Below the pieces are notes generated by a model that saw only the letters and a program-made list of their open reading frames with translations, did not search any database and was not told where the DNA came from. Source: Chelatococcus sp. YT9 (GTDB lineage Bacteria; Pseudomonadota; Alphaproteobacteria; Rhizobiales; Beijerinckiaceae). From it: a DNA stretch of 64,000 nt. The translations under genes and the position numbers were made by a program. The stretch lies in contig NZ_JAHBRW010000002.1 of the NCBI RefSeq assembly GCF_018398315.1, positions 1,658,637 to 1,722,636 on the forward strand, written 5' to 3'. Of this stretch, positions 1 to 64,000 are shown in pieces; position 1 is the first letter of the stretch; every line of letters starts with the position of its first letter.

Positions 1-1
1 T

Positions 2-940
2 GCTCTATTTGCCTGTGCTACCCTTTTTTCAGGTTTGGCCAGCGCTCAGGACTTTCCCTCCAAGCGGGTAACGATCGTTATTCCCTTCACACCTGCTGGC
101 TCGAACGACACGATTGGTCGGTATCTCGCCGATGGCTTGTCGAAGCTCTGGGGCACGCCCGTGGTGGTGGAAAATCGGCCTGGCGCAGGTTCGGCGATCG
201 GCTCCGCGCACGTCGCCCAGTCAAAGCCTGATGGCTACACGCTGCTCTTCGTGTCAGGCACCTTTACAACGAATGCGGCAACCCAGGCCAATCTGCCGTT
301 CGATCCGGTGAAGGATCTGAAGCCGGTTGGCATGGGCGCCCTCGGGCAGATGGTGATCGTCACCGGGTCGCGCGTGCCGACTTCAAACCTCGCGGACCTC
401 GTGAAGGCGGCCAAGACGCAGAAGGTCTTCTACGGCACCACCGGCGTCGGTAGTTCCACCCAATTCGCAGGCGAACTCCTGAATGACGTGGCTGGCATCA
501 AGATGGAGCCCGTTCATTACAAGGGTGGCACCGATGCGCTCGTCGACATGGCCGGCGGACGCCTCGACGTCTATGTGGGCACCGTGACGCAGGTGCTGTC
601 GAGCGTGACGAGCAACAAGGCCAAGCCGGTCGCCATCGCCAGCAAGACGCGCTCCAAGGCTCTGCCTGACGTGCCGACGGTGGCCGAAGCCGGCTTCGCG
701 GGCGCCGAGGCGGACATCTGGTGGGGAGTCTTCGCGCCTTCCGGGACGCCTGATGCCGTGGTGACGAAGATCAACCAAGGTATCAACAAGGTCATGGCGT
801 CTCAGGAGGCAACAGAATTTCTCGCCAAGCATGGTGCCATGCCCGCTGAAATGAGCGTTGCCGAATTTAGCGACCATGTGACCAAAGAATTGGCGAAGTG
901 GCGGGAGCTGGCCGTCAAGCACAACATCAAGGCAGAATAG
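2..940 (+). CDS. Bug-family (TctC-type) periplasmic binding protein, 5' truncated
   Basis: The open frame runs in from the left edge, so the true start lies outside the window. The first visible residues (ALFACATLFSGLASA, then QDFPSKR) are the end of a signal peptide, with likely cleavage after ASA. The mature part has the Bug/TctC pattern: a VTIVIPFTPAG strand followed by ENRPGAGSAIGSAHVA. These proteins bind carboxylates or other small acids for tripartite tricarboxylate transporters, but many are orphans without TctAB. No TctAB lies downstream here. An MmgE/PrpD gene follows after 74 bases, so both may belong to one carboxylate-related unit. The ligand is unknown. Confidence 0.9.
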   Translation, partial: ALFACATLFSGLASAQDFPSKRVTIVIPFTPAGSNDTIGRYLADGLSKLWGTPVVVENRPGAGSAIGSAHVAQSKPDGYTLLFVSGTFTTNAATQANLPFDPVKDLKPVGMGALGQMVIVTGSRVPTSNLADLVKAAKTQKVFYGTTGVGSSTQFAGELLNDVAGIKMEPVHYKGGTDALVDMAGGRLDVYVGTVTQVLSSVTSNKAKPVAIASKTRSKALPDVPTVAEAGFAGAEADIWWGVFAPSGTPDAVVTKINQGINKVMASQEATEFLAKHGAMPAEMSVAEFSDHVTKELAKWRELAVKHNIKAE

Positions 941-1014
941 TTGCAGGGGCTGCTGCAGAGTGGCGATGCTTTTGGGCTTTGCCAGTGTCGGGGCAAGTGC
1001 GGTGAGGACGGGGC

Positions 1015-2439
1015 ATGGCAAGTATCGCCAGTATTCATGATATCAAGGCTGACGGAGATTTCGCTGCCGATTACGCGGCGTTCGCCTCGGCGCTGACGCT
1101 CGATCGCATGCCGCAGGTTGTCGTCGAGGCCGCCAAGGCCAATCTCTTCGATACGCTCGCCTGTGCGACGGCCGGGGCCTCGGCGGCGGGGGTCGGCGAG
1201 CTCAAGACACTTGTCGCGGAATGGGGCGGCAAGCCCGAGGCGAGCATCTGGTGCTCGTCGATCCGGGTCCCGGCCCACCACGCGGCCTGGGTGAATGGCA
1301 TGATGGCGCATGCCCGCGACTACGATGACACCCATGACGGGGCGGTGCTGCATGCCGGTGTGTCCGTCATCCCGGCGGCCCTGGCCGCGTCCGAACTCAA
1401 TCCGAATGCGACCGGCGCTGATCTCATCGCCGGCATAGTTGCGGGTCTCGAGCTCATTTGTCGGCTCGGCGTCGCGACATCGATCGGCATTATCGAAAGC
1501 GGGTTCATGTATACCTCGCTCTTCGGGCATTTCGCAGCGACGGTTGCGGCTGCGCGGGTGGCCGGGCTTGATAGGGACCAGACGATCAATGCATTCGGCG
1601 TTGCCTACAGCCAGGCGGCCGGGACCCATCAGGTGACGCGTGATGCAGCATTGACCAAGCGAATCCAGCCCGGCTTCGCTGCGAAGACCGGGCTCGTCTC
1701 GGTCGCGTTGACAAAGGTCGGGATCCGTGGCGCCCAGAACACCTTCGAGGGGGTAGACGGGCTGTTCCGGAGCTATCTGCGGGGGCGCTATGATAGGGAC
1801 GCGTTGAGAGGGGGGCTGGGTGAGCGGTTTGAGTTTCTCAATCTGAGCTACAAGCCCTATCCTTGCTGCCGCTTCAACCACACGGCCATTGACGCTGCCC
1901 TCATCCTCCGACGCGAGTTGGAGGCACGCGGCGCGACCCTTCAAAGGCTCACCGCACGGGTGAACAAGCAAGCTTTCGAGGCCGTTTGTACGCCTGTCGA
2001 GATACGCAAGCGCCCGGCGACAATCGTGCAGGCACAATTCAGCCTGCCCTATACCGTGGCCTGCGCCCTGCATAATGGAGCCGTGGGCCTGCGGGCTTTC
2101 ACCGAGGAGGGCCTGTGCAACGAAGATGTTCTGGCGCTGTCTGCGCGGGTGCATGCCGTTCTGGACGCCGACATAGAGCGGAACTGGTCCCGGAATATCT
2201 CCCCGACGCATTTGCTTGCCGAAACAGATCAAGGTTCGATTGAGGCTAGGGTGGACATCCCGCGCGGACACCCGAAATCGCCCATGTCCGCCGCCGACTT
2301 CGATGCGAAGCTTTCGGATTGCCTGGGCATCAGCGCCCTGGACTGGCCAATCACTGCGGGGAGCACTCTGCGGCAGACGATCGATGCGCTTCAGGCTGCG
2401 CCGCGCGGGGCCACGATTCTGGATGCGATAACCCGCTAA
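1015..2439 (+). CDS. MmgE/PrpD family protein (2-methylcitrate dehydratase-like)
   Basis: This 474-residue protein matches the MmgE/PrpD family in length (usually 440-500) and in landmarks: LFDTLACATAGA near the N-terminus, NGMMAHARDYDDTHDG, the SFMYTSLFGHFAATVAAARVAGL-like helix region, and YKPYPCCRFNHTAIDA. Family members include 2-methylcitrate dehydratase and cis-aconitate decarboxylase, which add or remove small groups on branched polycarboxylates. No methylcitrate-cycle partner (prpB, prpC) is nearby, so a specific reaction cannot be given. The ATG at 1015 follows a GAGG stretch and has no better alternative. It probably shares a transcript with the upstream binding-protein gene. Confidence 0.85.
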   Translation: MASIASIHDIKADGDFAADYAAFASALTLDRMPQVVVEAAKANLFDTLACATAGASAAGVGELKTLVAEWGGKPEASIWCSSIRVPAHHAAWVNGMMAHARDYDDTHDGAVLHAGVSVIPAALAASELNPNATGADLIAGIVAGLELICRLGVATSIGIIESGFMYTSLFGHFAATVAAARVAGLDRDQTINAFGVAYSQAAGTHQVTRDAALTKRIQPGFAAKTGLVSVALTKVGIRGAQNTFEGVDGLFRSYLRGRYDRDALRGGLGERFEFLNLSYKPYPCCRFNHTAIDAALILRRELEARGATLQRLTARVNKQAFEAVCTPVEIRKRPATIVQAQFSLPYTVACALHNGAVGLRAFTEEGLCNEDVLALSARVHAVLDADIERNWSRNISPTHLLAETDQGSIEARVDIPRGHPKSPMSAADFDAKLSDCLGISALDWPITAGSTLRQTIDALQAAPRGATILDAITR

Positions 2440-2645
2440 GCCAATCGCCGACAGACGGACTGCTCGAGGAAGCAAAAAGCCTGTCGGTCACTCATTCGTC
2501 TAGCGAGTGGACGGTATGGCTCCCCAAGGCCGCTTGCAAAGGACGTGTTGCCGCTTATCGGCCCTTGTTCGTGACAACCCAGTCGGGCGCGCGCGCTTCC
2601 GGGACAGCACTACCAGTTTCCGGCCAAATGCCCATTTGCTCTATT

Positions 2646-2662
2646 TCATATAAATGATTTGA
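2646..2662 (+). promoter_or_regulatory. Operator site A (TCATATAAATGATTTGA)
   Basis: This AT-rich 17-mer sits 49-65 bases before the ABC ATPase start, in otherwise GC-rich DNA. It is one of five matching sites in region 1 (consensus TCATCTAAATGATTTGA). It contains two overlapping small palindromes, TCAT-N4-ATGA and AAATGATTT. Its end overlaps a possible -35 box, TTGACT at 2659-2664, with TACCTT 17 bases later as a weak -10. That geometry fits a repressor site. Assignment to the FadR-type regulator at 6584 is inference from proximity and from where the five copies lie. Confidence 0.55.
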
Positions 2663-2710
2663 CTCAAATGAGCCCGGGAACTACCTTCTTTGCAATGGTT
2701 GGGAGGAGTG

Positions 2711-3508
2711 ATGTCGGTTTACAGGCTGCAATCATCGCCGATGAAAGCCGCGCCGGTACGGCCGGTGGCTTTCGACTTTGATGGCGTGGTCGCCCGGTTT
2801 GGGGCGCTTCATGCCATGGGGCCGACCACTCTGTCCGTGCGGCAAGGCGAGTTTCTGGCGGTGGTCGGGCCGAGCGGTTGCGGCAAGTCCACTCTGTTGA
2901 ACATGGTGGCGGGCACGCTTAGTCCGGCCGAAGGCGTCGTGCGCTACAAGGGTGAAGAGGTAACCGCGATCAATCACGATGTCGGTTACATCACCCAGAA
3001 GAATTTCTGCCTGCCGTGGCGCACGGTGGAGGCAAATGTCCGGCTGCCGCTCGAATTCCGCAGGATTCCAAAGGACGAGACCGAGCGGCGCGTGCGCGTT
3101 GCCATCGACAAGGTAGGGCTCGGCGGCTTCGAGAAAGCCTACCCGAGGCAATTGTCAGGCGGCATGTTGCAGCGTGTGATGATCGCGCGAACGCTTGCCT
3201 ATGAGCCAGATATCTACCTTATGGACGAGCCGTTCGGCAGCCTTGATGCGCAGCTACGGACGCGCATGCATGGCGAGCTCCTCAAGCTGTGGCAGGACAC
3301 CGGCGCCACCTTCGTCTTCGTGACGCATGACCTGCAGGAAGCGATCACCCTGGCGGATCGCGTCGTGGTCATGTCCGGTCGGCCCGGACGTCCAAAGCTT
3401 GTCGTGGATATCGATCTGCCGCGTCCCCGCGACGTCATCGACATCCAGTCCAATCCTGCCTTTGGAGCTTATGTCAAAGAGCTCTGGGCAGCCTTGGACG
3501 TGCATTGA
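2711..3508 (+). CDS. ABC transporter ATP-binding protein, Tau/Ssu/Ntr type
   Basis: The protein is the cytoplasmic ATPase of a nitrate/sulfonate/taurine-type importer (265 residues). Visible motifs are Walker [10 protein letters not shown] (about 53-61), a Q-loop in ITQKNF, the signature LSGGM (about 148-152), Walker B with DEP (172-174) and an H-loop in FVTHD. I chose ATG 2711, preceded by GGGAGGAG; in-frame TTG 2690 and GTG 2708 are possible but less likely. The permease follows after 13 bases. No binding protein is in this operon, and the nearest candidate is the NMT1-type gene at 8667-9653. Substrate class is uncertain: homologues import sulfonates, aromatic acids or pyrimidines. Confidence 0.92.
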
Positions 3509-3521
3509 GGGAGCGGGTGGC

Positions 3522-4346
3522 ATGAGCGCGGGCACCAGCTTTTCAGGTAGCACACATCGCAAACGGGTACTCTCTGGCGATGTCTTTCTCCAGTTCGGTC
3601 TGGCCATCGTTGCCGTCGCCGCTTGGGAATTCATCGCGCGGAGCTTTGGCACCGAATTCTGGACGAGCAGCCCAAGTGCGGTCGCGGCTGAGCTTGGGCG
3701 GTGGGCGGCATCCGGTCAACTTGCGATCGATCTGCAGCTTACGTTGACTGAAGCTGGCGTAGGCTTCGTCATCGGCAGCCTTGCCGGTGGATTGATCGGC
3801 TTTATTCTGGGGTGGATGAGACGTCTGGGCGATCTATTTGAGCCGTTTATCCTTTCGCTATACACGTTGCCAAAGATCGCACTTGCTCCTCTTTTTGTTC
3901 TCTGGTTCGGGATCGGCGCAACGAACAAGATCATGTTCGCGGCGATGCTCGTATTCTTCATGGTCTTCTTCACGACATACCAGGGCACTCGCCAGGTCGA
4001 CCGCGATCTCGTCGAGAACGCACGCCTCCTTGGCGCCGGCAAGTTGGATATCTGGACGAAGATCGCCATTCCCTATTCAGCGGTTTGGATCTTTACCGGT
4101 ATCCGCATCGGGCTTCCCTATGCGCTGATCGGCGCGATCGTCGGCGAATTCGTCGCGGCGGAAGCCGGCGTGGGATTCCGGATCAAAGAGGCGACGTCGT
4201 TCTTCAACACGGCCGCCGTCTTTGCCGGGCTGATCGTGTTGATGGTCATCAGCCTCGTTCTGCTCGGCCTGTTGAAGGTCGTGGAAAGCCGTGCGCTCGC
4301 CTGGCAGAGCGCAGGCAACCGTGTGAGCGCGGGAGACCCCGCATGA
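3522..4346 (+). CDS. ABC transporter permease, SsuC/TauC type
   Basis: This is a 274-residue inner-membrane permease with about six hydrophobic segments. It carries the BPD-type EAA loop (DLVENARLLGAGKLDIWTKIAIPYSAVWIFTGIRIGLPYALIGAIVGEF, taken in parts), the contact site for the ATPase encoded just upstream. The chosen ATG at 3522 follows GGGAGCGGGTGGC; earlier in-frame codons lie inside the ATPase gene. It probably works with the ATPase at 2711 and with the binding protein at 8667. The last base pairs contain an ATGA overlap with a 20-codon open frame that I do not consider a gene. Confidence 0.9.
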   Translation: MSAGTSFSGSTHRKRVLSGDVFLQFGLAIVAVAAWEFIARSFGTEFWTSSPSAVAAELGRWAASGQLAIDLQLTLTEAGVGFVIGSLAGGLIGFILGWMRRLGDLFEPFILSLYTLPKIALAPLFVLWFGIGATNKIMFAAMLVFFMVFFTTYQGTRQVDRDLVENARLLGAGKLDIWTKIAIPYSAVWIFTGIRIGLPYALIGAIVGEFVAAEAGVGFRIKEATSFFNTAAVFAGLIVLMVISLVLLGLLKVVESRALAWQSAGNRVSAGDPA

Positions 4347-4440
4347 CCAGCCATCTTGAAACAGAGCACCCGCTTCGCCTTCGCGCGTCACACGGTGCCG
4401 AATAGCAGAGCCACAGTTCACAAAGGTTTTATGTCGTCTT

Positions 4441-5745
4441 ATGAAGCCGAGCTCGACATTTGATTTCAACGATATCCTGCGAGCAGGCGACACGATTGCT
4501 TGGCCACAGGGGTCAGGTGAGCCGCGGGGATTAACCCGGCGTCTTGTGGAAACGCGGCATAGCCTGCCGCCCGTGCGCCTGTTCATTGGCATGGTCACCA
4601 GCGACACCCTGTCTCCTGAATGCGCCGATTGCTTCGAATTGACGGGTCTCAACGGTGCGGGAAACAACCGCCGGCTGACCGCAGCCGGGGTGCTCCAGGT
4701 CATTCCCGTCCATGTCTCGTCCATCGCCCGACTGATTGACGAGGGGACGCTGCCTGTTGACGTGGCCCTCGTCCGCGTCCGTCCGTCGCGCGCCCCAGGG
4801 CATTACACGGTCGGCGTCGTTGCGGATTACACTCAGGCGCTCGTCAGGAATGCGCGTTGCGTCGTCGCTGAACTCGACGAGCGCATGCCAGAAACAGCCC
4901 ATGATGCGCTCGTCGCGGCGGACGACATCGATGTCTGGCTCGAAGCTGACAAGGACCAGATCCTGTTGCACGACGCGGAGCCTTCGATCGAGGAACGGGC
5001 CGTCGCCCGCCATGTTGCATCGGTCATTCCCAACAGGGCGACTGTGCAATTCGGCATAGGGGGGCTGTCCGTCGCGGTCGCGCAAGCCTTGAGGGATCAT
5101 CGCGACTTAGGCGTCCATTCGGGTGTCGTATCCGACGCGCTCGTCGATCTCATCGAAAACGGGACTGTCACCAACGCCTACAAGGGAGTCGACGAGGGGG
5201 TATCCGTCACGGGCTGTCTCTTCGGCAGCGATCGCCTGAACGCGCATGCCAGCGGCAATCCGGCGGTCGCGTTGCGTGCGGCGACGCACACGCACAATGG
5301 CGAAGTCATGGCCCGACTCAAGAGCCTCTACAGCGTGAATTCCGCGATCGAGGTGGACCTGACCGGGCAGGTCAATGCGGAGCAGGCGGGCGGTCGCTAT
5401 CTCGGGGCTGTTGGCGGACAGATCGATTTCGTGCGCGGAGCCCAACTCTCTCCAGGCGGCCGTTCCATTATCGCGTTACCGTCGACCACGCCTGACGGAC
5501 GAACCTCGCGCATTGTCGCCTCGCTCGCGGGACGACCGGTGACGACGGCGAGGTCAGAGGTCGATCTGGTCGTTACCGAATATGGGGTCGCCGACCTCAG
5601 GGGCTGTTCCTTCGCGAGGCGGATGGAGCACTTGGCGGCCATCGCGCATCCCGCGTTCCGTGATGCTTTGCTTCGGGAGGCGCGCGACGGCGCGCGGCCA
5701 AGGCCAGCATCCCAGTCAGTAGTCTCCGAGGCGCGTCATGTCTGA
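4441..5745 (+). CDS. Acetyl-CoA hydrolase/4-hydroxybutyrate CoA-transferase family protein
   Basis: This 434-residue protein has the two-domain layout of class I CoA-transferases of the acetyl-CoA hydrolase family (Cat1, AarC, AbfT). Visible are VQFGIGGLSVAVAQAL, the SAIEVDLTGQVNAE segment that in this family carries or flanks the catalytic glutamate, a GGQIDFVRGA motif, and the C-terminal VVTEYGVADLRG motif. It would move CoA from acetyl- or another acyl-CoA onto the pathway acid, activating it for the hydratase and dehydrogenase encoded next to it. The acceptor is unknown. Its end overlaps the next gene by 8 bases, indicating translational coupling. Confidence 0.88.
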   Translation: MKPSSTFDFNDILRAGDTIAWPQGSGEPRGLTRRLVETRHSLPPVRLFIGMVTSDTLSPECADCFELTGLNGAGNNRRLTAAGVLQVIPVHVSSIARLIDEGTLPVDVALVRVRPSRAPGHYTVGVVADYTQALVRNARCVVAELDERMPETAHDALVAADDIDVWLEADKDQILLHDAEPSIEERAVARHVASVIPNRATVQFGIGGLSVAVAQALRDHRDLGVHSGVVSDALVDLIENGTVTNAYKGVDEGVSVTGCLFGSDRLNAHASGNPAVALRAATHTHNGEVMARLKSLYSVNSAIEVDLTGQVNAEQAGGRYLGAVGGQIDFVRGAQLSPGGRSIIALPSTTPDGRTSRIVASLAGRPVTTARSEVDLVVTEYGVADLRGCSFARRMEHLAAIAHPAFRDALLREARDGARPRPASQSVVSEARHV

Positions 5746-6571
5746 TCCCGAGCTGTCATCACAAGCGCAGGTCCAAGGACAAAGCAAGGAACAGGTCGAC
5801 GAACCGACCATCCTCGTCAAGCGCCTTGCGACGGGAGCGGTCGAGATCTGGCTCAACCGGCCCGGACGTCTCAATGCGCTCGGCGTGGCGATGGTCAACG
5901 ATCTCCAGGCCGCTGTCGGGGAGGTGATCGCGGAGAAAGCGACTGCCATCGTCCTGCGGGCGAAGGGGAGAGCGTTCTGCGCCGGCGCCGATCTCAAGGA
6001 GCGGCAGACCATGGAAGAGGCGGCGCGCCATGCGCATAACCGCGCGATCAACGCCGCGGTCAATGCCATCGCCGCCGCTCCTGTTCCGACGGTCGCGGTA
6101 GTCAACGGCCTTGCCCTCGGCGGGGGCTGCGAACTCGCGCTTGGCTGCGACATCCGCATTGCTGCATCAAGCGCGATGATCGGCCTGACGGAAGCCCGTA
6201 TCGGCGCCATTCCGGGGGCGGGGGGGACACAACGCCTGCCACGGCTCATCGGCGTCTCGCGCGCGCTGGACATGATGTATTCCGGGGAGCCAATCACCGC
6301 GGCGCGCGCGCATGAAATCGGCCTCGTCAATCTCTGTGTGGAAGACGATGGGCTAGACGCAGCGGTTATGCGATATACGGAGGTGCTTGGTTCGCGCTCG
6401 CCGGCTGCTGCGAGCACCTTGAAGAAGGTCGTGTACGAAGGGGTGGAGATGTCATTGGCCGGGGGACTGGAACGGGAGCGCGAGGCGCTGGGTGTCATCT
6501 TTGGATCGGCCGATTACGCGGAAGGGTTGGCAGCCTTTGCGGAAAAGCGGCCACCGCAATTTTCACGATAG
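5738..6571 (+). CDS. Enoyl-CoA hydratase/isomerase (crotonase superfamily)
   Basis: The 277-residue crotonase fold starts about 30 residues in, after a hydrophilic N-terminal tail. The oxyanion-hole segments are ADLKERQTM after FCAGAD and NGLALGGGCELALGCDIRIAA. The first catalytic glutamate lies in LTEARIGAIPGAGGTQRLPR. The position of the second crotonase glutamate appears to be aspartate (ALDMMYSGE), as in some hydratases with altered specificity. It hydrates or isomerises an enoyl-CoA in the cytoplasm. It overlaps the CoA-transferase gene by 8 bases and ends 12 bases before the regulator, so the three are probably cotranscribed. Confidence 0.92.
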   Translation: MSDPELSSQAQVQGQSKEQVDEPTILVKRLATGAVEIWLNRPGRLNALGVAMVNDLQAAVGEVIAEKATAIVLRAKGRAFCAGADLKERQTMEEAARHAHNRAINAAVNAIAAAPVPTVAVVNGLALGGGCELALGCDIRIAASSAMIGLTEARIGAIPGAGGTQRLPRLIGVSRALDMMYSGEPITAARAHEIGLVNLCVEDDGLDAAVMRYTEVLGSRSPAAASTLKKVVYEGVEMSLAGGLEREREALGVIFGSADYAEGLAAFAEKRPPQFSR

Positions 6572-6583
6572 GTTCTTGATCCC

Positions 6584-7339
6584 ATGGATGCCTCACCCAC
6601 GATGCCGAAAAGCAAGGCTGAGCATGTCGCGCAGCGCCTGCTTGACAAGATCATCACGGCGGGCCTTGCGCCCGGCAGCTCCTTCGGCACGGAGGCTGAG
6701 CTTCTTGCACAGTTCGACGTCAGCCGCCCGACGCTTCGCGAAAGCCTACGCATTCTGGAATCCCAGGGTGTGCTGGAGCTCAGGCCGGGCCCGCGCGGCG
6801 GTATCATGGTGCGCAAACCGAGCACCGATATCCTTGCGCACGGACTGTCGGTCTATCTGCGGCTGCATGATGTGCCGTTCATCGCGGTGCTGAAGGCACG
6901 CGAGGTGATCGAGCCTGCCTTGGCCTCGGAAGCTGCTATCAACGGTACGGAAGAGGACTTCGACGAGCTGGAAGCCTCCATCCGCCGCATGAAGGCGATC
7001 GACAAGGACCAGACGGCCTTCATCGAGGAAAACCGCATCTTCCATAGCATCATCGCCCGCGCCAGCGGCAACAAGGTGCTCGAAACCTTCTGGCATACGA
7101 TCAGTATTCTGGCGACCGGGGAGCATCATGGTGTCCGCTACTCCTTTGGCAACCAGCAGCATGTGATCGAGGCTCACCAGGGCATCCTTGATGCCTGCCG
7201 CGCGCGCGACAACAAGGTGGCTGCCGCCAAGATGGAAGCGCATGTCACCGAGCTCGAACATCTTGTCCGCAAGCGTTACCAGAACCTGCTGACGCAGCCG
7301 ACGAGCGTCGTTGGCCGCCAGGGCCGTCGCATAGCCTGA
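6584..7339 (+). CDS. GntR-family transcriptional regulator, FadR/FCD subfamily
   Basis: A GntR-type winged helix fills residues about 10-70 (KAEHVAQRLLDKIITAGLAPG, then FDVSRPTLRESLRILESQGVLEL). An all-helical FCD ligand domain follows, with the usual histidines in NRIFHSIIARASGN, EAHQGILDAC and EAHVTELEH that often hold a metal and a carboxylate ligand. At 251 residues it is normal length. It is the only regulator gene inside region 1. Five copies of one AT-rich site stand before the surrounding operons, so it is the best candidate for the pathway switch. Effector is probably a small acid or acyl-CoA of the pathway, by analogy with the family. Confidence 0.93.
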   Translation: MDASPTMPKSKAEHVAQRLLDKIITAGLAPGSSFGTEAELLAQFDVSRPTLRESLRILESQGVLELRPGPRGGIMVRKPSTDILAHGLSVYLRLHDVPFIAVLKAREVIEPALASEAAINGTEEDFDELEASIRRMKAIDKDQTAFIEENRIFHSIIARASGNKVLETFWHTISILATGEHHGVRYSFGNQQHVIEAHQGILDACRARDNKVAAAKMEAHVTELEHLVRKRYQNLLTQPTSVVGRQGRRIA

Positions 7340-7352
7340 CGATCCCGCGCCG

Positions 7353-7374
7353 GTTGCCCCCTTTAAGGGGCAAC
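7353..7374 (+). terminator. Perfect 8-bp hairpin after the regulator gene
   Basis: GTTGCCCC (7353-7360) and GGGGCAAC (7367-7374) pair around a CTTTAA loop. The hairpin lies 13 bases after the regulator stop and just before operator B. No clear T-run follows, so termination is possible but unproven; it may instead be an intercistronic barrier. Confidence 0.45.
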
Positions 7375-7383
7375 TGCGCCCTA

Positions 7384-7400
7384 AAAATTAAATGATTTAA
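7384..7400 (+). promoter_or_regulatory. Operator site B (AAAATTAAATGATTTAA)
   Basis: This second copy of the region 1 site lies only 18-35 bases before the acyl-CoA dehydrogenase start. It matches the shared core TAAATGATTT exactly and diverges in the left arm. It includes the perfect palindrome TTAAAT-G-ATTTAA (7388-7400). Its closeness to the start codon suggests that a bound protein would block transcription start or early elongation. Confidence 0.5.
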
Positions 7401-7418
7401 CTGAATTGGGGACAGGAC

Positions 7419-8582
7419 ATGGACTTTCAGCTCACCGCCGACCAGCGCGAGATGGTCAACACCGTGCGGGCCGTGACCCAGGAGAAGATCAAGCCGCGTT
7501 CGCTGCAGTACATGGACGGCACCTTTCCGTGGGAAAGCATGAAGGATCTCGCCTCGATCGGCGTTCTCGGCATGGCCGTGCCGGAGGAATACGGCGGATC
7601 GGGCCTCAGCGTGCTGGACACGGCCCTTGTTCTGGAGGAAGTCGCCAAGGGCTGTTACGTCACTGCGATGGCGCTGATGGGGGAGGTCGGCGTGCAGGTG
7701 CGCATCATCTCCACCTATGCACCCGAGGCGATCAAACAGCGGATTCTGCCCGGCGTTTGCACAGGCGAGCACATGCTCGCGGTCTGCATGACCGAGCCCC
7801 ACGCGGGCACTGACGTGGCGAATTACCGGACCAATACGGATATCGTCGGCGACAAGCTCGTGCTTAATGGCACCAAGACACTGATCAGCCGGGTAGACGA
7901 AGCACAAATGTTCGTGGTCTTCACGCGCATCAACAAGCAGCCAGGCCGCGAGGGTATCGGTTGCGTCCTCATCGAGCGCGATACACCCGGCTTCCAGTGC
8001 ACGGCGCGCTATCACACCATGGGTGGCGAAAACCTCGCCGAGATCACTTTCGAGAATTGCGAGTTGCCTCTCGAAAATCTTGTCATTCGCGAGGATGGCT
8101 TCCGCCGGCTTCTCAGCGCCTTCAATACCCAGCGATGCCTCAATCCGAGCGTATCGCTCGGGCTCGCCGAAGGGGCCTTCGAGGAATCCGTGAAGTATTG
8201 CCGCGATCGCACGGCCTTCAAGCGTCCGATCGGCGAATTCCAGGGCATGCGCTGGAAGCTCGCCGAGATGTATCGCGACATCGAGATCGGCCGCAGCATC
8301 CTTTACCGCGCCTGTGCCACGGCGAACCCATTCCCTGATCCCTATCAGGCAGCGCTCGCCAAAATGTACTGCAATGAAATGGCCATCCGCGTGACGAGCG
8401 AGGCTATCCAGGTGCACGGCGGTTATGGCTTCACGGACGAGTATCCGGTCTCGCGCTTCTATCGTGGCGCCCGCTACGGTACGCTCGGTGGCGGCACCAC
8501 GGAAACGCTCAAGGAGCTCGTGGGCAAGAAGATCATGACCGACTTTCCCCATGACGGCTTCCTCGGCATGGGCAGTTTCTGA
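7419..8582 (+). CDS. Acyl-CoA dehydrogenase homologue lacking the usual catalytic bases
   Basis: The 387-residue protein has the full three-domain acyl-CoA dehydrogenase fold: N-terminal helices, the middle beta domain (MLAVCMTEPHAGTD, MGGENLAEITFENCELP) and C-terminal helices with FKRPIGEFQGMRWKLAEMY, IQVHGGYGFTDEYPVSRFYRGARYG and LGGGTTET. By manual alignment, the position of the MCAD-type glutamate is Gly368. The position used by isovaleryl-CoA dehydrogenase is Gln238 (FNTQRC instead of LERL). It may therefore do non-dehydrogenation chemistry, as 3-sulfinopropionyl-CoA desulfinase does, or use another base. The start has GGGGACAGG ahead of it. Confidence 0.85.
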   Translation: MDFQLTADQREMVNTVRAVTQEKIKPRSLQYMDGTFPWESMKDLASIGVLGMAVPEEYGGSGLSVLDTALVLEEVAKGCYVTAMALMGEVGVQVRIISTYAPEAIKQRILPGVCTGEHMLAVCMTEPHAGTDVANYRTNTDIVGDKLVLNGTKTLISRVDEAQMFVVFTRINKQPGREGIGCVLIERDTPGFQCTARYHTMGGENLAEITFENCELPLENLVIREDGFRRLLSAFNTQRCLNPSVSLGLAEGAFEESVKYCRDRTAFKRPIGEFQGMRWKLAEMYRDIEIGRSILYRACATANPFPDPYQAALAKMYCNEMAIRVTSEAIQVHGGYGFTDEYPVSRFYRGARYGTLGGGTTETLKELVGKKIMTDFPHDGFLGMGSF

Positions 8583-8610
8583 CGGCCGATGATTGGGGTC
8601 TGTTGACGTA

Positions 8611-8645
8611 TATGCCCGCCCGGATCTGGTGTCCGGGCGGGCATA
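8611..8645. terminator. Bidirectional terminator: 14-bp perfect stem between convergent genes
   Basis: TATGCCCGCCCGGA (8611-8624) pairs perfectly with TCCGGGCGGGCATA (8632-8645) around a 7-base loop. It lies midway between the convergent stops at 8582 and 8667, the expected place for a shared terminator. There is no T-tract, so it may act mainly as an RNA-end stabiliser. Confidence 0.65.
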
Positions 8646-8666
8646 CTACTAACGGCGGGATCGGCT

Positions 8667-9653
8667 TTACTTGACCAGCATCGATGCTGGATCGACGGCA
8701 TCGATCTGGGGCAGGGAGGTTCCGGTCGATTTCACGAACGCTACTTCATGCGCCATATCGGCGGCGGTCAGCGGCCTTGCCTTCCATGCGGCCGCTTCGC
8801 CGGCATAGAGCAGATCGAGGGTCTTGGCGTCGACATCCGGATAGAGCTTCGCGACAGCGGCCTTGACTTCGGCTGGCCGCTCTTCGATGGCTTTGCCGAG
8901 GTCCGCGACGACTGAAGCCAGCGCCTTCATCAGGTCTGGGTTGGCGGCGGCGAAGTCCTGCATGGTCTGCAGGCTCACTGAGCTCGCCGGCAGGTTCTGG
9001 GGCGGAAGCTCGGCTTTCGGGCCGCTCAGCCACAGGACGGCCTTGTCCCTCACCACGGGTACGCCCCAGAACGGAGCTCCGGCGATGAAGCCCTGGATCG
9101 CACCTTTTTCCAAGGCGGCGACCATGGCGGGCTGGGCCATATAGGTGAAGCGGATATTGGCGCCGGCCGCCTCCGCTGCCCCCTTGAACGATACCGTGTA
9201 GGACGAAGTCGCGCTGGTCGAGCCGATAATGAGCCCGTCCAGCGCCTTCAAGCGTTCAGTAGGGGATGCGGTCGGGGATACGCCAGTCTTCTCGGCAACA
9301 TCCTTGGCCAGGACGAGCGATGCGCTCAGACCATTATACGTGTTGGCGATCGCGACCACCTTTTGGCCGCGGCCCTGGGCCGCGACGAGCTCGCCGGGGC
9401 CGGAGAGGACAACTTCGACAGACTTGGAGATGAGGGCCGTCGTCGCGCTGTTGGCGTTGTCCATAACGATGATCTTGGCATTAAGCCCATGCTTCTCGAA
9501 AAGCCCAAGCTCTTTTGCGATCCGAATGGCGGCGGTGCCGAAGCTGAGCGAGCTGATTGGTATGCTGATATCCCGCAGCTGCGCCATCGCTGGCACGGAA
9601 ACAAGGCAGGCTGCGCAGACCAGGCCGCGTAGCCAATACTTCATAGGCCGCAT
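8667..9653 (-). CDS. ABC transporter substrate-binding protein, NMT1/SsuA-like
   Basis: The protein (328 residues) has a signal peptide (MRPMKYWLRGLVCAACLVSVPAMA, cut into two here as a hydrophobic core ending at AMA). The mature region shows the NMT1/Tau/Ssu pattern: SSLSFGTAAIRIAKELGLFEKHGLNAKIIVMDNANSATTALIS in pieces, then LKALDGLIIGSTSATSSYTVSFKGAAEAAGANI. The ATG at 9653 has GGAGGG at good spacing. It follows the aldehyde dehydrogenase gene by 73 bases on the same strand. It likely supplies the missing periplasmic component for the ATPase and permease at 2711-4346. Ligand unknown. Confidence 0.88.
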   Translation of the reverse strand: MRPMKYWLRGLVCAACLVSVPAMAQLRDISIPISSLSFGTAAIRIAKELGLFEKHGLNAKIIVMDNANSATTALISKSVEVVLSGPGELVAAQGRGQKVVAIANTYNGLSASLVLAKDVAEKTGVSPTASPTERLKALDGLIIGSTSATSSYTVSFKGAAEAAGANIRFTYMAQPAMVAALEKGAIQGFIAGAPFWGVPVVRDKAVLWLSGPKAELPPQNLPASSVSLQTMQDFAAANPDLMKALASVVADLGKAIEERPAEVKAAVAKLYPDVDAKTLDLLYAGEAAAWKARPLTAADMAHEVAFVKSTGTSLPQIDAVDPASMLVK

Positions 9654-9726
9654 GGTAACCCTCCCAGTTTATTTGTCTTGTATGTTTCAGAATGGCGATC
9701 GAAGAAAATCGTCGGAACTAAACCCG

Positions 9727-11169
9727 CTAGTTCAGAACGAAGAAGCGTTCTTCCGTCATATCCTTGATCGAATATTTCGGGCCCTCGCGCCCGACGCCGC
9801 TGTCCTTGACCCCGCCGTAAGGCATCTGGTCCGAGCGCCAGCGGGACGTGCCGTTGACGATCACTCCACCCGTGCGCACGCCCTTGATGGCGGACAGCGC
9901 AAGCGCGAGCGAATTGGTGAAGATCCCGCATTGCAGGCCGAAAGGGCTGTCGCTGATGGACTTAAACAGCGGTTCTATATCCTCATAGGGCTGCAGGCTC
10001 ATGGCGGGGCCGAAGATCTCGTCGCACATCACGCTCATATCGGAGCGGACATTGGTGAGGATGGCCGGGTCGAGCTGCGCACCGTGCCGTGACCCGCCAC
10101 GCAGCAAGGTCGCGCCGGCCTCGACAGCCTGGCCGATCATCCCCTCGACGCGGATCGCCGCCTGCTCGTCGATCAGGGTGCCGACCTCGGTCTGCATGTC
10201 CATTGGATCGCCCAGCGCAAGGAGCCCCACTTCATCGTGCACGGCTGCGACGAAAGTCTCGTAGACGGGCTTGTGAACGAAAACATTCTGCACGGAGATG
10301 CAGCTCTGGCCGGCGAGCAGCATCGCGTTGCGAGCGCAGGCCTTCGCGGCTGCGGCCAGATCGGCATCGCTGTGCACGAAGGTGGGGCCGACGCCGCCTA
10401 GCTCAAGGGCAACGCGCTTCATGCCGACCGTGCCCCGGATGATCTTGCCGACGCGGGTGGAACCCGTGAAGCTCACGAAATCAACCCGGGGGTCGGAGAC
10501 GAGCTGTGGCGCGATCGCATCGCCATAGACGGTGTTCACGGCCCCAGCTGGCAGTCCGGCGGCGACAAAGGCTTCCACGAAGAGATGGACGCAGAGCGGC
10601 GCCTTCGGCGATGACTTGAGCACGATGCTGTTCCCCGCCGCGATCGCAGGGCCAAGCTTGTGCGCGGCGAGATTGACAGGCGCGTTGAACGGCGTGATCG
10701 CTGCGATGACGCCCGCTGGGAAACGCATCACCATGGCGATTTTTCCAGCGCCTATGGCGCTCGCATCCATGGGGATATGCTCGCCCTGGATGCGTACCGC
10801 TTCCTCTGCGCAAAGGCGCAGTGTGTCGGCCGAGCGCTGCGTCTCGAAGATCGAATCGCGCAACGCCTTGCCGGTTTCGCGCGACATGGCCCGCGCGATC
10901 TCGTCCGTGCGGGCGGCGACATTATCCGCGGCGCGGCGCAACACGGCGGCGCGCTCGTAGCCGGGCATGGCTGCCATGGTCTCCTTAGCCCGAAAGGCGG
11001 CGTCCAGGGCATCGTCAAGATCCCCCGCCGTCGATACCGGCGCGAACGCCACAACTTCCCCACGGTAGGGATCGCGAATTTCCGTGACCTCTTCAGGCTC
11101 TCGCCAATGGCCACCGATGAAAGCCTTGATGGATACGGCTTGCGGTGCGCGGCCCTGCGCGTCGAGCAT
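9727..11169 (-). CDS. NAD(P)+-dependent aldehyde dehydrogenase
   Basis: This 480-residue protein is a standard soluble ALDH. It has the cofactor segment ITPFNAPVNLAAHKLGPAIA, the VSFTGSTRVGK turn, the general-base glutamate in ALELGGVGP, the catalytic cysteine in LLAGQSCISVQNV, and the C-terminal MPYGGVKDSGVGREGPKYSI motif. The sequence is closest in feel to lactaldehyde/glyceraldehyde-type and aromatic-aldehyde ALDHs, so substrate is open. ATG 11169 has GGGAGG six bases ahead; an upstream in-frame start at 11235 would run through operator C. It probably oxidises the aldehyde made by one of the neighbouring alcohol dehydrogenases. Confidence 0.93.
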   Translation of the reverse strand: MLDAQGRAPQAVSIKAFIGGHWREPEEVTEIRDPYRGEVVAFAPVSTAGDLDDALDAAFRAKETMAAMPGYERAAVLRRAADNVAARTDEIARAMSRETGKALRDSIFETQRSADTLRLCAEEAVRIQGEHIPMDASAIGAGKIAMVMRFPAGVIAAITPFNAPVNLAAHKLGPAIAAGNSIVLKSSPKAPLCVHLFVEAFVAAGLPAGAVNTVYGDAIAPQLVSDPRVDFVSFTGSTRVGKIIRGTVGMKRVALELGGVGPTFVHSDADLAAAAKACARNAMLLAGQSCISVQNVFVHKPVYETFVAAVHDEVGLLALGDPMDMQTEVGTLIDEQAAIRVEGMIGQAVEAGATLLRGGSRHGAQLDPAILTNVRSDMSVMCDEIFGPAMSLQPYEDIEPLFKSISDSPFGLQCGIFTNSLALALSAIKGVRTGGVIVNGTSRWRSDQMPYGGVKDSGVGREGPKYSIKDMTEERFFVLN

Positions 11170-11206
11170 GGACGTCCTCCCGATCTTTGGCTGGAATATA
11201 ACTATA

Positions 11207-11223
11207 TCATCTAAAGGATTTGA
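11207..11223 (+). promoter_or_regulatory. Operator site C (TCATCTAAAGGATTTGA) in a divergent promoter
   Basis: The third copy of the region 1 site stands between the divergent aldehyde and alcohol dehydrogenase genes, 38-54 bases before the ALDH start. It differs from the consensus by one base in the core (AAAGGATTT). It overlaps TTGACA (11220-11225), a consensus-like -35 for the rightward alcohol dehydrogenase, with TAGCGT 17 bases later. One bound regulator could control both genes. Confidence 0.55.
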
Positions 11224-11313
11224 CACGAAACACAAGCTTCAATAGCGTCCCTCGTCGATGGTTCGGACGCGGGGAGCTCAGGAGAAAGCGCCCCCTTGTG
11301 GGAGGATGCCGCC

Positions 11314-12444
11314 ATGCGCATGGTCGCCGCTGTCATGTATGAACAGGGCCTGCCAACCCCCTATGCGGAGAGCACGCCTTTCCGGATTGAGGAGGTCTCG
11401 TTGGAGGGGCCCGGAGAGGGCGAGGTGCTGGTCGAGATCGCGGCCGCAGGCTTGTGCCATTCCGATCTATCGCAGGTTGCGGGACTGCGTAAGCGCAAGC
11501 TTCCCGTGGTCGGCGGGCATGAGGGCGCCGGAATCGTGCGTGAGGTCGGGCGCGGGGTTACGGCGGTTCGGCCGGGGGACCATGTGGTGATGACCGCCGT
11601 CTCCAGCTGCGGCCATTGCCGCCCCTGTTCCGAGAGCCGGCCGGTGCTGTGTGAAAGCGTGACCGTGCCGCGCACCCAGGGCCTGCTGTCCAATGGCGCG
11701 CGGCGGCTTACCCTGAGGGGGGAACCCGTTTATCACTACAGCGGCGTCTCCTCCTTCGCGCAATATGCGGTGACCGTTCCGAATTCGTTGATCGTCATGG
11801 ATCCCGCCATTCCCTTGGACGTGGCGGCCATGTTCGGTTGCGCGGTGGTGACCGGCGCCGGCTGCGTGTTCAATTCCGCCAAGGTCAAGCCCGGTCAGAG
11901 CATCGCCGTCTTGGGGCTCGGCGGCGTGGGGCTGAATGCTGTCATGGCCGCGCGCATCGCCGGCGCGGCGCATATCATCGGCATCGATATCAACGAGACC
12001 AAGTTCCCGTTGGCGCAGGAGCTGGGCGCGACCCACGTGTTCTCAGCGCTGGATCCTCAGGTCGTCGAGAAAGTCAGGGATCTCACGCAGGGGGGCGTCG
12101 ATTTCGCCTTCGAGATCTCGGGGGCCAAGGCGGCGATGAGCTCCGCGAATGCCATGACCCGCAAGGGCGGCGAGATCATTTGCGTCGGGCTCGGCGCCTC
12201 CAATGACATGTACCAGTATGCCCATGCCGCACTGGTCTCGGAAGAGAAGGTGTTCCGCGGGTCCTTCATGGGCAGTTGCGTGCCTGAACGGGACATTCCG
12301 CGCTACCTCGGCCTCTACCAGGAGGGCGTTCTGCCGGTGAACCGTCTGAAGAGTGACACGATGGGCTTCGAAGGCCTCAATCTCAGTCTTGATCGCCTCG
12401 ACCGTGGCGAGGTGGTGCGGCAGGTGCTGCTGCCGAACGGCTGA
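11314..12444 (+). CDS. Zinc-dependent alcohol dehydrogenase (MDR superfamily)
   Basis: The protein (376 residues) is a medium-chain, two-zinc alcohol dehydrogenase. Catalytic zinc ligands are visible in GLCHSD, GGHEGAG and the FGCAVVTGAG cysteine. The structural zinc lobe is SCGHCRPCSESRPVLC, with all four cysteines. The NAD site is AVLGLGGVGLNAVMAARIAGA, followed by IIGIDINE, whose acidic residue favours NAD+. Overall it resembles the class III/benzyl-alcohol-type branch. I chose ATG 11314 because GGGAGG lies 8 bases upstream; a TTG at 11296 is in frame. It would oxidise an alcohol to the substrate of the divergent aldehyde dehydrogenase. Confidence 0.92.
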   Translation: MRMVAAVMYEQGLPTPYAESTPFRIEEVSLEGPGEGEVLVEIAAAGLCHSDLSQVAGLRKRKLPVVGGHEGAGIVREVGRGVTAVRPGDHVVMTAVSSCGHCRPCSESRPVLCESVTVPRTQGLLSNGARRLTLRGEPVYHYSGVSSFAQYAVTVPNSLIVMDPAIPLDVAAMFGCAVVTGAGCVFNSAKVKPGQSIAVLGLGGVGLNAVMAARIAGAAHIIGIDINETKFPLAQELGATHVFSALDPQVVEKVRDLTQGGVDFAFEISGAKAAMSSANAMTRKGGEIICVGLGASNDMYQYAHAALVSEEKVFRGSFMGSCVPERDIPRYLGLYQEGVLPVNRLKSDTMGFEGLNLSLDRLDRGEVVRQVLLPNG

Positions 12445-12473
12445 GCCGGGCCGGCGCTTCGCCACGGTCGGAG

Positions 12474-12497
12474 GGCGTGATCCGGTCAGATCACGCC
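12474..12497. terminator. Perfect 9-bp hairpin between convergent genes
   Basis: GGCGTGATC (12474-12482) pairs with GATCACGCC (12489-12497) around a 6-base loop that contains the stop codon of the CaiB-type gene. It lies 30 bases after the alcohol dehydrogenase stop, so it can serve that transcript. No T-tract follows. Confidence 0.45.
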
Positions 12498-13724
12498 TTC
12501 GTCCTTGAGCGCGGCGAGTTCTTCTTCCGAATGTCCCAGCCATGCGCCGAACACGGTATCGTTGCTCGCACCGAGCGGCAGGCTCGGCTCGATCGGCCGG
12601 CGTGGCGTGCCCTCGAAGACGAGGGGTGAATGGGGCAGAACGACCCGGCCGAGTTCCGGATGGTCGACCCACTGCAGGCTTCCACGCGCATGCATGTTTT
12701 CGTCGAGGATGACCTCCGACAATTCGCGTACCGGTGCGCAGGGCACCGCTGCAGCCAGCATCAGCCGCGCGATCTCGGCTTTCGGCATCGTCCGCGTCCA
12801 GCTCTCGATGAGCTCATCGACATCCGCGAAATTCACGACGCGTGTCGAGCGGGTCAGGAAACGCGGATCATCCTTGAGATCCCCGCGCCCCATCACCTCG
12901 AGGATGGCGCGGAAATGGTGATCGCCGGGCGCGTTGAGAACGACATAGCCATCGCGGGCGGCATAGACGTTGTAGGGTGATATGCCAAGGCCGCCATGGC
13001 GATTGCCGGTACGGGCGGGGGCGGCGTCGCCGCGCGCGTGGAGCATGCCGAGATTCGAGGCGAGCGAGGCATAGGTGGCGTCCTGCATCGAGACCTCGAC
13101 CACGCGGCCCTTGCCCGTGCGTTCACGTTCGTAGAGCGCTGTCATGATTGCTGCGTAGAGATGGATGCCGGCGCTGAAATCGCACATGGCCGCCCCGGAT
13201 TTCACCGGCGGTTGGTCGGGATAGCCGGTGGAGTTGATGACGCCGCACATCGCCTGCATGACGAGATCCATGGCCGGATAGTCGCGGTAGGGGCCTGTCT
13301 TGCCGTAGCCAGAGCTCGAACCATAGATCAGCCGAGGGTTGACACCGTGCAACGTGGCCGCCCCCAGGCCAAGGCGGTCCATGACGCCTGGCGCGAAATT
13401 CTCGACGAGGATGTCGGCGTGCGCCGCCATCTCCTTGAGAAGCGAGCGCCCCTTGTCGGATTTCAGGTTGAGCGTCACCGGCTTCTTGTTGGAATTGAGC
13501 ATCGCGAAGGGAAGCGCCGCCCCGCCCATATCACCCCGGCTGCGCAGGTGCTCGCCATGATGCGGTTCCACCTTGATGACTTCCGCCCCGGCCATGGCCA
13601 TGAGAAAGGTGGCGTAGGGCCCGTTATAGACATGGGACAGATCAATGATCGTTATCCCGGCAAGGGGCAGGCCCTGATTGTCCTTGCCGTCCTCGGCGCC
13701 TTGATTGGCTGTCGCCTGAAGCAT
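12486..13724 (-). CDS. CaiB/BaiF (family III) CoA-transferase
   Basis: This 412-residue protein has family III CoA-transferase hallmarks: LAGITIIDLSHVYNGPYATFLMA at the N-terminus in pieces, GAEVIKVEP, LNLKSDKGR, the ENFAPGVMDRLGLG loop and SSSGYGKTGPYRDYPAMD. The aspartate ending that last segment (about Asp173) matches the catalytic Asp of formyl-CoA transferase. It transfers CoA between carboxylic acids through an aspartyl-CoA anhydride. It is the second CoA-transferase of the cluster and of a different family from the one at 4441, implying two different acids are activated. ATG 13724 follows GAGGG. Confidence 0.92.
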   Translation of the reverse strand: MLQATANQGAEDGKDNQGLPLAGITIIDLSHVYNGPYATFLMAMAGAEVIKVEPHHGEHLRSRGDMGGAALPFAMLNSNKKPVTLNLKSDKGRSLLKEMAAHADILVENFAPGVMDRLGLGAATLHGVNPRLIYGSSSGYGKTGPYRDYPAMDLVMQAMCGVINSTGYPDQPPVKSGAAMCDFSAGIHLYAAIMTALYERERTGKGRVVEVSMQDATYASLASNLGMLHARGDAAPARTGNRHGGLGISPYNVYAARDGYVVLNAPGDHHFRAILEVMGRGDLKDDPRFLTRSTRVVNFADVDELIESWTRTMPKAEIARLMLAAAVPCAPVRELSEVILDENMHARGSLQWVDHPELGRVVLPHSPLVFEGTPRRPIEPSLPLGASNDTVFGAWLGHSEEELAALKDEGVI

Positions 13725-13866
13725 GTCTCGTCCCTCTACCCTGTTGCGCGGCCTTCAGCCTGCCGCCGCTTCACCGCCTGCTCTTCTCCGCTGTCGGTCC
13801 GGCAACTTCGCCCGGGCGACGGCGTGGGGCAGGCGTGGAACATATAAAACGCCTTTCGCAAAAAAA

Positions 13867-13883
13867 TAAAATCATTTAGATGA
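13867..13883 (-). promoter_or_regulatory. Operator site D (minus-strand TCATCTAAATGATTTTA)
   Basis: This fourth copy fits the consensus best, with perfect TCATCTAAATGATTT. It lies in the 208-base divergent spacer between the CaiB-type gene and the iron-alcohol-dehydrogenase homologue, 50 bases before the latter's start and 143 from the former. It sits in a run of A/T unlike the rest of the spacer. Confidence 0.6.
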
Positions 13884-13932
13884 AATAATGCAATTCTCTC
13901 CATGATCGTTGCGGATGCCAAGGAGCGCAGCC

Positions 13933-15129
13933 ATGCAGACCGAGGCCGTGCAGACTTCCCGGTCTTTCCGCCATTTTGCGCCAGCCACGCGCCTGTACTA
14001 CGGCGAAGATAGCCTCGAATCTCTCCGGCTGGAACTGGACCGGGCTGGTGTGAAACGTGCCGTAATATTCTGTGGTCGCTCGCTCTCGCGGCATCCCCTA
14101 GGGTTGCCGCATGTCGCCCGGCATCTCGGCGCGCTCCATGTTGGCAGCTTCACGGACGTCACGCCGCATAGCCCCCTTCCTGCGATCATTGCCGGCAGGG
14201 ATATGTTGCGCGCGACACGCGCAGACGGGGTTGTCGCGCTCGGTGGAGGATCCGCCATCGTTTCCGCGCGTGCAGCAACGATCCTGCTGGGTGAGGACCG
14301 TCCGCTCGATGCGCTGGTGACCCGCTTCACGCCCGGTCAACCACCACGGAGCCCGCGGCTCCAGGCGCCGAAACTACCCCAATTCGCTGTGGCGACGACA
14401 CCGACAACAGCGATCGCCAAGGCGGGCACTGCGGTCCTCGATCCCGCATCCGGCAAGCGGCTCACCATGCTCGATCCGCGCACGCGCGCGCAGGCCATTT
14501 TTATCGACCCGCGCCTTGCCCAGCTGACGCCTGTGGACGTCATTCGGGACGCCGCTCTGAATGCCTTCGCAATGGCGGTGCAGGGGCTGGAATCCCACAT
14601 GCGGCAACCGCTGGCTGACGCGTCTCTTCTTGAGGCCGTGCGCCTGTTGCGCGACAATCTCCCACACCTTGGCTCACGCGTGGACGGCGCCGACGTTCGC
14701 GGCGCGCTGCTGCTTGCAGCGGTGCTGACCGGACAAGGGACCGACCAGACGAGCTCTGGCCTGACGTCTGCGCTCGGCCATTGCATTGGCGCGCGCCATC
14801 ACACCGCGAACGGCACGATCAACGCCATCCTGCTGCCGCATGTCATGCGCTTCAACGGACGGGTGACGGGCGAACGCATGGCGGCCGTTGCCGCGATGTT
14901 GGGGGTCGACGCGCCAGCGCAGATGGGAGCGGCGGAGGCGGCTGCACGTGCCTGTGCCACTTTCTTCGCGCGTCTCGGGCTGCCGTCCCGGCTCAGCGAT
15001 ATCGGTATCGATACGGCGGCGTTCGAGCTGATCATCGCTGATCTGCAGGAGGATTGGTTCTTCCATCAAAACCCCCGCCAGATCGAGTCCTCGCAGCAGG
15101 TTCGCGACATTCTGCAAGCCGCGCTGTAG
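13933..15129 (+). CDS. Iron-containing alcohol dehydrogenase/maleylacetate reductase homologue without metal ligands
   Basis: The 398-residue protein has the family III (iron) ADH layout: an N-terminal Rossmann-like half with VVALGGGSAI and a helical C-terminal half with LLLAAVLTGQGT and INAILLPHVMRFN. At the four positions that normally hold the metal (Asp, His, His, His) it has Asn210 (LNAF), Met214 (FAMAVQ), Ser279 (LTSALGH) and Asn293 (TANGTINA). It may be metal-free, catalyse different chemistry, or be non-catalytic. The frame is intact and has a good AAGGAG seven bases before ATG 13933, so it is expressed rather than decayed. It is probably controlled by operator D. Confidence 0.85.
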   Translation: MQTEAVQTSRSFRHFAPATRLYYGEDSLESLRLELDRAGVKRAVIFCGRSLSRHPLGLPHVARHLGALHVGSFTDVTPHSPLPAIIAGRDMLRATRADGVVALGGGSAIVSARAATILLGEDRPLDALVTRFTPGQPPRSPRLQAPKLPQFAVATTPTTAIAKAGTAVLDPASGKRLTMLDPRTRAQAIFIDPRLAQLTPVDVIRDAALNAFAMAVQGLESHMRQPLADASLLEAVRLLRDNLPHLGSRVDGADVRGALLLAAVLTGQGTDQTSSGLTSALGHCIGARHHTANGTINAILLPHVMRFNGRVTGERMAAVAAMLGVDAPAQMGAAEAAARACATFFARLGLPSRLSDIGIDTAAFELIIADLQEDWFFHQNPRQIESSQQVRDILQAAL

Positions 15130-15177
15130 AGCGGTGAAGGCTTGCGTGGAGGATCTGGTGGGACGCTCTCGTCGCGA

Positions 15178-16041
15178 TCAGTCCGCCGCCAGGTCCCTCA
15201 GCGTCGACAAGTCATGAACGGCAGGTTCCTCATGTAGTGCCGTGAGCGTGACGCCGTTGATGGTGATCGAGGGATAGAGCTCGCGCACCAATGGGTCATG
15301 TCCAGGAATGATGCGGTCGACGGCGCCGGCGATCTCCAACATGCGGCCGTAGGAGCGCAATGTCGCGGCAACGTCCACCGTCAAGGCGAAGGGAGCGCGA
15401 CGAAGAAAATTGGCATAGAGATGGCTGACGTCCGAGGCGAGCAGTACCGGTCCGCGCTGTGTCTCGACCTTGACCGCTTGTAATCCCCGGCTATGGCCTG
15501 GGAGGCAATGCAGCGAAATGCCGGGAAGCGGCGCGGCATCTCCGTCGTGGAAGTGCACACGCTCCGCATAGACATGCCGCACGAAGGTGACGACATCCTC
15601 CACATCGAACGGGAAGCGCAGCACCGGCTCGCACATGCAGCGTCCCGTCGCGAAGGCGGCCTCCGCATCCTGCACATGAAAGCGCGCTTTCCCGAAACGA
15701 TCGATGTTTCCCGCATGATCATAGTGAAGATGCGTGAGGACGATGTCCTCGATCCTATCCGGATCGACGCCAATCCGCCGCAATGCCTCTACCGGGTCGA
15801 AATCGAGCGGCCGCTGTCGCTCATCAGCGGCGCGGGCGCCGAAGCCGGTATCGACGAGCACCGTGCGCGCTGCGTTGCGCAAGATCCACAGATTGAAGTC
15901 GAGCGGCATCGGCCCGTCATGCATGTCCCGCCGGAGGAAATTCTCATGCACACGGCGGCCGGGCGCTCTCGCATAGCAGAGCTGATAGATCTGGTAGGTT
16001 GCGTCGTCAGTGGTGTCCGTTATTGGCAAGCTGTCCGGCAC
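15178..16041 (-). CDS. MBL-fold hydrolase, N-acyl homoserine lactonase-like
   Basis: The protein (287 residues) is a metallo-beta-lactamase-fold hydrolase. The di-metal motif HLHYDH is at about 104-109, a further histidine is in LPGHSRGL, the bridging aspartate is in LLASDVSH, and the last histidine is in IIPGHDP. Length and the N-terminal LWILRNAARTVLVDTGFGA segment resemble AiiA/AttM-type lactonases. In a catabolic cluster it more likely opens a pathway lactone or thioester than a quorum signal. The GTG start at 16041 has GGGAGGGG just ahead and lies inside the end of livF (35-base overlap), so the two are translated together. Confidence 0.88.
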   Translation of the reverse strand: MPDSLPITDTTDDATYQIYQLCYARAPGRRVHENFLRRDMHDGPMPLDFNLWILRNAARTVLVDTGFGARAADERQRPLDFDPVEALRRIGVDPDRIEDIVLTHLHYDHAGNIDRFGKARFHVQDAEAAFATGRCMCEPVLRFPFDVEDVVTFVRHVYAERVHFHDGDAAPLPGISLHCLPGHSRGLQAVKVETQRGPVLLASDVSHLYANFLRRAPFALTVDVAATLRSYGRMLEIAGAVDRIIPGHDPLVRELYPSITINGVTLTALHEEPAVHDLSTLRDLAAD

Positions 16042-16739
16042 TGTCCCCTCCCAGATAGGCGTGTTGAATCTTGTTGCTCGCCAGCAAGTCACTGCTCCTG
16101 CCTTCGAGTACCACCGCGCCGGTCTCCAGCACGTAGGCATGGTCGGAGATTTTCAGAGCGAGCTTGGCATTTTGCTCAACAATGACAACGGTGATGCCTT
16201 CGTCATTGATTGTACGGACGAGCCGCGCCACCTCATGGATCAGCTTGGGCGCGAGGCCGAGCGTGGGCTCGTCCAGCATCAGTAGGCGCGGGTGGCTCAT
16301 CAATGCACGCGCGATGGCAACCATCTGCTGCTCACCACCCGAAAGGCTGGCGGCGACCTGACTGCCGCGTTCGGCGACACGCGGAAAAACGGCATGCAGA
16401 AAGTCGAGCCGGCTGCGGAATAGCGCGCGATCCTGAACTCGATAGGCCCCCATGCGGATGTTCTCGTAGACTGTCAGTTCCGGAAACAAGCGGCGCCCTT
16501 CGGGGCAGAGGGCAATGCCTCGGTCAAGCCGCTCATGGGGCTTGAGCCCAGTGATCTCTTGTCCCGCGAAGCGGACAGCGCCGGCGTTCGGTCTCACTAC
16601 ACCGGCGATCGCCTTGAGCAGAGTCGATTTGCCCGCCCCGTTGGCGCCGATAATGGAGACGACGCCCTTTTCCGGGATGACCGCCGACACCTTGTGGAGG
16701 GCGTGAACGCCCGCGTAGTCCACCGAAAGGCTCTCGACC

Positions 16740-16753
<14 letters not shown>
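16007..16753 (-). CDS. livF: Branched-chain amino acid-type ABC transporter ATPase LivF
   Basis: This 248-residue ATPase has Walker A GANGAGKST, the signature LSGGEQQ, Walker B LLMLDEPTLGL and the H-loop in VVIVEQN typical of LivF. Two starts are possible (16759 or 16753). Both lie inside the end of livG, giving a 14-20-base overlap. It completes a LivHMGF set with the adjacent genes and the binding protein at 19433. In this context the importer probably serves an aromatic, branched or dicarboxylic pathway substrate rather than amino acids. Confidence 0.93.
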
Positions 16754-17497
<744 letters not shown>

Positions 17498-17501
<4 letters not shown>

Positions 17502-18421
17502 GCTGGCTTCCTTCGCGGTCGGTCCACCAACGAAACGAGCCCCTGCTTAATGAAGATGAGGAACACCATCAGGCAAAGCCCATAGATGAGGAGTTGATAC
17601 TGCCTCGCCTCACGTAGCAGTTCCGGCAGCGGCACGACCACGATCGCCCCTAGCAGGGGGCCAAGAGCGGCGCTCGTCCCGCCAATGACATTCATCACGA
17701 CGAGATCGACAGAAAGCTGAAAACCGAAGGCCTGTGGCGACAGAAAACCAATATAGAAGGCGTAGATGCCACCGCTGACGCCGGCGATTGCGGCGCTGAA
17801 CGTGAAGACCGCGATACGCCAGGCGAGCGCGTCGGCGCCGATCGAACGGCTGAGCATTTCGTCTTCGTTCAGGGACTGCAGGATCGCGCCAATGTCGGAA
17901 CGCTCGATCGCTCGTACCATCCAGTAGGCGAGGGCGGTGAAGAGCAGCGCGAAGACATAGTATTGCGGGACGGCGGTAAGACGGTATCCGGCTAGGGAGA
18001 ACTTCGGGATGCCATAGAGCCCGCTGTTTCCGCCGAACAGCGATGTCCATTCCTGGAAGACGAGATTGACGATCTGTCCAAAGGCATAGGTCAGGAGTAC
18101 GAAATAGACGCCCTTGATGCGCAGAAAGACCGGGCCGAGCAGAAGCGCAACCAGCGCCGCCATGAGGCCGCCCGATGCGAGCGAGGCGACCGGCGGCAGA
18201 CCGAGCCGCATGGTCAGAAGTGCGCTCGCATAAGCGCCTATGCCCATGAAGGCAGAATGCGCCATGGACAGCTGGCCGATGCGCAGCATGAGATTCATGC
18301 TCAGGGCGAGCGGCGCCATGATCGCGATCATGGTGGCGATGTGGAAGACATATCGATTGTTGGCGATCCAGGGAACCGTGGCGAGAAGGCCGATCGCGGC
18401 GAGAAGGACAAGGCGCTTCAT
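17498..18421 (-). CDS. livM: Branched-chain amino acid-type ABC permease LivM
   Basis: This is a 307-residue membrane protein with about eight to ten hydrophobic helices and LivM landmarks GQLSMAHSAFMGIGAYASALL, FGQIVNLVFQEWTSLFGGNSGL (in part), and VMNVIGGTSAALGPLLGAI near the C-terminus. ATG 18421 overlaps the livH stop by four bases (ATGA). An upstream extension of the frame would run antisense-like through livH and is not needed. It forms the channel with LivH. Confidence 0.92.
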
Positions 18422-19272
18422 GGCGCACCTCGTCCCATCAGGCCAGTGGGGCGCATCACCACGATCAGGAGCACGATCGTGAATGAAGCAATCAGCGCCG
18501 TCGTGGAACTGAACAGCGTCGACAAGACCGATTCGGACAACCCGATCAGCAGCCCACCGAGGACGGCGCCAGGCACACTGCCGAGGCCTCCGAGGATGAC
18601 GACCACGAACGCCTTGAGCATGGGCAGTTCCCCCATATACGGGCCGATGGTGTAGATCGGCGCCATGAGCCCCCCTGCGAGGCCGGCGAGGGCACAGGCG
18701 ATGCCGAAGGCGGAGGCATAGATGAGCCCGGATTCCACGCCCATCAGACTGGAGGTTTCGCGGTCCTGCGCGACCGCCTGCATGGCAAGGCCAAGCCGGG
18801 AATGCTTCAGGAACAGGTAGAAGACCACGAGAATGATCAATGCGGCTATGGCCACGACCGTACGATCCCATGGCACGACGGCGTTGACGAGTTGCCAGGT
18901 GCCGGAAAATGGCCGTTGAACGGATTGCTCCGATGGTCCGAACAGAATGAGAGCGATCGACTGCAGGGTGATGCCGACGGCAAGTGACATGATCATGCCG
19001 GGCAATTCATCGCCCACGAGCGGGCGGAACAGCACACGCTCGATGACGATGCCCAGCGCGGCGGCCAAGATCCCGGCTGCCGCGACGGCGAGGAAGAAGT
19101 TCCACCCCAGAGCGCCGAACAGAAACAGCACAACCACCGCCCCTGCCATGTAGAACTCGCCGTGGGCGAAATTCACAATACGCATGATGCCGAAGATCAG
19201 CGTGAAGCCCAGCGCCATGATGATGTAGATAAAGCCAGCCAAGAGACCGTTGACGATCATCTGCTCGATCAT
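18418..19272 (-). CDS. livH: Branched-chain amino acid-type ABC permease LivH
   Basis: The protein (284 residues) is very hydrophobic. It shows LivH signatures GFIYIIMALGFTLIFGIMRIVNFAHGEF (in part) near the N-terminus and VVILGGLGSVPGAVLGGLLIG near the C-terminus. It is the first of four overlapping genes livH-livM-livG-livF plus the MBL hydrolase. The binding-protein gene lies 160 bases upstream on the same strand, probably on the same primary transcript. Confidence 0.92.
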   Translation of the reverse strand: MIEQMIVNGLLAGFIYIIMALGFTLIFGIMRIVNFAHGEFYMAGAVVVLFLFGALGWNFFLAVAAAGILAAALGIVIERVLFRPLVGDELPGMIMSLAVGITLQSIALILFGPSEQSVQRPFSGTWQLVNAVVPWDRTVVAIAALIILVVFYLFLKHSRLGLAMQAVAQDRETSSLMGVESGLIYASAFGIACALAGLAGGLMAPIYTIGPYMGELPMLKAFVVVILGGLGSVPGAVLGGLLIGLSESVLSTLFSSTTALIASFTIVLLIVVMRPTGLMGRGAP

Positions 19273-19432
19273 CGCAGCCGTTCTCCCTGGACATGCAGGC
19301 CCTCTGCACGCCGATATGCCATATCATCGTTCCCCAAATCGGAGGCGTGACCCAAGGCTTCGGGATCCGACCGAGCCCGGGGGGAGGCGCGGAGCACCTT
19401 CCCCAATGCGGCCGCCGTTAAGCTGGTCCTCG

Positions 19433-20593
19433 CTACTTTGTCTTACCGATCACGACTGGTTGGCCGTCCCGAATGACGCCGATGTAGTTGACGGTCATGA
19501 TCTGGTTATCGACCCCCGAGATTGCCTTGCCGCCGAGGCTCAACTGATCGCCCTGCACGGATGGCATGGGAAGGACGGAAGCGAAGGCTGCGGCCACCTT
19601 GGCGGTGTCGCCGGGGTCGCCTGACTTCTGAATGGCCTTCAGGAGGACATTGGCGCCATCGTAGAATGACACCAGAATTTCGTTCGGATCCTGTCCGACA
19701 GACGTCTTGTAGGCGGCCGCGATGCGCCGGTAGCCCTCGTTGGCCGGGTCGGCGTAGAGCATGTTGATGACACCCTCGGCGGCCTTCGCGCCCGCGCCCG
19801 CAACGATTTCGGCCGGTCCGGCGCCACCAGTCTTGCTGAACAGCTTGTCATAGCCGAGTTCGCGCGCCTGGCGGATGATGAGGCCGGCAGTGGCGGGCGA
19901 CGTGCCGCCAAGCTCGATGATATCGGGCTTCATGGCGATGATCTTGGTCAGGAGCGGCTGGAAATCCTTCTGAGCGCGCTCGAACATTTCATGGCCAAGA
20001 ACCTCGAAACCATTCTCCTTGAACAGCTTTTCGCTGAGCTGTGTCTGATCCCAGCCCGTCTCGTCGTTGGGATTGAGGATGACGACCCGCTTGTCCTTCA
20101 CATTGTCCTTCATCCAGGCAATGAAGGAGGGCACGTAGTCAGCTGGCGTGCTGTACATACGGAACATGTACTTGGTCGAGGGCTCGATTGCCTTGGCGGT
20201 ATAAGCGGCTGTCACCGCGACCACCTCGTCGTCCTCGACGTTCTGCTTCAGCGCCATCGTGGCCGCTGAGCTCAGGATGATCATGTATTTGACGCCGTCC
20301 TGATTGACCAGGCGGTTGTAGGCGGCGACCGCTTCGGCTGCCTTGTACTGATCGTCATAGGCGACGACCTCGACCTTGTAGGTCTTACCACCGACTGTCA
20401 GTCCACCCTTGGCATTGATGTCTGCCGCCAGGATCTTCGGCGCCTCAGCGGCCGCAATTCCCCACGGCGCGCCGGCGCCTGTCAAAGGGGCGATCACGCC
20501 GATCTTGATCGTGTCGGCCGCCATGGCCGTCACCACACTTATGCTCAGCGCCAGGACCGTCGTTGCAGCCGCAAGATAGGGCTTGAATTTCAT
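19433..20593 (-). CDS. ABC transporter substrate-binding protein, LivK/amide-type
   Basis: This 386-residue periplasmic protein has a clear signal peptide (KPYLAAATTVLALSISVVTAMA) and a type I binding fold starting IKIGVIAPLTGAGAPWGIAAAEAPK (in part). It is the ligand-binding partner of LivHMGF. GGGAGGAG precedes ATG 20593, and operator E lies a further 37 bases upstream, tying the importer to the region 1 regulon. The 160-base gap to livH has no gene and probably lets this protein be made in excess. Confidence 0.93.
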   Translation of the reverse strand: MKFKPYLAAATTVLALSISVVTAMAADTIKIGVIAPLTGAGAPWGIAAAEAPKILAADINAKGGLTVGGKTYKVEVVAYDDQYKAAEAVAAYNRLVNQDGVKYMIILSSAATMALKQNVEDDEVVAVTAAYTAKAIEPSTKYMFRMYSTPADYVPSFIAWMKDNVKDKRVVILNPNDETGWDQTQLSEKLFKENGFEVLGHEMFERAQKDFQPLLTKIIAMKPDIIELGGTSPATAGLIIRQARELGYDKLFSKTGGAGPAEIVAGAGAKAAEGVINMLYADPANEGYRRIAAAYKTSVGQDPNEILVSFYDGANVLLKAIQKSGDPGDTAKVAAAFASVLPMPSVQGDQLSLGGKAISGVDNQIMTVNYIGVIRDGQPVVIGKTK

Positions 20594-20629
20594 GGTTGCT
20601 CCTCCCTATACCGCTCGTTCCGAGACGTT

Positions 20630-20646
20630 ATAAATCATATAGATCA
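20630..20646 (-). promoter_or_regulatory. Operator site E (minus-strand TGATCTATATGATTTAT)
   Basis: The fifth copy of the region 1 site is 37-53 bases before the LivK-type gene. It is the weakest match (TATATGATTT core; left arm TGATC). Position and strand agree with the other copies. The gene to its right (20795) is more than 140 bases away and is probably outside the regulon. Confidence 0.45.
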
Positions 20647-20794
20647 TTTTCATCTCTGGCGTCAACGGAGGCTGCTGATGCCGTGAGACGTCCGGACGCC
20701 TGCCATGTTGCCTTCTCCCCGTAATCCAGGCATTGCGGTGGCGAACTGGCGCGCCATTCTTGGACGCCGGCGATCGTCCAGGCAGAGGTAAACC

Positions 20795-21688
20795 ATGACT
20801 GAAGTGCGGCTTGAGAGCGAAGCTTTGTTCGCGACACTCGATACGAGCGGTGGCGTCATCTGGCGGCTCGTGGCGAAGACCGCGCGTGGGGAGGTCCCGC
20901 TTCTGCGGCCGCCGGCTGAGGAAGCGCCCCGCCTTCCGCGCCGGTCGGGCTGCTATCCACTCGTGCCTTTTGGCAACCGGATCGCCGACAATCGCTTCAC
21001 CTTCGAGGGTGAGGAGTACACATTGGCTCCGAACACGGATTGGGATCCTCTTGTGCTGCATGGCGATGGCTGGCTCAAATTGTGGAGCGTCCGTGAGGCA
21101 ACGCCGAAGCGCGCTGTCCTCGCCAGTGAGACCCGGGACGAGGGCGCCTTCCAGTATGATGCCGAGCAGATCTTTGCGGTCGAGGGCTCTGCGCTGACGG
21201 TCACGATGACGATCGTCAATCGTGCGGCCCGTGCCATGCCCTTCGGCTTCGGGTGGCACCCGTATTTGCCGGCCCATCCGGACACGACGATCAGGGCGAC
21301 CACGTCCGACTATTGGGAGGAGGGGGAGCTCTCACTCCCCACGCGACGGGCGCCCTTGCCTGCGGACCTCGATTTCTCGGTGCCGCGCGGTGTTCCAGGG
21401 CGGCGGATCAACAATGGCTTCGAGGGCTGGGACGGTCGGGCGGAGATCACGGCGCCCAGCACCGGCGTGACCACGCTCATCACGGCGACGGAAGAACTGC
21501 GACGCACATTCATGTTCGTACCGGATCCGGTGGATCCGCCGGTTCATCCAGTTCCGTTTTTCGCCTTCGAGCCCATGAGTCACACGGCCAACGCCCACCA
21601 TATTCCGGCAGACGGAGGCTTGAAGCGTCTCGCGCCGGGCGAGAGCCTGACCGGCTCGATGACGATTGCGTGGTGCGCGGCATCCTGA
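20795..21688 (+). CDS. Aldose 1-epimerase family protein
   Basis: The protein (297 residues) has the galactose-mutarotase-like beta sandwich pattern: SGCYPLVPFGNRIADNRFTFEGEEY in parts, LHGDGWLKLWSV with the first catalytic-type histidine, and FGWHPYLPAHPDTTI with the second (GWHPYL). Family members interconvert anomers of sugars or, in some branches, act on sugar phosphates. It is cytoplasmic, with no signal peptide. It is not near sugar genes here, so its substrate is unclear. The next gene begins 76 bases downstream on the same strand. Confidence 0.88.
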   Translation: MTEVRLESEALFATLDTSGGVIWRLVAKTARGEVPLLRPPAEEAPRLPRRSGCYPLVPFGNRIADNRFTFEGEEYTLAPNTDWDPLVLHGDGWLKLWSVREATPKRAVLASETRDEGAFQYDAEQIFAVEGSALTVTMTIVNRAARAMPFGFGWHPYLPAHPDTTIRATTSDYWEEGELSLPTRRAPLPADLDFSVPRGVPGRRINNGFEGWDGRAEITAPSTGVTTLITATEELRRTFMFVPDPVDPPVHPVPFFAFEPMSHTANAHHIPADGGLKRLAPGESLTGSMTIAWCAAS

Positions 21689-21763
21689 ACCCGTCGCCGG
21701 ATCGGCTTGAAGATCGGCGACTGCGCCCCAATCTGCACGAGACCGGAGCAGGAGCACGGGACA

Positions 21764-22327
21764 ATGGGCCGAGTGCCTCATCGCTATTGCATCTTCGAGA
21801 CCGCTGGTGGTTTTTGCGGCATCGCGTGGAAGGACAGTGGCATCACGCGCTTTCATCTGCCGAGCCCCACGGCGGCGGCTGCGGAACGCGGTCTTCTGCG
21901 CCGTTCCGCCGACGCATTGCTGGGCGAGCCCACGCCTATGGTGGTCACGGCGATTGCCGCGGCCCAACGGTACTTCAAGGGCGAGCCTGTCGACTTCTCG
22001 GATCTGACACTTGATCTCGGCGAGCAGGATCACCTGTTCGTGGCGATCTATTCGGCCACGCGCGCGCTGCGGTGGGGCGAGACGACGACATACGGCGCGC
22101 TCGCGAAAGCGCTCGGAGCGGGACCTGAGGCTGCGCGCGACGTCGGCCAGGCTATGGCGAAAAACCCCGTGCCGCTCATAATCCCGTGTCATCGGGTGCT
22201 GGCAGCGGGCGGAAAGGTCGGCGGCTTCTCAGCTCCCGGCGGAGCGGCTTCCAAGATCCGGATGCTTGCCCTCGAAGGGCATGATCTATCACCACCGCAG
22301 CCCGCACAGGGCGCCTTCAGCTTTTAA
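21764..22327 (+). CDS. ogt: Methylated-DNA--protein-cysteine methyltransferase
   Basis: This suicide DNA-repair enzyme (187 residues) moves alkyl groups from O6-alkylguanine to its own cysteine. The active site IIPCHRVL is intact (Cys in PCHRV), followed by the family's GGFSAPGGAASKIRMLALEG tail. The helix-turn-helix lies around WGETTTYGALAKALG. There is no N-terminal Ada domain, so it is Ogt-type. I chose ATG 21764, which has GGAGCACGGG ahead; an in-frame start at 21707 would add 19 poorly matching residues. It is likely cotranscribed with the epimerase. Confidence 0.92.
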   Translation: MGRVPHRYCIFETAGGFCGIAWKDSGITRFHLPSPTAAAAERGLLRRSADALLGEPTPMVVTAIAAAQRYFKGEPVDFSDLTLDLGEQDHLFVAIYSATRALRWGETTTYGALAKALGAGPEAARDVGQAMAKNPVPLIIPCHRVLAAGGKVGGFSAPGGAASKIRMLALEGHDLSPPQPAQGAFSF

Positions 22328-22668
22328 TCGCGGTGCGAAGCAGCTTTAGGTTGTCGCGCTAATAATCTCTGCCGGAAGAACAAATCATCTTGCTTGCGAG
22401 ACGTCGGGAAGGCCCGGAACATGCAGCCCAGCTCCGAAGGCTCAATTTCCATATGAGGTTCCATAATCACGCTTATGCGAAATGAGCTCTCCCGCGTAAG
22501 TGCTCTTGGTGCCCTCATCTTGCATGGGACAGACGCCAAACGTCCGAGGGGCATTTCACGAAGAACGCTCCAATTTTCTAGGTGTTCGGGCTTTTCGCCC
22601 TCCTGGACAACATTCCCCATCAGCCCCCACCGCAAGCGGGCGTCGATGGTCACAACCGGCACGGCCAT
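22324..22668 (-). CDS. Possible small hypothetical protein (uncertain)
   Basis: A 114-codon frame lies in the 421-base gap between ogt and the malonyl-CoA synthetase gene, in the direction of the latter. I recognise no family. Codon use differs from the neighbours (ATA, AGA, TTA codons occur in a GC-rich genome) and the local GC content is visibly lower, as in acquired or decaying DNA. No convincing ribosome-binding site precedes its ATG. The rest of the gap (22669-22748) shows nothing I can name. Confidence 0.25.
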   Translation of the reverse strand: MAVPVVTIDARLRWGLMGNVVQEGEKPEHLENWSVLREMPLGRLASVPCKMRAPRALTRESSFRISVIMEPHMEIEPSELGCMFRAFPTSRKQDDLFFRQRLLARQPKAASHRD

Positions 22669-22748
22669 CGGAGACTACGCGCATACGGAGCCCGGTGGCG
22701 CGATTAGGTGTTTTCTAGCCCGCCTCCCAGACCTACCGAGGCCTGCGG

Positions 22749-24287
22749 CTATCCCGCGGGCTTTTGGAAGATATCCGCGAAGCGCTGGCGCAGGATGTTC
22801 TTCTGGACTTTGCCCATGGTATTGCGGGGCAGCTCATCGACGATGAAGACGTGCTTCGGCTGCTTGAACTTGGCCAGACGATCGGCCAGGGCCGCGCCGA
22901 CGGCTTCCGGATCAGCCGGGCTTTTCGGATCGGGAACCACGACGGCGACAACGCCCTCGCCGAAATCCGGATGCGGCAGGCCGATGACTGCGCTTTCCAC
23001 CACGCCCGGCAGATCGTCGATCGCCTCTTCAATCTCCTTGGGGTAGACGTTGAAACCGCCGGAGATGATCAGGTCCTTGGCACGCCCGACGATATGGACA
23101 TAACCGGCTGCATCGACCTTGCCGAGGTCGCCGGTGATAAAGAAGCCATCGGCGCGGAACTCTTCCTTCGTTTTCTCAGGATTTCGCCAGTAACCTTTGA
23201 AAACATTAGGCCCCCTCACCTCGATCACACCGATTGCATCGGCCGTGACAGGCTGGCGTGTGTCGGCGTCGACCACACGCAGTTCCACTCCCGGCAAGGG
23301 ATAACCCACTGTCCCGGCAATGCGGTCGCCGTCATAGGGGTTGGAGGTGTTCATGTTGGTCTCGGTCATGCCGTAGCGCTCGAGAATGGCGTGGCCCGTG
23401 CGCTCGCGCCACTCCCGATGCGTCTCGGCCAAAAGCGGCGCTGAGCCCGAGACGAACAGTCTGATATGGGCTGTAGCATCGCGTGTCAGCCCCTCGTGTT
23501 GGAGAAGCCGGGTGTAGAAGGTCGGCACGCCCATCATGCTCGTTGCTTCCGGGAGAAGCGCCATCACCTTGTCCGCATCGAACTTCGGCAGGAAGAGCAT
23601 GGAGGCGCCGGCCGCCAGAATGGTGTTCGTGGCGACGAACAGCCCATGGGTGTGGAAGATCGGCAACGCGTGCAGGAGAACGTCTTTGTCGGTGAAACGC
23701 CAATAGTCGACCAGCGTCAGCGCATTCGACAGGAGATTGTCGTGGCTCAGCATGGCGCCCTTGGAGCGTCCCGTGGTGCCCGAGGTGTAGAGGATGGCGG
23801 CCAGGTCATCCGGCCCGCGCGGCACGTCGACGAAAGCCGTGGCCGCGGCCTCCGGCAGGGCGGCCGCCTTGTCCATGAGGCTGCCCCTGCCCGCTCCGTC
23901 CAACGTCTCGACCGCAGCGATGCTGTGCCGGCCGGCGAGCTCCTTGATCCCGTCGACTTTGGCCGGATCGCAGACGACGAGGCGCGGTTCGGCATCCCCG
24001 AGGAAATAGTCGAGTTCGGCAAGGGTATAGGCGGTGTTGAGCGGCAGAAAGATAGCCCCGGCCCGCACAGTCGCGAGATAGAGCACGATGGCCTCGGCGC
24101 TCTTCTCCACTTGAACCGCCACGCGGTCGCCCGGCTGAACCCCAAGGTTTACGAGCGTCGCGGCCAACCGCGCGCTCTCCTTCACCAGATCGCCATAAGT
24201 GATCGTCCGTCCCCCGTTCACGGCAATGAACGGCTTGTCGGACGCAGGCGCTTTGGCCATCAGTCCGGAGAACAGATGCGAGGTCAT
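22749..24287 (-). CDS. matB: Malonyl-CoA synthetase (AMP-forming acyl-CoA ligase)
   Basis: The protein (512 residues) is an ANL-superfamily ligase. The P-loop is ILYTSGTTGRSKGAMLSH; LERYGMTETNMNTSNPYDG (in part) carries the A5 motif; GDLGKVDAAGYVHIVGRAKDLIISGGFNVYP covers the hinge; and the catalytic lysine is in LPRNTMGKVQKN. The overall sequence matches rhizobial MatB. It makes malonyl-CoA from malonate, ATP and CoA. ATG 24287 is 37 bases after the malonyl-CoA decarboxylase gene, so the two form a malonate-degrading operon. No matC transporter or matR regulator is present here. Confidence 0.9.
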   Translation of the reverse strand: MTSHLFSGLMAKAPASDKPFIAVNGGRTITYGDLVKESARLAATLVNLGVQPGDRVAVQVEKSAEAIVLYLATVRAGAIFLPLNTAYTLAELDYFLGDAEPRLVVCDPAKVDGIKELAGRHSIAAVETLDGAGRGSLMDKAAALPEAAATAFVDVPRGPDDLAAILYTSGTTGRSKGAMLSHDNLLSNALTLVDYWRFTDKDVLLHALPIFHTHGLFVATNTILAAGASMLFLPKFDADKVMALLPEATSMMGVPTFYTRLLQHEGLTRDATAHIRLFVSGSAPLLAETHREWRERTGHAILERYGMTETNMNTSNPYDGDRIAGTVGYPLPGVELRVVDADTRQPVTADAIGVIEVRGPNVFKGYWRNPEKTKEEFRADGFFITGDLGKVDAAGYVHIVGRAKDLIISGGFNVYPKEIEEAIDDLPGVVESAVIGLPHPDFGEGVVAVVVPDPKSPADPEAVGAALADRLAKFKQPKHVFIVDELPRNTMGKVQKNILRQRFADIFQKPAG

Positions 24288-24324
24288 AGGGCGTAAGCTC
24301 CGATCGTTTATTGTTCTAAGGGCT

Positions 24325-25683
24325 TCAGTCCGCCACCGTAGCGAGCGCCCGCTGCGGCTTGTCAGCCTTGAGGAGCTTGCGAATGGCGGGCGCGGCGATG
24401 ATGTCGCCGGCGCGCGCATAGGCTTCGTGGTTGGCCTCGATATCGTCAAGGGCATAAAGATAGTTCACCATCAGCCCATGGGATTGCTTCAGCCCCTTGG
24501 GTGAGGGATCGCCCAGGAAGTCCAGCTTCTCCAGCCGAGCACCATTGCCGAGGTGAAAGCGCGCGACGGCATCGACCGGCGTTCCACGCGGGCTCTTGGC
24601 CTTGAGGAAATAGTAGGCTGCCGCCTGCAGCATCACCTTGCGCAGGGCAGGCAACTTGTCCTTGTCCTCATGCCAGCCGGGTTCGTCGAGAGCGGCGAGC
24701 GCGGTTTTGTCCGCCTCGTCCAGCGCATCGGAGGCTTCTGCCTGGCGTTCACGATTGAGCCAGCTGGCAAAGCCCGGCACCGGCGAGAGGGTGACGAAGG
24801 TCTTGAGGTTGGGCAGGTCGCGCTTCAGATCCTGGACCACCTGCTTGATCAGGAAATGACCGAAGGAGATGGCGGCCAATCCCTTCTGGGTATTGGAGAT
24901 GGAATAGAATACCGCCGTCGTGGCATCCTCGGCGCGGATTGGAGCACGCTTCTGGGCAAGAAGCGGCGCGATGGCACCTGGAATTTCGCGCGTCAGCGCT
25001 ACCTCCACGAAGATCAGCGGCTCGTCGCCGAGCTGGGGGTGGAAGAAGGCAAAGCAGCGCCTGTCCGCAGGCTCGAGGCGCCCGCGCAGGTCGTCCCAAT
25101 CGCTGATGGCGTGCACGGCCTCATAGCGGATGATCTTCTCCAGGATATGCGCCGGCGAGCTCCATTCGATCGGCCGCAGCACGAGAAAGCCGCGGTTGAA
25201 CCAGGATGAGAAGAGATGCCGGAAATCGCTGTCGACTGCTCTGAGCGCCGGCTCGTCGCGCAGATGCTCGAGGATATCCTCGCGCATTTTTACCAGCGCC
25301 GCGGTGCCGCCGGGGGCCAGGTTCAGCCGACGGATGAGCTCCTGCCGCCGGGCCTCCGCCGCGTTGTGGAGGCCGTGGATGGTGTCGTCATCCGGGTTGG
25401 CGCGGAAGGCTTCGAGCGCCCGCTCGAGCTTGGCGCGGTCAGCGCCGAAACGCTCAGCCAGCACACGCAGGAACGCAAGGCGCACCTGTGGCGAGGCGGC
25501 GGCGTAGCTATCGAGCAGGGCCTGCGCCAGCGCGACGCCCGATGCCTCGCCGCGTTCGGAAAGCAACTGCTCCGCGAGAGCGCTCGGGTCGGCCGTCAGG
25601 GCCGGATCAGGCGGAAGGCCGAGGAACGTGCGGCCGCGGTTGGTCAGCGTTTGCAGCAGGTCGTTCAGAAACGACGTTGGCAT
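24325..25683 (-). CDS. Malonyl-CoA decarboxylase
   Basis: The 452-residue protein has an N-terminal helical domain (to about residue 180) and a GNAT-like catalytic domain. Visible landmarks are TTAVFYSISNTQKGLAAISFG with the catalytic-type serine, FVTLSPVPGFASWL, and VARFHLGNGARLEKLDFLGD with the catalytic histidine. It converts malonyl-CoA to acetyl-CoA and CO2, completing malonate use with MatB. ATG 25683 has GAGGAG five bases upstream. It is divergent from fdsG across a 317-base spacer. The symbol matA is used for some homologues. Confidence 0.93.
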   Translation of the reverse strand: MPTSFLNDLLQTLTNRGRTFLGLPPDPALTADPSALAEQLLSERGEASGVALAQALLDSYAAASPQVRLAFLRVLAERFGADRAKLERALEAFRANPDDDTIHGLHNAAEARRQELIRRLNLAPGGTAALVKMREDILEHLRDEPALRAVDSDFRHLFSSWFNRGFLVLRPIEWSSPAHILEKIIRYEAVHAISDWDDLRGRLEPADRRCFAFFHPQLGDEPLIFVEVALTREIPGAIAPLLAQKRAPIRAEDATTAVFYSISNTQKGLAAISFGHFLIKQVVQDLKRDLPNLKTFVTLSPVPGFASWLNRERQAEASDALDEADKTALAALDEPGWHEDKDKLPALRKVMLQAAAYYFLKAKSPRGTPVDAVARFHLGNGARLEKLDFLGDPSPKGLKQSHGLMVNYLYALDDIEANHEAYARAGDIIAAPAIRKLLKADKPQRALATVAD

Positions 25684-26000
25684 AGGAGCTCCTCGACAGG
25701 CATCAATGTTCCGGGTCCGCCTCCCCCTGGCACCAGCAATTCTGTCTGATGACGAGGCGACTGTCAGCGGAAACAACAGGCGAACAGCCAAGTTCCCGTT
25801 TGTTTGATCGTAAGAGCCGCAGTATGTGCGGAGCGTGACGCTCGCAACGTGTTGTGCTGGCCCGCGATATCGCGATCGGACGGATCACCAGCGGCGTCAG
25901 GTCGCAATCGCGTTCTCACGGATTGGTCAGGCTTGCCCTCTTACTTTAGAATGATAGTAGAAGCTCCAGCCGGGAACCAGACGGGAGGTCACTGTTCATC
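25684..26000. promoter_or_regulatory. Divergent control region between malonyl-CoA decarboxylase and fdsG
   Basis: This 317-base spacer has no gene. It holds two palindromes, GAGCG-TGA-CGCTC (25831-25843) and CGCGATATCGCG (25863-25874). A weak rightward promoter is possible: TTGGTC at 25923-25928 and TAGAAT at 25947-25952 with an 18-base spacer. fds operons elsewhere often have a LysR-type fdsR gene at this place; none is present here. Confidence 0.4.
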
Positions 26001-26516
26001 ATGTCTCAGTCGCGCCACGCGAAAGACCCTCTCGCGGTCACGCCGAAGGAATTGAGCGGCGCGCAGCTTGATGAGCTGTTGACAATCATCGCCGGTTTCG
26101 AAGGCGTGGAGGGCGCAGCACTGCCCATCCTCCATGCGATCCAGTCCGCCTTCGGCTATGTTCCTCAGGCGGCCGTGCCGATCCTAGCGGACAAGCTCAA
26201 CCGCTCGCGGGCCGAGATCCATGGCGTGGTCACGTTCTACCACGATTTTCGCAGCCAGCCGGCCGGGCAGCATGTCGTAAAGCTGTGTCGTGCGGAAGCC
26301 TGCCAGTCCATGGGTGGAAACCATGTTGCCGAGGTGGTGGAAGCCGGCCTCGGCATCGGTATGGGCGAGACGACGGCCGATGGCCGGGTGACGCTCGAAC
26401 CGGTTTATTGCCTCGGCCTTTGTGCTGTTGCGCCTGCGGCGATGGTCGATGGTCGCGTCATCGGTCGCTTGGATGAGGCAAAAGCCGGCGCGCTGATCGC
26501 TGAGGTGGCGCCATGA
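26001..26516 (+). CDS. fdsG: NAD+-dependent formate dehydrogenase gamma subunit (NuoE-like)
   Basis: The 171-residue protein is thioredoxin-like and holds one [2Fe-2S] cluster through Cys96, Cys101, Cys137 and Cys141 (LCRAEACQSMGG and CLGLCAVAPAAMVDG). It passes electrons within the soluble FdsGBA complex, which oxidises formate to CO2 and reduces NAD+. It is related to NuoE/HoxE. GGGAGG lies 12 bases before the ATG. Its stop overlaps fdsB by four bases (ATGA). Confidence 0.95.
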   Translation: MSQSRHAKDPLAVTPKELSGAQLDELLTIIAGFEGVEGAALPILHAIQSAFGYVPQAAVPILADKLNRSRAEIHGVVTFYHDFRSQPAGQHVVKLCRAEACQSMGGNHVAEVVEAGLGIGMGETTADGRVTLEPVYCLGLCAVAPAAMVDGRVIGRLDEAKAGALIAEVAP

Positions 26517-28222
26517 CGCTGCGCATTTTCGTCCCCGGCGATTCGGGCGCACTGGCTGTCGGTGCTGATGAGGTCGCCGCCGCGATCGCCGCCGAGGCCG
26601 GCAAGCAGGGCCTCGCCGTCACGCTCGTCCGCAACGGCTCGCGTGGCCTCTATTGGCTGGAGCCGCTGGTGGAGGTGGAAACGCCCGCCGGCCGCATCGC
26701 CTTCGGGCCGGTGACGCCCGATGAAGTGCAGGAGCTTGTTGCGGGTCTGGCGAGCGCACCGGCTGATCCCTCCCCTCCAGGGGAGGGGCCTCCGCGCAGC
26801 GGAGGGGGTGGGGTCGGCGCCTCTCCGGAAGAACCCCACCCGTCTCAGAGCTTCGCTCGGATCCCCTCTCCCCTGGAGGGGAGGGATCGGGCGGCCGCGC
26901 CTTTCACCTCGCATCCGCTCTATCTCGGCCCGACCGAGGATATTTCCTTCCTCAAGCGCCAGACGCGGTTCACCTTCGCACGATGCGGTGTGATCGATCC
27001 GCTGTCCCTGGAAGACTACAGGGCAGCCGGTGGCCTCAAGGGCCTTCAGGCAGCGCTGGCGCTGACGCCGGAAACGATTGTCGATCAGGTGACGCAAGCG
27101 GGCCTGCGCGGGCGCGGCGGCGCGGGCTTTCCAACCGGTATCAAGTGGAAGACCGTGCTGGCCGCCGAGGGGCCGCGCAAATTCGTCGTGACCAATGCCG
27201 ACGAGGGTGACAGCGGCACCTTCGCCGATCGCATGCTGATGGAAGGTGATCCTTTCGTGCTCATCGAGGGCATGATCATCGCCGGCCTCGCTGTGGGTGC
27301 TAGCCACGGCTACATCTACAGCCGCTCGGAATATCCCCATGCCAACAGGGTGATGGAAAAGGCGCTCGCCATTGCCGAGAGCGCTGGCCTCCTCGGCATG
27401 GATATTCTCGCCTCGGGACGTACTTTCACCATCGAGCTCCGGATCGGCGCTGGCGCCTATGTCTGCGGCGAGGAGACAGCTCTCCTCGAATCGATCGAGG
27501 GCAAGCGCGGGCAGGTGCGGGCCAAGCCGCCGCTGCCGGCCATCAAGGGTCTCTTTGGTGCGCCCACGGTCATCAACAACCTGCTTACGCTCGCCTCGGT
27601 ACCCTTCATCCTCGCCGAAGGCGCGGCCGCCTATGCTGCCGTCGGCTTCGGCCGCTCGCGCGGCACCATGGCAGTGCAACTCGCGGGCAACATCCGGCAC
27701 GGCGGGCTGTTCGAGACCGGCTTCGGCGTAAGCCTCGGTGAGCTGGTGGAGGATATCGGCGGCGGTACGGCCACGGGCCGGCCAGTCAAGGCCGTGCAGG
27801 TCGGCGGACCACTCGGCGCCTATTTTCCCCCTTCCCTGTTCGACACGCCGTTTGACTACGAGGCGTTCGCCGCGCGCGACGGCCTTATCGGCCACGGCGG
27901 CATCGTCGTCTTCGACGACACCGTGGAGATGGCGCAGCAGGCGCGCTTCGCCATGGAATTTTGTGCCATCGAGAGCTGCGGCAAGTGCACGCCGTGCCGC
28001 ATCGGCTCCACCCGCGGCGTCGAGGTGGTGGATCGCATCATCGCAGGTCACGACGTCGAAGCGGATGCAGCGCTTCTGGCCGATCTCTGCGACACGATGA
28101 AATTTGGGTCGCTCTGCGCGCTCGGGGGTTTTACGCCCTACCCCGTGATGAGCGCCCTGACCCATTTCCCCCAAGATTTCGGTATTGTGCCGCCCAATGG
28201 CAGGATGGAGGCGGCGGAATGA
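26513..28222 (+). CDS. fdsB: NAD+-dependent formate dehydrogenase beta subunit (NuoF-like) with an inserted repeat
   Basis: The diaphorase subunit binds FMN, NAD(H) and a [4Fe-4S] cluster. An N-terminal thioredoxin-like part (1-83) is followed by a low-complexity Pro/Gly stretch (about 85-126), then the NuoF core with GRGGAGFPTGIKWK (FMN/NADH site) and ESCGKCTPCRIGSTRG (cluster cysteines). At 569 residues it is about 50 longer than I expect for FdsB. The excess coincides with a palindromic repeat at 26765-26888 that keeps the frame open. The insert falls in the linker between domains, so function is probably kept. Confidence 0.93.
   Translation: MTLRIFVPGDSGALAVGADEVAAAIAAEAGKQGLAVTLVRNGSRGLYWLEPLVEVETPAGRIAFGPVTPDEVQELVAGLASAPADPSPPGEGPPRSGGGGVGASPEEPHPSQSFARIPSPLEGRDRAAAPFTSHPLYLGPTEDISFLKRQTRFTFARCGVIDPLSLEDYRAAGGLKGLQAALALTPETIVDQVTQAGLRGRGGAGFPTGIKWKTVLAAEGPRKFVVTNADEGDSGTFADRMLMEGDPFVLIEGMIIAGLAVGASHGYIYSRSEYPHANRVMEKALAIAESAGLLGMDILASGRTFTIELRIGAGAYVCGEETALLESIEGKRGQVRAKPPLPAIKGLFGAPTVINNLLTLASVPFILAEGAAAYAAVGFGRSRGTMAVQLAGNIRHGGLFETGFGVSLGELVEDIGGGTATGRPVKAVQVGGPLGAYFPPSLFDTPFDYEAFAARDGLIGHGGIVVFDDTVEMAQQARFAMEFCAIESCGKCTPCRIGSTRGVEVVDRIIAGHDVEADAALLADLCDTMKFGSLCALGGFTPYPVMSALTHFPQDFGIVPPNGRMEAAE
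26765..26888. repeat. Palindromic repeat element inserted in frame within fdsB
   Basis: A perfect 21-base inverted repeat bounds the 124-base element (26765-26785 and 26868-26888; each arm begins GATCCCTCCCCTCC from outside). Inside are a CTCCGC-GCA-GCGGAG hairpin, a GAGC-TTC-GCTC hairpin and a GGTGGGGT/ACCCCACC pair, so the whole can fold as a cloverleaf. Such elements normally sit between genes. It is translated here as a Pro/Gly-rich linker without a stop codon. Related but diverged elements lie at 41942-42038. Confidence 0.85.
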
Positions 28223-28230
28223 GCCGTATC

Positions 28231-28319
28231 GTGTCGTGGCCGGGCTTGTCCCGGCAGTCCCGACTTGAAGGTCACAACGCTTTTTGGATCGAGAAGGCCG
28301 GGACCCACCCGGCCGTGTC
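28231..28319. repeat. Intergenic inverted repeat between fdsB and fdsA
   Basis: The 130-base spacer contains two imperfect inverted arms: GTCGTGGCCGGG near 28233 and CCCGGCCGTGTC ending near 28319, each itself able to pair (GCCGGG with CCCGGC). The pattern resembles the small dispersed palindromes of Hyphomicrobiales. It separates two genes that are usually close, and may alter the ratio of FdsB to FdsA. Confidence 0.6.
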
Positions 28320-28352
28320 GGCAGAGCATGAGAGACACGTGGAGCACCGGCC

Positions 28353-31232
28353 ATGACCCTCGTCCACGAAACCGATTACGGCACGCCCGCCGCGCGTTCG
28401 GAGGCCATGGTCAGCCTCACCATCGATGGACGCAGCGTCGAGGTTCCTGTCGGCACCTCGATCATGCGGGCGGCGATGGAGATGGGAACGCAAATTCCGA
28501 AGCTCTGCGCGACCGATATGGTCGATGCCTTCGGCTCCTGCCGCATGTGCCTTGTCGAGGTCGACGGCATGCGCGGAACGCCGGCCTCCTGCACCACGCC
28601 GGTGGCAGCCGGCATGGTGGTGCGCACCCAGACCGAGCGCCTGGCGCAGATTCGCAAGGGGGTGATGGAGCTCTATATCTCCGACCACCCGCTGGATTGC
28701 CTGACCTGCGCTGCCAACGGCGATTGCGAACTGCAGGACATGGCCGGCGCCGTTGGCTTGCGTGAGGTGCGCTACGGTCATGACGGCGAGAACCACGTGG
28801 TCCCGAGCCGAGCCGGCGTTGTTAATGACCGCTTCCTGCCAAAGGACGAGTCGATCCCCTATTTCACCTACGATCCCTCGAAATGCATCGTCTGCTCGCG
28901 CTGCGTGCGGGCCTGCGAGGAGGTCCAGGGCACCTTCGCCCTGACCATCGAGGGGCGCGGCTTCGACAGCCGCGTCTCGCCCGGCATGCACGAGAGCTTC
29001 CTCGGCTCGGAATGCGTGTCCTGCGGCGCCTGCGTGCAGGCCTGCCCAACGGCCACCTTGACCGAGAAATCGGTCATCGCCATCGGCCAGCCGGAGCATG
29101 CGGTGGTCACCACCTGCGCCTATTGCGGCGTCGGCTGCACGTTCAAGGCCGAGATGCGCGGCGAGGAAGTCGTGCGCATGGTGCCGTGGAAAGACGGCAA
29201 GGCCAACCGCGGCCATTCTTGCGTCAAGGGGCGCTTCGCATGGGGCTATACCACGCATCGCGACCGCATCCTCAACCCGATGATCCGCGAGAAGATCACC
29301 GACCCCTGGCGCGAAGTCAGCTGGGACGAGGCGCTGTCGCATGCGGCAAGTGAGTTCCGCCGCATCCAGGCCACCTACGGCAAGGCTGCTGTGGGCGGCA
29401 TCACCTCCTCCCGCTGCACCAACGAAGAGACCTACCTCGTCCAGAAGCTGGTACGCGCCGGCTTCGGCAACAACAATGTCGACACCTGTGCCCGGGTCTG
29501 CCATTCGCCGACGGGCTACGGCCTGAAGACGGCCTTCGGCACGTCAGCCGGCACACAGGATTTCGACTCCGTGGAGCACAGCGATGTGGTGATGGTCATC
29601 GGTGCCAATCCAACCGACGGCCATCCTGTCTTTGGCTCGCGCCTCAAGAAGCGTTTGCGGCAAGGCGCGAAGCTCATCGTCATCGACCCGCGCCGCATCG
29701 ATCTCGTGCGTACGCCGCATGTCGAGGCCGCTTTCCATCTGCCGCTGAAGCCCGGAACCAATGTCGCCGTGCTGACAGCGATAGCCCATGTCATCGTCAC
29801 GGAAGGCCTCTTCGATGAAGCTTTCGTGCGCGAGCGCTGCGACTGGAGCGCCTTCGAGCATTGGGCGTCGTTCGTCGCCGAGGCACGCAACAGCCCGGAA
29901 GCCGTGGAAGCGATCTCCGGCGTGCCGGCCGACGCTATCCGCGGTGCAGCCCGGCTCTACGCCACTGGCGGCAACGGGGCGATCTACTATGGCCTGGGCG
30001 TCACCGAGCACAGCCAGGGCTCGACCACCGTGATGGCTATCGCCAATCTCGCCATGGCGACTGGCAATCTCGGCCGGCCTGGCGTCGGGGTGAACCCGTT
30101 ACGCGGCCAGAACAACGTGCAGGGCTCCTGCGACATGGGGTCTTTCCCGCACGAAATGCCTGGGTACCGCCACATCTCGGATGACGCGACGCGCGACATT
30201 TTCGAGAAGCTGTGGGGGGTGAAACTGGACGATGAGCCGGGTCTCAGGATCCCCAACATGTTCGACGCCGCGCTCGACGGCTCGTTCAAGGGCCTCTATG
30301 TCCAGGGCGAGGACATCGTCCAGTCCGATCCCAACACCCATCACGTCACCGCGGGCCTCAGCGCCATGGAATGCGTGGTGGTGCACGATCTCTTCCTGAA
30401 CGAGACGGCGAATTACGCGCATGTCTTTCTGCCCGGCTCGACCTTCCTGGAAAAGGACGGCACCTTCACCAACGCGGAGCGGCGCATCCAGCGCGTGCGC
30501 AAGGTGATGACGCCGAAGAACGGCTATGCGGACTGGGAGGTGACCCAACGCCTCGCGCAGGCGATGGGCCTGCCCTGGACCTACAATCATCCATCCGAGA
30601 TCATGGACGAGATCGCCGCGACGACGCCGAGTTTCGCTGGCGTCTCCTACGACAAGCTCGAGGCGCTCGGGTCCGTGCAATGGCCGTGCAACGACAAGGC
30701 GCCGGAGGGCACGCCCGTGATGCATGCGGCCGGCTTCGTGCGCGGCCAGGGCCTGTTCATGATCACAGAGTATCTAGCGACCGACGAGAAGACCGGGCCG
30801 CGTTTCCCCCTCCTGCTCACCACGGGGCGCATTCTCAGCCAGTACAATGTCGGCGCGCAGACCCGGCGCACCGCGAATGTGGTGTGGCATGAGGAGGACC
30901 TGCTGGAGATTCACCCGCATGATGCCGAGAACCGGGGCATCCGCGAGGGCGACTTCGTGCGGCTCGCCAGTCGGGCGGGCGAGACGACGCTGCGCGCGAC
31001 GATCACCGACCGCGTCGCGCCGGGTGTTGTCTACACGACCTTCCACCACCCCTTGACGCAGGCCAATGTGGTCACGTCAGACTATTCGGACTGGGCGACC
31101 AATTGCCCCGAGTACAAGGTGACAGCGGTGGAGGTCACGCCCTCCAACGGGCCGAGCGACTGGCAACAGAGTTACAGCGAGCACGCGGCCCGGAGCCGTC
31201 GCATCACACACCGGCTGGACGCTGCGGAGTAG
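28353..31232 (+). CDS. fdsA: NAD+-dependent formate dehydrogenase alpha subunit (molybdenum)
   Basis: This 959-residue catalytic subunit holds the bis-MGD molybdenum site and five iron-sulfur clusters. In order: a [2Fe-2S] ferredoxin domain (Cys52, 63, 66, 80), a His/Cys cluster (HPLDCLTCAANGDC), two ferredoxin-type clusters (CIVCSRCVRAC and CVSCGACVQACP), the Cys255/258/262/290 cluster, and the molybdenum ligand Cys383 in TCARVCHSPTGYG. That last segment is the formate dehydrogenase signature. No TAT signal is present, so it is cytoplasmic. It works with FdsG and FdsB and needs FdhD for sulfuration of the cofactor. Confidence 0.97.
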   Translation: MTLVHETDYGTPAARSEAMVSLTIDGRSVEVPVGTSIMRAAMEMGTQIPKLCATDMVDAFGSCRMCLVEVDGMRGTPASCTTPVAAGMVVRTQTERLAQIRKGVMELYISDHPLDCLTCAANGDCELQDMAGAVGLREVRYGHDGENHVVPSRAGVVNDRFLPKDESIPYFTYDPSKCIVCSRCVRACEEVQGTFALTIEGRGFDSRVSPGMHESFLGSECVSCGACVQACPTATLTEKSVIAIGQPEHAVVTTCAYCGVGCTFKAEMRGEEVVRMVPWKDGKANRGHSCVKGRFAWGYTTHRDRILNPMIREKITDPWREVSWDEALSHAASEFRRIQATYGKAAVGGITSSRCTNEETYLVQKLVRAGFGNNNVDTCARVCHSPTGYGLKTAFGTSAGTQDFDSVEHSDVVMVIGANPTDGHPVFGSRLKKRLRQGAKLIVIDPRRIDLVRTPHVEAAFHLPLKPGTNVAVLTAIAHVIVTEGLFDEAFVRERCDWSAFEHWASFVAEARNSPEAVEAISGVPADAIRGAARLYATGGNGAIYYGLGVTEHSQGSTTVMAIANLAMATGNLGRPGVGVNPLRGQNNVQGSCDMGSFPHEMPGYRHISDDATRDIFEKLWGVKLDDEPGLRIPNMFDAALDGSFKGLYVQGEDIVQSDPNTHHVTAGLSAMECVVVHDLFLNETANYAHVFLPGSTFLEKDGTFTNAERRIQRVRKVMTPKNGYADWEVTQRLAQAMGLPWTYNHPSEIMDEIAATTPSFAGVSYDKLEALGSVQWPCNDKAPEGTPVMHAAGFVRGQGLFMITEYLATDEKTGPRFPLLLTTGRILSQYNVGAQTRRTANVVWHEEDLLEIHPHDAENRGIREGDFVRLASRAGETTLRATITDRVAPGVVYTTFHHPLTQANVVTSDYSDWATNCPEYKVTAVEVTPSNGPSDWQQSYSEHAARSRRITHRLDAAE

Positions 31233-31233
31233 T

Positions 31234-32079
31234 GTGGTGGTTGCACCGACAGAGATGCGCGCGGTCATGCGGTGGCATGACGGTGTCGCGAGCGAGGCCA
31301 AGCGGGAGGTTGCCGAGGAGACCGCCATCGCCCTGACCTATGGGGGCAGCACCCAGGCGGTGATGATGGCAACCCCCTGCGATCTCGAGGACTTCGCCGT
31401 CGGCTTCAGTCTGACTGAGGGCATCGTCGCGTCGGCCGCCGAGATCGAGCATATGGACATCGTTGAGTCTGAGCTCGGGCTCGACATCCAGATGCAGCTC
31501 GCGTCGCCGCGTAACGCCGCTTTCGTCAGCCGCCGGCGAGCGATGGCCGGCCCGGTCGGGTGCGGCCTCTGCGGCATCGAGAGCCTTGCTGAGGCCATGC
31601 GCCCCCTGCCCTCTCAGGCGCCCGACGGTCGACGCGTGAAGGCGGATGTGATCGCCAGCGCATTGCGGCGTTTGCCCAAGGCCCAGGTCCTCAATCGCGC
31701 CACGCGAGCCGTTCATGGCGCGGCCTTCGCCACGTCGGCGGGCGTGCTCACGGTGCGTGAGGATGTTGGCCGGCACAATGCGCTCGATAAGCTCCTAGGG
31801 GCGCTCGCCCGCTCGGGCGTCGATCCCGCCGTTGGTTTCATCATGGTCACGAGCCGCCTCTCGGTGGAGATGGTACAGAAGGCGGCGATCGCGGGCGCAC
31901 CGGTGCTCGTTGCGGTCTCTGCGCCAACAGCGCTCGCCGTCCGGAGCGCCGAGGCGGCGGGCATGACGTTGGTCGCCGTCGCGCGGGAGGATGGGTTCGA
32001 GGTCGTGACGCACCCGAGCCGGATTGATTTTTCGCGTCTCAATGCCAGTGCTGAGGATAGCCAATTCGATGTCGCCTGA
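31234..32079 (+). CDS. fdhD: Formate dehydrogenase accessory sulfurtransferase FdhD (FdsC)
   Basis: The protein (281 residues) has the FdhD cysteine loop GPVGCGLCGIES (Cys110 and Cys113). FdhD carries persulfide sulfur from a cysteine desulfurase to the Mo-bis-MGD cofactor and protects it before insertion; in fds operons it is called FdsC. GTG 31234 directly follows the fdsA stop; GTG 31237 is an alternative. The 3' end overlaps fdsD by 11 bases. Confidence 0.93.
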   Translation: MVVAPTEMRAVMRWHDGVASEAKREVAEETAIALTYGGSTQAVMMATPCDLEDFAVGFSLTEGIVASAAEIEHMDIVESELGLDIQMQLASPRNAAFVSRRRAMAGPVGCGLCGIESLAEAMRPLPSQAPDGRRVKADVIASALRRLPKAQVLNRATRAVHGAAFATSAGVLTVREDVGRHNALDKLLGALARSGVDPAVGFIMVTSRLSVEMVQKAAIAGAPVLVAVSAPTALAVRSAEAAGMTLVAVAREDGFEVVTHPSRIDFSRLNASAEDSQFDVA

Positions 32080-32305
32080 TACGCTCGTGCGCATGGCCAA
32101 TCAGATCGCCGCCTTCTTCAGGGCGCAAGGCACCGAGACGGCGCCGGCCGCCATTGCCGAGCATCTCCGGTTGTTCTGGGAACCGCGTATGCGCAACGCG
32201 ATCATTGAACTCGAAGGGAACGGGGCGGCCGCCGGTCTCGATCCCCTCGCCGCCGCGGCTGTGCGGATGCTGAAGCCCGTGGAGACCGCCGCTAAGCTGG
32301 TTTGA
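32069..32305 (+). CDS. fdsD: Formate dehydrogenase delta subunit/assembly protein FdsD
   Basis: This 78-residue protein has the FdsD pattern: MSPDTLVRMANQIAAFFRAQ, then IAEHLRLFWEPRMRNAI. FdsD is needed for an active FdsGBA complex in other alphaproteobacteria, with FdsC. I chose ATG 32069, inside the end of fdhD; the frame is open further upstream but the family begins here. A short AGATCT-ACAGA-AGATCT hairpin at 32305-32321 marks the operon end. Confidence 0.9.
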   Translation: MSPDTLVRMANQIAAFFRAQGTETAPAAIAEHLRLFWEPRMRNAIIELEGNGAAAGLDPLAAAAVRMLKPVETAAKLV

Positions 32306-32337
32306 GATCTACAGAAGATCTTGAGGAGACCGACGTC

Positions 32338-32476
32338 GTCACCGGGCTTGTCCCCGAAATCGATTGACCCGATTCCGGCTATTGATCAGGAACTCGGCAA
32401 CAGCCGAGTTCCGGTGTCCCGCCCGAACGGGCGCCTCAATTCATCGGAGGATGGCCGAGACAAGCCTAGCCATGAC
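32338..32476. repeat. Palindromic intergenic repeat after fdsD
   Basis: Imperfect outer arms GTCACCGGGCTTGTC (32338-32352) and GACAAGCCTAGCCATGAC (32459-32476) enclose two inner hairpins, AACTCGGC-AACA-GCCGAGTT and GCCCGAACGGGC. It fills most of the spacer before the quinone oxidoreductase gene and may end the fds transcript. Confidence 0.65.
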
Positions 32477-32579
32477 GGCGGTATGATGCTGTATGTCGAT
32501 TGATGGCCCGCCAGGTCTGCGTGGCCAAGTCCCGACGCAGGCTCTATCATCCGCGCGTAGAACAACCGGAGCCCTTGCC

Positions 32580-33590
32580 TTGTCCGAGACCGTTGCATTG
32601 CCCGCGACCATGACGGCGATCGCCACCGATGGCTTCGGCCCGCCCGAGGTGCTGAAGCCGGTGGAGCGCTCCCTGCCGCAGCCGGGCCACGGAGAGGTGC
32701 TCATTCGGGTCGAGGCGGCCGGGATCAACCGGCCCGATGTCGCCCAGCGGAAAGGGGGATATCCGCCACCGCCTGGAGCCCCCGACATTCCAGGTCTCGA
32801 ATGTGCTGGCACGATCGTTGCCGTTGGTCCGGATTGCCAACGCTACCGGCGCGGCGATAAGGTCTGTGCGCTCGTCGCCGGTGGCGGTTACGCCGACTAT
32901 TGTCTCGCGCCGGAGCTGCAGGTGCTGCCGGTTCCCGGCGATCTGACGATGATCGAGGCAGCCGCTCTGCCCGAGACCTTCTTCACGGTGTGGAGCAATG
33001 TGTTTGACCGCGCGAAGCTGCAAGCGGGCGAAAGCTTCCTCGTTCACGGCGGCACCAGCGGTATCGGAACGACGGCGATCCAGCTGGCCAGCGCTTTCGG
33101 CGCTCGGGTCTTCGCAACGGCGGGCAGCGTTGACAAATGCGTTGCCTGCAGGGATCTCGGCGCTGATGTGGCGATCAATTACCGCGACGAGGATTTCGTC
33201 GCCCGTGTGAAGACGGAAACTGACCGTCGCGGTGTGGATGTCATCCTCGACATGGTCGGCGGCAGCTATACCCCTCGCAACATCGATGCCTTGGCGTTTG
33301 ATGGACGGCTGGCGCAGATCGCCTTCATGGGCGGAGCGAAGATCGAGGCCGACTTCACCAAGCTGATGACCAAGCGCCTCACCTGGATCGGCGCGACGCT
33401 TCGTCCCCGCTCCATCGCCGACAAGGGAGCGATCGCTGCGGCGCTGGAAGCCAGGGTGTGGCCGCTGATCGCGCAGGGGCGCATCAAGCCGCTGATCTAC
33501 AAAACATTTCCACTGATCGAGGCGGCCAAAGCGCACGCTCTGATGGAAACGAGCGAACACATCGGCAAGATCGTGCTGGTCAACGGCTAA
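32580..33590 (+). CDS. NAD(P)H quinone oxidoreductase, PIG3/Qor-type zinc-less MDR
   Basis: The protein (336 residues) is a medium-chain reductase without zinc ligands. It has GINRPDVAQRKGGYPPPPGAPDIPGLECAG in parts, the nucleotide fold LVHGGTSGIGTTAIQLASAFGARVFATAGS in parts, and VDVILDMVGGSY. The GGYPPPPGA loop is typical of the PIG3 branch, which reduces quinones with NADPH. TTG 32580 has GGAG nine bases ahead and gives the family's usual LPATMTAI beginning; ATG 32610 is an alternative. It is not obviously linked to the formate operon. Confidence 0.88.
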   Translation: MSETVALPATMTAIATDGFGPPEVLKPVERSLPQPGHGEVLIRVEAAGINRPDVAQRKGGYPPPPGAPDIPGLECAGTIVAVGPDCQRYRRGDKVCALVAGGGYADYCLAPELQVLPVPGDLTMIEAAALPETFFTVWSNVFDRAKLQAGESFLVHGGTSGIGTTAIQLASAFGARVFATAGSVDKCVACRDLGADVAINYRDEDFVARVKTETDRRGVDVILDMVGGSYTPRNIDALAFDGRLAQIAFMGGAKIEADFTKLMTKRLTWIGATLRPRSIADKGAIAAALEARVWPLIAQGRIKPLIYKTFPLIEAAKAHALMETSEHIGKIVLVNG

Positions 33591-33675
33591 ATCGGGCGGG
33601 TTTCGCGGTGAGCGACGGTCCTCCGAGTCTCGCGCCAACGGGAGCCGGGAACGCGTTTAAGTACGACGGCAAACA

Positions 33676-33710
33676 GGGGTCCGATCTGACATGTCTTCCG
33701 GTCTGACCCC
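33676..33710. repeat. Inverted repeat GGGGTC...GACCCC
   Basis: GGGGTC (33676-33681) and GACCCC (33705-33710) flank an A/T-richer segment. It lies 85 bases after the oxidoreductase gene and before the toxin-antitoxin promoter. It could be a weak terminator; there is no T-run. Confidence 0.35.
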
Positions 33711-33788
33711 GTCTTCATGGTCTCCGGACTCGGGCCTTTTGGCATACCCGGAACGACCGGGCGCCTCCTGAGCTTGCAATGCGCGTCG

Positions 33789-33820
33789 ATTGATCTTATT
33801 TTGAGCGCATGATGATCAAT
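33789..33820. promoter_or_regulatory. Likely autoregulatory site of the toxin-antitoxin operon
   Basis: ATTGATC (33789-33795) and GATCAAT (33814-33820) form an inverted repeat with an 18-base spacer, just 19 bases before the antitoxin start. Type II antitoxins with an HTH domain usually repress their own promoter from such a site. Binding is inferred. Confidence 0.5.
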
Positions 33821-33838
33821 TCGCGATCGGAGGCTGCC

Positions 33839-34210
33839 ATGAACGCCGCTGCCCTGGAAATCGCCGTGACCCGCTTCCGCGAGGGAGACGCGCCTTTCCT
33901 GTCGGCACGACGCATCGCAGCCCTGCTTGGCGTGACCTTGACGGAACTCGCCGGGCTTACGGGCGTCGCCCGTAACACACTCACCGCCAAGAGCGGCGCC
34001 CGCAAGGTGGATCAGGCTCTCAGTCCTGTTGCGCGGATCGTCGCGATGGCATCCGAGATGGCGGGCGGCGACGAACGCGCCGCCCTCTGGTTCAAGCATC
34101 AGCCTATTCCCGGGTGGGCCGGCAAGACGGCCTATGATCTCGTCCGCGAGGGCAAGGCCGACAAGGTTCTCGCCTATCTGGAGGCGGTGCGCTCCGGCGT
34201 CTATGCCTGA
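33839..34210 (+). CDS. Antitoxin, Xre/MbcA/ParS type
   Basis: The 123-residue antitoxin has an N-terminal HTH-like half (FLSARRIAALLGVTLTELAGLTGVARNTL in parts) and the C-terminal toxin-binding domain, with WFKHQPIPGWAGKTAYDLVREGKADKVLAYLEAV in parts. That GxTAxxLxxxGxxxxVxxYL pattern is the MbcA/ParS (DUF2384) hallmark. ATG 33839 has CGGAGG six bases upstream; an ATG at 33809 is in frame but lies in the inverted repeat. It overlaps the RES toxin gene by 8 bases and should neutralise it and repress the operon. Confidence 0.92.
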   Translation: MNAAALEIAVTRFREGDAPFLSARRIAALLGVTLTELAGLTGVARNTLTAKSGARKVDQALSPVARIVAMASEMAGGDERAALWFKHQPIPGWAGKTAYDLVREGKADKVLAYLEAVRSGVYA

Positions 34211-34730
34211 TAGGCCCAGACCTTCGGCCGATACCTTGCTTATTCTTTGGCGCGCGTATGTGCCCCGCTGGGCGCATGAGCCCTTGTCCGGAGACGGTGC
34301 CGCCCAGTTCGGCGGCCGATGGAACCCCGTCGGCGTCCCGGCACTCTACGCCGCACGTGAATTGTCGACCGCCTGGGCAGAATACAACCAGGGCTTTGTT
34401 CAGCACCCCGCCACGATCGCGCAGATCAGTCTCAGCGGCGCCAAGCTCGCCGATCTTTGCGATGCCGGCGGCCTCGCAACCCATCATGTTGACGAGACCA
34501 TCCATCGCTGCGAATGGCGTGCGGCCCTCGACAAGGGTGAGATTCCCACCACGCATCGGTTGCAGAGGCAGTTAGTCGAAGCCGGGTTTGACGGTGTGAT
34601 CTATCCATCGTTCATGTCGCCCGGCGGCAGCTGCGTCGCGCTCTGGCGCTGGAACGTCACGGAGGGGCCAAAGCTCAGGGTGATCGATCCCGAGGGTCGG
34701 CTGCCGAAGTCAGCGGCGTCGTGGCGATAG
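34203..34730 (+). CDS. RES-domain toxin (NAD+-degrading family)
   Basis: This 175-residue protein is a RES-domain toxin. Conserved positions are visible: Arg17 (LWRAY), GGRWNPVGVPALYAARELSTAWAEY (in parts) with Arg39, Tyr49 and the following glutamate, and the serine in SPGGSCVALWRW. Characterised RES toxins (MbcT, ParT, Res) deplete or transfer NAD+ or ADP-ribose groups and stop growth. It follows its antitoxin with translational coupling, giving a complete Xre-RES module. It ends 26 bases from the convergent GH3 gene. Confidence 0.93.
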   Translation: MPDRPRPSADTLLILWRAYVPRWAHEPLSGDGAAQFGGRWNPVGVPALYAARELSTAWAEYNQGFVQHPATIAQISLSGAKLADLCDAGGLATHHVDETIHRCEWRAALDKGEIPTTHRLQRQLVEAGFDGVIYPSFMSPGGSCVALWRWNVTEGPKLRVIDPEGRLPKSAASWR

Positions 34731-34756
34731 GGCCGCTGCGTTCGTCGCGGCCGGCG

Positions 34757-37027
34757 TCATTTTTCAAGTGTGAATTCCACATCTTGAAGGTCGGCCGCGT
34801 TGGCCCCGGTCATTATACGGAAGCGTCCGGCGTCAGACGCCCACCGGCCGTCCGAATGCCAGTAGGCCAGGTCCTCGTCCTTCAGCGAGAGGGTGACTGT
34901 GCGCGTTTCGCCAGCCTCCAGCGCGACATGATGAAAACCGCGCAACTCCTTGACAGGACGCGCGATCTCGGAAACGGGCTGGTTGACGTAGAGCTGCACA
35001 AGGGCTGTGCCAGGCCGCCGACCGGTATTAGTGACGTCCACCGAAACTTCAATGGGCTCACCCCTCTTGACGATGGATGCCATGCGGGGCGGCGAGAAGG
35101 CAAATTCGGTGTAGCTGAGCCCATAGCCGAAGGGGAAGAGCGGATCCGTGCTCTCGTCAAGATAGCTCGCGGTATAGGGACGCGGCGGGTTGGTAGCCGG
35201 GCGTCCGGTCCGCAGGTGGTCGTGGTAGATCGGGATCTGCCCCACCGAACGTGGAAAGGTCACCGGAAGGCGGCCGCGGGGCTCGTTCTCGCCGATCAGC
35301 GTACGTGCGATGGCGAGCCCGCCCATGGAGCCGGGGAACCACGCGGAGAGAATGGCAGGCGCTTCCTCAACCAAGGGAGCAAGCGCCAGCGGCCGGCCAT
35401 GAAACAGCACAACCGCCGTCGGCTTTCGCAACGCCAACACGTCACGGGCGAGGTCCATCTGGTTGCCGGGCAGGCCAAGGTCTGTGCGGCTTGCCGCCTC
35501 ACCGCTCTGAGTCGATTTTTCGCCCAGCGCGAGCACGACAACGTCCGCCGTGCGCGCCACCGCGACGGCCGCTGCGCGATCGTCCGGCGAGCTCCCGTTG
35601 ACGCCGCCCGCGGAGACAACCTCGACCACGGCCTTCGGCAGCACCTGCCTCAAGCCTGCTGCCAGGGTGATGGCGTCTTCCGGTTGGCCGTTCGCCGCCC
35701 ACGGCCCGAGAGTATCCGCGCGGTCGTCCGCCAGCGGCCCGATGACCGCTATGCGACGCACATCCGGGGAGAAGGGCAGAGTCCGACGCTCGTTTTTCAG
35801 GAGAATGAGCGATTTTTCGGCGAGCTCAAGCGAGGCCTGGCGGTGGGCCGGGGCGAACAGGGTGGCGCGCTCCCGCGCCTCGTCCATGCGGCCGAACGGC
35901 TTATCGAACAGTCCGAGTTCTTCCTTGAGCATGAGGACGCGACGGACAGCCGTGTCGAGCGCCGCCATCGGCACCGCTCCCTCGGCGACCAGGTGCGGCA
36001 AGTCCCGCCGGTACGCCTCACCCTGCATCTCGATGTCGGTGCCTGCAGTGAGCGCGCGGCTCGCGGCTTCCCTCCGATCGGCCGCCACACCGTGCGTGAC
36101 GAGTTCCTCGACCGCGCCAAAATCGCTGACAACAACGCCCGGGAAGCCCCATTCCTTCCGCAGGATATCCGTGAGCAGATGCCGGTTGGCGACGCCGGGC
36201 ACACCATCGAAGGTGTTGAAGGCGGCCATGAAGCAACGCACCCCGGCGGCGACCGTCGCCTTGAACGGCGGCAGGTAAGTCTCGCGCAGAGCGCGCTCGG
36301 ACAGGGATCCCGCCGTATAGTCGCGGCCCGACTCGACTGCACCATTCGCGCCAAAATGCTTGACACAGGCCGCGACGGAATCGTCGGCATCCAGCCGCTC
36401 GCCCTGAAATCCGCGCACGCGGGCGGCCCCGATCTGAGCGCCAAGCCAGGGCGACTCGCCCGCCCCCTCAGCGATGCGCCCCCAACGTGGATCGCGCGTC
36501 ACGTCCAGCATCGGCGCATAGACCCAGTTGATCCCGGCAGCGGCAGCCTCACGCCCCGCGATCCGCTCCGCGCTTTCGATGGCCTCGAGGTCGAAGCTTG
36601 CCGCCTGACCCAAGGGAATTGGGAAAATCGTCCGATGACCGTGCAGGACATCAAATCCGAAGAGAAGCGGAATGCCGAGGCGGGTGCGCTTGACCGCCGT
36701 TTCCTGCAGCTGCCGCGTGAAAGATACGTCATAGGTGTTGAAGATGCCGCCGAGTTCGCCCCTTTCGAGCGAGCCGGTGACGTCCGGTGTGGTGTAGGGA
36801 CCAGTGACAGCGCGGTTGCTCGACAGAAGCACAAGTTGCCCGACTTTCTCCGCGATCGTCATCCGCGCGAGGAGATCCTCGACCCGCGCCGAGCCGCGTT
36901 CGGGCGTGTTCTGCGCTGTTACCGCCGCAGCGGGTTGCTGCGGCACCGGCGTCTGCGCCTGAGCCGGGTGGAGCACGACTGCCAACCATGCCGCGGTCAG
37001 GGTCGCGATCTTACAGACATGCGTCAT
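34757..37027 (-). CDS. Secreted GH3 family beta-glycosidase (BglX-like)
   Basis: The 756-residue enzyme has a signal peptide ending near HPAQAQ, the N-terminal TIM barrel with VLHGHRTIFPIPLG and KHFGANGA, the nucleophile Asp302 in VVVSDFGAVEEL, the middle sandwich domain (LILLKNERRTLPF), and a C-terminal fibronectin-like domain (VTNTGRRPGTALVQLYV). This is the BglX arrangement of periplasmic beta-glucosidases, which release sugars from oligosaccharides or glycosides. It shares direction with the exported protein at 37074 and is divergent from the sugar-dehydrogenase operon, which may use its products. Confidence 0.93.
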   Translation of the reverse strand: MTHVCKIATLTAAWLAVVLHPAQAQTPVPQQPAAAVTAQNTPERGSARVEDLLARMTIAEKVGQLVLLSSNRAVTGPYTTPDVTGSLERGELGGIFNTYDVSFTRQLQETAVKRTRLGIPLLFGFDVLHGHRTIFPIPLGQAASFDLEAIESAERIAGREAAAAGINWVYAPMLDVTRDPRWGRIAEGAGESPWLGAQIGAARVRGFQGERLDADDSVAACVKHFGANGAVESGRDYTAGSLSERALRETYLPPFKATVAAGVRCFMAAFNTFDGVPGVANRHLLTDILRKEWGFPGVVVSDFGAVEELVTHGVAADRREAASRALTAGTDIEMQGEAYRRDLPHLVAEGAVPMAALDTAVRRVLMLKEELGLFDKPFGRMDEARERATLFAPAHRQASLELAEKSLILLKNERRTLPFSPDVRRIAVIGPLADDRADTLGPWAANGQPEDAITLAAGLRQVLPKAVVEVVSAGGVNGSSPDDRAAAVAVARTADVVVLALGEKSTQSGEAASRTDLGLPGNQMDLARDVLALRKPTAVVLFHGRPLALAPLVEEAPAILSAWFPGSMGGLAIARTLIGENEPRGRLPVTFPRSVGQIPIYHDHLRTGRPATNPPRPYTASYLDESTDPLFPFGYGLSYTEFAFSPPRMASIVKRGEPIEVSVDVTNTGRRPGTALVQLYVNQPVSEIARPVKELRGFHHVALEAGETRTVTLSLKDEDLAYWHSDGRWASDAGRFRIMTGANAADLQDVEFTLEK

Positions 37028-37073
37028 GAACTGACCCCGCTTGCTGCGGTCCCTGTATGCGCTGACGCGGTTA

Positions 37074-38156
37074 TCAGCGAGTGATCGGTGCTAAGGCCTT
37101 TGGCGCATTCTTCTCCGAACGAGGGGGCTCGCCCGAAGTCAGGGTGGGCTTCGGCGTGCCCGCTTCGACCACACCAGCTCGGAATTGGCTCAATGTGACG
37201 TCCGGCGCACTGGTATTATGGCGCGAGGGCGCCGTGCGACCGAGCCAGAATTCGGGGGTCGACGCACGTTTGAACCCCATGACCGGTTCTTCGCCCCAAC
37301 CTTTGCCGTCCTGATGGACCCAGGCGACGCGAGCCGCGTCCGCATTGGTTTCAGTGACATACATCGAGCGCAGCGCGGCGAAGGGGTGATCATCCGGCAC
37401 GGCATCGTCAAAATTGACGGACAACGCCAGCCTGTCCTGATCAAGGGCCGCAATGGCGAGGGACCCGGCTCCGCCGCGCGCGAACTCCATGCGGAAGTCA
37501 CCCGTTGCCGGATCAAAAGCCAAGGTTTTCAGGGCAACGATGGGCCTGCCTTCGGTCTCGACGGGACCGACAAGGAAGGAGGTGCCATAGGCGCTGTTGC
37601 CGAGATGCTTCGGGCTCAGAGGCCGGCCACGCCAATAGCCGTCCTGGGGATAGACTACCACCACCTCTTCGGACTGGCCGTTCTTCTCCTTGGCCCAGAG
37701 TTGGAGAAGATGGACACCCTCCTCGCGTTTGTCGCCGATGATCACGGGGACCGTGCTGGGCCGCCACAATGAGGGGTAAGAATAGGCAATCAGGCGAAAC
37801 CTGTCGTTATCGATCAGCGTCGTTTCTCGGGGCTGTCCGAGGAACACCGGATCGGCCGTCATGTCGCATTGGGCCCAGTCGGGCGCCTGCCGGTCGGCGG
37901 CCAGCGTCCCGATGTAGGCGGGGTGCAACACCTCGATACGGAAGCTGCGTGGCATGGGGCCGTTCGCTGACGCCTGGAACGGCAGATAGACATTGTCCTT
38001 CTCGGCGCAGCGCACCGGCTCACTCAGGTTGTGCACCTCCACCGCGATATCACGCGGGTCGGCGAGAGCCGGTTGTGGGAAATTGAAGGTGCTGAACGCA
38101 GCGAGGAGAGGACTTGCAAACGCAACGAACCGGAACAACGAGCAGCGATCGGGCAT
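37074..38156 (-). CDS. Exported protein of unknown function
   Basis: The protein (360 residues) starts with a signal peptide (core FVAFASPLLAAF, cut after PALA). I do not recognise the rest. It has no membrane segment after the signal and seems beta-rich. It has two cysteines early in the mature part (VRCAEK and WAQCDM) that could form a disulfide, and a Pro/Thr/Ser-rich tail after about residue 315. ATG 38156 puts the signal peptide at the N-terminus; an in-frame extension to 38240 would not. It lies 47 bases upstream of the GH3 gene on the same strand, suggesting a joint envelope role. Confidence 0.75.
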   Translation of the reverse strand: MPDRCSLFRFVAFASPLLAAFSTFNFPQPALADPRDIAVEVHNLSEPVRCAEKDNVYLPFQASANGPMPRSFRIEVLHPAYIGTLAADRQAPDWAQCDMTADPVFLGQPRETTLIDNDRFRLIAYSYPSLWRPSTVPVIIGDKREEGVHLLQLWAKEKNGQSEEVVVVYPQDGYWRGRPLSPKHLGNSAYGTSFLVGPVETEGRPIVALKTLAFDPATGDFRMEFARGGAGSLAIAALDQDRLALSVNFDDAVPDDHPFAALRSMYVTETNADAARVAWVHQDGKGWGEEPVMGFKRASTPEFWLGRTAPSRHNTSAPDVTLSQFRAGVVEAGTPKPTLTSGEPPRSEKNAPKALAPITR

Positions 38157-38353
38157 GGGGCCCCTTTCGGAGTGTTGTTGAGGGATGAACGACAAGAGGT
38201 AGTCAGGAGCAGCGAGCCGCAGGACGAGTGCTGCTGTCAATTGGCCGTCGCCACCGAAAGGATCCTTGATGGCAGAGTTATGACGATTTCGCCGTTTCGT
38301 TACGTTTCTGCAACTCCAGCCGTTACCGGAAGCTTCAGGCGGCGCGCAAGCCC

Positions 38354-38406
38354 TTGACGCGGTCGTGCACCCATGCTGTATTTGTAACTATACGGTTACT
38401 TACAAA
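38354..38406 (+). promoter_or_regulatory. Promoter with overlapping operator before the sugar-dehydrogenase operon
   Basis: A -35-like TTGACG (38354-38359) and TGTATT (38377-38382) are 17 bases apart. The -10 overlaps an inverted repeat, TTTGTAA (38381-38387) and TTACAAA (38400-38406), with GTAAC/GTTAC nested inside. A repressor bound here would cover the start site. No regulator gene is adjacent, so which protein binds is unknown. Confidence 0.55.
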
Positions 38407-38441
38407 TCGCCTTCCCTACGGCGATGAAAAGGGGAAACACC

Positions 38442-39611
38442 ATGGCGGTACAGCGTCTCGGCCTGATCATGCACGGCATCACCGGTCGCATGGGCTATAA
38501 TCAGCATCTCGTCCGCTCGATCTGCGCCATTCGCGACCAGGGCGGCGTGGTGCTGCCGAACGGCGATCGGGTCATGCCCGACCCTATCCTCGTTGGGCGT
38601 AACGGCGAGAAGATCGCAGAGATCGCGAAAAAGCACGGCATCGCACGCACCTCGACGGACCTCGATGGCGCGCTGGCCAATCCCCAGGACACGGTCTTCT
38701 TCGACGCCGGCTCAACGGTCATGCGTGCGGGCTTGTTGACCCGCGCGATCGAGGCCGGCAAGCATGTCTATTCCGAAAAGCCCATTGCCGAGACGATCGA
38801 GGAGGCGCTCGCCGTGGCGCAGCTCGCCCGGGCGCGCGGCGTCAAGAACGGCGTGGTGCAGGACAAGCTCTACCTGCCGGGTCTGCGCAAGATCAAGATG
38901 CTGAACGAGGCCGGCTTCTTCGGCCGCATCCTCTCGGTGCGCGGTGAATTCGGCTATTGGGTGTTCGAGGGCGACTGGGGACAGCCGGCGCAGCGGCCGA
39001 GCTGGAATTACCGCAAGAGCGATGGCGGCGGCATCATCCTCGACATGCTATGCCATTGGCGCTACGTCCTCGACAACCTGTTCGGCGAGGTGAAGGCGGT
39101 GAGCTGCCTCGGCGCCACCCATATCCCAACGCGCATCGGTGAGGACGGCAAGCCCTACACCGCCGATGCCGACGATGCGGCCTATGCGACCTTCGAGCTC
39201 GAAGGCGGCATCATAGCCCAGATCAACTCGTCCTGGGCCGTGCGCGTGAAGCGCGACGACCTCGTGACCTTCCAGGTCGACGGCACCCACGGCTCGGCTG
39301 TCGCGGGCCTCACCCGTTGCTTCACCCAGCATCGCGTGAACACCCCTCGCCCCGTGTGGAATCCCGATCAGCCTCAGACCATGCAATTCGCCGAACAGTG
39401 GGACGAGGTGCCTGATAACCAGGTCTATGACAATGGCTTCAAGGCCCAGTGGGAGGATTTCATCCGCCACGTGGCCGCCGATACGCCCTGGAAGTTTGAT
39501 CTCATGCAGGGGGTAAAGGGCGTGCAGCTGGCGGAGCTCGGCCTTAAGAGCTGGGCCGAGCGCCGCTGGCTCGATGTGCCGCCGGTCGAAACGCTGGCAC
39601 AGGCACGGTGA
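38442..39611 (+). CDS. Gfo/Idh/MocA family oxidoreductase
   Basis: This 389-residue protein has an N-terminal Rossmann domain (LIMHGITGRMGYNQHLVRSI in part) and the family's EKP motif (VYSEKPIAETIEEALA), then a C-terminal alpha/beta domain with GGGIILDMLCHWRYVLDNLFG, whose Asp/His positions match the usual catalytic region. These enzymes oxidise or reduce sugars and inositols with NAD(P), including C3 oxidation of glycosides. ATG 38442 is preceded by AAGGGG. It is the first gene of a three-gene operon with a DUF993 protein and an isomerase-like protein. Confidence 0.9.
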   Translation: MAVQRLGLIMHGITGRMGYNQHLVRSICAIRDQGGVVLPNGDRVMPDPILVGRNGEKIAEIAKKHGIARTSTDLDGALANPQDTVFFDAGSTVMRAGLLTRAIEAGKHVYSEKPIAETIEEALAVAQLARARGVKNGVVQDKLYLPGLRKIKMLNEAGFFGRILSVRGEFGYWVFEGDWGQPAQRPSWNYRKSDGGGIILDMLCHWRYVLDNLFGEVKAVSCLGATHIPTRIGEDGKPYTADADDAAYATFELEGGIIAQINSSWAVRVKRDDLVTFQVDGTHGSAVAGLTRCFTQHRVNTPRPVWNPDQPQTMQFAEQWDEVPDNQVYDNGFKAQWEDFIRHVAADTPWKFDLMQGVKGVQLAELGLKSWAERRWLDVPPVETLAQAR

Positions 39612-39616
39612 CAGCC

Positions 39617-40816
39617 ATGACGAGTCTTATTCTCCCGAGCCTCACCCTTCCCAAGCTCGATGGCGGCCTTGAGACCTATACGGTCCGCAATTCCCCCCTG
39701 CCCGCCCCGGCGGCGGGCGCGGCGCCACACTTCAATCGTATCGCCTACGCGGCTGTTCATGTGGTCGCGGACCCCCTCGCCGATAACGATCCGTGGCTCG
39801 ATATCGCGATCGACTGGGACAAGACGATCGCCTTCCGCCACTACCTCTGGGATCTCGGCTTCGGCGTCGCTGAGGCCATGGACACCGCCCAGCGCGGCAT
39901 GGGCCTCGACTGGGCGAATGCCCAGACGCTCATCCGGCACTCGCTGGAGGCCGCGCGCGCCCGCCCCGGCGCGCTGATAGCCGTCGGGGCTGGCACCGAC
40001 CAGCTGGCCCCCTCCCCCGATGTCACGATCGACGACGTGATCCGCGCCTATGAGGAGCAGATCGAGACGATCGAGGCGATGGGCGGCCGCATCATCCTGA
40101 TGGCGAGCCGTGCCCTTGCAAAGGCAGCCCGCAGCCCGGACGATTATGCGCGCGTCTACGGCCGCATTCTCGAACAGGTCAGGGAGCCGGTCATCCTGCA
40201 TTGGCTCGGCGAAATGTTCGACCCGGCACTGGAGGGCTATTGGGGGTCAGGCGACCATGATGCGGCGATGACGACTTGCCTCGACGTCATCGCGAGCCAT
40301 GCGGACAAGGTCGACGGCATCAAGGTCTCTCTCCTTTCGAAGGAGAAGGAGATTCGCATGCGCCGGCTCATGGCGGCCGGCAACGCCACCGCCGGCGTGC
40401 GCATGTATACGGGCGACGACTTCAACTATGCCGAACTGATCGCCGGTGACGACGAGGGCTATTCCCACGCGCTGCTCGGCATCTTTGATGCGATCGCGCC
40501 AGCGGCCTCCGCCGGCCTTGCCCGGCTCGGCGCCGGCGACGAGGCGGGATTCCACGAGATTCTCGCGCCGACCGTTCCGCTGTCGCGGCATATCTTCAAG
40601 GCTCCGACCCGCTTCTATAAGACGGGCGTCGTCTTCCTCGCCTATCTCAACGGCCTGCAGGACCATTTCACGATGCTCGGCGGCCAGCAGAGTGCCCGTT
40701 CCATCGTGCACCTGGCCGAGCTCTTCCGGCTGGCGGACGCCGCCCGCTGCCTGAAGGACCCGGAGCTTGCGGCCGCCCGCATGCGCAAGGTGCTCGCCGT
40801 GGCGGGCGTGGAATAG
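39617..40816 (+). CDS. DUF993 family protein (aldolase-like TIM barrel, function unassigned)
   Basis: The protein (399 residues) matches the DUF993 family, which resembles the DapA/NanA class I aldolase barrel. Landmarks are FNRIAYAAVHVVADPL, IDWDKTIAFRHYLWDLGFGVAEAMDTAQRGMGLDW in parts, and KVDGIKVSLLSKEKEI, where the lysine in DGIKVS is at a Schiff-base-like place. It is almost always found beside Gfo/Idh/MocA and sugar-isomerase-like genes, as here. It may cleave or rearrange an oxidised sugar; this is inference. A GTG at 39608 is an alternative start. Confidence 0.85.
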   Translation: MTSLILPSLTLPKLDGGLETYTVRNSPLPAPAAGAAPHFNRIAYAAVHVVADPLADNDPWLDIAIDWDKTIAFRHYLWDLGFGVAEAMDTAQRGMGLDWANAQTLIRHSLEAARARPGALIAVGAGTDQLAPSPDVTIDDVIRAYEEQIETIEAMGGRIILMASRALAKAARSPDDYARVYGRILEQVREPVILHWLGEMFDPALEGYWGSGDHDAAMTTCLDVIASHADKVDGIKVSLLSKEKEIRMRRLMAAGNATAGVRMYTGDDFNYAELIAGDDEGYSHALLGIFDAIAPAASAGLARLGAGDEAGFHEILAPTVPLSRHIFKAPTRFYKTGVVFLAYLNGLQDHFTMLGGQQSARSIVHLAELFRLADAARCLKDPELAAARMRKVLAVAGVE

Positions 40817-40847
40817 AGCTTCAGGCAGTTCATGACGACTTCCGCTT

Positions 40848-40964
40848 GTCATCCCCGAAGCCGCCATAGGCGGCTGTCGGGGATCCATGAACACCGGCAG
40901 TATTGATCTGGATCGACAGTGTTCGTGGATCCTCTTCCCGGCGCTACGCGCCGCCGAGGATGAC
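40848..40964. repeat. Cloverleaf-like palindromic repeat inside the sugar operon
   Basis: Outer arms GTCATCC (40848-40854) and GGATGAC (40958-40964) enclose a long stem (ATCCCCGAAGCCGCC with GGCGGCTGTCGGGGAT), a pair GGATCCATGAACAC / GTGTTCGTGGATCC with one mismatch, and a GGCGC-TA-CGCGCC hairpin. The symmetry is that of a REP/BIME-like mobile palindrome. It lies between the DUF993 and isomerase genes. Confidence 0.8.
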
Positions 40965-41006
40965 GCTCTGGAAAGTCGCGACGCGAGCTATGCATCCGCG
41001 CTTTCA

Positions 41007-41026
41007 CCTCTCCCTCAAGGGAGAGG
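41007..41026. repeat. Perfect 8-bp hairpin CCTCTCCC-TCAA-GGGAGAGG
   Basis: A short stem-loop follows the palindromic repeat, 82 bases before the isomerase gene. With the repeat it fills the 291-base spacer (40817-41107), which has no gene. It may be part of the same repeat family or a weak transcription barrier within the operon. Confidence 0.5.
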
Positions 41027-41107
41027 GAACGCTAGCGGGTACAGGTCGCGAAGCAAGCCGGCCGGCTGCAACGACAAGCGGCGAGCGCCGCAATTGAGGA
41101 GAGAAGC

Positions 41108-41932
41108 GTGCCCGTGGAAGGTCTGTCCATCAATCTCGCGACCGTGCGCCAGCAGTGGGATATGCGCCAGGCGGTCGATGCCTGTCTCGCCGAGGGCATC
41201 ACGGCGATTGCGCCGTGGCGTGATCAGGTCGCAAAAATCGGCCTCGACGAGGCGGCCCGTCTCGTCGCGAGCAACGACCTCAAGGTCACCGGGCTTTGCC
41301 GCGGCGGCATGTTTCCGGCGGCGGATCCGGCCGGTCGCGCTGCCGCCATCGACGACAACAAGCGGGCCATCGACGAAGCTTGCGCGCTCCGCGCCGACTG
41401 CCTCGTGCTGGTGGTCGGCGGCTTGCCGGAGAAGTCACGCGACATCGTCCACGCCCGCGAGATGGTGGCCGACGGCATCGCCGCCATCCTGCCGCATGCC
41501 CGCGCCGCCGGCATGCCGCTCGCCATCGAGCCCCTGCATCCGATGTATGCGGCCGACCGCGCCTGCGTAAACACGCTCGGTCAGGCGCTCGACATCTGCG
41601 AATTGCTGGGGGACGGCGTCGGCGTCGCCATCGATGTCTACCATGTGTGGTGGGATCCGGACCTTGCCCGGCAGATTGCGCGGGCCGGTGCCCTAAACCG
41701 CATCCTCGCACATCATATCTGCGACTGGCTGGTGCCGACGCGCGATCTCCTGCTCGACCGCGGCATGATGGGCGACGGCGTCATCGACCTCAAGGGCATC
41801 CGGGCCATGATCGAGGCGGCCGGTTTCCACGGCCACCAGGAGGTAGAGATCTTCTCTGCCGAGAACTGGTGGAAGCGCCCGGGCGAAGAGGTCCTCGCCA
41901 CCTGCGTCGAGCGCTTCAGTACCGTGTGCTGA
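41108..41932 (+). CDS. Sugar phosphate isomerase/epimerase family TIM barrel
   Basis: This 274-residue protein is an AP-endonuclease-2-type barrel. Metal-ligand regions are visible: AIEPLHPMYAADRACVNTLGQALDI in parts (Glu), VAIDVYHVWWDP (Asp and His), AHHICDW (His), and HGHQEVEIFSAENWW (Glu). Relatives are xylose-isomerase-like epimerases, hydroxypyruvate isomerase, inosose dehydratases and 3-keto-glycoside hydrolases. The GTG start at 41108 follows GAGGAGAG. With the GH3, Gfo/Idh/MocA and DUF993 genes it suggests a glycoside or inositol-like pathway. Confidence 0.88.
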   Translation: MPVEGLSINLATVRQQWDMRQAVDACLAEGITAIAPWRDQVAKIGLDEAARLVASNDLKVTGLCRGGMFPAADPAGRAAAIDDNKRAIDEACALRADCLVLVVGGLPEKSRDIVHAREMVADGIAAILPHARAAGMPLAIEPLHPMYAADRACVNTLGQALDICELLGDGVGVAIDVYHVWWDPDLARQIARAGALNRILAHHICDWLVPTRDLLLDRGMMGDGVIDLKGIRAMIEAAGFHGHQEVEIFSAENWWKRPGEEVLATCVERFSTVC

Positions 41933-41941
41933 GGGTCAGTC

Positions 41942-42038
41942 CCTCCCTTCCGGGGGTGGCCTGGCTTCCCCTCGAAGCCAAGCCGGGTGGGGGGCCCCGC
42001 CATCTCTCCGCGCGAGCCACCTCCCCCGTTCGGGGAGG
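41942..42038. repeat. Palindromic repeat between convergent genes
   Basis: Imperfect terminal arms (41942-41960 begins CCTCCCTTCCGGGGG; 42016-42038 ends CGGGGAGG) enclose a GGCTT-CCCCTC-GAAGCC hairpin and a GGTGGGG/CCCCGCC pair. The design is like the element inside fdsB, though the sequences have diverged. It fills the 190-base space between the isomerase and hyuB stops and may terminate both. Confidence 0.7.
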
Positions 42039-42122
42039 ATCGGCGCGGCTTGACGGGGAATTGATCGCCTCAGATCGGCGAGAAGGGGTTACGGAAGCCG
42101 CAAGCTCCCGCGCCCCGTGCCT

Positions 42123-44102
42123 TCAAGCCGCCTTCGGCGTGATGCCCGCGACGATGGCTTCCGCTTCCGCGATCGCCGCCAGCACGTCGGCCTCCGAGAC
42201 GGGCTTTCCGGCGACCGTCAGCACCTCGCGCACATGCTCGATGATGAGATGGCGATAGGACTTCGGCCGCCGCAGCACCTCGCCGGCGAGGAAGGTGCGG
42301 ATCGCCGGCGTCCAGATCTCGTTGTAGCGCTCGCGCTCCGGGCCGAAGGCGAACAGCGGCACCTCACCATGGGGCCGTGAGGCGCGCTCCGCCTCGGTCG
42401 CCGCCATGTCGACGGCCTCGGCCGTGGCGATGACGCCATAGCGGGCCTTGGCCTCGGCGGGGCTGAGAAGCTCGGCCTCAACGTCGCGGCGCACGAGCTC
42501 CGGATCGCGCGCGAAGGGATCGCCGAAACCGCCGCCCGACGGCGTGATGATCCGCACCGCGTCGCCGCGCTTCATCTGCAGCACGCGGATCTTGCCGATC
42601 GATTCCTCGGGCTTGCCGGCCGGCTTGAAGATGACTTCGCCAAGCTTGCCGAAATGCCCGCCACGGAAGCCCCACGGGCGGAAGTTGAAGCGGTTCATGC
42701 CGCGCACGGTCATGCTGGCCTCGAGCCCGGTGTTCTCGATCTCCATCACCAGAGCCGCGCCGCTGCGCCACTGCCCGGCCGACTGGGTGTCGGGCACGAG
42801 ATGGCAGGCGCGCATATGCATCACCGTTTCCACCTCGATGATCTCGGTCGGGATGCTCTTCAGCGCGCCGGAGCGGCCGTCGACGCCGTCGATGCCGTCA
42901 AGGCCCGTGCGCCCCCCGCCGCCGCCGATGATCGGGTTAAGCACGCTGACGCGCGCCCTGCCGGTCCCGGGATCGCGGGCATTGACGACGATGATGCCGA
43001 CCATGCCGGCCCCCGCCGCCATGAGGCCTTCCGGCAAGGCCTGGTTGAGGCAGCCGAGCACGGTGTCGAACACGCGCGTGCCCGCCGCTACGCGCGAGCC
43101 CATGGCCGCCGGAAATTCGGCGTTGATGACCGTGCCGCGCGGTGCCTTCATGGTGATCGGCCTGAGCAGCCCTGCGTTCTTCGGCGCGCTCGGCTCGAGG
43201 CTCATGATGTAGTAGGTCAGCGCCTGCGTCACATAGGGATGCGTGCGTTCACCGATGATGAAGTTGTAGGCCGCCGCCACCTGCGGGTCGGTGCCGGTGA
43301 AATCGAGTTCGATGTCCTCGCCCTTCACGCGCATGGTCGTGATGACATGGGCGTGCTGGTTTTCCTCGAGGCCCTCCAGGTAATCCGAGAAGGTGTATTC
43401 GCCGTCGGGAATGCGCGCGATGACGGACCGGGCCTTCAACTCCGCGAAGTCGATGACCTCCCTCATGCCGGTGCGCACGGTCTCGACGTCATAGCGGTCG
43501 CAGAGCTGGTTGAGGCGCCGGTCCATGCTCTTGAGAGCCGACAGCATCGCCTGGAAGTCGCCCCACATTTCCTCGGGAATACGGCTGTTGTCGAGGAAGA
43601 TGTTCTTGGCGTCGGGGTTGAGCTCGCCACGGCGGAACAGCTTGATCGGCCGCACGCGAAGCCCCTCCTGGAAGGACTCGGTGAAAGCCGGCGAGATGCT
43701 CCCAGGCACCGCGCCGCCGATGTCGGACGCGTGGACGAAGGACCAGCCGAAGGCGATGAGTTCGCCGTTGCGGAAGATCGGGTAGATCATGGTCACGTCC
43801 ATCATGTGCGTGACCAGCCCGTCCGTGAAGAACGGGTCGTTGGTGATGTAGCAGTCGCCCGGCTCGAAATTCTCGCGGCCGATGCGGTCGAGCGTTTCCT
43901 GCAGGGGCAGGCCGATGAACACGGTGACGCCGGACTGGCTGGGATAGGCGAAGATGTCGCCATCGGGCGTCGCCAGCGCGCATTGATAGTCCTGCACGAG
44001 CTTGACGAAGGTGGTATGCGCCGTGCGGTGCAGAACGGCCGAGGCTTCCTCGACGATCGCCGTGAAGCGATTGTTCATGATGGCGGTGCGGACGGGATCC
44101 AT
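42123..44102 (-). CDS. hyuB: Hydantoinase B/oxoprolinase subunit
   Basis: The 659-residue protein is a HyuB-family subunit of ATP-dependent N-methylhydantoinase, 5-oxoprolinase or acetone-carboxylase-type enzymes. Landmarks are IVEEASAVLHRTAHTTFVKLVQDYQCAL in parts, EPGDCYITNDPFFTDGLVTHMMDVT in parts, FVHASDIGGAVPGS, and GGGGRTGLDGIDGVDG near the glycine-rich region. It needs HyuA, encoded five bases upstream. Together they would hydrolyse a cyclic amide using ATP. The substrate is not predictable from the sequence. Confidence 0.93.
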   Translation of the reverse strand: MDPVRTAIMNNRFTAIVEEASAVLHRTAHTTFVKLVQDYQCALATPDGDIFAYPSQSGVTVFIGLPLQETLDRIGRENFEPGDCYITNDPFFTDGLVTHMMDVTMIYPIFRNGELIAFGWSFVHASDIGGAVPGSISPAFTESFQEGLRVRPIKLFRRGELNPDAKNIFLDNSRIPEEMWGDFQAMLSALKSMDRRLNQLCDRYDVETVRTGMREVIDFAELKARSVIARIPDGEYTFSDYLEGLEENQHAHVITTMRVKGEDIELDFTGTDPQVAAAYNFIIGERTHPYVTQALTYYIMSLEPSAPKNAGLLRPITMKAPRGTVINAEFPAAMGSRVAAGTRVFDTVLGCLNQALPEGLMAAGAGMVGIIVVNARDPGTGRARVSVLNPIIGGGGGRTGLDGIDGVDGRSGALKSIPTEIIEVETVMHMRACHLVPDTQSAGQWRSGAALVMEIENTGLEASMTVRGMNRFNFRPWGFRGGHFGKLGEVIFKPAGKPEESIGKIRVLQMKRGDAVRIITPSGGGFGDPFARDPELVRRDVEAELLSPAEAKARYGVIATAEAVDMAATEAERASRPHGEVPLFAFGPERERYNEIWTPAIRTFLAGEVLRRPKSYRHLIIEHVREVLTVAGKPVSEADVLAAIAEAEAIVAGITPKAA

Positions 44103-44107
44103 GGCAT

Positions 44108-46141
44108 TTACTCGCGGGACAGGATGAGATCGCCGAAGTCGTTGACGGCGGCTGTAAAATCGGGCGGCACGAGGATCGTCGTGTCGTCCTGCTCGATCAT
44201 GGCGGGGCCGGGAATGCGGGAGCCGGCGGCGAGGCGCGCGCGGTCGAACACCGGCGCCTCGCGCCAGCTGTCGGCGATGCGGATCGGGCGGCTGCCTGCC
44301 TGCTCGACGGGCATGTCGCGCAGCTTCGCCGCGTCGGCGCCCGGCGCCGGCAGCGCGCCGGAGATGCGCACCCGCAGCTGCAAATACTCGACCTCGGCGC
44401 CGGGGTCGGAATGGCTGTAGAGCCGGTCATGCTCGGCGTGGAAGGCCTCGGCGAGGCGGCCGAGATCGCCGGCGGCGAGCACATCCTCGGGAACATTGAC
44501 CTGCAGCTGGAAGGACTGCCCGCGGTAGCGCATGTCCACGAAGCGCTCGATCGCCACCTTGACGAGGAGCTCCGGCGCGATCTGCCCCGCCAGCCACGCC
44601 CGGGCGCGGGTCTCGATATCGGCGAATTGCGCCTTGAGAACGCCGGCATCGATCGTCTGGCCGTGGACGGTCGCTACCGTGTCATGGACGAGCTGCGTGA
44701 CGAGACCGCCCGAGGCGCAGAACACCGAGGGCGTCGGCGGAATGAGCACCTGGCGGATCCCCATCTCGCGGGCGAGCAGCGGGCCGTGCAGCGAGCCGGC
44801 GCCACCATAGACGACGAGCGTCACGTCTTCCGGGTCCACCCCGTGGCGGGCGAGATAGGGCAGCACGCGCGCCACCATGTTGGAGGTCGCGACCGTGAGC
44901 GCGGCCTCGGCGGCGCGCCCCATGTCGAGCCCCGCCGCGTCGCAGACGGGCTGCATCGCCCGTTCGGCGGCGGCGCGGTCGAGCCGCATGCGGCCGCCGA
45001 GGAAGTTGTCGGGGTTGAGATAGCCGCACAGGAGATAGGCGTCGGACACCGCCGGCTCCGTGCCGCCATGGCCGAAGCAGGCCGGCCCCGGCCGCGCGCC
45101 GGCGCTGCGCGGACCAACGCGCAAAACGCGCCCGTCAAGCGAGATGATGGAGCCGCCGCCGGCGCCGATCGCCTCGATCTCCGTGACCGGCATGCTGAGC
45201 GGGAAATCACCGACCTCCGCGCTCGAGGAGACGGTCGCCGTCGCGTTACGGATCAGCGAGACATCCGTCGAGGTGCCGCCCATGTCGAAGGTCAGGAATT
45301 GCCCGCCGCCGAGCCGCTCGGCTACCGCCAGCGCGGCGGTGACGCCGGAGGCCGGACCGGAGAGCAGCGTCTGCACGGGGAACTGGCGGGCCTCGGCCGC
45401 CGCCATCGCCCCGCCGTTCGAACGGGTGATGAACAGGCTCGCCTTCGGCAGGGTCTTAGCCAGGAACGCCTCGATATCAGCGATATAGGTGTTCATCTTC
45501 GGCTTCACGAAGGCGTTGAGCACGGCAACGACTGCGCGCTCATATTCGCCGATCTGCGGCCAGATCTCGCTGGAGAGCGACACGTCGACGTCGCCGAGCT
45601 CCTCGCGGATCGCCTCGCGCGCCGCCAGCTCGTGCGCCGGGTTGCGATAGCTGTGATAGAAGGCGAGCGCGAAGCCTGTCGCGCCCCGTTCGCGCGCGGA
45701 ACGGGCGGCCAAGCGCACGCCGTCGAGATCGACCGGCTTGCGCACGGAGCCATCGGCCATCAGCCGCTCCTCAATCTCGAAGACGAGATGGCGCGGCACC
45801 AGCGCCGGCACGCGCTGGTTGAAGATGTCGGTCGGCTGCTTCAGGCGCAGGCGTTGGAGGTTGAGCACGTCGCGGAAGCCCGCGGTGGTCAGGAGCGCGA
45901 TCGGCGGCGCCGAGCGCTCGATCACCGTATTGGTGCTGACGGTGGTGCCGTGGACGATCATGATGTCCTCGTCAGCGCCTGCGTCGACGCGTCCGAGCAT
46001 TTCCGTCAGGCCCGCCTTGAAGCCCTCGGCGTAGTTCGGCGGGGTCGACGGCACCTTGAAGGACACCGTCTCGCCGCCGGCAGAACGCCAGGCGACGAAA
46101 TCGGTGAAGGTGCCACCAATATCGATGCCGATGCGAAGCAT
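44108..46141 (-). CDS. hyuA: Hydantoinase A/oxoprolinase subunit
   Basis: The 677-residue protein has the ASKHA-like ATP fold: phosphate 1 loop IGIDIGGTFTDFVAW, phosphate 2 loop TFDMGGTSTDVSLI, and the adenosine-type YGGAGSLHGPLLARE. It phosphorylates the cyclic amide so that HyuB can open it, by analogy with 5-oxoprolinase. I chose ATG 46141 because the family's GIDIGGT begins right after it; ATG 46159 is in frame. It is 48 bases downstream of the permease gene in a five-gene operon. Confidence 0.93.
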   Translation of the reverse strand: MLRIGIDIGGTFTDFVAWRSAGGETVSFKVPSTPPNYAEGFKAGLTEMLGRVDAGADEDIMIVHGTTVSTNTVIERSAPPIALLTTAGFRDVLNLQRLRLKQPTDIFNQRVPALVPRHLVFEIEERLMADGSVRKPVDLDGVRLAARSARERGATGFALAFYHSYRNPAHELAAREAIREELGDVDVSLSSEIWPQIGEYERAVVAVLNAFVKPKMNTYIADIEAFLAKTLPKASLFITRSNGGAMAAAEARQFPVQTLLSGPASGVTAALAVAERLGGGQFLTFDMGGTSTDVSLIRNATATVSSSAEVGDFPLSMPVTEIEAIGAGGGSIISLDGRVLRVGPRSAGARPGPACFGHGGTEPAVSDAYLLCGYLNPDNFLGGRMRLDRAAAERAMQPVCDAAGLDMGRAAEAALTVATSNMVARVLPYLARHGVDPEDVTLVVYGGAGSLHGPLLAREMGIRQVLIPPTPSVFCASGGLVTQLVHDTVATVHGQTIDAGVLKAQFADIETRARAWLAGQIAPELLVKVAIERFVDMRYRGQSFQLQVNVPEDVLAAGDLGRLAEAFHAEHDRLYSHSDPGAEVEYLQLRVRISGALPAPGADAAKLRDMPVEQAGSRPIRIADSWREAPVFDRARLAAGSRIPGPAMIEQDDTTILVPPDFTAAVNDFGDLILSRE

Positions 46142-46189
46142 TTCACAGTTCCTGTTCAACGACGCGATGGGCCCAGCCGCGGGCCGGGA

Positions 46190-47044
46190 TCATCGCAGCT
46201 TGGGATCGAGCCGGTCGCGCAGCCAGTCTCCGGAGAGATTGACGGCAAGCGCGGTGATGAAGAGCGCGAGGCCGGGAAAAACGGAAACCTCGGGATAGGT
46301 GCCCATGTAGTTGCGGCCCTCGGCGAGCATGCGCCCCCAGCTCGGCCATGGCGGCTGCACGCCGAGGCCGAGGAAGCTCATGCCGGCCTCGAGAATGATG
46401 ACGCGCGCCAGCTCGAGCGTTGCGATGACGAGCACCGGCGTCAGCACGTTCGGCAGGATATGGACGAAGATGATGCGCAGGTTGCCGACGCCGATCGCAT
46501 AGGCCGACTGGACGAACTCACGCTCGCGCACCGCCAGCACCTGCCCGCGCACGACGCGGGCGTAGCGAACCCAGCTCGTCAGGGCGAGCACGATGATGAG
46601 GTTCTGCAGGCTTGGCCCCAGCGCCGCCACGACGAGAAGCGCGAGCAGCATCAGCGGGATCGACAGCTGCACGTCGACGAGGCGCATCAGGATGCGGTCG
46701 ACCCAGCCCTTGTAGAAGCCGGCGAACAGCCCGACGGCAACCCCGATGACGCCGCCGAGGCCGACGGCGAGCGCGCCGATCATGAGGCTGACCCGGCCGC
46801 CGTAGACGATGCGGCTGAAAAGATCGCGCCCGAGATGGTCACCGCCGAGCGGATAGCTCGCGAGATCGAGGAAGTTGAAGGACGGCGGCGCGAAACGGCC
46901 ACGCAAGTTGTTGCGGACGGGATCCGGCAGGCCGAAGAACGGCGCGAGCAACACGATCAGGATGACCGCCGCCAGCAGCACGAGGCCGATCCACCCGCTG
47001 TGAGTACCAGCAATTGCGCGGACTTTGCGGAGCGCGACGATCAT
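46190..47044 (-). CDS. Dipeptide-type ABC permease (DppC-like)
   Basis: This 284-residue inner-membrane protein has the DppC/OppC layout: a cytoplasmic N-terminus and first helix, a periplasmic loop with YPLGGDHLGRDLFSRIVYGGRVSL in parts, then five helices. The ATPase-contact loop is EREFVQSAYAIGVGNLRIIFVHILPNVL in parts. It overlaps the dppB-like gene by four bases. No dppD or dppF ATPase gene is in this operon, so energy must come from ATPases encoded elsewhere. Confidence 0.92.
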   Translation of the reverse strand: MIVALRKVRAIAGTHSGWIGLVLLAAVILIVLLAPFFGLPDPVRNNLRGRFAPPSFNFLDLASYPLGGDHLGRDLFSRIVYGGRVSLMIGALAVGLGGVIGVAVGLFAGFYKGWVDRILMRLVDVQLSIPLMLLALLVVAALGPSLQNLIIVLALTSWVRYARVVRGQVLAVREREFVQSAYAIGVGNLRIIFVHILPNVLTPVLVIATLELARVIILEAGMSFLGLGVQPPWPSWGRMLAEGRNYMGTYPEVSVFPGLALFITALAVNLSGDWLRDRLDPKLR

Positions 47045-47961
47045 CGCGACACCCGGATGCGTGGATCAAGGAGCGGGTAGATCAGGTCGATGAGCAAATT
47101 CGTGCCCACGAAAATGACGGCGATGAGGAACACGCCGGCCTGAATGATCGGGAAATCCTTGTTCTCGATGGCTTGCAGCAGAAGCCGGCCGACCCCCGGC
47201 CAGGAGAACACGGTCTCGGTGACGGCTGAACCGCCGAGGAGTTCCGCGGTGAGGATCGCCACCATGGTCACGACGGGAATGAGGGCGTTGCGCCCGGCAT
47301 GGCGGGTGTAGACCGTTCCCGGCGGAAGCCCCTTGGCGCGTGCCGTGCGGACATAATCCTCCGACAGGGCGTCGAGCATGCTGGAGCGGAACAGCCGTGA
47401 GACGGTGGCGGCGACGAAGATCGAGAGCGTCAGCACGGGCAGGACGAGGGAGGCCAGGCTGTCCCAGCCGCCGGTCGGCAGCCAGCCGAGATTCACGCCG
47501 AAATAGAGGATCAGCATGATGCCGAGCCAGAACACCGGTGTCGCCTGCCCCAGGAGCGCAACCGTCATGGCCAGGAACTCGAGGATCGAGCCGCGCCTGA
47601 CGGCGGCGACGAAGCCCGCAAGCGAACCGATGATCACACCGAGCACGATGGATGTGCCGGCGAGGATCGCAGTCGCCGGCAGCCGCTCCAGCACGAGATC
47701 CATGGCCGGCCGGAAGAACTGGTAGGACAGGCCGAAATCGCCCTGCACGGCCCGGACGAGAAAGTCCAGATACTGGATGATCATGGGGCGCTCCAGGCCA
47801 AGTTCGGCCCGGAGCGCCGCCACCTGGGCCTCCGGCGTCCCGAGGGGGAGGAGAAGGACGGCCGGATCACCCAGCATGCGTGTCACGACGAAGACGATGG
47901 TCACGATGCCCCACACCGCAACGAGCGCCTCGCCGATACGCTCTATGATGTAGCGGGACAT
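47041..47961 (-). CDS. Dipeptide-type ABC permease (DppB-like)
   Basis: The protein (306 residues) shows DppB landmarks: an N-terminal RIGEALVAVWGIVTIVFVVTRMLGDPA segment in parts, the QYLDFLVRAVQGDFGLSY loop, and the C-terminal ETVFSWPGVGRLLLQAIENKDFP in parts. It partners the DppC-like protein. Its start is 10 bases after the binding-protein gene. Likely substrate is a peptide-like or cyclic-amide compound opened by HyuAB. Confidence 0.92.
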   Translation of the reverse strand: MSRYIIERIGEALVAVWGIVTIVFVVTRMLGDPAVLLLPLGTPEAQVAALRAELGLERPMIIQYLDFLVRAVQGDFGLSYQFFRPAMDLVLERLPATAILAGTSIVLGVIIGSLAGFVAAVRRGSILEFLAMTVALLGQATPVFWLGIMLILYFGVNLGWLPTGGWDSLASLVLPVLTLSIFVAATVSRLFRSSMLDALSEDYVRTARAKGLPPGTVYTRHAGRNALIPVVTMVAILTAELLGGSAVTETVFSWPGVGRLLLQAIENKDFPIIQAGVFLIAVIFVGTNLLIDLIYPLLDPRIRVSR

Positions 47962-47971
47962 CGCGCAGGCC

Positions 47972-49507
47972 TTACTTCGTCACCACGTCGGTCGCGCGCA
48001 CCCAGTCGTCGCCGCGCGCCTTCCAAGTCCCCTTTTTCGACGTGCCGTAGGTGAAGGGCTGCGCGAAGAGGAAGATCACTGGCGCTTCCTCGCACATCCG
48101 CGCCGTCGCGGTCTTGTAGGCCTCCAGGCGCTTGGCGGGATCGGTCGTGCCACGACCGGCCTTGAGGGCTTCGTCGAAGGGCTTATCGTCGAAATAGGCG
48201 GTCGGGTTGGCCGCGGCGTAGAGGCCTAGCATGCCGTCGGCATCGAGCGTCGGCCAGGCCTGGCCCAGCAGCGCCATCTGGCCCATGTCCCGGCCCGCGT
48301 AGGTCTTGACCCAGGCGCCGAAATCCATCTCCTTGATGGTCGCCTCGATGCCCACTTCCTGCAGCTGCCCGGCAACGATCTGTCCGATTTCGCTCGCCAT
48401 GAAATAACGGCCGAGCGGCACCTCCAGATCTATCTTCAGCGGTGTCGTTATGCCGGCTTCCTTGATGAGTTGCTTGGCTTTGGCAGGATCATAGGGATAG
48501 GGCTTCAGATCCTGGTTGAAGCCGAAATAAGCCGGAGTGAGGATCTGGCATTGGCTGACGGTGCCGAGCCCGCCCAGCAGCGCCTCGACCATGCCTTCCT
48601 TGTCGACAGCATAGTTGAGCGCCTGCCGCAGCTTGGTATTGCCGGCGAGCGGCGCCTTCAGGGTATTCATCCGCACGACCATCGAGCGGCTGCTCGGCAC
48701 CCAGCCTGCGTCCGCGCGACCGCTCTTCTTGATCCGCTCGACGTCTTCCAGCGGCAGGTCGAAGGCAAGGTCGACCTCGCCGGCGAGGAGGCCGGCGACG
48801 CGTGCCGAGGCCTCCGGAATGACCCGCATGGAGACTTCGTCAAAAGTCGGCTTCTCAAGAACCGCTTTGTCGTTCGGCTCGAGGATCAACCGGTCGCCGG
48901 CGACGAACTGCTTCAGCTTGTACGGGCCCGTGCCATAGGCCTCGGTGGCCGGATTATGCGTCTTCATCCACTCCGGCGAGAGGAAGAAGATCATCGACAG
49001 CTGATCCGGGAGCGTCGGGTATGGGCCCTTGGTCTTTATGCGAACCTGCGTCGGGCTCACGACCTCGACCTCCGAGACCGGATCGAACCAGGAGCGGTTG
49101 CGTGACTTCGTCTCGGGATTGCGGATGCGGTCGATATTCCATTTGACCGCCTCTGCATCCAGCGGCTCGCCGCCGGGGAAGGTGACGCCGGGCTTCAGAT
49201 TGAACAGCCAGGCGGAATCCCCCTCCGGCTGCCAGCTCTCGGCAAGCACGCCATAAAGCTTGCCGTCCGGGCCGCGCGCGACGAGGGGGGAATAGAGATG
49301 CGTCGCGACGCTGACATCCGTGCCGACGACTTGTGCCTGGGTGGGGTCCAGGGTGTTCACAGTCGATGAAAGCGCGATGGTCAGCGTCTCCGCCGAAGCG
49401 CTGGAGGCGAGAGCCCCGGCGAGCGACGCACCAAGCAAGGCCGCGACAGTCAGGGATCGCAGCGATCCCGGCGCTGCACCGGCCAAACTCGAAATCTTTG
49501 TCACCAT
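47972..49507 (-). CDS. Dipeptide-type ABC substrate-binding protein (DppA-like)
   Basis: This 511-residue periplasmic protein has a signal peptide ending ALASSASA before ETLTIALSS, and type C binding-protein features: STVNTLDPTQAQ, VTFPGGEPLDAEAVKWNIDRI in parts, and GTGPYKLKQFVAGDRLIL. ATG 49507 has GGGAGG five bases upstream; GTG 49513 is in frame. It is the first gene of the dpp-hyu operon. A motif shared with the gene at 50885 stands 64 bases upstream. Confidence 0.93.
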   Translation of the reverse strand: MVTKISSLAGAAPGSLRSLTVAALLGASLAGALASSASAETLTIALSSTVNTLDPTQAQVVGTDVSVATHLYSPLVARGPDGKLYGVLAESWQPEGDSAWLFNLKPGVTFPGGEPLDAEAVKWNIDRIRNPETKSRNRSWFDPVSEVEVVSPTQVRIKTKGPYPTLPDQLSMIFFLSPEWMKTHNPATEAYGTGPYKLKQFVAGDRLILEPNDKAVLEKPTFDEVSMRVIPEASARVAGLLAGEVDLAFDLPLEDVERIKKSGRADAGWVPSSRSMVVRMNTLKAPLAGNTKLRQALNYAVDKEGMVEALLGGLGTVSQCQILTPAYFGFNQDLKPYPYDPAKAKQLIKEAGITTPLKIDLEVPLGRYFMASEIGQIVAGQLQEVGIEATIKEMDFGAWVKTYAGRDMGQMALLGQAWPTLDADGMLGLYAAANPTAYFDDKPFDEALKAGRGTTDPAKRLEAYKTATARMCEEAPVIFLFAQPFTYGTSKKGTWKARGDDWVRATDVVTK

Positions 49508-49570
49508 GATCACCTCCCGAAAGGACGATCCGCCCGCTACGCCCGGGCCAGCGATGTTCCCTTGGTCCCA

Positions 49571-49597
49571 TTAGTAGTCAGAGACTGAATATTCTAT
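49571..49597 (-). promoter_or_regulatory. Shared promoter/operator motif before the dpp-hyu operon
   Basis: On the minus strand the segment reads ATAG-AAT-ATTCA-N5-TGACTA-CTA. The same order of blocks (ATAG, ATTCA, N5, TGACTA, NTA) is found at 50801-50827, facing the gene at 50885. It ends 64 bases before the dppA-like ATG. The TGACT block could serve as a -35 element. The TrmB-type regulator between the two sites is the natural binder, by inference. Confidence 0.5.
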
Positions 49598-49773
49598 CAA
49601 GGGAAAAATGTGCTCAGGCGCGCCAAATGCCGGCGATCGCATTGTGGCGTTATGGCGCCGTGATGGTGACGAGCGTCTTCCGGCGAAGCACGTTCCGCTG
49701 ATTGGGGCTGATCTTTATTGTCTCGAAAGCGCGCCCAGGCACAGCACCAGCATAAGTGTCCGCGCAAACGGCC

Positions 49774-50718
49774 TTAGCCGGTCTTGGCCTTTCGCTTGCG
49801 CGGCTCTGGCTTCGGCACGCGCTTGGCGGGGGAAAAATCCTCCCGGTCCGGCTCGAAAGCGGGTTCGTAGGACAGCCGGCTGCGCACGAAGGATCGAATT
49901 TCCTCGCCGAGCGGAATCATGCCGAAGGACTGGCGCAGCTTGTAGAGCGCCGGGCCGAAGGTCTCTTCCACCTCCGTCTCGAAGCGCATCATGATCTCGG
50001 CAAGATACAACTCGTGTCGCAGAAAGACCCCCGCGAGGTAGACAAAGGAGCGATTCTCCGAAAAGGCCCCCTCCTGCCGGTCCTGCGAATGGATGAGAGC
50101 ACTGCTGAAGTCAGCGCAGATCGTGAAGAAGTCAGGGCCGAGGCTTGCACCGTTGCCCTCATGCGGCCACAGCCTGACATGGGGCAGATCCGGCAGATCG
50201 GGCTTTTCGCCGTAGTACACGAACAGGCATTCGACGTTGCGGTCCACAGCCTTGCGCAGTTCTTCCCAGACGGCTGGCGCGAGGACCGAGGGGCTGCGCA
50301 GCACGAGCTGGCGAGTCGAGCCGGCGATCAGGGCGATCAACCGGCGTTCGATGGTGGCCCATCCCTCGAGCATTTCCACATAGTCCGCATTGGCGGGCGC
50401 GCTCAGGGTCGACAGGCGGCTGACCAGCGCGTCGCATCGCTTCTGTGTCTCGCTGGCGAGGGTGCCGAAGAACTGATCCGGTGGAACAGCGACGTAGCGT
50501 GCCGGGCGCGCGGAGATCTGGGTTGTCGCGGCCCGTTTCATGAGGCCACGGATGACATTGTAGGTATTGGGAACCGGCAGGCCGGCCTGGCGTGCGAGTT
50601 CGTAAGCAGTCGCCGGGCCAATGGCGACGAGAGCGACATAGACCTTGGCTTCGTGATCGGAGAAGCCTATCGCGACCAGATCACGTTGAACGTCCTGCAG
50701 GCCGCGTTCCAACGCCAT
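49774..50718 (-). CDS. TrmB-family transcriptional regulator
   Basis: The 314-residue protein has the TrmB N-terminal HTH (LVAIGFSDHEAKVYVALVAIGPATAYELARQAGLPVPNTYNVI in parts) followed by a phospholipase-D-like effector half and a basic Lys/Arg-rich tail. TrmB proteins sense sugars or other small molecules. ATG 50718 has GAGGA upstream and starts the family match; an extension to 50814 would run through the divergent promoter. It sits between the dpp-hyu operon and the divergent gene at 50885 and probably controls both. Confidence 0.88.
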   Translation of the reverse strand: MALERGLQDVQRDLVAIGFSDHEAKVYVALVAIGPATAYELARQAGLPVPNTYNVIRGLMKRAATTQISARPARYVAVPPDQFFGTLASETQKRCDALVSRLSTLSAPANADYVEMLEGWATIERRLIALIAGSTRQLVLRSPSVLAPAVWEELRKAVDRNVECLFVYYGEKPDLPDLPHVRLWPHEGNGASLGPDFFTICADFSSALIHSQDRQEGAFSENRSFVYLAGVFLRHELYLAEIMMRFETEVEETFGPALYKLRQSFGMIPLGEEIRSFVRSRLSYEPAFEPDREDFSPAKRVPKPEPRKRKAKTG

Positions 50719-50800
50719 ATCCCGTCCTCGCCTTATCGTTTGCCGTTTGTCGTCCCTGGCCTGCCCTAGCACGGCTCGAGCGTGGCCACCAAGGCCGCGA

Positions 50801-50827
50801 ATAGTATTATTCAATTATTGACTATTA
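50801..50827 (+). promoter_or_regulatory. Shared promoter/operator motif before the 50885 gene
   Basis: ATAG-TATT-ATTCA-ATTAT-TGACTA-TTA runs here, ending 58 bases before ATG 50885. TTGACT (50818-50823) can be a -35 with TACGAA 17 bases later. It is flanked by TAGT/ACTA inverted ends. The match to 49571-49597 in block order, orientation and distance suggests coregulation. Confidence 0.55.
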
Positions 50828-50884
50828 TGAAGGTGGTAGCTACGAAGCAAGGACTGTCCAGAATGGGAATGGAGCGATCCGGCG

Positions 50885-51850
50885 ATGAGCACGAGCGAAG
50901 TGCAGGCCATTGTGGCGATGATCGATGCCGAAACGGCCGCGATCATGAAGCAGGAGCCCGAGGAGACAAAAAAGCTGCGCGAAGGTCGGCTCGACGACAA
51001 GGCCGGCGCCTACGGACAGTATTTCGGGACCTGGGACATCGCGGCAGGGATGCTGCGCGATTGTTCCATGTACGCTCTCTATCCACTGCTGCGCCTCGCG
51101 CGGCAGAAGCGCAGCGATCTCAATATCTCCGTCATGGTCGATGAGATGCTGCCGCCCTACACGAATTACCTCGGCTACAGCGGCTTCCCGACGCTGGAGC
51201 GGCTGGGCGATTTGATGCGACCCGTTCTGAGAGAGGCGAACCAAGAGGACACCGACGCGCTTCTCTCAGCTTACCTGCGTTATGCCAACCGGCTTTACTG
51301 CTGGGTCTATCACTACTTTCCCTGGAATCTGGGCGAACACTATCGCTATCCCGATGACGCGGAAGGCCGAGCGGCCGACGCGCAAGCGGCGCGCGATGCT
51401 GCCGCGATCGTCGACGGCTTCACGCCGAGCGACACCTTCATCAGGCTGACTTGGCAGCCCCTCTGCGTCAGCGTCCGCGCCTGGCTTGCGGTCGATCAAA
51501 ATCCGGAGCTGTGCCGTGATCTCCTCAATGCCCTGCCCTTCACGGTGCTGCAGGAACATCCGATGGTCACAGGCGAATCGATGTTTGCCTGGACGCCGCT
51601 GACGACGACCGCGCCTGTTCATGTCACCGAGGAGATCCGCTTTGCGCCGATAGGCCGTCTGCGCTTTTCCCAGCGCACCGGCCAGAAGCTTGTGGTTCAA
51701 TACGGCGCGACCAAGGAAACGATCCGCGCGCCGCTTCTCGGCGCGGTCGCCGCCGAGGACAAGGCGAAGCTTCCGGCTATCGGTCGAGCGGTCTGGGACG
51801 CGACTTATGCCTCGAAGGAACTGATCTGGCTCACCGTCGAGCGCGCCTGA
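50885..51850 (+). CDS. Protein of uncertain family, possibly cucumopine-synthase-related
   Basis: This 321-residue soluble protein has a mostly helical first part (1-235) with aromatic clusters (MYALYPLLRLAR, NRLYCWVYHYFPWNLGEHYRYP in parts). The shorter C-terminal part is probably beta-rich (EEIRFAPIGRLRFSQ, then LPAIGRAVWDATYASKELIWLTV). That last part reminds me of the cyclophilin-like DUF3830/cucumopine-synthase group, found beside hydantoinase genes. The resemblance is from memory and weak, and the usual domain order may be reversed. It shares a promoter motif with the dpp-hyu operon, so it likely acts on the same compound. Confidence 0.7.
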   Translation: MSTSEVQAIVAMIDAETAAIMKQEPEETKKLREGRLDDKAGAYGQYFGTWDIAAGMLRDCSMYALYPLLRLARQKRSDLNISVMVDEMLPPYTNYLGYSGFPTLERLGDLMRPVLREANQEDTDALLSAYLRYANRLYCWVYHYFPWNLGEHYRYPDDAEGRAADAQAARDAAAIVDGFTPSDTFIRLTWQPLCVSVRAWLAVDQNPELCRDLLNALPFTVLQEHPMVTGESMFAWTPLTTTAPVHVTEEIRFAPIGRLRFSQRTGQKLVVQYGATKETIRAPLLGAVAAEDKAKLPAIGRAVWDATYASKELIWLTVERA

Positions 51851-51856
51851 TCGGCT

Positions 51857-52441
51857 TCAGGCTGCAACGCGGCGCTCTTCGCGGGCGTCGCGCAGCATCG
51901 CGAGAAAGGCGCGCATCACGAAAGCGTGGTCATGCCAGGTTCGGCCGCTGACCAGGTTGCCATCTACGACATAAGGCTCGTCCACGAAGATGCCGCCACA
52001 GACCTCCAGGTCGAAGCGGCATTTGCGCACGCAGGACATGCGCCGCCCCCGCACCCTGTCGGCGCGTGCGGGGATCTCGACGCCATGACAGACGCTGGCT
52101 ATCGGCTTGCCCGCATCAAAGAAATGCTGAGTGATGCGGATGAGATCCTCATCATCACGAATGTACTCGGGGGCCCGTCCACCACTGAAGAAAATGCCGG
52201 CATAGGCTGCGGGATCAATATCGCGGAAGGCGACGTTCGCCTCGATCTGGTAGCCTTCCCATTCCCGAGTGATGGTCCACCCCGGGCGGACCTCGTGCAG
52301 AACCATCTGGAACAGGCGCTTCTGCGGCCCGGCGACCACGGGCAGGAAATCATCCTCCTGCAAGCGCAAGAGCGGATAAAGCGTATCAAGCGTCTCTGAC
52401 GCATCCCCGACAATAATAAGAACCTTATCCTGCTGCTGCAT
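51857..52441 (-). CDS. DJ-1/PfpI family protein
   Basis: The 194-residue protein has the DJ-1/PfpI fold: KVLIIVGDASETLDTLYPLL, a glutamate-equivalent region, IFFSGGRAPEYIRDDEDLIRI in part, and the nucleophile elbow IASVCHGVEIPA with the conserved cysteine. Members are glyoxalases, deglycase-like enzymes, amidases or isonitrile hydratases. It is convergent with the 50885 gene (6 bases between stops). A role in the same pathway is possible but not shown. Confidence 0.9.
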   Translation of the reverse strand: MQQQDKVLIIVGDASETLDTLYPLLRLQEDDFLPVVAGPQKRLFQMVLHEVRPGWTITREWEGYQIEANVAFRDIDPAAYAGIFFSGGRAPEYIRDDEDLIRITQHFFDAGKPIASVCHGVEIPARADRVRGRRMSCVRKCRFDLEVCGGIFVDEPYVVDGNLVSGRTWHDHAFVMRAFLAMLRDAREERRVAA

Positions 52442-52544
52442 GTTCCGTACTCCGGAAATATTGCGCGCGTGACTTACATCAATCTTGTTGAATGGGCTTG
52501 GAGAAAAACGTCACCCCGCCCGATCGAAAAAGATGAATTGATCA

Positions 52545-53342
52545 TTACGCCACGAGGGATGGCCTGTGCTCATCGAACACACCGCGTTCGAGAAAGATGC
52601 GTGTAATCTTGTTGACGAGATCCGCGAAGCGCGGGTCGACGCGCGCCCCAAGCCCGCGCGGTCGCGGTAGATCGACCTTGAAGACACTGTCGATCGTGCC
52701 GGGACGCGGGCTCATGACAATCACCCTGTCGGCGAGCAGCACCGCCTCGTCGATAGAATGGGTAATGAAGAACACCGTCATGCGGTCACGGGTCCACAAA
52801 GTCTCGAGATCAAGCCGCATCTGCTCACGGGTCAGAGCATCAAGCGCGCCGAAGGGCTCGTCCATCAGGAGGATGGTCGGCTGGTGGATGAGGCCGCGCG
52901 CGATGGCCGCGCGCTGCTGCATGCCACCCGACAACTCGAAGGGATAGCGATCCATGAACTGGCCGAGGCCCACCGCATCGAGAAGGCTCTCGGCGCGGGT
53001 GCGATAAGCCTTCACATTCAGTCCGCGCAGCTGGATCTGCAGCAGTACGTTGCCAAGAATATCCCGCCAGTCCACCAGCGTCGCTCGCTGGAAGACGATG
53101 CCGGTATCAGAGCGGGGACCGCTGACGACTTCCCCTGCGACGCGCACCACCCCCTCCGTCGCAGGTGTCAGCCCCGTCACGAGCCTCAGGAGCGTGCTCT
53201 TGCCGCAACCGGAGGGACCGACCACGGCTACAAACTCTCCCTCGCGAATTTCGAGGTCGACGTTTTGCAGCGCGACGGTCTGCTGAAGGCCGCGGATGAA
53301 GGTCTTGCCCACATCCGCGAGCGCAATATGTGCAGGCGCCAT
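52545..53342 (-). CDS. ABC transporter ATP-binding protein, Tau/Ssu/Thi type
   Basis: The protein (265 residues from ATG 53342) has Walker [10 protein letters not shown], signature LSGGMQQR, Walker B LLMDEPFGALD and H-loop FITHSIDEA, the pattern of nitrate/sulfonate/thiamine-precursor importers. Its start is seven bases after the binding-protein stop. GTG 53381 is in frame and would overlap that gene. It is the last gene of an operon ordered IclR regulator, permease, binding protein, ATPase. Confidence 0.93.
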   Translation of the reverse strand: MAPAHIALADVGKTFIRGLQQTVALQNVDLEIREGEFVAVVGPSGCGKSTLLRLVTGLTPATEGVVRVAGEVVSGPRSDTGIVFQRATLVDWRDILGNVLLQIQLRGLNVKAYRTRAESLLDAVGLGQFMDRYPFELSGGMQQRAAIARGLIHQPTILLMDEPFGALDALTREQMRLDLETLWTRDRMTVFFITHSIDEAVLLADRVIVMSPRPGTIDSVFKVDLPRPRGLGARVDPRFADLVNKITRIFLERGVFDEHRPSLVA

Positions 53343-53349
53343 GGCCGTG

Positions 53350-54330
53350 TTATTCGACGAAGGTGTTTGTGAAGAAGGCACTTGCGGGTTTGTCGGTCTC
53401 GACGCCCTGGTAAGTCTTCAGCAGCTTGAGCGTATTGGCCCAGTCAGCCTCGGATCCAACGCCGATCGGCTTGCCCTTCGTATTGGGTGATTCCATCTTC
53501 GCAAGCGAGACATCCATCTGCTGGCGCAGGATCTTGGCATCGAGGACCGGCTTGCTCTTGAGAGCGGCGGCGACGACACCTTCCGGGTCCTTGGCAGCCT
53601 CAGTGAAAGTCTTCTGCGTCGCGCGGGCAAAGCGCTTCACAAGGTCTGGCGATTTCGCGGCCGTCTGGTCATTTGTGACGAGCGTGAGGCCAACCAGCTG
53701 GACGCCCAAATCGTCGAAGGAGAGCACGGAGGCCGGCACGCCTTGTGCCTCCATCACGAAGGACTGGGCATCGACACTGCCGAGCGTCGCGTCAGCGCGC
53801 TTTTCCAGCACAGCCACGACTTTCGCCGCGGCATCGACATTAACCAGCTTGATCTTGCTGGCATCTAGTTTATTGGCCGCCACGACGGCGGGAAACAGAG
53901 CAGTCAGAGCGTCGCCCGCGGTGATGGAAATCGTCCTGCCCTCAAGATCCTTCGCCGTCTGAATATTGGCATCCTTGCGGGCGACGACGGCGAAGATGCC
54001 GCTGTTCATCAGCGACATGACGGTCTTGATCGGAATACCTTTCGATACGCTCACGATGACGGTGCCGGCGTCAACAATACCAAAGGTGTCGCTGTTGGCG
54101 CCGAGAGCTTGCGCGGTCGCTGCACCACCGCGCCCTTCGTTGATGGTAAGATCGATACCCTCGTCGCGGTAGAAACCCTTCTCCACGCCATAGTAAAACG
54201 GGGCGTGAAATCCAAGAAGCTGCCAATTAAGCCTGAGGCTCGCCTTGTCAGCGGCCGAGGCGCTTCCAAGCCCGATCACAACTGATGCTGCCAAACCTGC
54301 AGCAATGCCTATGATACGCTTCATCGTCAT
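53350..54330 (-). CDS. ABC transporter substrate-binding protein, NMT1/ThiY-like
   Basis: This 326-residue periplasmic protein has a signal peptide (GIAAGLAASVVIGLGSASA) and the NMT1 pattern: LRLNWQLLGFHAPFYYGVEKGFYRDEGIDL in parts, then GIPIKTVMSLMNSGIFAVVARKD in parts. The NWQ...FYYG motif is shared by binders of pyrimidine thiamine precursors, riboflavin-type and other heteroaromatic ligands. Ligand cannot be fixed. It lies 63 bases after the permease gene. Confidence 0.92.
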   Translation of the reverse strand: MTMKRIIGIAAGLAASVVIGLGSASAADKASLRLNWQLLGFHAPFYYGVEKGFYRDEGIDLTINEGRGGAATAQALGANSDTFGIVDAGTVIVSVSKGIPIKTVMSLMNSGIFAVVARKDANIQTAKDLEGRTISITAGDALTALFPAVVAANKLDASKIKLVNVDAAAKVVAVLEKRADATLGSVDAQSFVMEAQGVPASVLSFDDLGVQLVGLTLVTNDQTAAKSPDLVKRFARATQKTFTEAAKDPEGVVAAALKSKPVLDAKILRQQMDVSLAKMESPNTKGKPIGVGSEADWANTLKLLKTYQGVETDKPASAFFTNTFVE

Positions 54331-54393
54331 GCCAAATCCTCCCCACTTGAAGCTCGCTTTCGAGCTATCGACGTCTTCTTATGGTATATGCGT

Positions 54394-55161
54394 CTATGTG
54401 CCGTGGCTCAGTCTTGCGACGTGCCAAGGAAGAACAATCTTTTCAAGTATCTCGATGAGATAGTAAAATGCGAGACCGATGACGCCAAGAACAAGGATCG
54501 TCGCGAAGACCATCGCCGTCATCAACTGGCCGTTGTAAGTAATGATGAGATAGCCAAGTCCGTTGTCGGACGAGACGAATTCCGCGACGACCGCCGCCGT
54601 CGAGGCTAGCGCGGCAGCGACCTTGAGGCCTGTGAAGATGGAAGGCAGCGCGCTCGGAAACTGGATCCGCATGAAGGTTCGCAGGCCCCTGGCGCCAGTG
54701 GCGCGCGCGAATTCCATGATGCCGGGATCGACCGTCTTGAAGCCCACAACCGCATTCACGATGATCGGAAAGAACGTCAGCAGAAAGACCAGCAGCAGTT
54801 TCGGCATCGTCCCGAAGCCGAACCAGATGATAAACAAAGGCGCAATCGCAATCTTCGGCACGATCTGCAGAAAGACCACGATCGGATAGACGGCGCGCTC
54901 GAACAGGGCGGAATAGGCGAGCGCCATGGCAAGCGGAACGCCGACGGCCGCACTCAAAAGGAATCCACCGACCATGTTGACGGTTGTCGGGATCGCATTG
55001 TCAGCAACATGCGCCCAATTGGTCACCATACTTCTGATGATCAAGCTGGGAGACGGCAGGAGATAGGCGGGAACGTCGAGCGCCCGGACGCCCCCTTCCC
55101 ACACCAGGACAAGACCAACGGCGGTCATAATGGCGAGGGTGGGGAATTTCCGGTTTGCCAT
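54394..55161 (-). CDS. ABC transporter permease, SsuC/TauC type
   Basis: The 255-residue membrane protein has about six helices and the coupling loop MEFARATGARGLRTFMRIQFPSALPSIFTGLKVAAALASTAAVVAEF in parts. Its ATG overlaps the IclR stop by one base (TAATG), indicating coupled translation with the regulator. It pairs with the ATPase at 52545 and the binding protein at 53350. Confidence 0.92.
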   Translation of the reverse strand: MANRKFPTLAIMTAVGLVLVWEGGVRALDVPAYLLPSPSLIIRSMVTNWAHVADNAIPTTVNMVGGFLLSAAVGVPLAMALAYSALFERAVYPIVVFLQIVPKIAIAPLFIIWFGFGTMPKLLLVFLLTFFPIIVNAVVGFKTVDPGIMEFARATGARGLRTFMRIQFPSALPSIFTGLKVAAALASTAAVVAEFVSSDNGLGYLIITYNGQLMTAMVFATILVLGVIGLAFYYLIEILEKIVLPWHVARLSHGT

Positions 55162-55979
55162 TATCCCGCCGCCCTTGATGTCCGTGTGTTGGCTTCAGCG
55201 ATACGGCGGCAGAAGGGAGCGATGGCCGCTTTGCCGGCAATCGCCGCCGCCGCTTCGTTCAAGGGTGGGGCCAGTTCACTGAGCTTGGCCTTGGTCCACC
55301 GGACGGTCGGGCCGACGATGGCGATGCTGCCGAGAAACACATGCGTCTTCGGATCGAGGATCGGCACGGCAATGGCCGCGGCGCCAAGGTCGCCTTCGTC
55401 GTAGGCAAGGGCATAGCCCTGGCGTTCCACGCGGGACAGTTCAAGTGCGAGCTCGTCCTCGGACTGGATGGCGTTGGGGCCTGTATCCGGGCTGCCCATC
55501 AGCCCCTGCTTGCGCACGAGACGCAGCGCCTCCGCGCGAGGTTGCGAAGCCAGGAAAACCTTGCCGGCCGCCATTGTGTGCAGCACCACAGGGCGGCCGA
55601 GATTGGCGTCGAAACGTAAGCCCGGTTTCGCGCCTTGCGCTTCGCTCAGAATGACGAGACGATCGTCGTCACGCCAGGCGAGCCGCACCAGTTCGCCCGA
55701 GAGCGCCGCCAGTTCGTCGAGCGTCGGCTGGCAAATGTCGAGGAAGCCGAGTTCGCCCAGTTGCTTGAAGGCAATAAGTGCCAGCTCCAACGTCAAGGCG
55801 TAGTTGCCGCTTGCCTTGTCTTGGCGGACGACGCCGCGGCCGATCAGGTCGGTCAGAAGCCGATGGGCCGTCGGCTTGGACAAATGCGCTGCTTGCGCCG
55901 CCTCCTGCAGCGATACGCCGGCGGCCCGCTCCGTGAGAGCGCCCAAGAGATCAAAGATTCGATCGACAGCAGTGCGCAT
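55161..55979 (-). CDS. IclR-family transcriptional regulator
   Basis: The protein (272 residues) has an N-terminal winged helix (RIFDLLGALTERAAGVSLQEAAQAAHLSKPTAHRLLTDL in parts) and the IclR effector domain, with LVILSEAQGAKPGLRF, GRPVVLHTMAAGKVFLAS and YDEGDLGAAAIAVPILDP. It is the first gene of the transporter operon and probably represses it until the imported compound or a product binds. ATG 55979 begins the family match; a longer frame to 56036 would run through the palindrome at 55986-56004. Confidence 0.92.
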   Translation of the reverse strand: MRTAVDRIFDLLGALTERAAGVSLQEAAQAAHLSKPTAHRLLTDLIGRGVVRQDKASGNYALTLELALIAFKQLGELGFLDICQPTLDELAALSGELVRLAWRDDDRLVILSEAQGAKPGLRFDANLGRPVVLHTMAAGKVFLASQPRAEALRLVRKQGLMGSPDTGPNAIQSEDELALELSRVERQGYALAYDEGDLGAAAIAVPILDPKTHVFLGSIAIVGPTVRWTKAKLSELAPPLNEAAAAIAGKAAIAPFCRRIAEANTRTSRAAG

Positions 55980-55985
55980 GAAAAA

Positions 55986-56004
55986 ACCGGAATTACGTTC
56001 CGGT
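55986..56004. promoter_or_regulatory. IclR-type operator palindrome ACCGGAA-N5-TTCCGGT
   Basis: A perfect 7-bp inverted repeat with a 5-base spacer lies seven bases before the IclR start. The GGAA-N5-TTCC core agrees with known IclR-family sites, so autoregulation is likely. It is flanked by A6 on the left and a T6 run on the right, so it could also fold as a terminator or attenuator in RNA. Confidence 0.6.
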
Positions 56005-56102
56005 AATTTTTTGCCCCAAGCGGGCCGGACCGTCAAGGGCCATCAAGCGCCTATGAGCAGCTTCCCCCGCAGGGTGATCATCGAAACGGCTCAGATCGCC
56101 TC

Positions 56103-56131
56103 TTGACTTGTATTGAATTTGTATCTTTTAT
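56103..56131 (+). promoter_or_regulatory. Promoter of the HutC-FGGY-BtpA operon
   Basis: TTGACT (56103-56108) and TTTTAT (56126-56131) are separated by 17 bases in a distinctly AT-rich stretch, 28 bases before the first gene. TTGTATTGAATTTGTAT inside it has a repeated TTGTAT that may be the regulator's site. Assignment is by pattern only. Confidence 0.5.
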
Positions 56132-56158
56132 GCTTGAAATAATTCAGAGGGCCGTCTG

Positions 56159-56899
56159 TTGATCCGCTATCAGGAAATCGCGCATGATCTGCGAGGAAGC
56201 CTCGAGGCGACCGGCGACGTGACGCGCGCCATAGCGTCGGAGAATGAACTCTGTCAGCGTTATGGCGCGAGCCGCACCACGATCCGCGCCGCTCTGAAGC
56301 AACTGGAGAACGAGGGGCTTATCGAGCGCCGGCAAGGCAAAGGCACCTTCTACAGACCCCCCCACATCGCCAAGAATCTTGGCAGCATCGTCGACTTTCA
56401 CACCGAGGCGCGCCTCGCGGGCCGCATTCCCACCACCCATGTCGTTGCCATGGAAACGCGCGCCGCGACCCCTGCGGATACGGTGCTGTTCGGTTTCCCC
56501 ATGACCCGAGCCGGCGTCGTTGAACTCACCCGTCTGCGCAAGCTGGATGGGCAGCCCGCCGTCTTGCAGCGCTCCCTGCTCGACCGGTCCGTCGTCAAGG
56601 GCATCACGGCGGGGATGCTGGAGAACGCCTCTCTCTATGGACTTCTTGCGGAACACAACGGCATCCGCGTCGCGACAATCGAGGAAACCCTGGAGCCTTG
56701 CCAGATCGGGGCACAGGACGCCGATCTTCTCGACATCCCCGTAGGCAGTGCGGTGTTCCGCTCGCATCGCGTGGCCCGCGATCGCGAGGGAGCGGTTATT
56801 GAAGTCAGCGACAACCTCGTTCGAGGTGATATCTACCGCTTCACCATTCGTCGACAGGTAGATACCGACATGCAGGACACCCTACGAGGGACGATATGA
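56159..56899 (+). CDS. GntR-family transcriptional regulator, HutC/UTRA subfamily
   Basis: The 246-residue protein has a GntR winged helix (YQEIAHDLRGSLEATGDVTRAIASENELCQRYGASRTTIRAALKQLENEGLIERRQGKGTFY in parts) and a UTRA ligand domain (from about residue 80, TRAGVVELTRLRKLDGQPAVLQRSLLD in parts). The start is TTG at 56159, preceded by AGAGGG. It overlaps the kinase gene by four bases and heads the operon, so it probably represses it and is relieved by a sugar or sugar phosphate. Confidence 0.92.
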   Translation: MIRYQEIAHDLRGSLEATGDVTRAIASENELCQRYGASRTTIRAALKQLENEGLIERRQGKGTFYRPPHIAKNLGSIVDFHTEARLAGRIPTTHVVAMETRAATPADTVLFGFPMTRAGVVELTRLRKLDGQPAVLQRSLLDRSVVKGITAGMLENASLYGLLAEHNGIRVATIEETLEPCQIGAQDADLLDIPVGSAVFRSHRVARDREGAVIEVSDNLVRGDIYRFTIRRQVDTDMQDTLRGTI

Positions 56900-58446
56900 G
56901 CGTCGTCCTCGCCTTTGATCTTGGCGGCACGAGCTTCCGCGCCGCTCTCATCGATGCGAAGGGCACAACCCACGCCGAGAGCGCGATTTTCGGGCCGACG
57001 ATCATCGACCGCCTCGGCTGGTCGGAGATCGACGCGAACGATTGGTGGCAGACCCTGACCGAGGCCTGCCGTCAGCTGGCCGATGAGGAGCCGCTCCTGT
57101 TCGCGAGAGTCGCCGGCATTGCCATCTGCGGCGTCACGCGCACGCAGGTCTTCCTGGGGCGAGACGGCCGCCAGCTGCGGCAGGCGATGACCTGGAAGGA
57201 CACACGGGCTGATGCAACAGCCAAACGCCTGCAGGGCTCTCTCCCGGGCGCTCATCCCGAGACGGCCAAGATCAACGCCTTCCATCCGCTTGCTCGCCTC
57301 GCCTGGCTGCGCGAGCAGGAGGAAGCGACCTTCCGTAGCCTCGCCCGTGTTCTTGAGCCCAAGGACTACCTCAACTTTCGCCTCACCGGCGTGCAGGCGG
57401 GGGATCCGGTGTCCATGGCTAGGCTCATGGCCTCTGCCGAAGCTATTGATGGCGCGGATCTCTTGTCCGCGATTGGCGCGCCCACAACCCTTTTGCCGCG
57501 CGCGATCGAGCCATGCGATACGGTCGGTCGCGTTCTCGATGGCCTCCCGTCACCGCTTGATCAGATTGCCGGGGTCCCGGTGTTCTGCTGCTCCAGCGAC
57601 ACCTGGGCGGCCGCGGCCGGGCTCGGCGCGCTGCGCCCAGGCTATGCCTACAACATTTCCGGCACCACAGAGGTGCTGGGGCTCATCAGCGAGACGCCAG
57701 CCGAGGCGGAAGGTCTCCTGACGGTCGATTGGCGCGGCCTTCACCAGCTTGGCGGCCCGAGTCAGAATGGCGCCGACACGGTGGCCTGGCTGCTCTCGCT
57801 GCTTGGGCGGATCGACGGTGATTATTCCGGTGTCGGCAAGGCGATGGACGTCTTGCTGGCCGGGCGGCGGCATCCGCAGCCGCTTGTTTTTCTGCCCTAT
57901 CTGCAGGGCGAGCGCGTGCCCTATTGGGACCCGACCTTGCGCGGCGCGCTGGTCGGCCTCAATCGCCAGCACGGTGCCACCGACGTCGCCTGGGCCGTGC
58001 TGGAGGGCATCGCATTTCTCAATCGCATCGTGCTCGAAAGAGCGGAGCGGGCAGCCGGCCTCAAGGTCCGGGAAATCCGCTTCGGCGGCGGAGCGGCTGC
58101 GAACCCAGCGTGGCGGCAAATCAAAGCGGATGTCTGTGGCCGCCCGGTCGTCGTCGGCACATCCAAGGAACCTGGCCTGCTTGGCGCCGCGATCGTGGCC
58201 TGGACCGGTCTCGGCCGCTTCGCGTCCCTGGCCGAAGCGCAGGACGCTCTCGTCTCCGTCGCGAGCCGTCACGAGCCGGTTTCGGCCCGCACAGCGATCT
58301 ATAGTCGGTTGTTCGCCCTGTTCAGGCAAAGCGAGCAGGCGCTTGCCCCCATTTCGCGTGACCTCGCAGCCCTCTCTCGTCAGTCCGAGACGCTGCCGGG
58401 CGTTCATGCATCACCTCTGACTGATACTAAGGATCCATCCCCATGA
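56896..58446 (+). CDS. FGGY-family carbohydrate kinase
   Basis: This 516-residue kinase has the N-terminal ATPase loop VVLAFDLGGTSFRAALID, the family's first signature region around ITRTQVFLG-like ICGVTRTQVFL and TWKDTRAD, and the C-terminal LEGIAFLNRIVLERAERAAGLKVREIRFGGGAAANPAWRQIKADVCGRPV in parts, the second FGGY signature. It phosphorylates a sugar or polyol with ATP. It resembles xylulokinase-type members, but the FGGY family is too broad for substrate prediction. It overlaps btpA-like by four bases. Confidence 0.92.
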   Translation: MSVVLAFDLGGTSFRAALIDAKGTTHAESAIFGPTIIDRLGWSEIDANDWWQTLTEACRQLADEEPLLFARVAGIAICGVTRTQVFLGRDGRQLRQAMTWKDTRADATAKRLQGSLPGAHPETAKINAFHPLARLAWLREQEEATFRSLARVLEPKDYLNFRLTGVQAGDPVSMARLMASAEAIDGADLLSAIGAPTTLLPRAIEPCDTVGRVLDGLPSPLDQIAGVPVFCCSSDTWAAAAGLGALRPGYAYNISGTTEVLGLISETPAEAEGLLTVDWRGLHQLGGPSQNGADTVAWLLSLLGRIDGDYSGVGKAMDVLLAGRRHPQPLVFLPYLQGERVPYWDPTLRGALVGLNRQHGATDVAWAVLEGIAFLNRIVLERAERAAGLKVREIRFGGGAAANPAWRQIKADVCGRPVVVGTSKEPGLLGAAIVAWTGLGRFASLAEAQDALVSVASRHEPVSARTAIYSRLFALFRQSEQALAPISRDLAALSRQSETLPGVHASPLTDTKDPSP

Positions 58447-59255
58447 AGACCCTCGTTCGCGACGAATATGGCCTCGATCACCTGCTGATCGGCTGCGTCC
58501 ATACCCTCGCCTTGCCCGGTACGCCGCTTTACGATCGCTCCGGCGGCATGCGCAAGATCGTGGCCCAGGCCCGTGAGGAAGCAAAGATCCTCGAGGACGC
58601 CGGCTTCAGTGCGCTTCTTTACACGAACGAATCCGACATGCCTTACGAGGCGAACATGCCGATCGAGGTCATCACGGCGATGACCGACGTGATCGCGGAA
58701 TGCCAAGCGCAGACGAAGCTGCCGCATGGCGTCAACATGCTGATCGATCCGCCGGCCTCGATCGCGGTGGCGCACGCCACGGGTGGGCGTTTCGTGCGTG
58801 CCTTCCTCACCGGCTCGCTCGTCGGGGACATCGGAACGATGACCCCCGATGGTGCCCGTGCGCTGAGGCTGCGCGCTAATCTGGACGCCGAGAACATCCG
58901 CATCATCTGCAACGTCACGCCGGGCTTCTCAATCAATGTCGATACCCGCCCCGTCGAGCAGCAGGCATCGGGTGCCGTTTTCATCGGCCTCGCCGATGTG
59001 GTCTGCGTCAGCGGCCCAGCCGCGGGCAAGGAGGCTGATGTCTCGCTCATTGAGCGCGTCGCGCGACAGGTCCCTGACACGCCCGTGGCCGTCGGTACCG
59101 GCGTCGCGGAAGAGAATATCGCACGGCTCGCCGAGGTGGCCGACATCTTCATCGTCGGCACGTCGATCAAGAAGGACCGGCAGACGCTCAACGCTGTCGA
59201 GCCGGCGCGAGCACAGGCTTTCGTGCGCGCCTATGAGAACAGGAAGGCGGACTGA
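58443..59255 (+). CDS. BtpA/SgcQ family TIM-barrel protein
   Basis: The protein (270 residues) matches the BtpA family: LIGCVHTLALPGTPLYD at the N-terminus, EDAGFSALLYTNESDMPY, LPHGVNMLIDPPASIAVAHATGGRFVRAF in parts, and PVAVGTGVAEENIARLAEVADIFIVGTSIKKD in parts near a phosphate-binding-like C-terminus. Cyanobacterial BtpA is linked to photosystem I; bacterial SgcQ lies in sugar operons. In this operon a sugar-phosphate lyase, isomerase or ribosyl-group enzyme is more plausible. No function is proven. Confidence 0.88.
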   Translation: MKTLVRDEYGLDHLLIGCVHTLALPGTPLYDRSGGMRKIVAQAREEAKILEDAGFSALLYTNESDMPYEANMPIEVITAMTDVIAECQAQTKLPHGVNMLIDPPASIAVAHATGGRFVRAFLTGSLVGDIGTMTPDGARALRLRANLDAENIRIICNVTPGFSINVDTRPVEQQASGAVFIGLADVVCVSGPAAGKEADVSLIERVARQVPDTPVAVGTGVAEENIARLAEVADIFIVGTSIKKDRQTLNAVEPARAQAFVRAYENRKAD

Positions 59256-59257
59256 TC

Positions 59258-60037
59258 ATGACCGCTCCCGTCACGCTCATCACCGGAGCCGCCGGCGGCA
59301 TCGGCAGCACCCTCGCCCATCTGCTCGCCCGTGCGGGTCACAGGGTCGTCCTCTCCGACCGCGACGGCGATGGCCTTGAGGCGCTGGCGCGGAGCATCGA
59401 TCAGGCGGGCGGCGAAGCCGTCTTTCTGGCCGGTGACGTGCAGGACCGGGAGTGGCCCGCCGCACTCGTCACCTTCGCTGTGGAACGCCTCGGGCGGATT
59501 GACAATCTTGTGACAGGCGCAGGCGCCTCGCGCGCCGTGCCGATGGTCGAGATGGACGATGATGAGTGGGACAAACTCGTTGACATCAACCTCTCGGCGG
59601 TATTTCGCATCTCGAAAGCCGTCACCCGGCAGATCGTCGCCCAAGGCGACGGCGGCGCGATCGTTCATATCTCGTCGATCGCCCACTCCAACGGCGGCGC
59701 CAACCTGGCGTATGGCTCGGCGAAGGGCGGGGTCGCCACATTGACGCGAGGCATGGCTCAGCAACTCGGTCCGCAGGGAATTCGTGTCAACGCGGTGGCG
59801 CCTGGCATTATCGACACGCCAATGGTGCGCAATGGCTTCGCCGCCCAGTTCAATGGCCTTGTCGCGGGCGCGGCGGTTCGCACCCCGCTCGGCCGTCTCG
59901 GGCGGCCGGAAGATGTAGCCGAAGTCATTGCTTTCCTGTTATCGCCGGCAGCAGCCTTCGTGACAGGCGCGCTGATCCCTATTACAGGCGGCATAGAGAT
60001 TCTTTCGCCGATTTCGACGATCGCCCGTGGAGAGTGA
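59258..60037 (+). CDS. Short-chain dehydrogenase/reductase
   Basis: The 259-residue enzyme is a classical SDR: nucleotide loop TLITGAAGGIGSTLAHLL, cofactor-selecting VVLSDRDGDG (acidic, NAD+-preferring), NLVTGAGAS, and the catalytic Ser/Tyr/Lys in HISSIAHSNGGANLAYGSAKGG. It likely oxidises a sugar or polyol before or after the kinase. It starts two bases after the BtpA-like stop and ends just before the permease gene. Confidence 0.93.
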   Translation: MTAPVTLITGAAGGIGSTLAHLLARAGHRVVLSDRDGDGLEALARSIDQAGGEAVFLAGDVQDREWPAALVTFAVERLGRIDNLVTGAGASRAVPMVEMDDDEWDKLVDINLSAVFRISKAVTRQIVAQGDGGAIVHISSIAHSNGGANLAYGSAKGGVATLTRGMAQQLGPQGIRVNAVAPGIIDTPMVRNGFAAQFNGLVAGAAVRTPLGRLGRPEDVAEVIAFLLSPAAAFVTGALIPITGGIEILSPISTIARGE

Positions 60038-60042
60038 CGACA

Positions 60043-61029
60043 ATGAGCGTGACGACCGTGCAGTCGCCCCAAAGCCGCCGGGCCATCTTGAGTGAAGTCG
60101 TCGGCCGCTATGGCACGGCGATCGCCGGGGTCATCCTGATCGCCTTCTTCGTGATCTTCGCGCCGAATTTCGCGACACCGGTCAATATCGTCAACGTCAT
60201 CAAGGACACGAGCTTTCTCGCGATCTTGGCGCTCGGCTTCACGCTCGCCTTCACAGTGGCGGAACTCGATCTGTCAATCGCCGAAATGGCGAGCCTGTCT
60301 GCGGTGGTGGCGGGCTGGCTCGTGCAGGCTCAGTATCCGCCGCTCGCCGCTGTCGCGGCCGCCCTTGCGTGCGGCGCGCTGCTTGGCGCCATCAACGGCT
60401 TCGGTGTGACGCGGCTGCGCGTTCCATCCCTGATCATGACGCTCGGAACGGCGGCGGTCGCCAAGGGACTCGCTTTCATGATCACCCAGGGCGTTGCCTT
60501 CGTCGGTCGCTGGCCTGTCGGCTTCACAGGTCTCGCACGGGGGACGACCTTCGGCCTGCCCAATCTGGTGCTGTGGCTTGCGGGCGTTTCGCTGTTCGCC
60601 TACGGCCTCATCAAGTGGACCAAGACGGGCGCTCACATGGTGGCGACCGGCGAGGCTGACGAGGCCGCGCGCCTGGCAGGCATCGCGACCGCACGCATGA
60701 AACGCATCGGTCTGCTGCTGTCTGGCCTCTTTGCCGGCATCACGGCCGTGCTCCTTGCATCCAACCTGTCGTCGGCGGCCCCGAACATGGCCGGTGATTA
60801 TCTTCTCTACGCCATTGCGGCCGTCCTCCTTGGTATGACGATGTTCGAGCCCGGCAAGCCCAATATTGGTGGCACCGTCTTTGCCGCCATCGTGCTCAAG
60901 GTACTCGGCAACGGGCTCGTCCTTCTGGGCGCTCCCTATTACGTCCAGGACATCGTGCTCGGTATCATCATCATCGGCTCTGTCGCTTTCTCGGCGAGTG
61001 CCATGAAGAAGGCCGCATTCAAAGTCTGA
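60043..61029 (+). CDS. Sugar-type ABC permease (RbsC/BPD_transp_2 family)
   Basis: The 328-residue membrane protein has about eight to ten helices and RbsC-type motifs: GVILIAFFVIFAPNFATPVNIVNVIKDTSFLAILALGFT in parts, AELDLSIAEMASLSAVVAGW, and GLLLSGLFAGITAVLLAS. The family imports ribose, nucleosides and other sugars. Only one permease gene is present, so the channel is probably a homodimer. GTG 60034 is an alternative start. Confidence 0.92.
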   Translation: MSVTTVQSPQSRRAILSEVVGRYGTAIAGVILIAFFVIFAPNFATPVNIVNVIKDTSFLAILALGFTLAFTVAELDLSIAEMASLSAVVAGWLVQAQYPPLAAVAAALACGALLGAINGFGVTRLRVPSLIMTLGTAAVAKGLAFMITQGVAFVGRWPVGFTGLARGTTFGLPNLVLWLAGVSLFAYGLIKWTKTGAHMVATGEADEAARLAGIATARMKRIGLLLSGLFAGITAVLLASNLSSAAPNMAGDYLLYAIAAVLLGMTMFEPGKPNIGGTVFAAIVLKVLGNGLVLLGAPYYVQDIVLGIIIIGSVAFSASAMKKAAFKV

Positions 61030-61086
61030 ATACACAACTCAGTTGAGTAGAAAAGTGACAACAAGGTAAGAGTGAGGGGACCACAG

Positions 61087-62028
61087 ATGTTTGGATTGAA
61101 GAAACTCGTTATATCCGCTGCTGCACTGCTGGTGCTCGGGCAGGCCGCCCAGGCCTTTGAGCTTGGGATCATAGGCTTCCAGTTCACCTCGGAAACACAT
61201 GCCCGCGTCGCCAATGCCGCGGCCGCGGCCGCCAAGGAAAAGGGCTGGAACGTCACGCTGCTCAATTCCGAGGGCGCGCTTCCGAAACACGCCGAGCAGT
61301 TCGACGCGCTCATCGCGAAGAAAGTCGATGCCATCATCGTGGCCATGGGCAAGCCGGTCGAGGCGGATGCGCAGTTCAAGGCCGCCAAGGACGCCGGCAT
61401 CCCTGTCATCACAGTGCAGTCCGGCGTCAGTCCCCATGCACTGTTCGATATTCAGAGCAATGAGTACAAGATCGGGGCCGAGGCGGCGCTTTACCTGCTC
61501 GGCCAGCTCGGTTTCCAGGGCAACATCGTGACAGCCCGTTTCGACCTGAACATCGCGTCGCGCATCCGTGGCAAGATCCTCGACGTCGTCCTTTCCGAGA
61601 ACCAGGGCGTGAAGGAACTCGGCAAGTTTTCCATGGCGCGCACGCAGAGCTGGCGGGATGACGTACGCGCCGGCATGCAGGCTCTGCTGCTGCAGAACCA
61701 GGGCAAGATCAATGGCATCTGGGCCTCGTTCGACGGACAGGCCTATATCATCGACGATCTCCTGCAGGCGCAGGGCGTCAAGAAGGGCGAAATTCCGCTG
61801 ATCTCCGTCGACGGCGGCAAGGAGACCTACGAACGCATCGCCGATCCGCAGTCGACGCTCGTCGCCAGCGTGTCAATTCCCTTCGAAGAGATGGGCAAGC
61901 AGGCGGTCGACGCTGTGCAGGCGATCGTCGTTGACAAGAAGCCGAAGGAGACCGTGACGAACGGCCCGTATCTCTTCGTCGACGCAGTTCTCGTCGACAA
62001 GAACAACGTGAAGCAGTTCTTGAAGTAA
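61087..62028 (+). CDS. Sugar-type ABC substrate-binding protein (RbsB-like)
   Basis: The protein (313 residues) has a signal peptide (KKLVISAAALLVLGQAAQA) and the type I sugar-binding fold: ELGIIGFQFTSETHARVANAAAAAAKEKGW in parts, FDALIAKKVDAIIVAMG, DAGIPVITVQSG, and GIWASFDGQAYIIDDLLQAQG. Ligand may be a nucleoside, ribose-like sugar or polyol, given the neighbours. A strong hairpin follows its stop, which fits extra accumulation of the binding protein. Confidence 0.93.
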   Translation: MFGLKKLVISAAALLVLGQAAQAFELGIIGFQFTSETHARVANAAAAAAKEKGWNVTLLNSEGALPKHAEQFDALIAKKVDAIIVAMGKPVEADAQFKAAKDAGIPVITVQSGVSPHALFDIQSNEYKIGAEAALYLLGQLGFQGNIVTARFDLNIASRIRGKILDVVLSENQGVKELGKFSMARTQSWRDDVRAGMQALLLQNQGKINGIWASFDGQAYIIDDLLQAQGVKKGEIPLISVDGGKETYERIADPQSTLVASVSIPFEEMGKQAVDAVQAIVVDKKPKETVTNGPYLFVDAVLVDKNNVKQFLK

Positions 62029-62039
62029 CAAGGTGCTGC

Positions 62040-62070
62040 GCCACCCGCGTCACAAGGCGACGCGGGTGGC
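62040..62070 (+). terminator. Perfect 12-bp hairpin between binding protein and ATPase genes
   Basis: GCCACCCGCGTC (62040-62051) pairs with GACGCGGGTGGC (62059-62070) around ACAAGGC. It lies 11 bases after the binding-protein stop inside the operon. Without a T-run it is best read as an mRNA-stabilising or partial-termination hairpin. Confidence 0.6.
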
Positions 62071-62130
62071 CGAACCGCCGAACTTCCTTATCACGATCTC
62101 TTCAATTCCCCCTGGTCCGAGAGCAAGACG

Positions 62131-62907
62131 ATGACCGATGCTGCGGCAAACGCCTCTCCTCTCCTGTCCCTCCGCGGCATTGGCAAAAGCTATGGCCCGG
62201 TGGTGGCCGTGCGCGATGTCGATCTCGATATCCACGCGGGTGAGGTTGTCGCCATCTGCGGCGATAATGGCGCCGGCAAGTCGAGCCTTATCAAGGTGAT
62301 CTCGGGAGCCGAGGAGCCAACATCCGGCACGATGGCCATACGCGGCAAGGAAGTTCGCTTCGCCTCGCCCCATGATGCCTTGGAGCACGGGCTGGCGACG
62401 ATCTATCAGGACCTCGCGCTGGCGCCCCGCCTGTCGATCGCCCAGAACGTATTTATGGGCTCGGAACTCACACGCCCGTTCGTCCTGCCTTTTCTGCGCG
62501 TCCTCGACAAGGCCAAGATGATCGAGGAATCGCGCCGGTACCTCTCGCGTCTCTCCGTCGCCATTCAGGACATGACACGCCCCGTGGAGCGCCTCTCCGG
62601 CGGTCAACGGCAGGCCGTCGCCATCTCGCGTGCCCTGCGCTGGAATGCCGACATCATCATCATGGACGAACCAACGGCGGCGCTGGGCGTGAAGGAAACC
62701 GCGCTCGTGCTCGACCTCATCCGCACGCTGAAGGCGGGCGGTCACACCGTCATCCTCATCAGCCACAATATGCGCGACGTCGTCGCGCTCGCCGACCGCG
62801 TGGTCATCATGGGGGCGGGCCGGAAATTCGTCGATCGTCCGCTCGGGGACCTGACAGCGGACGACCTCACCCATCTCATCATGAGCGGCAACGCGCGCGC
62901 CGCCTGA
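62131..62907 (+). CDS. Sugar-type ABC ATP-binding protein, single domain
   Basis: This 258-residue ATPase has Walker A GDNGAGKSS, the signature LSGGQRQAV, Walker B IIIMDEPTAALGVKE and H-loop LISHNM. It has one ATPase domain, unlike RbsA (two domains, about 500 residues), and is closer to FrcA-type proteins, so it would work as a homodimer with the permease at 60043. It is 102 bases after the binding protein, across the hairpin. Confidence 0.93.
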   Translation: MTDAAANASPLLSLRGIGKSYGPVVAVRDVDLDIHAGEVVAICGDNGAGKSSLIKVISGAEEPTSGTMAIRGKEVRFASPHDALEHGLATIYQDLALAPRLSIAQNVFMGSELTRPFVLPFLRVLDKAKMIEESRRYLSRLSVAIQDMTRPVERLSGGQRQAVAISRALRWNADIIIMDEPTAALGVKETALVLDLIRTLKAGGHTVILISHNMRDVVALADRVVIMGAGRKFVDRPLGDLTADDLTHLIMSGNARAA

Positions 62908-62940
62908 GGCCATTCCCGCCCCTGCAACGAGACGCGAGCC

Positions 62941-63867
62941 GTGACCGAAACCATCATCATCGATACAGACCCCGGGCAGGATGACGCTGTCGCCATCCTG
63001 CTCGCCGTGGCCGCCGGCAAGCGGCTGGCGCTCGACTGTATCACGACGGTCGCGGGCAATGTGCCGGTGGCGCAGACGACGGCGAATGCCTTGCGGGTGC
63101 TGGATCTCGCCGGCCGCCCCGACATTCCGGTCTATCGCGGGGCCGAACGGCCGCTTATCGTCGCGCTCGAGACCGCCGAATTTGTCTGCGGGCCGGATGG
63201 CCTCGATGGGTCGGGGCTACCGCCACCGTCTCGCGAAGCGGACGCGGGGCACGCAGTGGACGCTATCATCGGGCGTCTGCGCGCCGCGCCCGATGGGCTG
63301 ACGCTGTGTCCACTCGGCCCCCTCACCAATCTTGCCCTGGCCTTTCGGCTGGCCCCCGACGTTCTACCGAAGATCCGCCGGATCGTACTGATGGGCGGCG
63401 CCATCGGCCTCGGCAACATCACGCCCGCGGCCGAATTCAACATGCATGTCGATCCCCATGCGGCCGCGATCGTGTTTGACTGCGGGCGGCCGATCGTCAT
63501 GATGGGGCTTGGCGTCACCCTGAAGGCGATCGCGACCCATGAGCAGATCGCGGGCTTCGCGATGCTCGGGACGGCTGCCGGCCGTTCCATTCACGGCATG
63601 CTGACCCGCCCACGCCCCGGCAGCCTGGGCACGGTCGGCCACCCCATGCATGACCCCTGCGTCATTGCCTATCTGCTCTGGCCTGAACTGTTCTCCGGCC
63701 GCGATTGCCATGTGGCGATCGCCACGGAGGACGGACCCATGCGCGGGCGCACCACCATCGATTGGAACGGGCGCCTGAAGCGCCCCGCCAACGCGCATGT
63801 CATCGCCGAAGTGGAGGCGCACGAGCTGTTTGAGCGGATGACGCGGCTCATCGCGACCTTGCCCTGA
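62941..63867 (+). CDS. Nucleoside hydrolase (IunH/RihA family)
   Basis: The 308-residue enzyme has the calcium-binding N-terminal motif IIIDTDPGQDDAVAILLA, ITTVAGNVPVAQTTANALRVLDLAG in parts, the IVLMGGAIGLGNITPAAEFNMHVDPHAA stretch in parts with ribose-binding Asn/Glu residues, and HDPCVIAYLLWPE near the C-terminus. It splits a nucleoside into base and free ribose in the cytoplasm. It suggests the imported compound is a nucleoside or N-glycoside, with the ribose-like part processed by the SDR, kinase and BtpA-like proteins. GTG 62941 starts the family match. Confidence 0.93.
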   Translation: MTETIIIDTDPGQDDAVAILLAVAAGKRLALDCITTVAGNVPVAQTTANALRVLDLAGRPDIPVYRGAERPLIVALETAEFVCGPDGLDGSGLPPPSREADAGHAVDAIIGRLRAAPDGLTLCPLGPLTNLALAFRLAPDVLPKIRRIVLMGGAIGLGNITPAAEFNMHVDPHAAAIVFDCGRPIVMMGLGVTLKAIATHEQIAGFAMLGTAAGRSIHGMLTRPRPGSLGTVGHPMHDPCVIAYLLWPELFSGRDCHVAIATEDGPMRGRTTIDWNGRLKRPANAHVIAEVEAHELFERMTRLIATLP

Positions 63868-63901
63868 GACATCCCGCATAGCATTGAGGACGGACAATAC
63901 C

Positions 63902-64000
63902 ATGGCGCATCTTGTCGAGGACCTTCAGCGCGAAGCCAGTGCGGCGATCGTTTCGATGCAGGAGGCGGCACTTACCGCCCGCCATGCCCACGCCCGTGCT
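63902..64000 (+). CDS. Unidentified gene, 3' truncated by window edge
   Basis: An open frame starts at ATG 63902 (MAHLVEDLQREASAAIVSMQ) and runs off the right edge after 33 codons. GAGGACGG precedes the ATG. The visible part is a charged, probably helical N-terminus. It is too short to name; a sugar isomerase or another operon member is possible. Confidence 0.6.
   Translation, partial: MAHLVEDLQREASAAIVSMQEAALTARHAHARA

Follow-up and report, generated by a model that had tools for sequence, protein, structure and literature searches.

Gene content of the cluster

The stretch of DNA analysed here, from a Chelatococcus soil bacterium (64,000 nucleotides; hereinafter, the window), contains a catabolic gene cluster in which five AT-rich sites, denoted S1 to S5, precede the apparent operons. 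The genes are listed below, with coordinates in the window.

35..940, + strand: TctC-type binding protein (PF03401)
1015..2439, + strand: MmgE/PrpD family protein (weak NCBIfam PrpD match, 41.7 bits against a cut-off of 950)
2711..3508, + strand: ABC importer ATPase, Ssu-like (PF00005)
3483..4346, + strand: ABC permease, SsuC/SaoP-like (start uncertain; scanned as 3327-4343)
4441..5745, + strand: 4-hydroxybutyrate CoA-transferase-like protein of the acetyl-CoA hydrolase family
5738..6571, + strand: crotonase (enoyl-CoA hydratase)
6584..7339, + strand: GntR/FCD regulator, predicted repressor, 251 aa (PF00392, PF07729)
7419..8582, + strand: acyl-CoA dehydrogenase, under S2
8667..9653, - strand: SsuA-like substrate-binding protein
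9727..11169, - strand: aldehyde dehydrogenase, under S3
11314..12444, + strand: Zn-dependent alcohol dehydrogenase, under S3
12486..13724, - strand: CaiB/BaiF-type CoA-transferase, under S4
13933..15129, + strand: iron-containing alcohol dehydrogenase, under S4
15178..16140, - strand: metallo-beta-lactamase-fold lactonase-like enzyme, the distal gene of the apparent S5 operon
16007..20593, - strand: Liv-type ABC importer genes (F, G, M, H and K-like), under S5

The tctB and tctA genes lie upstream, outside the window, following a sixth, weak site (see below).

Among the scanned ORFs (at least 150 aa), the FCD gene is the sole regulator gene in the interval, in agreement with the preliminary description of this DNA. 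Its product matches both PF00392 (53.2 bits, cut-off 27) and PF07729 (89.3 bits, cut-off 24.3), and thus combines the GntR HTH and FCD domains that define the FadR subfamily; it is not assigned to FadR proper, scoring 18.8 bits with the equivalog model NCBIfam NF003444 against a cut-off of 189. FCD-type regulators are very numerous: a loose first look yields 84-99 candidate homologs per Chelatococcus genome, with 92 in the genome studied here. At E <= 1e-50, orthologs of the regulator are present in at least 4 of the 298 genomes of the family, at least 2 of 397 in the order and at least 1 of 385 in the class, the source genome being counted each time; these are lower bounds obtained by scoring at most 9, 6 and 7 candidates per genome, respectively. 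To our knowledge, many regulators of the GntR/FCD family have no known operator or ligand.

A probable dyad operator in front of the catabolic operons

All five sites were located. The motif, previously read as a directional 17-mer, is better represented by an 18-bp dyad, AAATCATnTAnATGATTT, with the 12-bp core TCATnTAnATGA; the full 17-mer, with up to three mismatches allowed, recovers only three of the five sites (2646, 11207 and 13867). The bit scores below come from the matrix described in the next paragraph, and distances are measured from the dyad center to the start codon.

S1, 2643..2660, no strand: ATTTCATATAAATGATTT, 23.1 bits, window rank 5; 59 bp from the ABC ATPase gene (2711)
S2, 7390..7407, no strand: AAATGATTTAACTGAATT, 26.4 bits, window rank 3, register corrected; 20 bp from the acyl-CoA dehydrogenase gene (7419)
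S3, 11204..11221, no strand: ATATCATCTAAAGGATTT, 25.1 bits, window rank 4; 43 bp from the aldehyde dehydrogenase gene (11169)
S4, 13869..13886, no strand: AAATCATTTAGATGAAAT, 27.6 bits, window rank 2; 55 bp from the iron-containing alcohol dehydrogenase gene (13933)
S5, 20632..20649, no strand: AAATCATATAGATCATTT, 30.9 bits, window rank 1; 47 bp from the LivK-like gene (20593)

With a scoring matrix trained on ten betaproteobacterial operators, S1-S5 are the top five matches in the window (23.1-30.9 bits, the next one at 14.3), where the simulated maximum, derived from only 20 first-order simulated windows, is 17.1 bits. This test is partly circular: nine of the ten training sites were located via a pattern derived from the window and the relative's locus L004, and the tenth (L023) was identified by reading the matching region. 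Leave-one-out analysis recovered all ten training loci, each with at least 25.6 bits; second-best matches within these loci go up to 18.7 bits. At S2, the register implied by the originally described core, TAAATGATTT, was rejected, scoring 7.1 bits versus 26.4 for the dyad at 7390-7407. A general palindrome scan did not pick up the operators.

Simple pattern counts also set the sites apart. The core TAAATGATTT, with at most one mismatch, has six matches in the window, including an overlapping reverse match at 7390, compared to a mean of 0.60 and a maximum of 2 in 100 shuffles of the window. The exact core occurs three times in the 6.74-Mb genome, each time at a site already described (2651, 7389 and 13869); the reversed pattern, used as the control, has one match in the entire genome. 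The centers of the dyads lie 20-59 bp from start codons, so that the earlier estimate of about 20-65 bases to the operon starts was about right, and three of the sites, rather than the two originally noted, are located between divergent genes: S3 between the aldehyde dehydrogenase and Zn-alcohol dehydrogenase genes, S4 between the CaiB-type CoA-transferase and iron-containing alcohol dehydrogenase genes, and S5, which precedes the Liv-type importer and lactonase genes and from which an aldose-epimerase-like gene diverges. The right edge of S1 merges into TTGACT, with TACCTT 17 bp further, and downstream of S3 lies TTGACA-17-TAGCGT.

Sites elsewhere in the genome

The sixth, weak site (L005:14365) precedes tctB and tctA, 2.3 kb upstream of the window. 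It scores 16.0 bits, below the simulated maximum, and its counterparts reach 21.2 bits in G001 and 15.4 bits in G002. Two sites were detected away from the cluster, namely, C1:1778776 (29.5 bits), close to another FCD gene (29% identity), and C2:861912 (17.3 bits). The preliminary description held that frequent occurrence at random positions would refute the motif. For the exact core, which is confined to the interval, no such scatter is seen; for dyads with two mismatches it is, 31 of the 37 distinct places in the genome being outside the cluster. Similarly, a loose 16-mer (at most one mismatch) is present in 76 of 149 genomes of the family, as against the regulator in at least 4 of 298, so that isolated sites mean little.

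Conservation of the putative operators and the regulator

In two congeners, 98 of 100 operator positions are identical, versus 522 of 803 positions in the other parts of these intergenic regions (Fisher p 5.6e-15); S1, S3, S4 and S5 are each conserved at 20 of 20 positions and S2 at 18 of 20. The sites are thus retained in front of the same genes in related genomes, and neither of the two checks proposed in the first description, for random occurrence and for lack of conservation, refuted its interpretation. The congener G003 contains no regulator ortholog (E <= 1e-40), no CoA-transferase (E <= 1e-60) and no cluster sites. These observations bear on an alternative explanation, in which the AT-rich stretches act as promoter elements or bend DNA in a general way, without being recognised by a specific regulator. 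The position of their centers shortly before start codons and the -35-like boxes that some of them adjoin would fit such elements; we nevertheless regard this explanation as very improbable, given that the exact core occurs in the cluster only, that the sites have dyad symmetry and are conserved well above the surrounding intergenic DNA, and that they are missing in the congener that lacks the regulator.

Of the 16 named loci in more distant relatives that encode an ortholog of the FCD regulator, 15 also carry the dyad, the best site scoring at least 19.5 bits; these comprise all ten training loci and five of the six others. The exception is L031, where no site was found and the contig begins inside the PrpD gene. 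Ten of the 15 ortholog genomes, those of the training loci, contain a longer 22-mer (at most three mismatches) at one position only, namely, the cluster operator (0 matches for the control); the other five lack it. A plasmid of Paracoccus denitrificans, which played no part in the design of any pattern or matrix, encodes a regulator 50% identical to that of Chelatococcus and carries four operators within 21 kb, in one cluster; across 1.73 Mb, there is one more site with one mismatch. At the locus of a Rhodococcus homolog (36% identical), no motif was found.

Because the dyad travels with the regulator gene across distant relatives, the FCD regulator very probably controls these operons via the atypical operator. 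Another DNA-binding protein, encoded elsewhere, could bind the dyads, with the FCD gene present by chance; the numerous candidate homologs in the genome and the strong off-cluster site near another FCD gene are compatible with this possibility. We consider it unlikely, as the motif tracks this particular ortholog over alpha- and betaproteobacterial loci, including the P. denitrificans plasmid, its long form is confined to the cluster wherever it was found among the ortholog genomes, and, of the window genes that the relatives also have, no other encodes a regulator.

Predicted mode of regulation

In the ten betaproteobacterial loci, the dyad is flanked by two back-to-back -35-like boxes: TTGACA is found on both sides in nine of the ten operators, with a -10-like box 17-18 bp off, the right-hand -10 being poor in L021 and L028. 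The sites as such, the way they cluster, their co-conservation with the regulator and, in the relatives, their overlap with promoters were all computed directly; from them we infer binding, repression and autoregulation by the FCD protein as well as relief by a ligand. As a dimer, the protein would occupy the dyad AAATCATnTAnATGATTT, on top of the -35 box or next to it, and repress the S1-S5 promoters, that of its own operon included; release of the protein by an intermediate of the pathway, probably a carboxylate, would turn on uptake and breakdown together. The regulator gene is the last in the apparent S1 operon, so that it is probably autoregulated. We consider it likely that S1-S5, and probably the sixth weak site as well, are operators of the FCD protein acting as an autoregulated local repressor. 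E. coli FadR both activates and represses, and the FCD protein could be an activator or act both ways. This appears improbable to us, since the location of the dyad between divergent -35-like boxes favors repression.

Overlapping dyads with a 9-bp offset were considered as a sign of cooperative binding and rejected: the mean scores at the offset are 2.1 and -1.0, as, by our reasoning, expected from the shared half-site alone.

Comparison with known operators

The passages of PMC4494728 on the FadR subfamily give an operator consensus with TKGT/ACMA boxes and name BioR and NanR as exceptions. As originally proposed, the motif described here does not resemble the textbook FadR site: it contains no such boxes, the sites reading TCATnTAnATGA. 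Given that the same source lists exceptions, the missing boxes do not expel the regulator from the subfamily, with which it shares the HTH and FCD domains, an AT-rich palindromic operator near promoters and an association with genes of organic-acid metabolism. The BioR operator, TTATMKATAA, is likewise an AT-rich palindrome, but the present dyad, with its 12-bp core, is longer; that of NanR, in contrast, consists of direct repeats.

A further difference from the subfamily is Ala38, which occupies the position aligned with an Arg of PdhR and NanR. This alanine is invariant in 16 aligned sequences (the window and 15 orthologs) and is also found in P. denitrificans. The evidence that the Arg-to-Ala change altered the operator is only suggestive: the motif-less Rhodococcus homolog has Ala as well, so that this residue by itself is no predictor of the motif, and the correlation at the Arg position in the respective passages of PMC4494728 concerns, in our reading, the K/M base of the boxes rather than GT.

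A limited search of the literature, at the level of titles and the beginnings of abstracts, for TCATCTAGATGA, and for ATGATTTGA with GntR, retrieved no paper that we recognized as describing this operator; the suggestion that the specificity is undescribed holds within the limits of that search. The pair of regulator and operator predicted here from sequence, which has an unusual half-site and support across lineages, offers a cheap test of specificity change in the family.

The putative pathway

The regulon marks transporters, CoA-transferases and dehydrogenases that probably form one uncharacterised route; that these genes belong to one pathway, as originally proposed, is plausible. We infer that this route leads, perhaps, from a lactone or hydroxyacid via a dicarboxylate to acyl-CoA. 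The lactonase would open the lactone, the alcohol and aldehyde dehydrogenases would oxidise the resulting hydroxyacid, a CoA-transferase would give the dicarboxylate its CoA, and the acyl-CoA dehydrogenase and hydratase steps would come next.

The core of the cluster resembles those for methylsuccinate and itaconate, and the regulon might be specific to branched dicarboxylates of this type, with the lactonase and dehydrogenases of Chelatococcus feeding in. Itaconyl-CoA hydratase is of the MaoC type. In the relatives, the core comprises CoA-transferases, a crotonase, an acyl-CoA dehydrogenase and a CitE-like lyase, with MmgE/PrpD and TctC genes nearby, and the best NCBIfam match of the two lyases tested is RipC_Ccl. 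The itaconate and methylsuccinate cluster of Pseudomonas aeruginosa and Cupriavidus necator, as given in parts of PMC12290011, includes a CoA-transferase, a hydratase, a lyase, an acyl-CoA dehydrogenase and an MmgE/PrpD protein. Judged by family and description, the CoA-transferase, acyl-CoA dehydrogenase and MmgE/PrpD protein (at the level of the broad family) are shared with Chelatococcus, and the CitE-like lyase is shared with the relatives only. Such specificity nevertheless seems doubtful to us: a crotonase takes the place of the itaconyl-CoA hydratase; the lyases of the relatives, at 156 and 180 bits, fall below the RipC_Ccl cut-off of 375; the CitE-like (citramalyl-CoA) lyase is absent from the Chelatococcus window; and the P. 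denitrificans cluster contains thiolase and hydroxyacyl-CoA dehydrogenase genes, with no lyase match.

Returning to the lactone or hydroxyacid route, a broader proposition, to which we give somewhat less than an even chance, is that a distinct class of FCD regulators, with the operator AAATCATnTAnATGATTT devoid of GT/AC boxes, is conserved among Chelatococcus, Paracoccus and uncultured betaproteobacteria and governs an undescribed pathway from a lactone or hydroxyacid to a dicarboxylate, one ancestral divergent operator having given rise to a regulon of six promoters. As a further likeness to the TctC-type gene of the window, the C. necator itaconate cluster, in the same parts of PMC12290011, has a gene for a tripartite-transporter binding protein close by.

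Five predicted operators in the window

All five candidate operators of the preliminary description (S1-S5) are present in the window, with dyad centres 20-59 bp upstream of start codons, in line with the distances it gave. A dyad, AAATCATnTAnATGATTT, describes the sites better than the 17-mer originally proposed, which, with up to three mismatches, recovers three of them in the window and misses the other two. When a matrix trained on the operators of ten betaproteobacterial loci with an ortholog of the regulator (the GntR/FCD protein at 6584..7339) was run over the 64-kb window, the same five sites were the top five matches.

Operators in the window, scored with the betaproteobacterial matrix
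S5, 20632, 30.9 bits
S4, 13869, 27.6 bits
S2, 7390, 26.4 bits
S3, 11204, 25.1 bits
S1, 2643, 23.1 bits

The sixth-ranked match, at 14.3 bits, overlaps S1. Among 20 first-order Markov simulations of 64 kb each, the mean maximum was 11.0 and the largest 17.1, and none reached 23.1. The observation of the five sites is confirmed. The matrix test is not fully independent because 9 of the 10 training sites were first found by a pattern drawn from the window sites and locus L004 (control count 0 across 16 loci); the remaining one, in L023, emerged on inspection of the matching region. This pattern contained no information on the location ahead of the same operon, on the outer arms or on the occurrence of a sole long-form site per genome. 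With leave-one-out scoring, every training site (10/10) was the best match of its own locus (25.6-35.3 bits), second-best matches reaching up to 18.7 bits.

Across the whole 6.74 Mb genome, in which the window lies on contig C2, the exact core TAAATGATTT is confined to the proposed sites, with all three copies located there (one for the same pattern read backwards). The pattern WTCATNTANATGATTT yields 6 places at up to one mismatch, 4 of them inside the S1-S5 interval, and, at up to two mismatches, 45 rows (reversed pattern, 2), by our count 37 distinct places, of which 31 lie beyond the cluster. Far from the cluster, a 29.5-bit operator copy (L006:6775-6792; C1:1778776) lies ahead of a PRISE-like reductase gene; its 16-mer is identical in one congener, G002, and absent at up to one mismatch from two others, G001 and G003. 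A 17.3-bit operator-like site (L007:6913-6930; C2:861912) adjoins a gene with an NADH:flavin oxidoreductase (Oxidored_FMN) domain. Such isolated sites, including these two, need caution because the loose 16-mer (up to one mismatch) is not diagnostic by itself: at least one match occurs in 76 of the 149 family genomes scanned with it, against at least 4 of 298 with the regulator. A sixth site, 2.3 kb before the window, scores 16.0 bits and one L020 site 16.9 bits, both below the simulated maximum; the sixth site is supported by its presence in G001 (21.2 bits) and G002 (15.4 bits). Just past the regulon, a malonyl-CoA synthase-like gene (22749-24455; 863.5 bits, cut-off 558) has no high-scoring operator nearby in the matrix run over the window.

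Conservation with the regulator

The reading of these sites as one predicted regulon is supported by the conservation of the operator with regulator orthologs: the best site scores at least 19.5 bits in 15 of the 16 named loci (the ten training loci, L019, L020, L029, L032 and L033). L031, whose contig starts within the PrpD gene, has no site. The nearest named relative found, Chelatococcus asaccharovorans DSM 6462, carries a 99% identical regulator. In two congeners, identity of the five operators extends to 98/100 positions, versus 522/803 over the remainder of those intergenic regions. The fourth Chelatococcus genome, G003, yields no match to the regulator (E <= 1e-40) or the CoA-transferase (E <= 1e-60) and lacks the cluster sites; two other one-mismatch matches are present. 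In 10 of 15 ortholog genomes, those of the training loci, the long-form 22-mer (up to three mismatches) has a single place of occurrence, the cluster operator; the other five lack it, and the control gave zero matches. The metagenome-assembled genomes of L021, L022 and L034 are labelled Bordetella parapertussis at sizes of 6.4, 5.1 and 2.9 Mb, which makes the label doubtful.

The best held-out case is the 1.73 Mb Paracoccus denitrificans plasmid NZ_CP141053.1, found through protein search alone. Its regulator is 50% identical and shares a cluster with four operators (19.8-31.4 bits), which account for four of the five places in a 16-mer scan of the whole plasmid. Identity to the window proteins is 59% for the lactonase, 75% for the CaiB-type transferase and 42% for Fe-ADH. 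The cluster is without annotation in the record.

Paracoccus denitrificans cluster
L049:11777-36720, four operators with lactonase, Fe-ADH, two aldehyde dehydrogenase, thiolase, and TRAP and Tct transporter genes

Promoter context and regulator type

In the ten betaproteobacterial loci, the dyad is lengthened to TGTCAAATCATCTAGATGATTTGACA or close variants, the outer arms probably being the -35 boxes of two divergent promoters. Each flank carries TTGACA in 9/10 loci (exceptions, TTGACC right in L030 and TTGACG left in L034), and a spacer of 17 or 18 bp separates the -35-like box from a -10-like hexamer; on the right, this hexamer is TAGCAT in 8/10 and poor in L021 (CAAACT) and L028 (TACTGT). 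In the window, with spacing judged by eye, S1 is followed by TTGACT and, at 17 bp, TACCTT, and S3 by TTGACA and, at 17 bp, TAGCGT; S2, S4 and S5 lack such a -35-like box. Because two divergent -35-like boxes hem in a single dyad in these loci, a dimer bound there would obstruct both promoters. Autoregulation is expected given that the regulator gene lies within the apparent operon that begins at S1 or, in the betaproteobacteria, at the operator. Repression would be lifted by a pathway intermediate, probably a carboxylate.

A profile search identified GntR HTH and FCD domains in the regulator, which fails the FadR equivalog model (18.8 versus a cut-off of 189). The operator contains TCAT/ATGA, in contrast to the TKGT/ACMA boxes of the FadR-subfamily consensus in PMC4494728, which bears out the earlier remark that it is unlike the textbook FadR site; NanR and BioR are named there as exceptions. 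The same text states that Arg at HTH position 28 prefers G/C. We equate this position with Ala38 of the regulator, which corresponds in the alignment to an Arg in both PdhR and NanR and is invariant in 16 aligned sequences. Ala38 may be linked to the altered operator, a link weakened by a 36%-identical Rhodococcus homolog that has no operator site. The evidence supports a regulator of a known family with an operator for which no match was found in the literature searched.

Pathway genes

Window genes under the same operator encode a lactonase, three dehydrogenases and two ABC importers, as the preliminary description held; its further claim of one pathway is sustained only tentatively. Common to the relatives, by our counts over 16 loci (L023 and L026 stop short, and the neighbourhood of L033 differs), are a CoA-transferase (14), crotonase (15), acyl-CoA dehydrogenase (14), CaiB-type transferase (13) and CitE-like lyase (14, one partial), with TctC and PrpD genes frequently near. 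This set resembles the itaconate/methylsuccinate clusters of PMC12290011, and the pathway assignment is tentative; the P. denitrificans cluster perhaps encodes a related lactone or dicarboxylate pathway. The CitE-like lyase is absent at this place in the window strain, where the acyl-CoA dehydrogenase gene and the SsuA-like gene are 84 bp apart (8583-8666), and present at the corresponding place in G001 and G002 (L012:11104-11973). Contig C1 of the window strain encodes a 50%-identical paralog of this lyase.
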